Below are positions 1 to 64,000 of a stretch of DNA of 64,000 bases, piece by piece. The stretch is from Siphonodentalium dalli (lineage: Eukaryota > Mollusca > Scaphopoda > Gadilida > Siphonodentaliidae). Below the pieces are notes generated by a model, which was not told where the DNA came from, made no database searches, and saw nothing but the letters and a program-made list of their open reading frames with translations. The position numbers and the translations under genes are program-made. How positions within the stretch are numbered: the stretch's first letter is position 1; each line of letters starts with the position of its first letter. The stretch covers positions 17,363,739-17,427,738 of the forward strand of contig CP136062.1 of assembly GCA_032622095.1 (NCBI GenBank), in the 5' to 3' direction.

Positions 1-105
1 AGTACAGACTTACTTCAGCACACGAGCAGTCAGTCATTATTCACACCGTACTGACTACAGACTTACTTCAGCACACGAGCAGTCAGTCATTATTCACACT
101 GTACT

Positions 106-3100
106 GTGTACAGACTTACTTCAGCACACGAGCAGTCGGTCATTATTCACACCATACTGAGTACATACCTACTTCAGCACACGAGCAGTCAGTCATTATT
201 CACACTGTACTGCGTACAGACATACTTCAGCACACGAGCAGTCAGTCATTATTCACACTGTACTGCGTACAGACCTACTTCAGCACACGAGCAGTCAGTC
301 ATTATTCACACTGTACTAAGTACAGACGTACTTCAGCACACGAGCAGTCTGTCATTATTCACACCATACTGAGTACAGACTTACTTCAGCACACGAGCAG
401 TCGGTTATTATTCACACTGTACTGCGTACAGACTTACTTCAGCACACGAGCAGTCGGTCATTATTCACACCGTACTGAGTACAGACCTACTTCAGCACAC
501 GAGCAGTCGGTCATTATTCACACCATACTGAGTACAGACTTACTTCAGCACACGAGCAGTCAGTCATTATTCACACCATACTGAGTACAGACTTACTTCA
601 GCACACGAGCAGTCAGTCATTATTCACACCATACTGAGTACAGACTTACTTCAGCACACGAGCAGTCAGTCATTATTCACACCATACTGAGTACAGACTT
701 ACTTCAGCACACGAGCAGTCGGTCATTATTCACACCATACTGAGTACAGACTTACTTCAGCACACGAGCAGTCGGTCATTATTCACACTGTACTGAGTAC
801 AGACTTACATCAGCACACGAGCAGTCAGTCATTATTCACACCGTACTGAGTACAGACCTACTTCAGCACACGAGCAGTCGGTCATTATTCACACCGTACT
901 GAGTACAGACTTACTTCAGCACACGAGCAGTCAGTCATTATTCACACCGTACTGAGTACAGACTTACTTCAGCACACGAGCAGTCGGTCATTATTCACAC
1001 TGTACTGAGTACAGACTTACATCAGCACACGAGCAGTCAGTCATTATTCACACCGTACTGAGTACAGACCTACTTTAGCACACGAGCAGTCGGTCATTAT
1101 TCACACCGTACTGAGTACAGACTTACTTCAGCACACGAGCAGTCAGTCATTATTCACACCTTACTGAGTACAGACTTACTTCAGCACACGAGCAGTCGGT
1201 CATTATTCACACCGTACTGAGTACAGACCTACTTCAGCACACGAGCAGTCGGTCATTATTCACACCGTACTGAGTACAGACTTACTTCAGCACACGAGCA
1301 GTCAGTCATTATCCACACCATACTGCGTACAGACCTACTTCAGCACACGAGCAGTCAGTCATTATTTACACAGTACTGAGTACAGACTTACTTCAGCACA
1401 CGAGCAGTCAGTCATTATTCACACCATACTGAGTACAGACTTACTTCAGCACACGAGCAGTCAGTCATTATTCACACCATACTGAGTACAGACTTACTTC
1501 AGCACACGAGTAGTCGGTCATTATTTACACCGTACTGAGTACAGACTTACTTCAGCACACGAGCAGTCAGTCATTATTCACACCATACTGCGTACAGACC
1601 TACTTCAGCACACGAGCAGTCGGTCATTATTTACACCGTACTGAGTACAGACTTACTTCAGCACACGAGCAGTCAGTCATTATTCACACCATACTGCGTA
1701 CAGACCTACTTCAGCACACGAGCAGTCGGTCATTATTCACACCATACTGCGTACAGACCTACTTCAGCACACGAGCAGTCGGTCATTATTTACACCGTAC
1801 TGAGTACAGACTTACTTCAGCACACGAGCAGTCAGTCATTATTCACACCATACTGCGTACAGACCTACTTCAGCACACGAGCAGTCAGTCATTATTCACA
1901 CCATACTGCGTACAGACCTACTTCAGCACACGAGCAGTCGGTCATTATTTACACCGTACTGAGTACAGACTTACTTCAGCACACGAGCAGTCAGTCATTA
2001 TTCACACCATACTGCGTACAGACCTACTTCAGCACACGAGCAGTCGGTCATTATTTACACCGTACTGAGTACAGACTTACTTCAGCACACGAGCAGTCAG
2101 TCATTATTCACACCATACTGAGTACAGACTTACTTCAGCACACGAGCAGTCAGTCATTATTCACACCATACTGAGTACAGACTTACTTCAGCACACGAGC
2201 AGTCGGTCATTATTCACACTGTACTGCGTACAGACTTACTTCAGCACACGAGCAGTCGGTCATTATTCACACCATACTGAGCACAGACTTACTTCAGCAC
2301 ACGAGCAGTCAGTCATTATTCACACCATACTGAGTACAGACTTACTTCAGCACACGAGCAGTCGGTCATTATTCACACCGTACTGAGTACAGACTTACTT
2401 CAGCACACGAGCAGTCGGTCATTATTCACACCATACTGAGTACAGACTTACTTCAGCACACGAGCAGTCGGTCATTATTCACACCATACTGAGTACAGAC
2501 TTACTTCAGCACACGAGCAGTCGGTCATTATTCACACCGTACTGAGTACAGACCTACTTCAGCACACGAGCAGACGGTCATTATTCACACCATACTGAGT
2601 ACAGACTTACTTCAGCACACGAGTAGTCAGTCATTATTCACACCATACTGAGTACAGACTTACTTCAGCACACGAGCAGTCGGTCATTATTCACACCATA
2701 CTGAGTACAGACTTACTTCAGCACACGAGCAGTCGGTCATTATTCACACCATACTGAGTACAGAATTACTTCAGCACACGAGCAGTCAGTCATTATTCAC
2801 ACCATACTGAGTACATACTTACTTCAGCACACGAGCAGTCAGTCATTATTCACACTGTACTGCGTACAGACTTACTTCAGCACACGAGCAGTCAGTCATT
2901 ATTCACACCATACTGAGTACAGACTTACTTCAGCACACGAGCAGTCGGTCATTATTCACACCATACTGAGTACAGACTTACTTCAGCACACGAGCAGTCG
3001 GTCATTATTCACACCGTACTGAGTACAGACCTACTTCAGCACACGAGTAGTCGGTCATTATTCATACCATACTGAGTACAGACTTACTTCAGCACACGAG

Positions 3101-6100
3101 CAGTCGGTCATTATTCACACCATACTGAGTACAGACTTATTTCAGCACACGAGCAGTCAGTCATTATTCACACCATACTGAGTACAGACTTACTTTAGCA
3201 CACGAGCAGTCGGTCATTATTCACACCATACTGAGTACAGACTTACTTCAGCACACGAGCAGTCAGTCATTATTCACACCATACTGAGTACAGACTTACT
3301 TCAGCACACGAGCAGTCGGTCATTATTCACACCATACTGAGTACAGACTTACTTCAGCACACGAGCAGTCAGTCATTATTCACACTGTACTGCGTACAGA
3401 CTTACTTCAGCACACGAGCAGTCGGTTATTATTCACACCATACTGAGTACAGACTTACTTCAGCACACGAGCAGTCAGTTATTATTCACACCGTACTGAG
3501 TACAGACTTACTTCAGCACACGAGCAGTCGGTCATTATTCACACCGTACTGAGTACAGACCTACTTCAGCACACGAGCAGTCGGTCATTATTCACACCTT
3601 ACTGCGTACAGACTTACTTCAGCACACGAGCAGTCGGTCATTATTCACACCATACTGAGTACAGACTTACTTCAGCACACGAGCAGTCAGTCATTATTCA
3701 CACTGTACTGAGTACAGACCTACTTCAGCACACGAGCAGTCAGTCATTATTCACACCATACTGCGTACAGACCTACTTCAGCACACGAGCAGTCAGTCAT
3801 TATTCACACTGTACTGAGTACAGACCTACTTCAGCACACGAGCAGTCGGTCATTATTCACACCATACTGTGTACAGACTTACTTCAGCACACGAGCAGTC
3901 AGTCATTATTCACACTGTACTGCGTACAGACCTACTTCAGCACACGAGCAGTCAGTCATTATTCACACCATACTGAGTACAGACTTACTTCAGCACACGA
4001 GCAGTCAGTCATTATTCACACTGTACTGCGTACAGACTTACTTCAGCACACGAGCAGTCAGTCATTATTCACACCATACTGAGTACAGACTTACTTCAGC
4101 ACACGAGCAGTCAGTCATTATTCACACTGTACTGCGTACAGTCTTACTTCAGCACACGAGCAGTCAGTCATTATTCACACTGTACTGAGTACAGACTTAC
4201 TTCAGCACACGAGCAGTCAGTCATTATTCACACCATACTGTGTACAGACTTACTTCAGCACACGAGCAGTCAGTCATTATTCACACTGTACTGCGTACAG
4301 ACCTACTTCAGCACACGAGCAGTCAGTCATTATTCACACTGTACTGAGTACAGACTTACTTCAGCACACGAGCAGTCAGTCATTATTCACACCGTACTGA
4401 GTACAGACTTCAGCACATGAGCAGTCAGTCATTATTCACACCGTACTGAGTACAGACTTACTTCAGCACACGAGCAGTCAGTCATTATTCACACCATACT
4501 GTGTACAGACTTACTTCAGCACACGAGCAGTCAGTCATTATTCACACTGTACTGCGTACAGACCTACTTCAGCACACGAGCAGTCAGTCATTATTCACAC
4601 TGTACTGAGTACAGACGTACTTCAGCACACGAGCAGTCGGTCATTATTCACACCATACTGAGTACAGACTTACTTCAGCACACGAGCAGTCGGTCATTAT
4701 TCACACCATACTGAGTACAGACGTACTTCAGCACACGAGCAGTCGGTCATTATTCACACCATACTGAGTACAGACTTACTTCAGCACACGAGCAGTCAGT
4801 CATTATTCACACCGTACTGACTACAGACTTACTTCAGCACACGAGCAGTCAGTCATTATTCACACTGTACTGTGTACAGACTTACTTCAGCACACGAGCA
4901 GTCGGTCATTATTCACACCATACTGAGTACATACCTACTTCAGCACACGAGCAGTCAGTCATTATTCACACTGTACTGCGTACAGACGTACTTCAGCACA
5001 CGAGCAGTCAGTCATTATTCACACTGTACTGCGTACAGACCTACTTCAGCACACGAGCAGTCAGTCATTATTCACACTGTACTAAGTACAGACGTACTTC
5101 AGCACACGAGCAGTCGGTCATTATTCACACCATACTGAGTACAGACTTACTTCAGCACACGAGCAGTCGGTTATTATTCACACTGTACTGCGTACAGACT
5201 TACTTCAGCACACGAGCAGTCGGTCATTATTCACACCGTACTGAGTACAGACCTACTTCAGCACACGAGCAGTCGGTCATTATTCACACCATACTGAGTA
5301 CAGACTTACTTCAGCACACGAGCAGTCAGTCATTATTCACACCATACTGAGTACAGACTTACTTCAGCACACGAGCAGTCAGTCATTATTCACACCATAC
5401 TGAGTACAGACTTACTTCAGCACACGAGCAGTCAGTCATTATTCACACCATACTGAGTACAGACTTACTTCAGCACACGAGCAGTCGGTCATTATTCACA
5501 CCATACTGAGTACAGACTTACTTCAGCACACGAGCAGTCGGTCATTATTCACACTGTACTGAGTACAGACTTACATCAGCACACGAGCAGTCAGTCATTA
5601 TTCACACCGTACTGAGTACAGACCTACTTCAGCACACGAGCAGTCGGTCATTATTCACACCGTACTGAGTACAGACTTACTTCAGCACACGAGCAGTCAG
5701 TCATTATTCACACCGTACTGAGTACAGACTTACTTCAGCACACGAGCAGTCGGTCATTATTCACACTGTACTGAGTACAGACTTACATCAGCACACGAGC
5801 AGTCAGTCATTATTCACACCGTACTGAGTACAGACCTACTTTAGCACACGAGCAGTCGGTCATTATTCACACCGTACTGAGTACAGACTTACTTCAGCAC
5901 ACGAGCAGTCAGTCATTATTCACACCTTACTGAGTACAGACTTACTTCAGCACACGAGCAGTCGGTCATTATTCACACCGTACTGAGTACAGACCTACTT
6001 CAGCACACGAGCAGTCAGTCATTATTCACACCGTACTGAGTACAGACGTACTTCAGCACACGAGCAGTCAGTCATTATTCACACCATACTGCGTACAGAC

Positions 6101-9100
6101 CTACTTCAGCACACGAGCAGTCGGTCATTATTTACACCGTACTGAGTACAGACTTACTTCAGCACACGAGCAGTCGGTCATTATTCACACCATACTGAGT
6201 ACAGACTTACTTCAGCACACGAGCAGTCAGTCATTATTCACACCATACTGAGTACAGACTTACTTCAGCACACGAGCAGTCGGTCATTATTTACACCGTA
6301 CTGAGTACAGACTTACTTCAGCACACGAGCAGTCAGTCATTATTCACACCATACTGCGTACAGACCTACTTCAGCACACGAGCAGTCGGTCATTATTTAC
6401 ACCGTACTGAGTACAGACTTACTTCAGCACACGAGCAGTCAGTCATTATTCACACCATACTGCGTACAGACCTACTTCAGCACACGAGCAGTCGGTCATT
6501 ATTCACACCATACTGCGTACAGACCTACTTCAGCACACGAGCAGTCGGTCATTATTTACACCGTACTGAGTACAGACTTACTTCAGCACACGAGCAGTCA
6601 GTCATTATTCACACCATACTGCGTACAGACCTACTTCAGCACACGAGCAGTCAGTCATTATTCACACCATACTGCGTACAGACCTACTTCAGCACACGAG
6701 CAGTCGGTCATTATTTACACCGTACTGAGTACAGACTTACTTCAGCACACGAGCAGTCAGTCATTATTCACACCATACTGCGTACAGACCTACTTCAGCA
6801 CACGAGCAGTCGGTCATTATTTACACCGTACTGAGTACAGACTTACTTCAGCACACGAGCAGTCAGTCATTATTCACACCATACTGAGTACAGACTTACT
6901 TCAGCACACGAGCAGTCAGTCATTATTCACACCATACTGAGTACAGACTTACTTCAGCACACGAGCAGTCGGTCATTATTCACACTGTACTGCGTACAGA
7001 CTTACTTCAGCACACGAGCAGTCGGTCATTATTCACACCATACTGAGCACAGACTTACTTCAGCACACGAGCAGTCAGTCATTATTCACACCATACTGAG
7101 TACAGACTTACTTCAGCACACGAGCAGTCGGTCATTATTCACACCGTACTGAGTACAGACTTACTTCAGCACACGAGCAGTCGGTCATTATTCACACCAT
7201 ACTGAGTACAGACTTACTTCAGCACACGAGCAGTCGGTCATTATTCACACCATACTGAGTACAGACTTACTTCAGCACACGAGCAGTCGGTCATTATTCA
7301 CACCGTACTGAGTACAGACCTACTTCAGCACACGAGCAGTCGGTCATTATTCACACCATACTGAGTACAGACTTACTTCAGCACACGAGCAGTCAGTCAT
7401 TATTCACACCATACTGAGTACAGACTTACTTCAGCACACGAGCAGTCGGTCATTATTCACACCATACTGAGTACAGACTTACTTCAGCACACGAGCAGTC
7501 GGTCATTATTCACACCATACTGAGTACAGAATTACTTCAGCACACGAGCAGTCAGTCATTATTCACACCATACTGAGTACAGACTTACTTCAGCACACGA
7601 GCAGTCAGTCATTATTCACACTGTACTGCGTACAGACTTACTTCAGCACACGAGCAGTCAGTCATTATTCACACTGTACTGAGTACAGACTTACTTCAGC
7701 ACACGAGCAGTCGGTCATTATTCACACCATACTGAGTACAGACTTACTTCAGCACACGAGCAGTCGGTCATTATTCACACCGTACTGACTACAGACCTAC
7801 TTCAGCACATGAGCAGTCGGTCATTATTCACACCATACTGAGTACAGACTTACTTCAGCACACGAGCAGTCGGTCATTATTCACACCATACTGAGTACAG
7901 ACTTACTTCAGCACACGAGCAGTCAGTCATTATTAACACCATACTGAGTACAGACTTACTTCAGCACACGAGCAGTCGGTCATTATTCACACCATACTGA
8001 GTACAGACTTACTTCAGCACACGAGCAGTCAGTCATTATTCACACCATACTGAGTACAGACTTACTTCAGCACACGAGCAGTCGGTCATTATTCACACCA
8101 TACTGAGTACAGACTTACTTCAGCACACGAGCAGTCAGTCATTATTCACACTGTACTGCGTACAGACTTACTTCAGCACACGAGCAGTCGGTTATTATTC
8201 ACACCATACTGAGTACAGACTTACTTCAGCACACGAGCAGTCAGTTATTATTCACACCGTACTGAGTACAGACTTACTTCAGCACACGAGCAGTCGGTCA
8301 TTATTCACACCGTACTGAGTACAGACCTACTTTAGCACACGAGCAGTCGGTCATTATTCACACCGTACTGCGTACAGACTTACTTCAGCACACGAGCAGT
8401 CGGTCATTATTCACACCATATTGAGTACAGACTTACTTCAGCACACGAGCAGTCGGTCATTATTCACACCGTACTGAGTACAGACCTACTTCAGCACACG
8501 AGCAGTCGGTCATTATTCACACCGTACTGCGTACAGACTTACTTCAGCACACGAGCAGTCGGTCATTATTCACACCATACTGAGTACAGACTTACTTCAG
8601 CACACGAGCAGTCAGTCATTATTCACACCGTACTGAGTACAGACCTACTTCAGCACACGAGCAGTCGGTCATTATTCATACTGTACTGAGTACAGACTTA
8701 CTTCAGCACACGAGCAGTCAGTCATTATTCACACCATACTGTGTACAGACTTACTTCAGCACACGAGCAGTCAGTCATTATTCACACTGTACTGCGTACA
8801 GACCTACTTCAGCACACGAGCAGTCAGTCATTATTCACACTGTACTGAGTACAGACGTACTTCAGCACACGAGCAGTCGGTCATTATTCACACCATACTG
8901 AGTACAGACTTACTTCAGCACACGAGCAGTCGGTCATTATTCACACCATACTGAGTACAGACGTACTTCAGCACACGAGCAGTCGGTCATTATTCACACC
9001 ATACTGAGTACAGACTTACTTCAGCACACGAGCAGTCAGTCATTATTCACACCGTACTGACTACAGACTTACTTCAGCACACGAGCAGTCAGTCATTATT

Positions 9101-12100
9101 CACACTGTACTGTGTACAGACTTACTTCAGCACACGAGCAGTCGGTCATTATTCACACCATACTGAGTACATACCTACTTCAGCACACGAGCAGTCAGTC
9201 ATTATTCACACTGTACTGCGTACAGACGTACTTCAGCACACGAGCAGTCAGTCATTATTCACACTGTACTGCGTACAGACCTACTTCAGCACACGAGCAG
9301 TCAGTCATTATTCACACTGTACTAAGTACAGACGTACTTCAGCACACGAGCAGTCGGTCATTATTCACACCATACTGAGTACAGACTTACTTCAGCACAC
9401 GAGCAGTCGGTTATTATTCACACTGTACTGCGTACAGACTTACTTCAGCACACGAGCAGTCGGTCATTATTCACACCATACTGAGTACAGACTTACTTCA
9501 GCACACGAGCAGTCGGTCATTATTCACACCATACTGAGTACAGAATTACTTCAGCACACGAGCAGTCAGTCATTATTCACACCATACTGAGTACAGACTT
9601 ACTTCAGCACACGAGCAGTCAGTCATTATTCACACTGTACTGCGTACAGACTTACTTCAGCACACGAGCAGTCAGTCATTATTCACACTGTACTGAGTAC
9701 AGACTTACTTCAGCACACGAGCAGTCGGTCATTATTCACACCATACTGAGTACAGACTTACTTCAGCACACGAGCAGTCGGTCATTATTCACACCGTACT
9801 GACTACAGACCTACTTCAGCACATGAGCAGTCGGTCATTATTCACACCATACTGAGTACAGACTTACTTCAGCACACGAGCAGTCGGTCATTATTCACAC
9901 CATACTGAGTACAGACTTACTTCAGCACACGAGCAGTCAGTCATTATTAACACCATACTGAGTACAGACTTACTTCAGCACACGAGCAGTCGGTCATTAT
10001 TCACACCATACTGAGTACAGACTTACTTCAGCACACGAGCAGTCAGTCATTATTCACACCATACTGAGTACAGACTTACTTCAGCACACGAGCAGTCGGT
10101 CATTATTCACACCATACTGAGTACAGACTTACTTCAGCACACGAGCAGTCAGTCATTATTCACACTGTACTGCGTACAGACTTACTTCAGCACACGAGCA
10201 GTCGGTTATTATTCACACCATACTGAGTACAGACTTACTTCAGCACACGAGCAGTCAGTTATTATTCACACCGTACTGAGTACAGACTTACTTCAGCACA
10301 CGAGCAGTCGGTCATTATTCACACCGTACTGAGTACAGACCTACTTTAGCACACGAGCAGTCGGTCATTATTCACACCGTACTGCGTACAGACTTACTTC
10401 AGCACACGAGCAGTCGGTCATTATTCACACCATATTGAGTACAGACTTACTTCAGCACACGAGCAGTCGGTCATTATTCACACCGTACTGAGTACAGACC
10501 TACTTCAGCACACGAGCAGTCGGTCATTATTCACACCGTACTGCGTACAGACTTACTTCAGCACACGAGCAGTCGGTCATTATTCACACCATACTGAGTA
10601 CAGACTTACTTCAGCACACGAGCAGTCAGTCATTATTCACACCGTACTGAGTACAGACCTACTTCAGCACACGAGCAGTCGGTCATTATTCACACTGTAC
10701 TGAGTACAGACTTACTTCAGCACACGAGCAGTCAGTCATTATTCACACCATACTGTGTACAGACTTACTTCAGCACACGAGCAGTCAGTCATTATTCACA
10801 CTGTACTGCGTACAGACCTACTTCAGCACACGAGCAGTCAGTCATTATTCACACTGTACTGAGTACAGACGTACTTCAGCACACGAGCAGTCGGTCATTA
10901 TTCACACCATACTGAGTACAGACTTACTTCAGCACACGAGCAGTCGGTCATTATTCACACCATACTGAGTACAGACGTACTTCAGCACACGAGCAGTCGG
11001 TCATTATTCACACCATACTGAGTACAGACTTACTTCAGCACACGAGCAGTCAGTCATTATTCACACCGTACTGACTACAGACTTACTTCAGCACACGAGC
11101 AGTCAGTCATTATTCACACTGTACTGTGTACAGACTTACTTCAGCACACGAGCAGTCGGTCATTATTCACACCATACTGAGTACATACCTACTTCAGCAC
11201 ACGAGCAGTCAGTCATTATTCACACTGTACTGCGTACAGACGTACTTCAGCACACGAGCAGTCAGTCATTATTCACACTGTACTGCGTACAGACCTACTT
11301 CAGCACACGAGCAGTCAGTCATTATTCACACTGTACTAAGTACAGACGTACTTCAGCACACGAGCAGTCGGTCATTATTCACACCATACTGAGTACAGAC
11401 TTACTTCAGCACACGAGCAGTCGGTTATTATTCACACTGTACTGCGTACAGACTTACTTCAGCACACGAGCAGTCGGTCATTATTCACACCGTACTGAGT
11501 ACAGACCTACTTCAGCACACGAGCAGTCGGTCATTATTCACACCATACTGAGTACAGACTTACTTCAGCACACGAGCAGTCAGTCATTATTCACACCATA
11601 CTGAGTACAGACTTACTTCAGCACACGAGCAGTCAGTCATTATTCACACCATACTGAGTACAGACTTACTTCAGCACACGAGCAGTCAGTCATTATTCAC
11701 ACCATACTGAGTACAGACTTACTTCAGCACACGAGCAGTCGGTCATTATTCACACCATACTGAGTACAGACTTACTTCAGCACACGAGCAGTCGGTCATT
11801 ATTCACACTGTACTGAGTACAGACTTACATCAGCACACGAGCAGTCAGTCATTATTCACACCGTACTGAGTACAGACCTACTTCAGCACACGAGCAGTCG
11901 GTCATTATTCACACCGTACTGAGTACAGACTTACTTCAGCACACGAGCAGTCAGTCATTATTCACACCGTACTGAGTACAGACTTACTTCAGCACACGAG
12001 CAGTCGGTCATTATTCACACTGTACTGAGTACAGACTTACATCAGCACACGAGCAGTCAGTCATTATTCACACCGTACTGAGTACAGACCTACTTTAGCA

Positions 12101-15100
12101 CACGAGCAGTCGGTCATTATTCACACCGTACTGAGTACAGACTTACTTCAGCACACGAGCAGTCAGTCATTATTCACACCTTACTGAGTACAGACTTACT
12201 TCAGCACACGAGCAGTCGGTCATTATTCACACCGTACTGAGTACAGACCTACTTCAGCACACGAGCAGTCAGTCATTATTCACACCGTACTGAGTACAGA
12301 CTTACTTCAGCACACGAGCAGTCAGTCATTATTCACACCATACTGCGTACAGACCTACTTCAGCACACGAGCAGTCGGTCATTATTTACACCGTACTGAG
12401 TACAGACTTACTTCAGCACACGAGCAGTCAGTCATTATTCACACCATACTGAGTACAGACTTACTTCAGCACACGAGCAGTCAGTCATTATTCACACCAT
12501 ACTGAGTACAGACTTACTTCAGCACACGAGCAGTCGGTCATTAATTACACCGTACTGAGTACAGACTTACTTCAGCACACGAGCAGTCAGTCATTATTCA
12601 CACCATACTGCGTACAGACCTACTTCAGCACACGAGCAGTCGGTCATTATTTACACCGTACTGAGTACAGACTTACTTCAGCACACGAGCAGTCAGTCAT
12701 TATTCACACCATACTGCGTACAGACCTACTTCAGCACACGAGCAGTCGGTCATTATTCACACCATACTGCGTACAGACCTACTTCAGCACACGAGCAGTC
12801 GGTCATTATTTACACCGTACTGAGTACAGACTTACTTCAGCACACGAGCAGTCAGTCATTATTCACACCATACTGCGTACAGACCTACTTCAGCACACGA
12901 GCAGTCAGTCAGTATTCACACCATACTGCGTACAGACCTACTTCAGCACACGAGCAGTCGGTCATTATTTACACCGTACTGAGTACAGACTTACTTCAGC
13001 ACACGAGCAGTCAGTCATTATTCACACCATACTGCGTACAGACCTACTTCAGCACACGAGCAGTCGGTCATTATTTACACCGTACTGAGTACAGACTTAC
13101 TTCAGCACACGAGCAGTCAGTCATTATTCACACCATACTGAGTACAGACTTACTTCAGCACACGAGCAGTCAGTCATTTTTCACACCATACTGAGTACAG
13201 ACTTACTTCAGCACACGAGCAGTCGGTCATTATTCACACTGTACTGCGTACAGACTTACTTCAGCACACGAGCAGTCGGTCATTATTCACACCATACTGA
13301 GTACAGACTTACTTCAGCACACGAGCAGTCAGTCATTATTCACACCATACTGAGTACAGACTTACTTCAGCACACGAGCAGTCGGTCATTATTCACACCG
13401 TACTGAGTACAGACTTACTTCAGCACACGAGCAGTCGGTCATTATTCACACCATACTGAGTACAGACTTACTTCAGCACACGAGCAGTCGGTCATTATTC
13501 ACACCATACTGAGTACAGACTTACTTCAGCACACGAGCAGTCGGTCATTATTCACACCGTACCGAGTACAGACCTACTTCAGCACACGAGCAGTCGGTCA
13601 TTATTCACACCATACTGAGTACAGACTTACTTCAGCACACGAGCAGTCAGTCATTATTCACACCATACTGAGTACAGACTTACTTCAGCACACGAGCAGT
13701 CGGTCATTATTCACACCATACCGAGTACAGACTTACTTCAGCACACGAGCAGTCGGTCATTATTCACACCATACTGAGTACAGAATTACTTCAGCACACG
13801 AGCAGTCAGTCATTATTCACACCATACTGAGTACAGACTTACTTCAGCACACGAGCAGTCAGTCATTATTCACACTGTACTGCGTACAGACTTACTTCAG
13901 CACACGAGCAGTCAGTCATTATTCACACTGTACTGCGTACAGACTTACTTCAGCACACGAGCAGTCGGTCATTATTCACACCATACTGAGTACAGACTTA
14001 CTTCAGCACACGAGCAGTCGGTCATTATTCACACCGTACTGACTACAGACCTACTTCAGCACACGAGCAGTCGGTCATTATTCACACCATACTGAGTACA
14101 GACTTACTTCAGCACACGAGCAGTCGGTCATTATTCACACCATACTGAGTACAGACTTACTTCAGCACACGAGCAGTCAGTCATTATTCACACCATACTG
14201 AGTACAGACTTACTTCAGCACACGAGCAGTCGGTCATTATTCACACCATACTGAGTACAGACTTACTTCAGCACACGAGCAGTCAGTCATTATTCACACC
14301 GTACTGCGTACAGATTTACTTCAGCACACGAGCAGTCGGTTATTATTCACACCATACTGAGTACAGACTTACTTCAGCACACGAGCAGTCGGTCATTATT
14401 CACACCGTACTGACTACAGACCTACTTCAGCACACGAGCAGTCGGTCATTATTCACACCATACTGAGTACAGACTTACTTCAGCACACGAGCAGTCGGTC
14501 ATTATTCACACCGTACTGAGTACAGACCTACTTCAGCACACGAGCAGTCGGTCATTATTCACACCGTACTGAGTACAGACTTACTTCAGCACACGAGCAG
14601 TCGGTTATTATTCACACCATACTGAGTACAGACTTACTTCAGCACACGAGCAGTCGGTTATTATTCACACCATACTGAGTACAGACTTACTTCAGCACAC
14701 TAGCAGTCAGTCATTATTCACACCATACTGAGTACAGACTTACTTCAGCACACGAGCAGTCAGTCATTATTCACACCATACTGAGTACAGACTTACTTCA
14801 GCACACGAGCAGTCGGTCATTATTCACACTGTACTGAGTACAGACTTACATCAGCACACGAGCAGTCAGTCATTATTCACACCATACTGAGTACAGACTT
14901 ACTTCAGCACACGAGCAGTCAGTCATTTTTCACACCATACTGAGTACAGACTTACTTCAGCACACGAGCAGTCGGTCATTATTCACACTGTACTGCGTAC
15001 AGACTTACTTCAGCACACGAGCAGTCGGTCATTATTCACACCATACTGAGCACAGACTTACTTCAGCACACGAGCAGTCAGTCATTATTCACACCATACT

Positions 15101-18100
15101 GAGTACAGACTTACTTCAGCACACGAGCAGTCGGTCATTATTCACACCGTACTGAGTACAGACTTACTTCAGCACACGAGCAGTCGGTCATTATTCACAC
15201 CATACTGAGTACAGACTTACTTCAGCACACGAGCAGTCGGTCATTATTCACACCATACTGAGTACAGACTTACTTCAGCACACGAGCAGTCGGTCATTAT
15301 TCACACCGTACTGAGTACAGACCTACTTCAGCACACGAGCAGTCGGTCATTATTCACACCATACTGAGTACAGACTTACTTCAGCACACGAGCAGTCAGT
15401 CATTATTCACACCATACTGAGTACAGACTTACTTCAGCACACGAGCAGTCGGTCATTATTCACACCATACTGAGTACAGACTTACTTCAGCACACGAGCA
15501 GTCGGTCATTATTCACACCATACTGAGTACAGAATTACTTCAGCACACGAGCAGTCAGTCATTATTCACACCATACTGAGTACAGACTTACTTCAGCACA
15601 CGAGCAGTCAGTCATTATTCACACTGTACTGCGTACAGACTTACTTCAGCACACGAGCAGTCAGTCATTATTCACACTGTACTGAGTACAGACTTACTTC
15701 AGCACACGAGCAGTCGGTCATTATTCACACCATACTGAGTACAGACTTACTTCAGCACACGAGCAGTCGGTCATTATTCACACCGTACTGACTACAGACC
15801 TACTTCAGCACATGAGCAGTCAGTCATTATTCACACCATACTGAGTACAGACTTACTTCAGCACACGAGCAGTCGGTCATTATTGACACCATACTGAGTA
15901 CAGACTTACTTCAGCACACGAGCAGTCAGTCATTATTAACACCATACTGAGTACAGACTTACTTCAGCACACGAGCAGTCGGTCATTATTCACACCATAC
16001 TGAGTACAGACTTACTTCAGCACACGAGCAGTCAGTCATTATTCACACCATACTGAGTACAGACTTACTTCAGCACACGAGCAGTCGGTCATTATTCACA
16101 CCATACTGAGTACAGACTTACTTCAGCACACGAGCAGTCAGTCATTATTCACACTGTACTGCGTACAGACTTACTTCAGCACACGAGCAGTCGGTTATTA
16201 TTCACACCATACTGAGTACAGACTTACTTCAGCACACGAGCAGTCAGTTATTATTCACACCGTACTGAGTACAGACTTACTTCAGCACACGAGCAGTCGG
16301 TCATTATTCACACCGTACTGAGTACAGACCTACTTTAGCACACGAGCAGTCGGTCATTATTCACACCGTACTGAGTACAGACTTACTTCAGCACACGAGC
16401 AGTCGGTCATTATTCACACCATATTGAGTACAGACTTACTTCAGCACACGAGCAGTCGGTCATTATTCACACCGTACTGAGTACAGACCTACTTCAGCAC
16501 ACGAGCAGTCGGTCATTATTCACACCGTACTGCGTACAGACTTACTTCAGCACACGAGCAGTCGGTCATTATTCACACCATACTGAGTACAGACTTACTT
16601 CAGCACACGAGCAGTCAGTCATTATTCACACCGTACTGAGTACAGACCTACTTCAGCACACGAGCAGTCGGTCATTATTCACACTGTACTGAGTACAGAC
16701 TTACTTCAGCACACGAGCAGTCAGTCATTATTCACACCATACTGTGTACAGACTTACTTCAGCACACGAGCAGTCAGTCATTATTCACACTGTACTGCGT
16801 ACAGACCTACTTCAGCACACGAGCAGTCAGTCATTATTCACACTGTACTGAGTACAGACGTACTTCAGCACACGAGCAGTCGGTCATTATTCACACCATA
16901 CTGAGTACAGACTTACTTCAGCACACGAGCAGTCGGTCATTATTCACACCATACTGAGTACAGACGTACTTCAGCACACGAGCAGTCGGTCATTATTCAC
17001 ACCATACTGAGTACAGACTTACTTCAGCACACGAGCAGTCAGTCATTATTCACACCGTACTGACTACAGACTTACTTCAGCACACGAGCAGTCAGTCATT
17101 ATTCACACTGTACTGTGTACAGACTTACTTCAGCACACGAGCAATCGGTCATTATTCACACCATACTGAGTACATACCTACTTCAGCACACGAGCAGTCA
17201 GTCATTATTCACACTGTACTGCGTACAGACGTACTTCAGCACACGAGCAGTCAGTCATTATTCACACTGTACTGCGTACAGACCTACTTCAGCAGACGAG
17301 CAGTCAGTCATTATTCACACTGTACTAAGTACAGACGTACTTCAGCACACGAGCAGTCGGTCATTATTCACACCATACTGAGTACAGACTTACTTCAGCA
17401 CACGAGCAGTCGGTTATTATTCACACTGTACTGCGTACAGACTTACTTCAGCACACGAGCAGTCGGTCATTATTCACACCGTACTGAGTACAGACCTACT
17501 TCAGCACACGAGCAGTCGGTCATTATTCACACCATACTGAGTACAGACTTACTTCAGCACACGAGCAGTCAGTCATTATTCACACCATACTGAGTACAGA
17601 CTTACTTCAGCACACGAGCAGTCAGTCATTATTCACACCATACTGAGTACAGACTTACTTCAGCACACGAGCAGTCAGTCATTATTCACACCATACTGAG
17701 TACAGACTTACTTCAGCACACGAGCAGTCGGTCATTATTCACACCATACTGAGTACAGACTTACTTCAGCACACGAGCAGTCGGTCATTATTCACACTGT
17801 ACTGAGTACAGACTTACATCAGCACACGAGCAGTCAGTCATTATTCACACCGTACTGAGTACAGACCTACTTCAGCACACGAGCAGTCGGTCATTATTCA
17901 CACCGTACTGAGTACAGACTTACTTCAGCACACGAGCAGTCAGTCATTATTCACACCGTACTGAGTACAGACTTACTTCAGCACACGAGCAGTCGGTCAT
18001 TATTCACACTGTACTGAGTACAGACTTACATCAGCACACGAGCAGTCAGTCATTATTCACACCATACTGAGTACAGACCTACTTTAGCACACGAGCAGTC

Positions 18101-21100
18101 GGTCATTATTCACACCGTACTGAGTACAGACTTACTTCAGCACACGAGCAGTCAGTCATTATTCACACCTTACTGAGTACAGACTTACTTCAGCACACGA
18201 GCAGTCGGTCATTATTCACACCGTACTGAGTACAGACCTACTTCAGCACACGAGCAGTCAGTCATTATTCACACCGTACTGAGTACAGACTTACTTCAGC
18301 ACACGAGCAGTCAGTCATTATTCACACCATACTGCGTACAGACCTACTTCAGCACACGAGCAGTCGGTCATTATTTACACCGTACTGAGTACAGACTTAC
18401 TTCAGCACACGAGCAGTCAGTCATTATTCACACCATACTGAGTACAGACTTACTTCAGCACACGAGCAGTCAGTCATTATTCACACCATACTGAGTACAG
18501 ACTTACTTCAGCACACGAGCAGTCGGTCATTAATTACACCGTACTGAGTACAGACTTACTTCAGCACACGAGCAGTCAGTCATTATTCACACCATACTGC
18601 GTACAGACCTACTTCAGCACACGAGCAGTCGGTCATTATTTACACCGTACTGAGTACAGACTTACTTCAGCACACGAGCAGTCAGTCATTATTCACACCA
18701 TACTGCGTACAGACCTACTTCAGCACACGAGCAGTCGGTCATTATTCACACCATACTGCGTACAGACCTACTTCAGCACACGAGCAGTCGGTCATTATTT
18801 ACACCGTACTGAGTACAGACTTACTTCAGCACACGAGCAGTCAGTCATTATTCACACCATACTGCGTACAGACCTACTTCAGCACACGAGCAGTCAGTCA
18901 GTATTCACACCATACTGCGTACAGACCTACTTCAGCACACGAGCAGTCGGTCATTATTTACACCGTACTGAGTACAGACTTACTTCAGCACACGAGCAGT
19001 CAGTCATTATTCACACCATACTGCGTACAGACCTACTTCAGCACACGAGCAGTCGGTCATTATTTACACCGTACTGAGTACAGACTTACTTCAGCACACG
19101 AGCAGTCAGTCATTATTCACACCATACTGAGTACAGACTTACTTCAGCACACGAGCAGTCAGTCATTTTTCACACCATACTGAGTACAGACTTACTTCAG
19201 CACACGAGCAGTCGGTCATTATTCACACTGTACTGCGTACAGACTTACTTCAGCACACGAGCAGTCGGTCATTATTCACACCATACTGAGTACAGACTTA
19301 CTTCAGCACACGAGCAGTCAGTCATTATTCACACCATACTGAGTACAGACTTACTTCAGCACACGAGCAGTCGGTCATTATTCACACCGTACTGAGTACA
19401 GACTTACTTCAGCACACGAGCAGTCGGTCATTATTCACACCATACTGAGTACAGACTTACTTCAGCACACGAGCAGTCGGTCATTATTCACACCATACTG
19501 AGTACAGACTTACTTCAGCACACGAGCAGTCGGTCATTATTCACACCGTACTGAGTACAGACCTACTTCAGCACACGAGCAGTCGGTCATTATTCACACC
19601 ATACTGAGTACAGACTTACTTCAGCACACGAGCAGTCAGTCATTATTCACACCATACTGAGTACAGACTTACTTCAGCACACGAGCAGTCGGTCATTATT
19701 CACACCATACTGAGTACAGACTTACTTCAGCACACGAGCAGTCGGTCATTATTCACACCATACTGAGTACAGAATTACTTCAGCACACGAGCAGTCAGTC
19801 ATTATTCACACCATACTGAGTACAGACTTACTTCAGCACACGAGCAGTCAGTCATTATTCACACTGTACTGCGTACAGACTTACTTCAGCACACGAGCAG
19901 TCAGTCATTATTCACACTGTACTGCGTACAGACTTACTTCAGCACACGAGCAGTCGGTCATTATTCACACCATACTGAGTACAGACTTACTTCAGCACAC
20001 GAGCAGTCGGTCATTATTCACACCGTACTGACTACAGACCTACTTCAGCACACGAGCAGTCGGTCATTATTCACACCATACTGAGTACAGACTTACTTCA
20101 GCACACGAGCAGTCGGTCATTATTCACACCATACTGAGTACAGACTTACTTCAGCACACGAGCAGTCAGTCATTATTCACACCATACTGAGTACAGACTT
20201 ACTTCAGCACACGAGCAGTCGGTCATTATTCACACCATACTGAGTACAGACTTACTTCAGCACACGAGCAGTCAGTCATTATTCACACCGTACTGCGTAC
20301 AGACTTACTTCAGCACACGAGCAGTCGGTTATTATTCACACCATACTGAGTACAGACTTACTTCAGCACACGAGCAGTCAGTTATTATTCACACCGTACT
20401 GAGTACAGACTTACTTCAGCACACGAGCAGTCGGTCATTATTCACACCGTACTGAGTACAGACCTACTTCAGCACACGAGCAGTCGGTCATTATTCACAC
20501 CGTACTGAGTACAGACTTACTTCAGCACACGAGCAGTCGGTTATTATTCACACCATACTGAGTACAGACTTACTTCAGCACACGAGCAGTCGGTTATTAT
20601 TCACACCATACTGAGTACAGACTTACTTCAGCACACGAGCAGTCAGTCATTATTCACACCATACTGAGTACAGACTTACTTCAGCACACGAGCAGTCAGT
20701 CATTATTCACACCATACTGAGTACAGACTTACTTCAGCACACGAGCAGTCGGTCATTATTCACACCATACTGAGTACAGACTTACTTCAGCACACGAGCA
20801 GTCGGTCATTATTCACACTGTACTGAGTACAGACTTACATCAGCACACGAGCAGTCAGTCATTATTCACACCGTACTGAGTACAGACCTACTTCAGCACA
20901 CGAGCAGTCGGTCATTATTCACACCGTACTGAGTACAGACTTCTTCAGCACACGAGCAGTCAGTCATTATTCACACCGTACTGAGTACAGACTTACTTCA
21001 GCACACGAGCAGTCGGTCATTATTCACACTGTACTGAGTACAGACTTACATCAGCACACGAGCAGTCAGTCATTATTCACACCGTACTGAGTACAGACCT

Positions 21101-24100
21101 ACTTTAGCACACGAGCAGTCGGTCATTATTCACACCGTACTGAGTACAGACTTACTTCAGCACACGAGCAGTCAGTCATTATTCACACCTTACTGAGTAC
21201 AGACTTACTTCAGCACACGAGCAGTCGGTCATTATTCACACCGTACTGAGTACAGACCTACTTCAGCACACGAGCAGTCAGTCATTATTCACACCGTACT
21301 GAGTACAGACTTACTTCAGCACACGAGCAGTCAGTCATTATTCACACCATACTGCGTACAGACCTACTTCAGCACACGAGCAGTCGGTCATTATTTACAC
21401 CGTACTGAGTACAGACTTACTTCAGCACACGAGCAGTCAGTCATTATTCACACCATACTGAGTACAGACTTACTTCAGCACACGAGCAGTCAGTCATTAT
21501 TCACACCATACTGAGTACAGACTTACTTCAGCACACGAGCAGTCGGTCATTATTTACACCGTACTGAGTACAGACTTACTTCAGCACACGAGCAGTCAGT
21601 CATTATTCACACCATACTGCTTACAGACCTACTTCAGCACACGAGCAGTCGGTCATTATTTACACCGTACTGAGTACAGACTTACTTCAGCACACGAGCA
21701 GTCAGTCATTATTCACACCATACTGCGTACAGACCTACTTCAGCACACGAGCAGTCGGTCATTATTCACACCATACTGCGTACAGACCTACTTCAGCACA
21801 CGAGCAGTCGGTCATTATTTACACCGTACTGAGTACAGACTTACTTCAGCACACGAGCAGTCAGTCATTATTCACACCATACTGCGTACAGACCTACTTC
21901 AGCACACGAGCAGTCAGTCATTATTCACACCATACTGCGTACAGACCTACTTCAGCACACGAGCAGTCGGTCATTATTTACACCGTACTGAGTACAGACT
22001 TACTTCAGCACACGAGCAGTCAGTCATTATTCACACCATACTGCGTACAGACCTACTTCAGCACACGAGCAGTCGGTCATTATTTACACCGTACTGAGTA
22101 CAGACTTACTTCAGCACACGAGCAGTCAGTCATTATTCACACCATACTGAGTACAGACTTACTTCAGCACACGAGCAGTCAGTCATTATTCACACCATAC
22201 TGAGTACAGACTTACTTCAGCACACGAGCAGTCGGTCATTATTCACACTGTACTGCGTACAGACTTACTTCAGCACACGAGCAGTCGGTCATTATTCACA
22301 CCATACTGAGCACAGACTTACTTCAGCACACGAGCAGTCAGTCATTATTCACACCATACTGAGTACAGACTTACTTCAGCACACGAGCAGTCGGTCATTA
22401 TTCACACCGTACTGAGTACAGACTTACTTCAGCACACGAGCAGTCGGTCATTATTCACACCATACTGAGTACAGACTTACTTCAGCACACGAGCAGTCGG
22501 TCATTATTCACACCATACTGAGTACAGACTTACTTCAGCACACGAGCAGTCGGTCATTATTCACACCGTACTGAGTACAGACCTACTTCAGCACACGAGC
22601 AGTCGGTCATTATTCACACCATACTGAGTACAGACTTACTTCAGCACACGAGCAGTCAGTCATTATTCACACCATACTGAGTACAGACTTACTTCAGCAC
22701 ACGAGCAGTCGGTCATTATTCACACCATACTGAGTACAGACTTACTTCAGCACACGAGCAGTCGGTCATTATTCACACCATACTGAGTACAGAATTACTT
22801 CAGCACACGAGCAGTCAGTCATTATTCACACCATACTGAGTACAGACTTACTTCAGCACACGAGCAGTCAGTCATTATTCACACTGTACTGCGTACAGAC
22901 TTACTTCAGCACACGAGCAGTCAGTCATTATTCACACTGTACTGAGTACAGACTTACTTCAGCACACGAGCAGTCGGTCATTATTCACACCATACTGAGT
23001 ACAGACTTACTTCAGCACACGAGCAGTCGGTCATTATTCACACCGTACTGACTACAGACCTACTTCAGCACATGAGCAGTCGGTCATTATTCACACCATA
23101 CTGAGTACAGACTTACTTCAGCACACGAGCAGTCGGTCATTATTCACACCATACTGAGTACAGACTTACTTCAGCACACGAGCAGTCAGTCATTATTAAC
23201 ACCATACTGAGTACAGACTTACTTCAGCACACGAGCAGTCGGTCATTATTCACACCATACTGAGTACAGACTTACTTCAGCACACGAGCAGTCAGTCATT
23301 ATTCACACCATACTGAGTACAGACTTACTTCAGCACACGAGCAGTCGGTCATTATTCACACCATACTGAGTACAGACTTACTTCAGCACACGAGCAGTCA
23401 GTCATTATTCACACTGTACTGCGTACAGACTTACTTCAGCACACGAGCAGTCGGTTATTATTCACACCATACTGAGTACAGACTTACTTCAGCACACGAG
23501 CAGTCAGTTATTATTCACACCGTACTGAGTACAGACTTACTTCAGCACACGAGCAGTCGGTCATTATTCACACCGTACTGAGTACAGACCTACTTCAGCA
23601 CACGAGCAGTCGGTCATTATTCACACCGTACTGCGTACAGACTTACTTCAGCACACGAGCAGTCGGTCATTATTCACACCATATTGAGTACAGACTTACT
23701 TCAGCACACGAGCAGTCGGTCATTATTCACACCGTACTGAGTACAGACCTACTTCAGCACACGAGCAGTCGGTCATTATTCACACCGTACTGCGTACAGA
23801 CTTACTTCAGCACACGAGCAGTCGGTCATTATTCACACCATACTGAGTACAGACTTACTTCAGCACACGAGCAGTCAGTCATTATTCACACCGTACTGAG
23901 TACAGACCTACTTTAGCACACGAGCAGTCGGTCATTATTCACACTGTACTGAGTACAGACTTACTTCAGCACACGAGCAGTCAGTCATTATTCACACTGT
24001 ACTACGTACAGACCTACTTCAGCACACGAGCAGTCAGTCATTATTCACACTGTACTGAGTACAGACGTACTTCAGCACACGAGCAGTCGGTCATTATTCA

Positions 24101-27100
24101 CACCATACTGAGTACAGACTTACTTCAGCACACGAGCAGTCGGTCATTATTCACACCATACTGAGTACAGACGTACTTCAGCACATGAGCAGTCGGTCAT
24201 TATTCACACCATACTGAGTACAGACTTACTTCAGCACACGAGCAGTCAGTCATTATTCACACCGTACTGACTACAGACTTACTTCAGCACACGAGCAGTC
24301 AGTCATTATTCACACTGTACTGTGTACAGACTTACTTCAGCACACGAGCAGTCGGTCATTATTCACACCATACTGAGTACATACCTACTTCAGCACACGA
24401 GCAGTCAGTCATTATTCACACTGTACTGCGTACAGACGTACTTCAGCACACGAGCAGTCAGTCATTATTCACACTGTACTGCGTACAGACCTACTTCAGC
24501 ACACGAGCAGTCAGTCATTATTCACACTGTACTAAGTACAGACGTACTTCAGCACACGAGCAGTCGGTCATTATTCACACCATACTGAGTACAGACTTAC
24601 TTCAGCACACGAGCAGTCGGTTATTATTCACACTGTACTGCGTACAGACTTACTTCAGCACACGAGCAGTCGGTCATTATTCACACCGTACTGAGTACAG
24701 ACCTACTTCAGCACACGAGCAGTCGGTCATTATTCACACCATACTGAGTACAGACTTACTTCAGCACACGAGCAGTCAGTCATTATTCACACCATACTGA
24801 GTACAGACTTACTTCAGCACACGAGCAGTCAGTCATTATTCACACCATACTGAGTACAGACTTACTTCAGCACACGAGCAGTCAGTCATTATTCACACCA
24901 TACTGAGTACAGACTTACTTCAGCACACGAGCAGTCGGTCATTATTCACACCATACTGAGTACAGACTTACTTCAGCACACGAGCAGTCGGTCATTATTC
25001 ACACTGTACTGAGTACAGACTTACATCAGCACACGAGCAGTCAGTCATTATTCACACCGTACTGAGTACAGACCTACTTCAGCACACGAGCAGTCGGTCA
25101 TTATTCACACCGTACTGAGTACAGACTTACTTCAGCACACGAGCAGTCAGTCATTATTCACACCGTACTGAGTACAGACTTACTTCAGCACACGAGCAGT
25201 CGGTCATTATTCACACTGTACTGAGTACAGACTTACATCAGCACACGAGCAGTCAGTCATTATTCACACCGTACTGAGTACAGACCTACTTTAGCACACG
25301 AGCAGTCGGTCATTATTCACACCGTACTGAGTACAGACTTACTTCAGCACACGAGCAGTCAGTCATTATTCACACCTTACTGAGTACAGACTTACTTCAG
25401 CACACGAGCAGTCGGTCATTATTCACACCGTACTGAGTACAGACCTACTTCAGCACACGAGCAGTCAGTCATTATTCACACCGTACTGAGTACAGACTTA
25501 CTTCAGCACATGAGCAGTCAGTCATTATTCACACCATACTGCGTACAGACCTACTTCAGCACACGAGCAGTCGGTCATTATTTACACCGTACTGAGTACA
25601 GACTTACTTCAGCACACGAGCAGTCAGTCATTATTCTCACCATACTGAGTACAGACTTACTTCAGCACACGAGCAGTCAGTCATTATTCACACCATACTG
25701 AGTACAGACTTACTTCAGCACACGAGCAGTCGGTCATTATTTACACCGTACTGAGTACAGACTTACTTCAGCACACGAGCAGTCAGTCATTATTCACACC
25801 ATACTGCGTACAGACCTACTTCAGCACACGAGCAGTCGGTCATTATTTACACCGTACTGAGTACAGACTTACTTCAGCACACGAGCAGTCAGTCATTATT
25901 CACACCATACTGCGTACAGACCTACTTCAGCACACGAGCAGTCGGTCATTATTCACACCATACTGCGTACAGACCTACTTCAGCACACGAGCAGTCGGTC
26001 ATTATTTACACCGTACTGAGTACAGACTTACTTCAGCACACGAGCAGTCAGTCATTATTCACACCATACTGCGTACAGACCTACTTCAGCACACGAGCAG
26101 TCAGTCAGTATTCACACCATACTGCGTACAGACCTACTTCAGCACACGAGCAGTCGGTCATTATTTACACCGTACTGAGTACAGGCTTACTTCAGCACAC
26201 GAGCAGTCAGTCATTATTCACACCATACTGCGTACAGACCTACTTCAGCACACGAGCAGTCGGTCATTATTTACACCGTACTGAGTACAGACTTACTTCA
26301 GCACACGAGCAGTCAGTCATTATTCACACCATACTGAGTACAGACTTACTTCAGCACACGAGCAGTCAGTCATTATTCACACCATACTGAGTACAGACTT
26401 ACTTCAGCACACGAGCAGTCGGTCATTATTCACACTGTACTGCGTACAGACTTACTTCAGCACACGAGCAGTCGGTCATTATTCACACCATACTGAGTAC
26501 AGACTTACTTCAGCACACGAGCAGTCAGTCATTATTCACACCATACTGAGTACAGACTTACTTCAGCACACGAGCAGTCGGTCATTATTCACACCGTACT
26601 GAGTACAGACTTACTTCAGCACACGAGCAGTCGGTCATTATTCACACCATACTGAGTACAGACTTACTTCAGCACACGAGCAGTCGGTCATTATTCACAC
26701 CATACTGAGTACAGACTTACTTCAGCACACGAGCAGTCGGTCATTATTCACACCGTACTGAGTACAGACCTACTTCAGCACACGAGCAGTCGGTCATTAT
26801 TCACACCATACTGAGTACAGACTTACTTCAGCACACGAGCAGTCAGTCATTATTCACACCATTCTGAGTACAGACTTACTTCAGCACACGAGCAGTCGGT
26901 CATTATTCACACCATACTGAGTACAGACTTACTTCAGCACACGAGCAGTCGGTCATTATTCACACTGTACTGAGTACAGAATTACTTCAGCACACGAGCA
27001 GTCAGTCATTATTCACACCATACTGAGTACAGACTTACTTCAGCACACGAGCAGTCAGTCATTATTCACACTGTACTGCGTACAGACTTACTTCAGCACA

Positions 27101-30100
27101 CGAGCAGTCAGTCATTATTCACAGTGTACTGCGTACAGACTTACTTCAGCACACGAGCAGTCGGTCATTATTCACACCATACTGAGTACAGACTTACTTC
27201 AGCACACGAGCAGTCGGTCATTATTCACACCGTACTGACTACAGACCTACTTCAGCACACGAGCAGTCGGTCATTATTCACACCATACTGAGTACAGACT
27301 TACTTCAGCACACGAGCAGTCGGTCATTATTCACACCATACTGAGTACAGACTTACTTCAGCACACGAGCAGTCAGTCATTATTCACACCATACTGAGTA
27401 CAGACTTACTTCAGCACACGAGCAGTCGGTCATTATTCACACCATACTGAGTACAGACTTACTTCAGCACACGAGCAGTCAGTCATTATTCACACCATAC
27501 TGAGTACAGACTTACTTCAGCACACGAGCAGTCAGTCATTATTCACACCGTACTGAGTACAGACCTAGCACACGAGCAGTCGGTCATTATTCACACTGTA
27601 CTGAGTACAGACTTACTTCAGCACACGAGCAGTCAGTCATTATTCACACCATACTGTGTACAGACTTACTTCAGCACACGAGCAGTCAGTCATTATTCAC
27701 ACTGTACTACGTACAGACCTACTTCAGCACACGAGCAGTCAGTCATTATTCACACTGTACTGAGTACAGACGTACTTCAGCACACGAGCAGTCGGTCATT
27801 ATTCACACCATACTGAGTACAGACTTACTTCAGCACACGAGCAGTCGGTCATTATTCACACCATACTGAGTACAGACGTACTTCAGCACACGAGCAGTCG
27901 GTCATTATTCACACCATACTGAGTACAGACTTACTTCAGCACACGAGCAGTCAGTCATTATTCACACCGTACTGACTACAGACTTACTTCAGCACACGAG
28001 CAGTCAGTCATTATTCACACTGTACTGTGTACAGACTTACTTCAGCACACGAGCAGTCGGTCATTATTCACACCATACTGAGTACATACCTACTTCAGCA
28101 CACGAGCAGTCAGTCATTATTCACACTGTACTGCGTACAGACGTACTTCAGCACACGAGCAGTCAGTCATTATTCACACTGTACTGCGTACAGACCTACT
28201 TCAGCACACGAGCAGTCAGTCATTATTCACACTGTACTAAGTACAGACGTACTTCAGCACACGAGCAGTCGGTCATTATTCACACCATACTGAGTACAGA
28301 CTTACTTCAGCACACGAGCAGTCGGTTATTATTCACACTGTACTGCGTACAGACTTACTTCAGCACACGAGCAGTCGGTCATTATTCACACCGTACTGAG
28401 TACAGACCTACTTCAGCACACGAGCAGTCGGTCATTATTCACACCATACTGAGTACAGACTTACTTCAGCACACGAGCAGTCAGTCATTATTCACACCAT
28501 ACTGAGTACAGACTTACTTCAGCACACGAGCAGTCAGTCATTATTCACACCATACTGAGTACAGACTTACTTCAGCACACGAGCAGTCAGTCATTATTCA
28601 CACCATACTGAGTACAGACTTACTTCAGCACACGAGCAGTCGGTCATTATTCACACCATACTGAGTACAGACTTACTTCAGCACACGAGCAGTCGGTCAT
28701 TATTCACACTGTACTGAGTACAGACTTACATCAGCACACGAGCAGTCAGTCATTATTCACACCGTACTGAGTACAGACCTACTTCAGCACACGAGCAGTC
28801 GGTCATTATTCACACCGTACTGAGTACAGACTTACTTCAGCACACGAGCAGTCAGTCATTATTCACACCGTACTGAGTACAGACTTACTTCAGCACACGA
28901 GCAGTCGGTCATTATTCACACTGTACTGAGTACAGACTTACATCAGCACACGAGCAGTCAGTCATTATTCACACCGTACTGAGTACAGACCTACTTTAGC
29001 ACACGAGCAGTCGGTCATTATTCACACCGTACTGAGTACAGACTTACTTCAGCACACGAGCAGTCAGTCATTATTCACACCTTACTGAGTACAGACTTAC
29101 TTCAGCACACGAGCAGTCGGTCATTATTCACACCGTACTGAGTACAGACCTACTTCAGCACACGAGCAGTCAGTCATTATTCACACCGTACTGAGTACAG
29201 ACTTACTTCAGCACATGAGCAGTCAGTCATTATTCACACCATACTGCGTACAGACCTACTTCAGCACACGAGCAGTCGGTCATTATTTACACCGTACTGA
29301 GTACAGACTTACTTCAGCACACGAGCAGTCAGTCATTATTCTCACCATACTGAGTACAGACTTACTTCAGCACACGAGCAGTCAGTCATTATTCACACCA
29401 TACTGAGTACAGACTTACTTCAGCACACGAGCAGTCGGTCATTATTTACACCGTACTGAGTACAGACTTACTTCAGCACACGAGCAGTCAGTCATTATTC
29501 ACACCATACTGCGTACAGACCTACTTCAGCACACGAGCAGTCGGTCATTATTTACACCGTACTGAGTACAGACTTACTTCAGCACACGAGCAGTCAGTCA
29601 TTATTCACACCATACTGCGTACAGACCTACTTCAGCACACGAGCAGTCGGTCATTATTCACACCATACTGCGTACAGACCTACTTCAGCACACGAGCAGT
29701 CGGTCATTATTTACACCGTACTGAGTACAGACTTACTTCAGCACACGAGCAGTCAGTCATTATTCACACCATACTGCGTACAGACCTACTTCAGCACACG
29801 AGCAGTCAGTCAGTATTCACACCATACTGCGTACAGACCTACTTCAGCACACGAGCAGTCGGTCATTATTTACACCGTACTGAGTACAGACTTACTTCAG
29901 CACACGAGCAGTCAGTCATTATTCACACCATACTGCGTACAGACCTACTTCAGCACACGAGCAGTCGGTCATTATTTACACCGTACTGAGTACAGACTTA
30001 CTTCAGCACACGAGCAGTCAGTCATTATTCACACCATACTGAGTACAGACTTACTTCAGCACACGAGCAGTCAGTCATTATTCACACCATACTGAGTACA

Positions 30101-32475
30101 GACTTACTTCAGCACACGAGCAGTCGGTCATTATTCACACTGTACTGCGTACAGACTTACTTCAGCACACGAGCAGTCGGTCATTATTCACACCATACTG
30201 AGTACAGACTTACTTCAGCACACGAGCAGTCAGTCATTATTCACACCATACTGAGTACAGACTTACTTCAGCACACGAGCAGTCGGTCATTATTCACACC
30301 GTACTGAGTACAGACTTACTTCAGCACACGAGCAGTCGGTCATTATTCACACCATACTGAGTACAGACTTACTTCAGCACACGAGCAGTCGGTCATTATT
30401 CACACCATACTGAGTACAGACTTACTTCAGCACACGAGCAGTCGGTCATTATTCACACCGTACTGAGTACAGACCTACTTCAGCACACGAGCAGTCGGTC
30501 ATTATTCACACCATACTGAGTACAGACTTACTTCAGCACACGAGCAGTCAGTCATTATTCACACCATTCTGAGTACAGACTTACTTCAGCACACGAGCAG
30601 TCGGTCATTATTCACACCATACTGAGTACAGACTTACTTCAGCACACGAGCAGTCGGTCATTATTCACACTGTACTGAGTACAGAATTACTTCAGCACAC
30701 GAGCAGTCAGTCATTATTCACACCATACTGAGTACAGACTTACTTCAGCACACGAGCAGTCAGTCATTATTCACACTGTACTGCGTACAGACTTACTTCA
30801 GCACACGAGCAGTCAGTCATTATTCACACTGTACTGCGTACAGACTTACTTCAGCACACGAGCAGTCGGTCATTATTCACACCATACTGAGTACAGACTT
30901 ACTTCAGCACACGAGCAGTCGGTCATTATTCACACCGTACTGACTACAGACCTACTTCAGCACACGAGCAGTCGGTCATTATTCACACCATACTGAGTAC
31001 AGACTTACTTCAGCACACGAGCAGTCAGTCATTATTCACACCATACTGAGTACAGACTTACTTCAGCACACGAGCAGTCAGTCATTATTCACACCATACT
31101 GAGTACAGACTTACTTCAGCACACGAGCAGTCGGTCATTATTCACACCATACTGAGTACAGACTTACTTCAGCACACGAGCAGTCAGTCATTATTCACAC
31201 CGTACTGCGTACAGACTTACTTCAGCACACGAGCAGTCGGTTATTATTCACACCATACTGAGTACAGACTTACTTCAGCACACGAGCAGTCAGTTATTAT
31301 TCACACCGTACTGAGTACAGACTTACTTCAGCACACGAGCAGTCGGTCATTATTCACACCGTACTGAGTACAGACCTACTTCAGCACACGAGCAGTCGGT
31401 CATTATTCACACCGTACTGCGTACAGACTTACTTCAGCACACGAGCAGTCGGTCATTATTCACACCATACTGAGTACAGACTTACTTCAGTACACGAGCA
31501 GTCAGTCATTATTCACACTGTACGGAGTACAGACCTACTTCAGCACACGAGCAGTCGGTCATTATTCACACCATAGTGTACAGACTTACTTCAGCACACG
31601 AGCAGTCAATCATTATTCACACTGTACTGCGTACAGACCTACTTCAGCACACGAGCAGTCAGTCATTATTCACACCATACTGAGTACAGACTTCAGCACA
31701 CGAGCAGTCAGTCATTATTCACACTGTACTGCGTACAGACTTACTTCAGCACACGAGCAGTCAGTCATTATTCACACCATACTGAGTACAGACTTACTTC
31801 AGCACACGAGCAGTCAGTCATTATTCACACTGTACTGCGTACAGACTTACTTCAGCACACGAGCAGTCAGTCATTATTCACACTGTACTGAGTACAGACT
31901 TACTTCAGCACACGAGCAGTCAGTCATTATTCACACCATACTGTGTACAGACTTACTTCAGCACACGAGCAGTCAGTCATTATTCACACTGTACTGCGTA
32001 CAGACCTACTTCAGCACACGAGCAGTCAGTCATTATTCACACTGTACTGAGTACAGACTTACTTCAGCACACGAGCAGTCAGTCATTATTCACACCGTAC
32101 TGAGTACAGACTTACTTCAGCACACGAGCAGTCGGTCATTATTCACACCGTACTGAGTACAGACTTACTTCAGCACACGAGCAGTCAGTCATTATTCACA
32201 CCATACTGTGTACAGACTTACTTCAGCACACGAGCAGTCAGTCATTATTCACACTGTACTGCGTACAGACGTACTTCAGCACACGAGCAGTCGGTCATTA
32301 TTCACACCATACTGAGTACAGACGTACTTCAGCACACGAGCAGTCAGTCATTATTCACACCGTACTGAGTACAGACTTACTTCAGCACACGAGCAGTCAG
32401 TCATTATTCACACTGTACTGTGTACAGACTTACTTCAGCACACGAGCAGTCGGTCATTATTCACACCATACTGAG
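106..32475. repeat. Higher-order repeat domain A of the 53-bp satellite (kb-scale blocks)
   Basis: A diagnostic unit with GTACATACCT in place of GTACAGACCT occurs at 161, 4927, 9167, 11181, 17170, 24377, 28082 and 32475. The spacings are 4766, 4240, 2014, 5989, 7207, 3705 and 4393 bp. These equal 90, 80, 38, 113, 136, 70 and 83 units, less small deletions that can be located in the sequence. Other rare variants recur in register: the AGTATTCACA unit is at 12911, 18900, 26107 and 29812, with spacings of 5989, 7207 and 3705 that match the block spacings exactly. This shows long multi-unit blocks copied as wholes, some with internal block deletions. The 2014-bp block starting near 9112 appears to lack about 42 units present in the preceding one. 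Confidence 0.9.
24322..31400. repeat. Recent 3.7-kb tandem duplication within the satellite
   Basis: The block starting near 24322 is repeated starting near 28027, an offset of 3705 bp (70 units less 5 bp). Private variants lie at the same offset: ATTATTCTCACC at about 25631 and 29336, an ATGAGCAGTCAG unit at about 25510 and 29215, AGTATTCACA at 26107 and 29812, and ACCATTCTGAG in both copies (about 26862 and 30567). The 5-bp deletion at 27563 belongs to the first copy only and explains the non-integer offset. The two copies look nearly identical by eye, which indicates a recent unequal exchange or amplification. Confidence 0.85.
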
Positions 32476-35400
32476 TACATACCTACTTCAGCACACGAGC
32501 AGTCAGTCATTATTCACACTGTACTGCGTACAGACGTACTTCAGCACACGAGCAGTCAGTCATTATTCACACTGTACTGCGTACAGACCTACTTCAGCAC
32601 ACGAGCAGTCAGTCATTATTCACACTGTACTGAGTACAGACGTACTTCAGCACACGAGCAGTCGGTCATTATTCACACCATACTGAGTACAGACTTACTT
32701 CAGCACACGAGCAGTCAGTCATTATTCACACCATACTGAGTACAGACGTACTTCAGTACACGAGCAGTCGGTCATTATTCACACCATACTGAGTACAGAC
32801 TTACTTCAGCACACGAGCAGTCAGTCATTATTCACACCGTACTGAGTACAGACTTACTCCAGCACACGAGCAGTCAGTCATTATTCACACTGTACTGTGT
32901 ACAGACTTACTTCAGCACACGAGCAGTCGGTCATTATTCACACCATACGGAGTACATACCTACTTCAGCACACGAGCAGTCAGTCATTATTCACACTGTA
33001 CTGCGTACAGACGTACTTCAGCACACGAGCAGTCAGTCATTATTCACACTGTACTGCGTACAGACTTACTTCAGCACACGAGCAGTCGGTCATTATTCAC
33101 ACCATACTGAGTACAGACTTACTTCAGCACACGAGCAGTCAGTCATTATTCACACCATACTGAGTACAGACTTACTTCAGCACACGAGCAGTCAGTCATT
33201 ATTCACACTGTACTGCGTACAGACTTACTTCAGCACACGAGCAGTCAGTCATTATTCACACTGTACTGAGTACAGACTTACATCAGCACACGAGCAGTCA
33301 GTCATTATTCACACCATACTGCGTACAGACCTACTTCAGCACACGAGCAGTCAGTCATTATTCACACTGTACTGAGTACAGACTTACTTCAGCACACGAG
33401 CAGTCAGTCATTATTCACACCATACTGAGTACAGACTTACTTCAGCACACGAGCAGTCAGTCATTATTCACACTGTACTGCGTTCAGACCTACTTCAGCA
33501 CACGAGCAGTCAGTCATTATTCACACTGTACTGAGTACAGACTTACTTCAGCACACGGGCAGTCGGTCATTATTCACACTGTACTGAGTACAGACTTACT
33601 TCAGCACACGAGCAGTCAGTCATTATTCACACCTTACTGCGTACAGACCTACTTCAGCACACGAGCAGTCAGTCATTATTCACACTGTACTGAGTACAGA
33701 CCTACTTCAGCACACGAGCAGTCGGTCATTATTCACACCGTACTGCGTACAGACTTACTTCAGCACACGAGCAGTCGGTCATTATTCACACTGTACTGCG
33801 TACAGACTTACTTCAGCACACGAGCAGTCAGTCATTATTCACACCATACTGAGTACAGACCTACTTCAGCACACGAGCAGTCGGTCATTATTCACACCGT
33901 ACTGAGTACAGACCTACTTCAGCACACGAGCAGTCAGTCATTATTCACACCATACTGCGTACAGACCTACTTCAGCACACGAGCAGTCGGTCATTATTCA
34001 CACCGTACTGAGTACAGACCTACTTCAGCACACGAGCAGTCAGTCATTATTCACACCGTACTGAGTACAGACTTACTTCAGCACACGAGCAGTCGGTCAT
34101 TATTCACACCATACTGAGTACAGACTTACTTCAGCACACGAGCAGTCAGTCATTATTCACACCGTACTGAGTACAGACTTACTTCAGCACACGAGCAGTC
34201 AGTCATTATTCACACTGTACTGTGTACAGACTTACTTCAGCACACGAGCAGTCGGTCATTATTCACACCATACTGAGTACATACCTACTTCAGCACACGA
34301 GCAGTCAGTCATTATTCACACTGTACTGCGTACAGACTTACTTCAGCACACGAGCAGTCAGTCATTATTCACACCATACTGAGTACAGACCTACTTCAGC
34401 ACACGAGCAGTCGGTCATTATTCACACCGTACTGAGTACAGACTTACTTCAGCACACGAGCAGCCGGTCATTATTCACACTGTTCTGCGTACAGACTTAC
34501 TTCAGCACACGAGCAGTCAGTCATTATTCACACCATACTGAGTACAGACCTACTTCAGCACACGAGCAGTCGGTCATTATTCACACCGTACTGAGTACAG
34601 ACTTACTTCAGCACACGAGCAGTCAGTCATTATTCACACCATACTGAGTACAGACTTACTTCAGCACACGAGCAGTCAGTCATTATTCACACTGTACTGC
34701 GTACAGACTTACTTCAGCACACGAGCAGTCAGTCATTATTCACACTGTACTGAGTACAGACTTACTTCAGCACACGAGCAGTCAGTCATTATTCACACCA
34801 TACTGTGTACAGACTTACTTCAGCACACGAGCAGTCAGTCATTATTCACACTGTACTGCGTACAGACCTACTTCAGCACACGAGCAGTCAGTCATTATTC
34901 ACACTGTACTGAGTACAGACATACTTCAGCACACGAGCAGTCAGTCATTATTCACACCGTACTGAGTACAGACTTACTTCAGCACACGAGCAGTCGGTCA
35001 TTATTCACACCGTACTGAGTACAGACTTACTTCAGCACACGAGCAGTCAGTCATTATTCACACCATACTGTGTACAGACTTACTTCAGCACACGAGCAGT
35101 CAGTCATTATTCACACTGTACTGCGTACAGACGTACTTCAGCACACGAGCAGTCGGTCATTATTCACACCATACTGAGTACAGACTTACTTCAGCACACG
35201 AGCAGTCGGTCATTATTCACACCATACTGAGTACAGACGTACTTCAGCACACGAGCAGTCGGTCATTATTCACACCATACTGAGTACAGACTTACTTCAG
35301 CACACGAGCAGTCAGTCATTATTCACACCGTACTGAGTACAGACTTACTTCAGCACACGAGCAGTCAGTCATTATTCACACTGTACTGTGTACAGACTTA

Positions 35401-38400
35401 CTTCAGCACACGAGCAGTCGGTCATTAATCACACCATACTGAGTACATACCTACTTCAGCACACGAGCAGTCAGTCATTATTCACACTGTACTGCGTACA
35501 GACGTACTTCAGCACACGAGCAGTCAGTCATTATTCACACTGTACTGCGTACAGACCTACTTCAGCACACGAGCAGTCAGTCATTATTCACACTGTACTG
35601 AGTACAGACGTACTTCAGCACACGAGCAGTCGGTCATTATTCACACCATACTGAGTACAGACTTACTTCAGCACACGAGCAGTCAGTCATTATTCACACC
35701 ATACTGAGTACAGACGTACTTCAGCACACGAGCAGTCGGTCATTATTCACACCATACTGAGTACAGACTTACTTCAGCACACGAGCAGTCAGTCATTATT
35801 CACACCGTACTGAGTACAGACTTACTCCAGCACACGAGCAGTCAGTCATTATTCACACTGTACTGTGTACAGACTTACTTCAGCACACGAGCAGTCGGTC
35901 ATTATTCACACCATACTGAGTACATACCTACTTCAGCACACGAGCAGTCAGTCATTATTCACACTGTACTGCGTACAGACGTACTTCAGCACACGAGCAG
36001 TCAGTCATTATTCACACCATACTGAGTACAGACTTACTTCAGCACACGAGCAGTCAGTCATTATTCACACCATACTGAGTACAGACTTACTTCAGCACAC
36101 GAGCAGTCAGTCATTATTCACACTGTACTGCGTACAGACTTACTTCAGCACACGAGCAGTCAGTCATTATTCACACTGTACTGAGTACAGACTTACATCA
36201 GCACACGAGCAGTCAGTCATTATTCACACCATACTGCGTACAGACCTACTTCAGCACACGAGCAGTCAGTCATTATTCACACTGTACTGAGTACAGACTT
36301 ACTTCAGCACACGAGCAGTCAGTCATTATTCACACCATACTGAGTACAGACTTACTTCAGCACACGAGCAGTCAGTCATTATTCACACTGTACTGCGTAC
36401 AGACTTACTTCAGCACACGAGCAGTCAGTCATTATTCACACTGTACTGAGTACAGACTTACTTCAGCACACGAGCAGTCAGTCATTATTCACACCATACT
36501 GTGTACAGACTTACTTCAGCACACGAGCAGTCAGTCATTATTCACACTGTACTGCGTTCAGACCTACTTCAGCACACGAGCAGTCAGTCATTATTCACAC
36601 TGTACTGAGTACAGACTTACTTCAGCACACGAGCAGTCAGTCATTATTCACACCATACTGAGTACAGACTTCAGCACACGAGCAGTCAGTCATTATTCAC
36701 ACTGTACTGCGTACAGACTTACTTCAGCACACGAGCAGTCAGTCATTATTCACACCATACTGAGTACAGACTTACTTCAGCACACGAGCAGTCAGTCATT
36801 ATTCACACTGTACTGCGTACAGACTTACTTCAGCACACGAGCAGTCAGTCATTATTCACACTGTACTGAGTACAGACTTACTTCAGCACACGAGCAGTCA
36901 GTCATTATTCACACCATACTGTGTACAGACTTACTTCAGCACACGAGCAGTCAGTCATTATTCACACTGTACTGCGTACAGACCTACTTCAGCACACGAG
37001 CAGTCAGTCATTATTCACACTGTACTGAGTACAGACTTACTTCAGCACACGAGCAGTCAGTCATTATTCACACCGTACTGAGTACAGACTTACTTCAGCA
37101 CACGAGCAGTCGGTCATTATTCACACCGTACTGAGTACAGACTTACTTCAGCACACGAGCAGTCAGTCATTATTCACACCATACTGTGTACAGACTTACT
37201 TCAGCACACGAGCAGTCAGTCATTATTCACACTGTACTGCGTACAGACGTACTTCAGCACAAGAGCAGTCGGTCATTATTCACACCATACTGAGTACAGA
37301 CTTACTTCAGCACACGAGCAGTCGGTCATTATTCACACCATACTGAGTACAGACGTACTTCAGCACACGAGCAGTCGGTCATTATTCACACCATACTGAG
37401 TACAGACTTACTTCAGCACACGAGCAGTCAGTCATTATTCACACCGTACTGAGTACAGACTTACTTCAGCACACGAGCAGTCAGTCATTATTCACACTGT
37501 ACTGTGTACAGACTTACTTCAGCACACGAGCAGTCGGTCATTATTCACACCATACTGAGTACATACCTACTTCAGCACACGAGCAGTCAGTCATTATTCA
37601 CACTGTACTGCGTACAGACGTACTTCAGCACACGAGCAGTCAGTCATTATTCACACTGTACTGCGTACAGACCTACTTCAGCACACGAGCAGTCAGTCAT
37701 TATTCACACTGTACTGAGTACAGACGTACTTCAGCACACGAGCAGTCGGTCATTATTCACACCATACTGAGTACAGACTTACTTCAGCACACGAGCAGTC
37801 AGTCATTATTCACACCATACTGAGTACAGACGTACTTCAGCACACGAGCAGTCGGTCATTATTCACACCATACTGAGTACAGACTTACTTCAGCACACGA
37901 GCAGTCAGTCATTATTCACACCGTACTGAGTACAGACTTACTCCAGCACACGAGCAGTCAGTCATTATTCACACTGTACTGTGTACAGACTTACTTCAGC
38001 ACACGAGCAGTCGGTCATTATTCACACCATACTGAGTACATACCTACTTCAGCACACGAGCAGTCAGTCATTATTCACACTGTACTGCGTACAGACGTAC
38101 TTCAGCACACGAGCAGTCAGTCATTATTCACACTGTACTGCGTACAGACTTACTTCAGCACACGAGCAGTCGGTCATTATTCACACCATACTGAGTACAG
38201 ACTTACTTCAGCACACGAGCAGTCAGTCATTATTCACACCATACTGAGTACAGACTTACTTCAGCACACGAGCAGTCAGTCATTATTCACACTGTACTGC
38301 GTACAGACTTACTTCAGCACACGAGCAGTCAGTCATTATTCACACTGTACTGAGTACAGACTTACATCAGCACACGAGCAGTCAGTCATTATTCACACCA

Positions 38401-40480
38401 TACTGCGTACAGACCTACTTCAGCACACGAGCAGTCAGTCATTATTCACACTGTACTGAGTACAGACTTACTTCAGCACACGAGCAGTCAGTCATTATTC
38501 ACACCATACTGAGTACAGACTTACTTCAGCACACGAGCAGTCAGTCATTATTCACACTGTACTGCGTACAGACTTACTTCAGCACACGAGCAGTCAGTCA
38601 TTATTCACACTGTACTGAGTACAGACTTACTTCAGCACACGAGCAGTCAGTCATTATTCACACCATACTGTGTACAGACTTACTTCAGCACACGAGCAGT
38701 CAGTCATTATTCACACTGTACTGCGTTCAGACCTACTTCAGCACACGAGCAGTCAGTCATTATTCACACTGTACTGAGTACAGACTTACTTCAGCACACG
38801 GGCAGTCGGTCATTATTCACACTGTACTGAGTACAGACTTACTTCAGCACACGAGCAGTCAGTCATTATTCACACCTTACTGCGTACAGACCTACTTCAG
38901 CACACGAGCAGTCAGTCATTATTCACACTGTACTGAGTACAGACCTACTTCAGCACACGAGCAGTCGGTCATTATTCACACCGTACTGCGTACAGACTTA
39001 CTTCAGCACACGAGCAGTCGGTCATTATTCACACTGTACTGCGTACAGACTTACTTCAGCACACGAGCAGTCAGTCATTATTCACACCATACTGAGTACA
39101 GACCTACTTCAGCACACGAGCAGTCGGTCATTATTCACACCGTACTGAGTACAGACCTACTTCAGCACACGAGCAGTCAGTCATTATTCACACCATACTG
39201 CGTACAGACCTACTTCAGCACACGAGCAGTCGGTCATTATTCACACCGTACTGAGTACAGACCTACTTCAGCACACGAGCAGTCAGTCATTATTCACACC
39301 GTACTGAGTACAGACTTACTTCAGCACACGAGCAGTCGGTCATTATTCACACCATACTGAGTACAGACTTACTTCAGCACACGAGCAGTCAGTCATTATT
39401 CACACCGTACTGAGTACAGACTTACTTCAGCACACGAGCAGTCAGTCATTATTCACACTGTACTGTGTACAGACTTACTTCAGCACACGAGCAGTCGGTC
39501 ATTATTCACACCATACTGAGTACATACCTACTTCAGCACACGAGCAGTCAGTCATTATTCACACTGTACTGCGTACAGACTTACTTCAGCACACGAGCAG
39601 TCAGTCATTATTCACACCATACTGAGTACAGACCTACTTCAGCAAACGAGCAGTCGGTCATTATTCACACCGTACTGAGTACAGACTTACTTCAGCACAC
39701 GAGCAGCCGGTCATTATTCACACTGTACTGCGTACAGACTTACTTCAGCACACGAGCAGTCAGTCATTATTCACACCATACTGAGTACAGACCTACTTCA
39801 GCACACGAGCAGTCGGTCATTATTCACACCGTACTGAGTACAGACTTACTTCAGCACACGAGCAGTCAGTCATTATTCACACTGTACTGCATACAGACTT
39901 ACTTCAGCACACGAGCAGTCAGTCATTATTCACACTGTACTGCGTACAGACCTACTTCAGCACACGAGCAGTCAGTCATTATTCACACTGTACTGAGTAC
40001 AGACTTACTTCAGCACACGAGCAGTCGGTCATTATTCACACCATACTGAGTACAGACTTACTTCAGCACACGAGCAGTCAGTCATTATTCACACTGTACT
40101 GCGTACAGACCTACTTCAGCACACGAGCAGTCAGTCATTATTCACACCATACTGAGTACAGACTTACTTCAGCACACGAGCAGTCGGTCATTATTCACAC
40201 CGTACTGCGTACAGACCTACTTCAGCACACGAGCAGTCGGTCATTATTCACACCATACTGAGTACAGACTTACTTCAGCACACGAGCAGTCAGTCATTAT
40301 TCACACTGTACTGCGTACAGACTTACTTCAGCACACGAGCAGTCGGTCATTATTCACACCATACTGAGTACAGACTTACTTCAGCACACAAGCAGTCGGT
40401 CATTATTCACACCGTACTGCGTACCGACCTACTTCAGCACACGAGCAGTCGGTCATTATTCACACCATACTGAGTACATA
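32420..40480. repeat. Higher-order repeat domain B (short, paired markers)
   Basis: Diagnostic GTACATACCT units here are at 32475, 32952, 34277, 35443, 35920, 37559, 38036, 39520 and 40474. Three pairs are separated by exactly 477 bp (9 units): 32475/32952, 35443/35920 and 37559/38036. Further private variants recur with them: CACACGGGCAGTCGG near 33555 and 38798, GCGTTCAGACC near 33481, 36556 and 38724, and TTACTCCAGCAC in each paired block. The domain is therefore built from 2-3 kb blocks, distinct from the longer blocks to its left, with a different mix of unit variants. Confidence 0.85.
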
Positions 40481-43400
40481 CCTACTTCAGCACACGAGCA
40501 GTCAGTCATTATTCACACTGTACTGCGTACAGACTTACTTCAGCACACGAGCAGTCAGTCATTATTCACACCATACTGAGTACAGACCTACTTCAGCACA
40601 CGAGCAGTCGGTCATTATTCACACCGTACTGAGTACAGACTTACTTCAGCACACGAGCAGTCGGTCATTATTCACACTGTACTGCGTACAGACTTACTTC
40701 AGCACACGAGCAGTCAGTCATTATTCACACCATACTGAGTACAGACCTACTTCCGCACACGAGCAGTCTGTCATTATTCACACCGTACTGAGTACAGACT
40801 TACTTCAGCACACGAGCAGTCAGTCATTATTCACACTGTACTGCGTACAGACTTACTTCAGCACACGAGCAGTCAGTCATTATTCACACTGTACTGCGTA
40901 CAGACCTACTTCAGCACACGAGCAGTCAGTCATTATTCACACTGTACTGAGTACAGACTTACTTCAGCACACGAGCAGTCGGTCATTATTCACACCATAC
41001 TGAGTACAGACTTACTTCAGCACACGAGCAGTCGGTCATTATTCACACTGTACTGCGTACAGACCTACTTCAGCACACGAGCAGTCGGTCATTATTCACA
41101 CCATACTGAGTACAGACTTACTTCAGCACACGAGCAGTCGGTCATTATTCACACCGTACTGCGTACAGACCTACTTCAGCACACGAGCAGTCGGTCATTA
41201 TTCACACCATACTGAGTACAGACTTACTTCAGCACACGAGCAGTCAGTCATTATTCACACTGTACTGCGTACAGACTTACTTCAGCACACGAGCAGTCGG
41301 TCATTATTCACACCATACTGAGTACAGACTTACTTCAGCACACAAGCAGTCGGTCATTATTCACACCGTACTGCGTACCGACCTACTTCAGCACAAGCAG
41401 TCGGTCATTATTCACACCATACTGAGTACAGACTTACTTCAGCACACGAGCAGTCAGTCATTATTCACACCGTACTGAGTACAGACCTACTTCAGCACAC
41501 GAGCAGTCGGTCATTATTCACACCATACTGAGTACAGACTTACTTCAGCACACAAGCAGTCAGTCATTATTCACACCGTACTGAGTACAGACTTACTTCA
41601 GCACACGAGCAGTCAGTCATTATTCACACCATACTGAGTACAGACTTACTTCAGCACACGAGCAGTCAGTCATTATTCACACCATACTGAGTACAGACTT
41701 ACTTCAGCACACGAGCAGTCAGTCATTATTCACACCGTACTGAGTACAGACCTACTTCAGCACACGAGCAGTCGGTCATTATTCACACCATACTGAGTAC
41801 AGACTTACTTCAGCACACGAGCAGTCAGTCATTATTCACACCATACTGAGTACAGACTTACTTCAGCACACGAGCAGTCAGTCATTATTCACACCATACT
41901 GAGTACAGACTTACTTCAGCACACGAGCAGTCAGTCATTATTCACACCGTACTGAGTACAGACTTTCTTCAGCACACGAGCAGTCAGTCATTATTCACAC
42001 CATACTGAGTACAGACTTACTTCAGCACACGAGCAGTCGGTCATTATTCACACTGTACTGAGTACAGACTTACTTCAGCACACGAGCAGTCGGTCATTAT
42101 TCACACCATACTGAGTACAGACTTACTTCAGCACACGAGCAGTCAGTCATTATTCACACCATACTGAGTACAGACTTACTTCAGCACACGAGCAGTCAGT
42201 CATTATTCACACTGTACTGCGTACAGACTTACTTCAGCACACGAGCAGTCGGTCATTATTCACACCATACTGAGTACAGACCTACTTCAGCACACGAGCA
42301 GTCGGTCATTATTCACACCGTACTGAGTACAGACCTACTTCAGCACACGAGCAGTCGGTCATTATTCACACTGTACTGAGTACAGACTTACTTCAGCACA
42401 CGAGCAGTCAGTCATTATTCACACTGTACTGAGTACAGACTTACTTCAGCACACGAGCAGTCAGTCATTATTCACACTGTACTGAGTACAGACTTACTTC
42501 AGCACACGAGCAGTCAGTCATTATTCACACCATACTGAGTACAGACTTACTTCAGCACACAAGCAGTCAGTCATTATTCACACCGTACTGAGTACAGACT
42601 TACTTCAGCACACAAGCAGTCAGTCATTATTCACACCATACTGAGTACAGACTTACTTCAGCACATGAGCAGTCAGTCATTATTCACACCATACTGAGTA
42701 CAGACTTACTTCAGCACACGAGCAGTTGGTCATTATTCACACTGTACTGCGTACAGACTTACTTCAGCACACGAGCAGTCAGTCATTATTCACACCATAC
42801 TGAGTACAGACTTACTTCAGCACACGCGCAGTCAGTCATTATTCACACCATACTGAGTACAGACTTACTTCAGCACACGAGCAGTCAGTCATTATTCACA
42901 CCGTACTGAGTACAGACTTACTTCAGCACACGAGCAGTCAGTCATTATTCACACCATACTGAGTACAGACTTACTTCAGCACACGAGCAGTCAGTCATTA
43001 TTCACACCATACTGAGTACAGACTTACTTCAGCACACGAGCAGTCAGTCATTATTCACACCATACTGAGTACAGACTTACTTCAGCACACGAGCAGTCGG
43101 TCATTATTCACACTGTACTGCGTACAGACTTACTTCAGCACACGAGCAGTCAGTCATTATTCACACCATACTGAGTACAGACTTACTTCAGCACACGAGC
43201 AGTCGGTCATTATTCACACTGTACTGCGTACAGACTTACTTCAGCACACGAGCAGTCGGTCATTATTCACACTGTACTGAGTACAGACTTACTTCAGCAC
43301 ACGAGCAGTCGGTCATTATTCACACTGTACTGCGTACAGACTTACTTCAGCACACGAGCAGTCAGTCATTATTCACACCGTACTGAGTACAGACTTACTT

Positions 43401-46150
43401 CAGCACACGAGCAGTCGGTCATTATTCACACTGTACTGCGTACAGACTTACTTCAGCACACGAGCAGTCAGTCATTATTCACACCATACTGAGTACAGAC
43501 TTACTTCAGCACACGAGCAGTCGGTCATTATTCACACTGTACTGAGTACAGACTTACTTCAGCACACGAGCAGTCGGTCATTATTCACACTGTACTGCGT
43601 ACAGACTTACTTCAGCACACGAGCAGTCAGTCATTATTCATACCGTACTGAGTACAGACTTACTTCAGCACACGAGCAGTCGGTCATTATTCACACCGTA
43701 CTGAGTACAGACTTACTTCAGCACACGAGCAGTCGGTCATTATTCACACCGTACTGCGTACAGACTTACTTCAGCACACGATTAGTCAGTCATTATTCAC
43801 ACTGTACTGAGTACAGACTTACTTCAGCACACGAGCAGTCGGTCATTATTCACACTGTACTGCGTACAGACTTACTTCAGCACACGAGCAGTCATTCATT
43901 ATTCACACCATACTGAGTACAGACTTACTTCAGCACACGAGCAGTCGGTCATTATTCACACCATACTGAGTACAGACTTACTTCAGCACATGAGCAGTCG
44001 GTCATTATTCACACTGTACTGAGTACAGACCTACTTCAGCACACGAGCAGTCAGTCACTATTCCCACCATACTGAGTACAGACCTACTTCAGCACATGAG
44101 CATTCAGTCATTATTCACACCGTACTGCGTACAGACTTACTTCAGCACACGAGCAGTCAGTCATTATTCACACTGTACTGAGTACAGACTTACTTCAGCA
44201 CACGAGCAGTCAGTCATTATTCACACCGTACTGCGTACAGACTTACTTCAGCACACGAGCAGTCGGTCATTATTCACACTGTACTGAGTACAGACTTACA
44301 TCAGCACACGAGCAGTCAGTCATTATTCACACTGTACTGCGTACAGACTTACTTCAGCACACGAGCAGTCGGTCATTATTCACACCGTACTGAGTACAGA
44401 CTTACTTCAGCACACGAGCAGTCGGTCATTATTCACACCATACTGAGTACAGACTTACTTCAGCACACGAGCAGTCAGTCATTATTCACACTGTACTGCG
44501 TACAGACTTACTTCAGCACACGAGCAGTCGGTCATTATTCACACCGTACTGAGTACAGACTTACTTCAGCACACGAGCAGTCGGTCATTATTCACACCGT
44601 ACTGAGTACAGACCTACTTCAGCACATGAGCAGTTGGTCATTATTCACACTGTACTGCGTACAGACTTACTTCAGCACACGAGCAGTCGGTCATTATTCA
44701 CACCATACTGAGTACAGACTTACTTCAGCACACGAGCAGTCAGTCATTATTCACACTGTACTGAGTACAGACTTACTTCAGCACACGAGCAGTCAGTCAT
44801 TATTCACACCGTACTGCGTACAGACTTACTTCAGCACACGAGCAGTCAGTCATTATTCACACCATACTGAGTACAGACTTACTTCAGCACACGAGCAGTC
44901 GGTCTTTATTCACACCATACTGAGTACAGACTTACTTCAGCACACGAGCAGTCGGTCATTATTCACACCATACTGAGTACAGACTTACTTCAGCACACGA
45001 GCAGTCGGTCATTATTCACACTGTACTGAGTACAGACTTACTTCAGCACACGAGCAGTCGGTCATTATTCTCACCATACTGAGTATAGAGTTACTTCAGC
45101 ACACGAGCAGTCGGTCATTATTCACACCATACTGAGTACAGACTTACTTCAGCACACGAGCAGTCGGTCATTATTCACACCATACTGAGTACAGAGTTAC
45201 TTCAGCACACGAGCAGTCGGTAATTATTCACACTGTACTGCTTACAGACTTACTTCAGCACACGAGCAGTCGGTCATTATTCACACTGTACTGAGTACAG
45301 ACTTACTTCAGCACACGAGCAGTCGGTCATTATTCACACTGTACTGAGTACAGACTTACTTCAGCACACGAGCAGTCGGTCATTATTCACACCATACTGA
45401 GTACAGACTTACTTCAGCACACGAGCAGTCGGTCATTATTCACACCGTACTGAGTACAGACTTACTTCAGCACACGAGCAGTCAGTCATTATTCACACTG
45501 TACTGCTTACAGACTTACTTCAGCACACGAGCAGTCGGTCATTATTCACACCATACTGAGTACAGACTTACTTCAGCACACGAGCAGTCAGTCATTATTC
45601 ACACCATACTGAGTACAGACTTACTTCAGCACACGAGCAGTCGGTCATTATTCACACCATACTGAGTACAGAGTTACTTCAGCACACGAGCAGTCGGTCA
45701 TTATTCACACTGTACTGAGTACAGACTTACTTCAGCACACGAGCAGTCGGTCATTATTCACACCATACTGAGTACAGAGTTACTTCAGCACACGAGCAGT
45801 CGGTCATTATTCACACCGTACTGCGTACAGACTTACTTCAGCACACGAGCAGTCGGTCATTATTCACACCGTACTGCGTACAGACTTACTTCAGCACACG
45901 AGCAGTCGGTCATTATTCACACCGTACTGAGTATAGACTTACTTCAGCACACGAGCAGTCGGTCATTATTCACACCGTACTGAGTATAGACTTACTTCAG
46001 CACACGAGCAGTCGGTCATTATTCACACCGTACTGAGTACAGACTTACTTCAGCACACGAGCAGTCGGTCATTATTCACACCATACTGAGTACAGACTTA
46101 CTTCAGCACACGAGCAGTCGGTCATTATTCACACTGTACTGCGTACAGAC
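40480..46150. repeat. Divergent right flank of the 53-bp satellite (domain C)
   Basis: No GTACATACCT marker unit occurs after 40474, and higher-order periodicity is not obvious. Private variants accumulate: CACAAGCAGTC (40388, 41341, 41552, 42560, 42613), a 2-bp-deleted unit near 41391, and near the end GAGTTACTTC (45087, 45192, 45670, 45777) and GTATAGACTT (45931, 45984). These edge-only variants fit the usual pattern in which the margin of a satellite array is less homogenised than its interior. Confidence 0.75.
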
Positions 46151-46214
46151 CTACTCACAATGGACTTAGTACAGGCCTATTTCAGCACACTGGCAGTCGG
46201 TAATTATTCACAAC
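46150..46214. repeat. Decayed terminal units of the 53-bp array
   Basis: After the last clean unit the sequence keeps recognisable fragments (TTAGTACAGGCCTATTTCAG, then CACACTGGCAGTCGGTAATT, then ATTCACAACTCAGAC) with many substitutions. It then passes into non-repetitive intron-like DNA. This marks the right boundary of the array, about 290 bp upstream of a splice acceptor. Confidence 0.85.
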
Positions 46215-46503
46215 TCAGACATTGGTGCATTGGAACCATTGTATCTCGGAAGTTTGAAACAGTGTATGATTATGTTTCTGGATTGTGAATGGTAACAGTC
46301 AGTTTTCAGATTTCTGTGATACAATGTATTCCCATTTTATTTTTTCACTGGAAAATTGCCATAACTTCATGGCCCATGCCGTCATGTCATTTAGCAGTGA
46401 ATCAAATAGGTTGAATTTAATTTTATTTGATATAATACACTTATTTTCAAAATTCCAACACTTGCATCAATATTCAGTTTGTTTGTTTTTTTGTTTGTTT
46501 CAG
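46215..46503 (+). other. Intron tail with polypyrimidine tract and splice acceptor
   Basis: This is AT-rich, non-repetitive sequence between the satellite edge and the first recognised exon. It ends in a T-rich run (from about 46478, repeated TTTGTTTG) followed by CAG at 46501-46503, a good 3' splice site. I see no exon in it. It should be the 3' end of an intron whose 5' end lies in or beyond the 53-bp satellite. Confidence 0.6.
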
Positions 46504-46568
46504 ATATTGTTAGAGTGCTGGATGATAAGGAATTCAAAAAATTTAATCCAAGGCGACCCAAACCCAAT
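46504..46568 (+). CDS. Short internal exon of the PARP14-like macrodomain gene
   Basis: This 65-bp stretch lies between a strong acceptor (pyrimidine tract plus CAG) and a strong donor (GTAAGTAAG at 46569). Read in the frame that joins the next exon without a phase shift, it encodes two bases of a split codon and then 21 residues, IVRVLDDKEFKKFNPRRPKP followed by N, with no stop. The next exon starts in phase 0, so the join is consistent. The exon starts in mid-codon, so it needs an upstream exon; none is visible between here and the left window edge. The segment is lysine/arginine-rich and matches no domain I recognise. Assignment rests on splice signals and frame, not on homology, so an alternative exon structure is possible. 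Confidence 0.55.
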
Positions 46569-46805
46569 GTAAGTAAGATTTGTCCCATGGAAAACAATGT
46601 TCCGTGAAATGAGCCGTGTTCGTCTGTTCAGTATTTTCCCCGCAATTGTTCTCGTTGAATAATATTTGACATAATTCATGAAAGTCGGCACATGGTCTAT
46701 ATATGAGCAAAATGCTTGTCTAGTTTGAATTTGAGTCCGGTACGAAAATTTCTGACCATTTTTGAAAGGAGTTATCCCTGTTTTGTACTTTGAATTTGGT
46801 GATTA
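46569..46805 (+). other. Intron sequence, unremarkable
   Basis: The sequence is AT-rich and follows the donor at 46569. I see no repeats, RNA genes or convincing coding sequence in it before the 38-bp tandem repeat begins. Confidence 0.5.
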
Positions 46806-46955
46806 TTTTAGTCAGGGTTTCCGCGATAGGAGCAGCTGGTCTGTTTTAGTCAGGGTTTCCGCAATAGGAGCAGCAGGTCTGTTTTAGTCAGGGTTTCTGT
46901 GATAGGAGCAGCGGGTCTGTTTTAGTCAGGGTTTTCGCGATAGGACTAGCGGGTC
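46806..46955. repeat. 38-bp tandem repeat, four copies
   Basis: Four adjacent copies of a 38-bp unit begin TTTTAGTCAGGGTTTCCGCG and continue with ATAGGAGCAGC and GGTCTG. The copies differ at a few positions (CCGCG/CCGCA/CTGTG/TCGCG). Each contains CAGGGTTTCC, the kind of terminus expected for hAT-superfamily DNA transposons. The inverted version of the same terminus appears in the 112-bp repeats downstream, so these copies may be an amplified left end. Confidence 0.9.
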
Positions 46956-47720
46956 CCCTTTTAGGGTCCCTTATCCTCACCCAAATTTCCCCTCATGAAC
47001 GTAGTGAAGTTGGACATTATAACAAATTGCCAATTTTAGCAATTTCCTCTAACATTGTTGGTGGTGGTACGAAAAATTATCAGTTTACATATTTTACCCA
47101 TGAATTTAACTATACTATTGTCGCATTGTTTACGGTACCTATAGAATATCAATGTATGATTTCTTGACCTTAACATTATATTTCTGTTGACATTCAGAAA
47201 TTGGCATAAATTATCGACTGATTGACTAAATACTGGACTGAGATTACCCCAATGGCTATAGGGTACCATTCCCCCGACCCCTAGAGGAAACCCTGTTTTA
47301 GTGTCTGAACATGATTACGTTATAATTATTCTTTTGATTGTTGGTGGACTAAGATTACCCACTCTGGCTATAAGGTACCATTCCCCCAACCCCTAGAGGA
47401 AACCCTGTTTTAGTGTCTGAACATGATTACGTTATAATTATTCTTTTGTTTGTTGGTGGAGTAAGATTACACTCATTGGCTATAGGGTACCATTCCCCCA
47501 ACCCCTAGCGGAAACCCTGTTTTAGTGTCCAAAGTTCATTCCCCTATACCCTAGAGGAAACCCTGTTTTAGTGTCTGAACATGATTACGTTATAATTATT
47601 ATTTTGTTTGTTGGTGGACTAAGATTACACCCATTGGCTATAGGGTACCATTCCCCCAACCCCTAGAGGAAACCCTGTTTTAGTGTCTGATCATGATTAC
47701 GTTATAATTATTCTTTCAAA
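46814..47720. mobile_element. Possible non-autonomous hAT-like element with multiplied ends
   Basis: On the left, four copies of CAGGGTTTCC are each preceded by TTTTAGT. On the right, several copies of GGAAACCCTG, the exact reverse complement, are each followed by TTTTAGT. The element therefore has inverted termini CAGGGTTTCC/GGAAACCCTG, and the flanking TTTTAGT could be a target-site copy that was amplified with the ends. The interior (about 46956-47236) has no transposase-like coding sequence. hAT elements typically have short CAGGG-type inverted ends and 8-bp target duplications; here only 7 bp match in register, so the family assignment is tentative. Confidence 0.5.
47237..47718. repeat. 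112-bp tandem repeat, about four copies
   Basis: Units start at 47237, 47348, 47460 and 47618. Each carries CTATAGGGTACCATTCCCCC (or a close variant), then CCCCTAGAGGAAACCCTGTT, then ATGATTACGTTATAATTATT, then a TTGTTGGTGG end. The third copy is 158 bp long because a 46-bp segment carrying a second CCTAGAGGAAACCCTG was duplicated inside it. The last copy runs into unique sequence near 47718. Confidence 0.9.
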
Positions 47721-50700
47721 GTGTGTTCTATTGTTTGTGGAATTTACTATTTTTTTGTCCAAAGATAAGTGTGCTATTAACCTTTGAACCCGGCTGGTCT
47801 GTATTCTAGCGAGAATGTCATTGGTGAAATTGGTTGGTCGAGGGAGTGGTGTGAATATGTGCTGCATAATTTATTTAGGTCACTTTCATGCCATCATTCG
47901 CTGTCATATCGTCATCATCATCATCCTTATCACCATCATCAAACATTGTTATTGCCGTCTTTGTCAGTCTTCGTTTACCCTTCCTGCTCGCAGTCCAATT
48001 TTAGTTATAGAAATTACAATTCAATTATTGTTATCAATTAACTCCACATGCATAACTCTAATTGGGCTATTTGATGTATTTGGATGGGAATAAATTCATA
48101 TTCTGGAGATGAGGTGATTGTAACGATGTGGGGCCGCCATTTCTGTTATTGTGGATCAAAAGTTGTCACGATTTATAATTGGATATAAATCACTTTCATG
48201 AATTTCCCCAGGGTTGGTAATTTTGTGGAGGGGTGGATTGATATATAATTAATAAATGCCCAATAATAATTTTTTAAATGATTTTTTAAATTTGTTTAAG
48301 GTGACATGCTGTGACATGCAACGGTTTTTAGATTGGTCTGTGCCCCTCATAACAATATTCCATGATCGGCCTTGATCACAACCCATGGAAACACGAAGTC
48401 TCTATAGACAGCCGGGAAGCTTAGAAATCATCTTCACGCCAAAGTTTGTACAAAGACAAAACATCATGATTTATCTTCCATGAATTATGACGTCACGGAT
48501 TGATGTGACAGTGATGGCGTCAAGATATGAGCTACATGTGTTGCATAACACCATTAGCTTCTGTCCAGATCTCATGGAGTTATGTTGTTGACGCGCGTAA
48601 CTATGTAACTTGTCAGTGAGATGAGGTTCCATCATATAACAATAGTTCAAAGAATGTGATTCCACATGCGGCATATTCGTATTGACGGCACATTAGGCCT
48701 ATAGCCACGAAATTAAATAAAATTATAAAACAGAACTATTACTTATTTTTGCACCAGGGGTTTACCCTCCCAGTGATAAAATCAGGGGTCTGCCCACGAC
48801 TCTCTGTGGCATGCTACTCTTTTACAAATTTACATGTACTAAGATTTGTGTATTGTTTACATAATCACGACCATGTGTTTTACACCATAATTAGAAATAC
48901 ACAATGTGACAATTCGACTGAGGATTAATCACTTACATTGAAACACCATTTTACTGAGGTCTAATTGTGGGAACACAGATTACTAAACTGCGTTCTTAAT
49001 TAATTAATTATCATTAGCTGGAGAATAATCGTTCTCATTCTCAATTACCTCAGCATTTTTCTGGTGCTAATTTGACCTCTGACATTTCCCATTAACAGAG
49101 AAGAGTAGTTCAGGGAATGAGCACATTGACAAATGTTAATCAAAGACCTGCATATGTATGACATTGTACTGTTTATACTAAATTAGTTGAGTCAGAGTTT
49201 GTCTATCTTTTTTTTGGTGACAGATGGAATAAAATAATGTGTATTCTTGAAACTGTATATATATATATATAATGCACTAGCAATGCGTTAACTTCATTTT
49301 TGGGGTAGATTTTATCAGATTTTGTAAACAATTTTGTGACAAACTATGGGGAGATAAGTCATGACGTTTTCACTGAAACAGGAAACCTATCTCAAAATGC
49401 TGAAACGTTGACGTCGCATATCGGCAGATAGGTGGGTCAGTAAAATATCGTGTTTGCGGGATATGTTTTCTGACCAAACCGGCGACCAATTAAATTCATT
49501 TTTAGCCAAATGATGAAAACCATTGCATGTCACTTTTTATCATTTAAAATCATCATTTGTGACTACCCGTGTCACATGCGATAAAAGTTTTCGATTTTAT
49601 GCCTACTCTGTGCGCTTGCTTTATGTGCGACCTCATAAACTTCCTAAACAAATGTTTTAAATGTGCACTGGTATGGACTGAATGTGGGAGAATTTGTTAA
49701 TGTAATATTTATAACTCATTACTATCATATGTGTTATTTATACAGTCTGATTAAAATTAGACCATATCTCATTTCAATCTACTTATGATCTAAGCTTACA
49801 CCCGTGGCTAAAATTATTATAGAGATGAACAGGTATCCCCATCTCATTAATACTCATGTTTTGAAATAAGACCGTAACCTGTAGGCATAATAGCTGAAAT
49901 GTCTTTTCTGTGGATAAACAAGCTTCGTATAATATTCTCATGTTCTGGTTAAGTGAATCAATGCCTATTTTCTGCAATCAATATTTAATTTGCCAAAATC
50001 ATCTGGCCGCATTCCGTAATACTTATTTTAGGAACATTGGGCAGAGATGTTGTGGAAGTGACAAGTGTGCATAATTATTGAGTTTGCAGAAAGGTATTGA
50101 TTGGCCAAGCAACTAATTCTTCTCATGCGCAAGTAATTTTCATTGCCACAATTCCTGTAGGGTCTTGTTTGAAATGATTTTAACCACACGTGTACTTGAA
50201 AGGTACTGAACCTGATAGGAATCCAACCCGATGCACGGAAACCAAAATAAGCCGTACCTCATTAACCACATGTGCATCGGACCAGGAGAAACGTGCATAT
50301 CGAAAACATGAATGAAGATATAAGCATAAATAATATGCCGATAAAATATGTTAACAAGATGAACAATGAGTGATAATTGAATAATTTTTTGCAAATGTGC
50401 AGACTATACACTGGGTTTACTAGAATATTAGATAATATTACGAATAATGATGCCTAAGTGTACTATGATAAGTAAAAGTTGAGTGAAATGACAGTTTAAT
50501 TGGGTGATAATATAATGTGTGGAATTAGGAAACGAAATATGAATATGTCCAACGAGAATAAAAGTGCATCACTATTAATTACTGTTAGTTAATTAAACGT
50601 ATTACTAAAATCACAATTCAATACAAATTGCATTTGAACAGAGTGGTAACCCGTAGCTATGCTACAAAATTAACAGTTTAATAACGCAGTGCTGTATGCG

Positions 50701-51002
50701 TCCCAAAATGGGAAAAGGGCAGCAACTGCAATGTTTTTATGCAGAGCCCTGGAAATCTATGCAAAATATTCATAGATGCAGTCAAGGGTGTCTTGTATAG
50801 TGGCATCACTACAATCTGGGATCTTGACAATGCAGCGAAAAAACACAAAATCGATTGTTGGTAATCTTTCATGGTCTTGCAATTGATATTTGTAAATCAA
50901 TGTTGTTGTTGGGATATCTTCAAACCAGTGGAAAAAGACACATACCATTAAGTTACCCATTAACCCTTCCATGACTTAGTTCCCTCAAATTTTACGAAAA
51001 CC
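47719..51002 (+). other. Intron interior, no gene recognised
   Basis: This is 3.3 kb of AT-rich sequence with short open frames on both strands of at most about 90 codons. None has splice support, codon bias or a recognisable domain. It includes a short ATC/CATCAT-rich stretch near 47890-47940 and a TA microsatellite at 49256. I could not identify an exon, RNA gene or transposon here; a small alternatively used exon could be missed by eye. Confidence 0.5.
49256..49271. repeat. (TA)8 microsatellite
   Basis: Eight TA dinucleotides in a row, inside the intron. Confidence 0.9.
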
Positions 51003-51120
51003 TTGTTCCAATGCATTCTCGTACAAATGTGAGTCTCCCATAGGGAGCTTTGAATATATAAGAGAATATATTGACCGTAACAATATTTACCTTGACCTTG
51101 TAAACCAATGCATTCTCTTA
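51003..51120 (-). mobile_element. Palindromic MITE, copy A (inverted and truncated relative to copy B)
   Basis: The segment from about 51036 to 51119 matches the reverse complement of the element at 52.7 kb. Shared pieces are an end with GGAGC/GGAGA then TATATAAGAGAATA, the internal AATATTTACCTTG (51082-51094), and a second end with ATGCATTCTCTTA. Just upstream, 51007-51038 is another end fragment (CCAATGCATTCTC then GTGAGTCTCC), so two elements or a duplicated end abut here. The right side is cut where the next dispersed repeat begins at 51121. The element has no coding capacity. Confidence 0.7.
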
Positions 51121-51390
51121 TTATACCCCGTTTAAAAAAGGGGGGTATGCTGTTTTGCACCTGTCTGTCTGTCCATCCATCCATGCATCTGTGTGTTCAT
51201 CCATGCATCTGGCCGTACATTCATTCGTCCGATGTCTGTTTATGTCAAAACTTAATCATTGGTGCTCAGATCTGAATGAAATTTGGTATGGATGTTCACT
51301 ACTATATGAGGACATTCAATAGAAGGTTCCATCGATTTGTTCGGGGATTTTCCATTCTAGAGTTATTCATCTTTGTTTATCTTTTATGCA
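51121..51390. mobile_element. Dispersed repeat with C-run/G-run hairpin head
   Basis: It begins with a hairpin: ATACCCC at 51123-51129 pairs with GGGGTAT at 51142-51148. Next comes a run rich in CTGTCTGTCTGTCC and ATCCATCCATGC motifs, then AT-rich sequence with ATTTGGTATGGATG. This architecture (C/G hairpin, then a GTCC-type run) matches the insert at 53977 and resembles dispersed repeats common in molluscan genomes. That family link is from memory, not a search. The right boundary, close to the acceptor at 51445, is uncertain. Confidence 0.55.
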
Positions 51391-51445
51391 AGACTATTTT
51401 GTTTATCTGACCTAATATTGTTATATTTATTCTTTACATTTTCAG

Positions 51446-52580
51446 GTTTTTGGTGAAGTCAAGGTTCAGTTACGACGAAGCTTATTTGAAGCTGCTAAGT
51501 GCAAGAGTGTTGTCAGCGATATAAAACATAATGTGACAGGACCACAGAAAGGACCGCAGACAGGACTTGAGGCTATCATAAGGAAAAAGACAATTGAAGA
51601 AGCAGAAAAAGCTAATAAACACTACATTGGACTTGCTGAGCCACACACAGATGCTCTCTTGCCATCTGTAGTACCTAGAAGTCAGAGAGAAAAAGAGGAA
51701 AAGAACATAGAGTTCAAACTGCTTTCTAGGAAAGATTACGACAAAACCATGCAGTTTTCAAAGTTAAAATTATTAAAGAGCTTGATCGATTCTCAGTTCA
51801 TAAGAATTCAATTAAACGAAGATGGGATGGTCAGATTATTCTGCCAAAAGCATGATGTTGTCACGTTCAGTCGGCTTATTAGTCACGACGTTGATATAAT
51901 CCCTCATGTCCATGAGGATGTTGTGGAATATCAGCGCGATTCACAGGCCGAACTCGCAGAAATCATATCGGAATGCGAGAAGAATTTCTCATGTCATATT
52001 TTAATGGATGATTCTAATCGCAAAATAAGAATTCAGAGTTTGGACTGGGAAGAGATTTCTATGGTGAAGAATAAACTCCAATACCATCTGGGTCCAAAGA
52101 AACGGAAAGATAGAAAAAGGCGACAATTTGCAAGCGATGATGCAGATGATGTTTCAGATGATACTACACTCAAAGTTGATGCTAACATGATCAAGCTAGG
52201 AGAAAATCTTTGGGTTAAAGTTCACCGGGCTGACATCACAAAGATGCAGGTTGACACCATTGTGAACCATGCTAATGCGGAGATGAGGCATGGTGGTGGA
52301 ATCGCGGCTGCCATAGAAAGAGCCGGCGGTGATATTATCAGGGTGGAAAGTGACAATCTGGTTATGAGACACGGGAAGTTAGACATAGGTTCAGCTTATA
52401 TCACGTCCGCGGGAAGGATGCCATGCCATAGCGTGATACACACCGTCGGACCTCAGTGGGACGACTACCCATTAAGCAAATCAGACTGCCTGAACGACCT
52501 TTTCAAGGCTGTGCATATCTGCTTCATTGAGGCCGACAAGATCAAAGCCAAGTCCATAGCCGTGTGCGCTATCAGCTCAG
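51446..52580 (+). CDS. Main exon of PARP14-like gene: NLS-like segment and first part of macrodomain 1
   Basis: This is a 378-codon open exon between acceptor TTCAG (ends 51445) and donor G|GTATAG (52581), entering in phase 0 and leaving in phase 1. Exon residues 1 to about 213 form a charged, partly helical region I cannot assign firmly; a KH-like fold would fit PARP14-type proteins. Residues 217-226 (PKKRKDRKRR) look like a nuclear localisation signal and are followed by an acidic SDDADDVSDD stretch. From about residue 250 a macrodomain begins. It has ADIT (Asp263), the NHAN loop (Asn274, Asn277), HGGGIA (282-287), HGKLDIGSAY (from 309), VIHTVGP (ending at 336) and AISSG (375-379), where the exon ends. 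Macrodomains bind or hydrolyse ADP-ribose, and these loops form the pocket. Reading on past 52580 gives a stop at 52694, so only spliced RNA completes the domain. PARP14/PARP9-like is the best family guess. Confidence 0.9.
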
Positions 52581-52718
52581 GTATAGTATTCATAATAGCC
52601 AGACTTTTGGCCAGTCAGTCAGAATATCCCCAGGCCTCACTAAAACCTGTGCAGTCATTCATTAACTCTTTCATGACAGGAGCCGAACTGGTGTAGCATT
52701 AATGATCCTGTGCCAGTG
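52581..52718 (+). other. Start of intron splitting macrodomain 1
   Basis: The donor GTATAG follows the codon-splitting G of AISSG. The open frame continues for 37 further codons and stops at TAG (52694-52696). These codons have no macrodomain similarity, so they would be used only if the intron were retained. Confidence 0.75.
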
Positions 52719-52822
52719 TCTCCCATAGGGAGCCTCACATATATTAGAGAATACACTGACTTACATTGTCAAGGTAAATATTATTTGGCCAATGTATTCT
52801 CTTATATATGTGAGTCTCCACA
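52719..52822 (+). mobile_element. Palindromic MITE, copy B
   Basis: Imperfect terminal inverted repeats of about 28 bp face each other. The left one (about 52728-52756) reads GGGAGCCTCACATATATTAG then AGAATACAC. The right one (about 52789-52820) has AATGTATTCTCTTATATATG then TGAGTCTCC. The roughly 35-bp middle contains CAAGGTAAATATT (52770-52782). There is no coding sequence, so it is a small non-autonomous element. Its relative at 51.0 kb lies in the opposite orientation. Confidence 0.8.
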
Positions 52823-52964
52823 GTTATTAGTTAATCCCCCGTGTTTATTTGGATAACAATTTACCAGAAGTCATGTGTGCTTACTTATCAAAAGAATGGT
52901 GATTTTAAATAGCCGTTATTACGGTATATCTTTTTGTTCAATTGACAATACTGTACTGTTTTGT
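52823..52964 (+). other. Intron spacer
   Basis: AT-rich single-copy sequence between the MITE and the 22-bp array; nothing recognisable. Confidence 0.5.
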
Positions 52965-53272
52965 GCCACCCGATTCATAGTAACCTGCCACCCGATTCAT
53001 AGTAACCTGCCACCCGATTCATAGTAACCTGCCACCCGATTCATAGTAACCTGCCACCCGATTCATAGTAACCTGCCACCCGATTCATAGTAACCTGCCA
53101 CCCGATTCATAGTAACCTGCCACCCGATTCATAGTAACCTGCCACCTGATTCATAGTAACCTGCCACCCAATTCATAGTAACCTGCCACCCGATTCATAG
53201 TAACCTGCCACCCGATTCATAGTAACCTGCCACCCGATTCATAGTAACCTGCCACCCGATTCATAGTAACCT
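52965..53272. repeat. 22-bp minisatellite, 14 copies
   Basis: Fourteen head-to-tail copies of a 22-bp unit (GCCACCCGATTCATAGTAAC plus CT) span 308 bp. Only two copies show a substitution (CACCTGATTC near 53144 and CACCCAATTC near 53166). Such uniformity suggests a recent expansion and likely length polymorphism. Confidence 0.95.
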
Positions 53273-53408
53273 GACCCATTTTGCTACAATTTAACTGTGA
53301 TAGACACTATTTTGTTTGATACGGATTTTTCTCTCTATTTATTTGATATAGTCTCAATCTGTTAGAGGGACAGAAAATAATTAATTGTTTCAATTGTTCA
53401 ATAACAAA
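53273..53408 (+). other. Intron spacer
   Basis: Short AT-rich single-copy segment between two minisatellites; no feature seen. Confidence 0.5.
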
Positions 53409-53971
53409 ATGACACATTGGTGTGTGTGTAATGTGCCTAGTTTATATGTCACATTGATGTGTGTGTAATGTGCCTAGTTTATATGACACATTGGTGTGTG
53501 TAATTTTACTATTTTATATGACACATTGGTGTGTGGAATATGCCTAGTTTATATGACACATTGGTGTGTGTAATATGCCTAGTTTATATGACACATTGGT
53601 GTGTGTAATGTGCCTAGTTTATATGACACATTGGTGTGTGTAATGTGCCTATTTTATATGACACATTGGTATGTGTAATATGCCTAGTTTATATGACACA
53701 TTGGTGTGTAATGTGCCTAGTTTATATGTCGCATTAGTGTGTGTAATATGCCTAGTTTATATGACACATTGGTGTGTGTGTAATGTGCCTATTTTATATG
53801 ACACATTGGTGTGTGTAATATGCCTAGTTTATATGACACATTGGTTCGTGTAATGTGCCTAGTTTGTATGACACATTGGCGTGTGTGTGTAATGTGCCTA
53901 GTGTATATGACACATTGGTGTGTTTAATGTGCCTAGTTTATATGACACATTGGTGTGTGTATAATGCCCCA
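53409..53971. repeat. 35-bp minisatellite, first segment (about 16 copies)
   Basis: The unit of about 35 bp reads GACACATTGGTGTGTGTAAT, then GTGCCTAGTTTATAT. Length varies mainly through the number of GT dinucleotides, with a few substitutions (GTGCC/ATGCC, TAGTTTAT/TATTTTAT). The open frame running through it is a periodic artefact. The same array resumes at about 55086 and again at about 56831, so it was once continuous and was split by two insertions. Confidence 0.92.
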
Positions 53972-55090
53972 TTTATTATGCCCCCGACTTGAAGTCGGCG
54001 GGTATATAGTCGACGTCTCTGTCCGTCCGTCCGTACGTCTGTCCGTACAAACATTTTGCATTATTGTTCAGCATCCGCTGGGCAGATTTAGTATGGTGAT
54101 AGAGTTTGGTATGGTGATAGAGCAGCATGGGGGAACAGCTACATGTATAACATGGGTTTTGTCCACCCATTTTCACCAGAGTTATGGCCCTTTTTTTTAC
54201 TTAGAAAATTAAATTTTGTCCATCTGTACAAACATTTTGCATTATTGTTCAGCAACCGCTGGGAAGATTTAGCTGATATTTGGTATGGTGATAGAGCAGC
54301 ATGGGGGAACAGCTACATGCATAGCGCGGGTTTCGTCCACCCATTTTCACCAGAGTTATTGCCCTTTTTTTTTACTTAGAAAATTCAATTTTTCTCATGT
54401 TTTTTTTGTTTCCAGATGATAGCGTGAGCTTTGGTGGTACGATTGCAAATCCCGTATTTTTGTGGATCAGTTATATGAAAATACATGTCAAGTGCGAATT
54501 TGGGTATGATCTGATGATTTTTGCCAGAGTAATGGCCATTTTTTTCAACTTAGAAAATTTGAATTTTGTCCGTCCATACGAACATTTTGCATTATTGTTC
54601 AGCAACCGCTGGGCAGATTTAGCTGATATTTGGTATGGTGATAGAGCAGCATGGGGGAACAGCTACATGCATAGCACGGGTTTCGTCCAGCCATTTTCAC
54701 CAGAGTTATGGCCCTTTTTTACTTAGAAAATTCAATTTTTCTCTTGTTTTTTGGGGTTTCCAGATGATAGCGTGAGCTGTGGTGGTACGATTGTAAATCC
54801 TGTATTTTTGTGGATCAGTTATATGAAAATACATGTCAAGCGCGAATTTGGGTATGATCTGATGATTTTTGCCAGAGTTATGGCCCTTTTCTTAACTTAG
54901 AAAATTTGAATTTTCGCTTGTTTTTGGGTTTCCGGATCGCTTGTTTTGGGGTTTTTAGTCAACATTTCTGTACAAACTTCTTTTGGAATGGTCATATAGA
55001 CCTCCTCGGATATGCGCAGTTTCGTCCATGCTTAATCCGAATTGCTACGGTCGGGGGCAAATGCCACGCGGCAGCGTACCTCTTGTTTAT
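53972..55090. mobile_element. 1.1-kb dispersed element inserted in the 35-bp array
   Basis: The insert interrupts the 35-bp array. TTTAT lies on both sides (53972-53976 and 55086-55090), a possible 5-bp target duplication. The left end has TGCCCCCGAC (53979-53988) and the right end GTCGGGGGCA (55050-55059), which are exact inverted copies. A perfect 7-bp-arm hairpin (CCGACTT-G-AAGTCGG) sits at 53984-53998, followed by a GTCCGTCC-rich run. Inside, a module with ACATTTTGCATTATTGTTCA begins at 54051 (partial), 54232 and 54582, so about 350 bp is tandemly duplicated. Open frames in it lack any transposase signature. It looks like a non-autonomous element of a type common in molluscs; the exact family is unknown. 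Confidence 0.75.
54232..54905. repeat. 350-bp internal tandem duplication of the inserted element
   Basis: Two copies start at 54232 and 54582. Both carry CAACCGCTGGG, AGAGCAGCATGGGGGAACAG, GATGATAGCGTGAGC and TATGAAAATACATGTCAAG in the same order, with scattered substitutions and variable T-runs. A third, shorter copy of the first part starts at 54051. Confidence 0.85.
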
Positions 55091-55193
55091 ATGACACATA
55101 GGTGTGTGTAATGTGCCTAGTTTATATGACACATTGGTGTGTGTAATGTGCCTAGTTTGTATGACACATTGGTGTGTGTAATATGCCTAGTTT
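55086..55193. repeat. 35-bp minisatellite, middle segment (3 copies)
   Basis: About three units identical in type to those at 53409-53971 resume directly after the inserted element. They end at GCCTAGTTT, where the next insertion begins. Confidence 0.92.
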
Positions 55194-55379
55194 CCCTTAC
55201 CAAAATGTCCTAGGATATCCAAGGAATTCCTAGGATATCCTAGGAATAAAGGCTTGGAAAAGTTAGGAAAATTCCTTGGAATTCCTAGGATATCCTAGGA
55301 TCAGCGACCTTGGAAAAGCTGGGAAATCCTTGGGGCGGTATTGGAACGTTTCAAGTTCGGAAAACCTTGGAATACCTCA

Positions 55380-55850
55380 GCAAATTATACCGAGCTTATC
55401 CAAGGATTTCCAAGCTTTACAAAATCTTAATCATAACTTTACCAAGCTTTACCAAGGTTTCCAATCTAGCTTTACCTAGCTTTACCAAGGTTCCAGCCTA
55501 GCTTTACCTAGTTTTACCAAGGTTCCAGCTTAGCTTTACCTAGCTTTACCAATCTTTACCAAGGTTCCAGCCTAGCTTTACCAAGGTTCCAGCCTAGCTT
55601 TACCAAGCTTTACCAAGGTTCCAGCCTAGCTTTACCTAGCTTTTCCAAGCTTTACCAAGGTTCCAGCCTAGCTTTTCCAAGCTTTACCAAGGTTCCAGCT
55701 CAGCTTTTCCAAGCTTTACCAAGGTTGCAGCCTAGCTTTTCCAAGCTTTACCAAGCTTTCCAACCTAACTGTACCAAGCTTTACCAAGGTTGTAAACGAC
55801 CTTGGTCAAGGTTGCAACCCAGCTTTAACAAGCTTTACCGAGGTTGCAAT
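55380..55850. repeat. Irregular tandem repeat of an AGCTTTACCAAGG motif
   Basis: Roughly 20 copies of AGCTTTACCAAG/AGCTTTTCCAAG, alternating with GGTTCCAGCCT or GGTTGCAGCCT, give units of varying length (about 12 to 35 bp). They lie in the left arm of the foldback-type element. Confidence 0.85.
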
Positions 55851-56449
55851 TGTTTTGTATTTAAAAGGTGAAAATCACTAATGACACTGCAAAGGCTTCA
55901 ACTTTGACAATATCATCATCATTAATGATACAATCTCTTGAAATTTAAAACAGTCATGAACCATGCCATATAATCATTCATGATATTCATTCAAAGTTCA
56001 CTTTTCAGTCAGAATTTTGTTATTCTATTTAGATTGAGATAAATGGTACCTTATACCATGTAAAATGTATAGAATAATATTCACAGGTATATGTTTATGG
56101 ATCTGAGGTATTTGGAGTGTGATAAAACAGTTAAATTAGATAAATTAGCTATAAATAAATAATGATATGGACAAGCCTTTTGAATGAAAAGGTAGATAGT
56201 GGTCCTTAAGGTCAGTCTTGGAAATGGTAAAACAATTGTTAAAATAATATCATAAATAAAAATATCACTACATGTACAGCCATATGCTATGAGTAAAATA
56301 GAAAACATCATGGCCACACAAACAATAACTTACGTGAAAATTGTTGTGATAAAGCATGGATTTAAACTCAGTGCAACAGTTAATTCAAAATGCTGCCACA
56401 TACAACAGTGACGTCTGCATAGTCATGTGACCCAGTCATGTGACCTACA

Positions 56450-56770
56450 ACTAAGCTTTACCAAGTTTTTCCAAGGATTTCCAAGCTTTTCAAATTTCAT
56501 GTAAGAACCTTGGTAAAGCTTGGAAAAGCTTAGTAAATATTAGATCCAAGCTTTACTTAGCTTTACCAAGGTTGGTCAACACTGAGTCAAGGATTTCCAA
56601 GCTTTTCCAAGGTTTCACTTTATGTGACAACCTTGGTAAAGCTTGGTAAAGCTTGGTAAAACTTAGATCCAAGCTTTACTAAGCTTTACCAAGGTTCCAA
56701 CCAAGGATTTCCAAACTTTGTTGAAGAGTAAATATTTTCATTCAAAAAGCTTGGTTCAAACCTTGGAAAT
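56450..56770. repeat. Right arm: duplicated inverted-repeat modules
   Basis: Two tandem modules of about 140 bp each contain the order AAGGATTTCCAAGCTTTTC, AACCTTGGTAAAGCTTGG, GATCCAAGCTTTACT and AGCTTTACCAAGGTT. Each module therefore holds the motif in both orientations and can fold on itself. A third partial AAGGATTTCCAA copy follows. Confidence 0.75.
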
Positions 56771-56830
56771 CCTATGAATTCCTAGGATTCCCAAACTTCT
56801 TTAAAATAGCTCGGATTTCTTTTTGCAAGG

Positions 56831-56882
56831 GTTATATGACATATTGGTGTGTGTGTAATGTGTCTAGTTTATATGTCACATT
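56831..56882. repeat. 35-bp minisatellite, last remnant
   Basis: One and a half units (TTATATGACATATTGGTGTG, then GTAATGTGTCTAGTTTATAT) resume after the foldback-type element. This shows that the array continued there before the insertions. Confidence 0.85.
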
Positions 56883-57242
56883 TGGTTTTTCACAATTTCT
56901 TTTTCATTGGAATAATGCAAAAATATGTTATGTTGTAACTGCATGGAGGCCTGGAACCATGAATATTTCATTAAATGTTACTAGGCAAAATTAAATCTTT
57001 TCTTCAAGTTAACATTAGTGCAATACTACACATAGATCATGCCATGAAACTCTACTTTGGCTAATGCCCTTATGTACAGATTCATGGCATGATCTATACT
57101 ATACAACGTACATCGTATACTCCTACTATATGGCTTTCAAATGAATGTTATCACAAAACCATAATGCCCTCGGTAAATAATATATCTGTCCCTGTAACTA
57201 TAATAGGTCAGATGTGAATGTTATGATATCTTTTAACTTTAG
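56883..57242 (+). other. 3' end of the intron splitting macrodomain 1
   Basis: AT-rich single-copy sequence ending in ATCTTTTAACTTTAG at the acceptor (AG at 57241-57242). Apart from the 17-bp inverted repeat listed separately, nothing is recognised. Confidence 0.6.
57032..57097. repeat. Perfect 17-bp inverted repeat (hairpin)
   Basis: ATAGATCATGCCATGAA at 57032-57048 is exactly complementary to TTCATGGCATGATCTAT at 57081-57097, with a 32-base loop. It lies about 145 bp upstream of the splice acceptor. It could be a degraded small element or an RNA hairpin in the intron. Confidence 0.9.
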
Positions 57243-57971
57243 GTATCTACAGAGTACCAAAGCGACATTGTGCTAAGGTTTACGCTGATGCAGCACGATA
57301 CTACAGCGAACACAGAACATCAAACTCAACGCTGGAGGTGATCCATTTTGTTGATGTTAGTGAGGATATGCTTTCCAAGATGGAGACAGAATTCCGGAAG
57401 AATTCACCCATAGTGAACCCCATTGATCAATCAGTCTACCACGGTGTCGACTCACATTATCAACAAGGATATGGTACATTAGTAGGGAACCTACAGCTTG
57501 ACAGCTATGTGATGGTTGATGATGAAATGAAAGAGTCCAAAAGTGAGAAGATCGGACGATACAAAAACATTAAATTGGAAAATGGTACTGAGGCTGACAT
57601 GTGTGAATTGAGCAAAACAACAATTTATGGTTACCAAGGTGATTTACTAAAAGTAAATACTGACTGTATAGTGATTGGATGGAACAGGAGTTCTAACGGA
57701 TATTTACAAACTGCTATGAAAAAGAAAGGAGGAAAGGATTATGAGGATCATTTGTCGGAGATGGCTTCCATGCATGAAGATAAACTCGGGACTGTTTTCA
57801 TAACATGTGGTGGAAATCTGCCTACTCGACATGTTGTCCATGTTGTTTTACCAGGATATCGAAGTGAAAAAGACAAATTTGAGAATATTTTCTCAGACTG
57901 TATTAAGAAAGTTTTCACAACCATTGATGCATATGGGCCACATTCTGTTACTTTCCCGATACTGTGCGCAG
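57243..57971 (+). CDS. Exon of PARP14-like gene: end of macrodomain 1 and most of macrodomain 2
   Basis: This 729-bp exon enters and leaves in phase 1: acceptor TTTAG, donor G|GTAAGTTT at 57972. Joined to the previous exon it completes AISSG-IYRVPKRHCAK, the usual continuation of a macrodomain (AISSGIFGFP type). LEVIHFVDVSEDM follows as the last strand. The Gly after the aromatic residue of that loop is Arg here (codon 57251-57253), which may alter phosphate binding. A linker of about 90 residues leads to a second macrodomain-like region from about 57617: YQGDLLKVNTDCIVIGWN, then SNGYLQTAMKKKGG, LGTVFITCGG, RHVVHVVLPGY and FPILCAG at the exon end. It lacks a clear NAAN loop and the HGGG motif, so it may be a binding-deficient or divergent macro fold. 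The rest must be encoded further right, beyond the 71-bp array. Confidence 0.88.
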
Positions 57972-58272
57972 GTAAGTTTAACTCTTTCTTTACTAAATGG
58001 ATTCTCCCATTCAGTTTAATAGTATACATTGGAATCATCTACTATTAAATTGGAGGGGGTGTTTAGGAAAATGAGTAGATGAGAAAATACAAGTGCAGAA
58101 GGATTTATATTCTTTGGTAGGTAAGTTCAGATGATAAGTTCAACCTAGCAAATGACATTTGTTGAAATTTATTATCTGAACATTTCCTAAGGGAAGAGTA
58201 TTTATTATAGAGTTAACAATTTCTTTACTAATTTGATTCCCCATCATTTATTAAAAAAGTGTACATTTTGGG
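57972..58272 (+). other. Start of the next intron
   Basis: The donor GTAAGTTT begins this stretch. The frame reads on 25 codons to a TAA at 58046. The rest is AT-rich single-copy sequence with no exon seen, before the 71-bp array. Confidence 0.6.
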
Positions 58273-61200
58273 AAATATAATGAGACAACAGACTGTCAAA
58301 CAGATAATACATGTATGCCCAGATATCTTCAGTCATGGTTCATAAATATAATGAGACAACAGACTGTCAAACAGATAATACATGTCTGCCCAGATATCTT
58401 CAGTCATGGTTCATAAATATAATGAGACAACAGACTGTCAAACAGATGATACATGTCTGCCCATATATCTTCAGTCATGGTTCATAAATATAATGAGACA
58501 ACAGACTGTCAAACAGATAATACATGTCTGCCCAGATATCTTCAGTCATGGTTCATAAATATAATGAGACAACAGACTGTCAAACAGATGATACATGTCT
58601 GCCCATATATCTTCAGTCATGGTTCATAAATATAATGAGACAACAGACTGTCAAACAGATAATACATGTCTGCCCATATATCTTCAGTCATGGTTCATAA
58701 ATATAATGAGACAACAGACTGTCAAACAGATAATACATGTATGCCCAGATATCTTCAGTCATGGTTCATAAATATAATCAGACAACAGACTGTCAAACAG
58801 ATAATACATGTATGCCCAGATATCTTCAGTCATGGTTCATAAATATAATGAGACAACAGACTGTCAAACAGATAATACATGTCTGCCCAGATATCTTCAG
58901 TCATGGTTCATAAATATAATGAGACAACAGTCTGTCAAACAGATGATACATGTCTGCCCATATATCTTCAGTCATGGTTCATAAATATAATCAGACACAA
59001 CAGTCTGTCAAACAGATAATACATGTCTGCCCAGATATCTTCAGTCATGGTTCATAAATATAATCAGACAACAGACTGTCAAACAGATAATACATGTGTG
59101 CCTAGATATCTTCAGTCATGGTTCATAAATATAATCAGACAACAGACTGTCAAACAGATAATACATGTATGCCCAGATATCTTCAGTCATGGTTCATAAA
59201 TATAATGAGACAACAGACTGTCAAACAGATAATACATGTCTGCCCAGATATCTTCAGTCATGGCTCATAAATATAATGAGACAACAGACTGTCAAACAGA
59301 TAATACATGTCTGCCCAGATATCTTCAGTCATGGTTCATAAATATAATGAGACAACAGACTGTGAAACAGATAATACTTGTATGCCCAGATATCTTCAGT
59401 CATGGTTCATAAATATAATGAGACAACAGACTGTCAAACAGATGATACATGTCTGCCCAGATATCTTCAGTCATGGTTCATAAATATAATGAGACAACAG
59501 TCTGTCAAACAGATAATACATGTATGCCCAGATATCTTCAGTCATGGTTCATAAATATAATCAGACACAACAGTCTGTCAAACAGATAATACATGTCTGC
59601 CCAGATATCTTCAGTCATGGCTCATAAATATAATCAGACACAACAGTCTGTCAAACAGATAATACATGTATGCCCAGATATCTTCAGTCATGGTTCATAA
59701 ATATAATGAGACAACAGACTGTCAAACAGATAATACATGTATGCCCAGATATCTTCAGTCATGGTTCATAAATATAATCAGACACAACAGTCTGTCAAAC
59801 AGATAATACATGTCTGCCCAGATATCTTCAGTCATGGTTCATAAATATAATGAGACAACAGTCTGTCAAACAGATAATACATGTATGCCCAGATATCTTC
59901 AGTCATGGTTCATAAATATAATCAGACACAACAGTCTGTCAAACAGATAATACATGTCTGCCCAGATATCTTCAGTCATGGCTCATAAATATAATCAGAC
60001 ACAACAGTCTGTCAAACAGATAATACATGTATGCCCAGATATCTTCAGTCATGGTTCATAAATATAATGAGACAACAGACTGTCAAACAGATAATACATG
60101 TATGCCCAGATATCTTCAGTCATGGTTCATAAATATAATCAGACACAACAGTCTGTCAAACAGATAATACATGTCTGCCCAGATATCTTCAGTCATGGTT
60201 CATAAATATAATCAGACAACAGACTGTCAACAGATAATACATGTATGCCCAGATATCTTCAGTCATGGTTCATAAATATAATGAGATAACAGACTGTGAA
60301 ACAGATAATACATGTCTGCCCATATATCTTCAGTCATGGTTCATAAATATAATGAGACAACAGACTGTCAAACAGATAATACATGTATGCCCAGATATCT
60401 TCAGTCATGGTTCATAAATATAATGAGACAACAGACTGTGAAACAGATAATACATGTCTGCCCATATATCTTCAGTCATGGTTCATAAATATAATGAGAC
60501 AACAGTCTGTGAAACAGATAATACATGTCTGCCCATATATCTTCAGTCATGGTTCATAAATATAATGAGACAACAGACTGTCAAACAGATAATACATGTA
60601 TGCCCAGATATCTTCTGTCATGGTTCATAAATATAATGAGACAACAGACTGTCAAACAGATAATACATGTCTGCCCATATATCTTCAGTCATGGTTCATA
60701 AATATAATGAGACAACAGACTGTCAAACAGATAATACATGTATGCCCAGATATCTTCAGTCATGGTTCATAAATATAATCAGACAACAGACTGTCAAACA
60801 GATAATACATGTATGCCCAGATATCTTCAGTCATGGTTCATAAATATAATGAGACAACAGACTGTCAAACAGATAATACATGTCTGCCCAGATATCTTCA
60901 GTCATGGTTCATAAATATAATGAGACAACAGACTGTCAAACAGATGATACATGTCTGCCCATATATCTTCAGTCATGGTTCATAAATATAATGAGACAAC
61001 AGACTGTCAAACAGATAATACATGTCTGCCCAGATATCTTCTGTCATGGCTCATAAATATAATGAGACAACAGACTGTCAAACAGATAATACATGTATGC
61101 CCAGATATCTTCAGTCATGGTTCATAAATATAATGAGACAACAGACTGTCAAACAGATAATACATGTCTGCCCAGATATCTTCTGTCATGGTTCATAAAT

Positions 61201-64000
61201 ATAATGAGACAACAGACTGTCAAACAGATAATACATGTCTGCCCAGATATCTTCAGTCATGGTTCATAAATATAATGAGACAACAGACTGTGAAACAGAT
61301 AATACATGTCTGCCCATATATCTTCAGTCATGGTTCATAAATATAATGAGACAACAGACTGTCAAACAGATAATACATGTCTGCCCAGATATCTTCAGTC
61401 ATGGTTCATAAATATAATGAGACAACAGACTGTCAAACAGATAATACATGTCTACCCATATATCTTCAGTCATGGTTCATAAATATAATGAGACAACAGA
61501 CTGTCAAACAGATAATACATGTCTGCCCAGATATCTTCAGTCATGGTTCATAAATATAATGAGACAACAGACTGTCAAACAGATAATACATGTCTGCCCA
61601 TATATCTTCAGTCATGGTTCATAAATATAATGAGACAACAGACTGTCAAACAGATAATACATGTCTGCCCAGATATCTTCAGTCATGGTTCATAAATATA
61701 ATGAGACAACAGACTGTGAAACAGATAATACATGTCTGCCCAGATATCTTCAGTCATGGTTCATAAATATAATGAGACAACAGACTGTCAAACAGATGAT
61801 ACATGTCTGCCCATATATATTCAGTCATGGTTCATAAATATAATGAGACAACAGACTGTCAAACAGATGATACATGTCTGCCAATATATCTTCAGTCATG
61901 GTTCATAAATATAATGAGACAACAGACTGTCAAACAGATAATACATGTCTGCCAATATATCTTCAGTCATGGTTCATAAATATAATGAGACAACAGACTG
62001 TCAAACAGATGATACATGTCTGCCCATATATATTCAGTCATGGTTCATAAATATAATGAGACAACAGTCTGTCAAACAGATAATACATGTATGCCCAGAT
62101 ATCTTCAGTCATGGTTCATAAATATAATGAGACAACAGACTGTGAAACAGATAATACATGTATGCCCAGATATCTTCAGTCATGGTTCATAAATATAATG
62201 AGACAACAGACTGTCAAACAGATAATACATGTCTGCCCAGATATCTTCAGTCATGGTTCATAAATATAATGAGACAACAGACTGTGAAACAGATAATACA
62301 TGTGTGGCCTGGTGTGCCCAGATATCTTCAGTCATGGTTCATAAATATAATGAGACAACAGACTGTGAAACAGATAATACATGTGTGGCCTGGTGTGCCC
62401 ATATATCTTCAGTCATGGTTCATAAATATAATGAGACAACAGACTGTGAAACAGATAATACATGTATGCCCAGATATCTTCAGTCATGGTTCATAAATAT
62501 AATGAGACAACAGACTGTCAAACAGATAATACATGTCTGCCCAGATATCTTCAGTCATGGTTCATAAATATAATGAGACAACAGACTGTGAAACAGATAA
62601 TACATGTATGCCCAGATATCTTCAGTCATGGTTCATAAATATAATGAGACAACAGACTGTGAAACAGATAATACATGTATGCCCAGATATCTTCAGTCAT
62701 GGTTCATAAATATAATGAGACAACAGACTGTCAAACAGATAATACATGTCTGCCCAGATATCTTCAGTCATGGTTCATAAATATAATGAGACAACAGACT
62801 GTCAAACAGATAATACATGTATGCCCAGATATCTTCAGTCATGGTTCACAAATATAATCAGACAACAGACTGTGAAACAGATAATACATGTCTGCCCAGA
62901 TATCTTCAGTCATGGTTCATAAATATAATGAGACAACAGACTGTCAAACAGATAATACATGTATGCCCAGATATCTTCTGTCATGGTTCATAAATATAAT
63001 GAGACAACAGACTGTGAAACAGATAATACATGTATGCCCAGATATCTTCAGTCATGGTTCACAAATATAATCAGACAACAGACTGCCAAACAGATAATAC
63101 ATGTCTGCCCATATATCTTCTGTCATGGTTCATTAATATAATGAGACAACAGACTGTCAAACAGATAATACATGTATGCCCAGATATCTTCAGTCATGGT
63201 TCATAAATATAATGAGACAACAGACTGTCAAACAGATAATACATGTCTGCCCAGATATCTTCAGTCATGGTTCATAAATATAATGAGACAACAGACTGTC
63301 AAACAGATAATACATGTATGCCCAGATATCTTCAGTCATGGTTCATAAATATAATGAGACAACAGTCTGTCAAACAGATAATACATGTCTGCCCATATAT
63401 CTTCAGTCATGGTTCATAAATATAATCAGACAACAGACTGTCAAACAGATAATACATGTCTGCCCATATATCTTCAGTCATGGTTCATAAATATAATGAG
63501 ACAACAGACTGTCAAACAGATAATACATGTCTGCCCATATATCTTCAGTCATGGTTCATAAATATAATGAGACAACAGTCTGTCAAACAGATAATACATG
63601 TCTGCCCATATATCTTCAGTCATGGTTCATAAATATAATGAGACAACAGACTGTCAAACAGATAATACATGTCTGCCCAGATATCTTCAGTCATGGTTCA
63701 TAAATATAATCAGACAACAGACTGTGAAACAGATAATACATGTCTGCCCAGATATCTTCAGTCATGGTTCATAAATATAATGAGACAACAGACTGTCAAA
63801 CAGATAATACATGTCTGCCCAGATATCTTCAGTCATGGTTCATAAATATAATGAGACAACAGACTGTCAAACAGATAATACATGTCTGCCCAGATATCTT
63901 CAGTCATGGTTCATAAATATAATCAGACAACAGACTGTGAAACAGATAATACATGTCTGCCCAGATATCTTCAGTCATGGTTCATAAATATAATGAGACA
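58273..64000. repeat. 71-bp minisatellite array (about 80 copies, runs off the right edge)
   Basis: Head-to-tail units of 71 bp contain GAGACAACAGACTGTC, AAACAGATAATACATGTCTG, CCCAGATATCTTCAGTCATG and GTTCATAAATATAAT. Recurrent variant sites are GAGAC/CAGAC, AGACTGTC/AGTCTGTC/AGACTGTG, ATAATAC/ATGATAC, TGTCTG/TGTATG and CCAGATAT/CCATATAT. Some units are 73 bp (CAGACACAACAGTCTG), clustered between about 58.98 and 60.16 kb. Two adjacent 81-bp units carry a 10-bp insertion (TGTGTGGCCTGGTGTGCCC at 62301 and 62382). One unit is 70 bp (near 60228). Open frames of 60-112 codons in it are artefacts of the period, since 71 is not a multiple of 3. The array probably lies in an intron of the macrodomain gene. 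Confidence 0.97.

Follow-up and report, generated by a model that had tools for sequence, protein, structure and literature searches.

The Drosophila Y fertility genes kl-3 and kl-5 contain giant introns filled with satellite DNA, which are transcribed together with their exons (PMC6508621). Transposable elements are a known source of satellites. Satellites grown from internal repeats of MITEs have been described for Xstir and miDNA4 in Xenopus and for Donax trunculus, and repeat expansion inside a MITE is one published model of satellite growth (reviewed in PMC12628747). In Drosophila virilis, an emerging satellite is built from units of the foldback transposon Tetris (PMC4079207).

The DNA analysed here, referred to as the window, is a stretch of 64,000 nucleotides from Siphonodentalium dalli (C2:17,363,739-17,427,738, forward strand; genome of 2.23 Gb in 9 contigs). 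As in kl-3 and kl-5, satellite makes up nearly all of a predicted intron of a protein-coding gene. The Drosophila introns lie on a heterochromatic Y and hold simple satellites in the megabase range, whereas the arrays described here cover 55-103 kb and consist of a locus-restricted 53-bp unit that is probably derived from a MITE. Unlike kl-3 and kl-5, the gene is an unrelated one with several paralogs, on contig C2 rather than on a known sex chromosome. Like Xstir, miDNA4 and the Donax repeats, the tandem repeats come from a MITE interior, and the element ends are still present. The locus differs from them in having one insertion with more than 1,000 monomers between its ends. This insertion is intronic, the array differs in length among the paralogs, and the forward-strand unit is private to the locus. 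The locus resembles Tetris in that a DNA transposon appears to be the source of the satellite unit; Tetris is a foldback element, whereas the present element is a short TTAA-ended MITE in an intronic location. Introns filled with satellite and satellites derived from MITEs are both known phenomena; the present case combines them and is unusually complete. The features are collected in Table 1.

Table 1. Features of the locus and its gene copies; positions are in the window unless C2 is given
Feature	Position	Strand	Basis
182-bp upstream exon (exon 1)	C2 17,353,381-17,353,562	+	A-versus-D island, conserved splice sites
53-bp satellite array, part in the window	1..46213	+	TRF and monomer scan
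Last degenerate monomer and MITE 3' remainder	46156..46410	+	Dispersed-repeat match, 16-copy alignment
65-bp coding exon (exon 2)	46504..46568	+	Splices in frame to C2 17,353,381-17,353,562
Coding exon (exon 3): N-terminal region and first part of macrodomain 1	51446..52580	+	Translated search, Pfam
Coding exon: end of macrodomain 1 and start of macrodomain 2	57243..57971	+	Pfam
Second intronic array, 71-bp unit	58273..64000, on past C2 17,480,300	+	TRF and samples
Gene copy A	window	+
Gene copy B	C2 17.897 Mb	-
Gene copy C	C2 17.622 Mb	-
Gene copy D	C2 14.434 Mb	-
Gene copy E	C2 18.046 Mb	-

A 53-bp array and the exons on either side

TRF reports a single 53-bp array at window positions 1-46155, with 871 copies, 94% matches and 0% indels. 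The initial annotation described a satellite of more than 46 kb ending 290 bp before an acceptor, and both points hold, since the last degenerate monomer reaches 46213, 290 bp short of the acceptor of the 46504 exon, and the window cuts an array that is longer still. The true left edge lies 8.6 kb outside the window, and the whole array (C2 17,355,121-17,409,951), referred to as array A, measures 54.8 kb with 1,034 similar monomers arranged head to tail without a gap. Monomer-to-consensus identity is 94-95% (mean 0.945), 890 of the 1,034 units lie exactly 53 bp apart, and no foreign insert is found across the 54.8 kb. There are no N bases in the window or in any of the surrounding pieces that were checked. 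Certain 10-unit blocks are repeated up to six times, which is a sign of internal duplication in array A.

The 29-mer GCACACGAGCAGTCNGTCATTATTCACAC, taken to count units, has 888 forward and 1,736 reverse exact matches in the genome. The same 29-mer reversed as a control has no match genome-wide, so chance is no issue for the 888 forward matches. All 888 forward-strand units fall in array A, and the 1,736 reverse-strand units, compared as a total, are about as many as would be expected from the arrays of gene copies C and B described below. The forward-strand unit occurs at this locus only.

The first exon to the right of the array was annotated as opening in mid-codon behind a good acceptor, with coding sequence to be expected upstream. 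The 65-bp exon has the borders TTTCAG/ATATTG...CCCAAT/GTAAGT and begins with two bases of a split codon; the exon and both its splice sites are conserved in four paralogs. Comparison of the sequence left of array A with the upstream sequence of copy D yields one coding island, a 182-bp exon that sits 1.6 kb left of the array and 10.2 kb before window base 1 and whose counterpart in D is at 14,451,229-14,451,410, so the upstream coding sequence anticipated in the initial annotation does exist. Its borders are TTTTCAG/CACATATAGG...TTAGCAG/GTATAA, and it translates as TYRMNLTDQIKLHLLATIPAATHSNAGDILQDMINSFTGKFPCSHFRHEHTIIFIFKNLA with one base, G, left over. This G joins the AT that opens the 46504 exon to give the codon GAT, and the phases fit (1/1). 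Exons 1 to 5 of copy A, joined in silico, read through 820 codons with 0 stops. A 300-bp conserved block left of the array (A 11004-11303 versus D, 83%) was considered as the missing exon and rejected as intron because of 1- and 2-bp indels and the lack of a shared frame. The remaining A-D islands, the 182-bp exon excepted, were likewise rejected as exons, being repeats or non-coding.

The coding exons of one gene thus flank the array in phase. The conserved upstream exon to the left and the agreement of its donor phase with the 46504 exon support the intronic position of the array by gene structure, as the initial annotation had proposed. The intron between exons 1 and 2 would then be 56,679 bp long and 97% satellite, and because the flanking exons are in phase, the entire array would be transcribed and then removed as an intron if the gene is expressed. 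An intergenic array, with the left exon not spliced to the 46504 exon and everything downstream being a 5'-truncated copy that uses a start site of its own, is unlikely. Such a copy would fit with copy E, which has a 46504-type exon while its upstream exon is absent anywhere in a genome search, and with the damage at the 3' end of copy A. Against it stand the phase match, the donor and acceptor conserved in A, C and D, and the open joined frame of 820 codons. In addition, there is no in-frame ATG for the 46504 exon between the array and the exon, where the nearest upstream stop in its frame is at 46428, so a start in this gap could not initiate in-frame translation upstream of the exon.

The array itself offers little that resembles a splice site. 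Only 4 of its 3,114 GT sites match at least 6 of 9 donor consensus positions, and the pyrimidine fraction before its AG sites is 0.56-0.61 versus 0.83 at the real acceptor. By this crude consensus count, few donor-like sites and pyrimidine-poor AG tracts suggest that the spliceosome could ignore the array.

The MITE bracketing the array

A repeat that is scattered across many contigs, with 854 first-look candidates genome-wide, matches the 188 bp to the right of the array. Sixteen dispersed copies were taken with their flanks and aligned. These copies are short (271-353 bp) and non-coding, and their ends, TTAACCTCTTSGCTGCTAT and TTAGCAGTGAAGAGGTTAA, are mutually inverted, both with TTAA. Both TIRs are present in 10 of the 16 copies. 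TTAA is found at both ends in most copies and could belong to the element itself; by its ends, the MITE appears piggyBac-like. The 5' end has no match in 220 kb of control sequence.

The internal 53 bp of the MITE is the array monomer. At the left, the array in copies A and C starts with TTAACTCTTGGCTGTTATACGTCCGTACTGAG, which is the MITE 5' end, and the edge as a whole (TTAACTCTTGGCTGTTATACGTCCGTACTGAGTACAGAC) runs from the MITE 5' end straight into monomer 1. At the right edge of array A, a worn and partly kept remnant of the 3' TIR lies at ~46391 (TTAGCAGTGAATCAA). With the 5' end at the left edge and the 3' part at the right edge, the whole array lies within one MITE. It is very unlikely that an older 53-bp satellite entered the MITE by capture or insertion instead of growing from it, although capture of tandem repeats has been put forward for other MITEs (PMC12628747). 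Single 53-bp-like segments are the ordinary interior of array-free dispersed copies, in which at most one such stretch, never an array, is found upstream of the 188 bp, and the forward-strand satellite occurs nowhere else in the genome.

Another copy of the MITE (C2:160,630,372-160,632,153) has its own 77-bp internal tandem repeat, and the family may therefore be prone to internal repeat growth.

Gene copies, their domains and their arrays

A translated search that took the 51446 exon as query identifies five gene copies, all on C2; at the amino-acid level, copies B to E are 91-99% identical to A in this search. A genome search with exon 1 also finds it at ~17,736,689-870 (copy C) and 17,949,339-520 (copy B). 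In copy D both exons are present, and their splice sites and phase agree with those of A; copy E is nearly identical to D across 13.9 kb. By arithmetic from coordinates, the intron between exons 1 and 2 measures ~108.5 kb in C, ~46 kb in B and 14,560 bp in D.

The 53-bp array of copy C extends over 17,628,512-17,731,539 (~103 kb), with a further 1.2 kb past a 2.3-kb insert near the left edge; it was sampled at eight points, all of which were positive. In copy B the array is broken up: one piece measures 2.9 kb, and another starts at 17,933,457 and extends beyond 17,943,300. In copies D and E, the 53-bp array is absent from the 20 kb preceding the paired exon, a distance that in D spans the entire intron between exons 1 and 2. 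The arrays of A and C have common edges on both sides and different lengths, and B has the same right edge. The initial annotation considered the array a candidate for length polymorphism, and between paralogous introns length does vary, from 54.8 kb to ~103 kb, broken up or absent. The D intron carries other inserts, and a clean empty site is not seen there. A 27-bp array, different from the 53-bp array, lies in the same intron of D and E, and the D intron also holds an inverted element with RVT_1 and Phage_integrase (Pfam), i.e. a reverse transcriptase and a tyrosine recombinase, which is DIRS-like.

Several intron flanks of A and C are 97-99.5% identical, as might be expected if arrays and gene copies were wrongly joined haplotypes and the array length unreal. 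Such an assembly artefact is nevertheless improbable, considering that there are no gaps, that A and C share common edges yet have unequal lengths, that C has a 2.3-kb insert, and that dS between A and C in exon 3 is 0.14; even alleles would display length variation. In exon 3, A and C show no difference over the first 600 nt and then 55 differing sites, and the intron 5' of this exon is 97.7-99.5% identical between the two. The exon 3 pattern looks like a gene-conversion tract. The dN/dS of exon 3 is 0.19 for A-C and 0.47 for A-D; for exons 1 and 2 of A versus D it is ~0.8, from few sites, and evolution is fast.

The gene has two macrodomains (Pfam), which are closest in PDB to those of PARP14 and PARP9. 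In copy C, exon 5 finishes macrodomain 2 and adds a RING (E 4.8e-11), and exon 6 encodes a Deltex C-terminal domain (DTC, E 1.2e-43) whose nearest PDB entry is DTX3L (3pg6, E 6.8e-38). The initial annotation called the gene PARP14-like, an identity that is rejected here: no exon for the PARP catalytic domain (PF00644) is found near any of the five copies, and the 3' part, as seen in copy C, is RING-Deltex. A search for RRM_PARP14 (PF23222) returned zero matches genome-wide, and its control was equally silent. From its predicted domains, the gene is a macro-macro-RING-Deltex gene, DTX3L-like. Like DTX3L, copy C encodes a RING followed by a Deltex C-terminal domain; unlike DTX3L, PARP9 and PARP14, the gene has two macrodomains and RING-Deltex on one predicted chain and no PARP catalytic domain nearby.

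Copy A differs from DTX3L in lacking the RING, and the RING-then-DTC order of a Deltex/DTX3L-type E3 ligase, present in copy C, is not found in it. Its exon 5 (positions 1546-1897 of piece L106) is missing 171 bp, exactly 57 codons in frame, so that the whole RING is gone. A genome-wide search for the Deltex exon gives matches at C, B, D and E and at 14.376 Mb, and none on the plus strand after A, whose surroundings were read as far as C2 17,488,081. With the RING lost and no Deltex exon near it, copy A may be decaying and is perhaps unexpressed.

Copy A carries further arrays. The 71-bp array, which spans over 58 kb by samples, fills the intron splitting macrodomain 2, and the next exon, exon 5, starts at C2 17,486,372; at the same place in copies C and D there are two copies of the unit only. 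A tandem repeat of 98 bp follows exon 5, and its unit takes in the 3' end of this exon together with the donor site. Copy A has at least 15 such units, copy C has 6 and copy D has 3. In A this array occupies positions 1886-3255 of piece L106, from ~17,486,712 on C2, and contains at least 15 copies of the donor. Shorter minisatellites with units of 22, 35 and 32 bp occupy other introns in the window (52964-53273, 53409-53961 and 55437-55791, respectively). Copy A might be a hot spot in which the unrelated 53-bp, 71-bp and 98-bp repeats, in three successive array-bearing introns, expanded jointly through a locus-wide instability that lengthens few-unit seeds and silences or remodels a recently duplicated copy of innate-immunity type, although we regard this as doubtful.

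Probable growth of the array and its meaning

The history that very probably explains the locus is one of MITE insertion, growth in place, copying of the gene segment and independent change of length, with the array as a passive intronic passenger. A TTAA-ended MITE of ~330 bp would have entered an intron of an ancestral macro-macro-RING-Deltex gene. Its internal 53 bp would then have been amplified at the site, through slippage or unequal exchange, as the block duplications and length differences suggest, with the satellite staying between the element ends. The gene segment would next have been copied, partly inverted, over ~0.6 Mb of the chromosome. Both edges are common to A and C, and the right edge also to B, so that the MITE insertion and an array of some size probably predate the split of A, B and C. 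After copying, the arrays would have changed length independently, to 54.8 kb in A and ~103 kb in C, and would have broken up in B.

Most likely, the array is carried passively and is tolerated because it contains almost no strong splice sites. A regulatory role, in which array length delays or gates expression of the gene copies via transcription time or chromatin, has been argued for the giant satellite introns of Drosophila Y genes (PMC6508621), and several introns of copy A hold tandem arrays. For the present locus this role is highly improbable, given that lengths vary widely among copies with no sign of constraint and that copy A looks degraded.

As a rule, the origin of a satellite has to be traced from old families that are already dispersed. 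At the present locus, several array lengths share one intron position in sister genes, and the array is still bracketed by the source element. How fast and in which direction a satellite grows inside a gene, and what this costs in expression, would therefore be directly measurable, with the short-intron paralogs serving as controls, and the birth and growth of a satellite within a gene could be read directly from sister genes.
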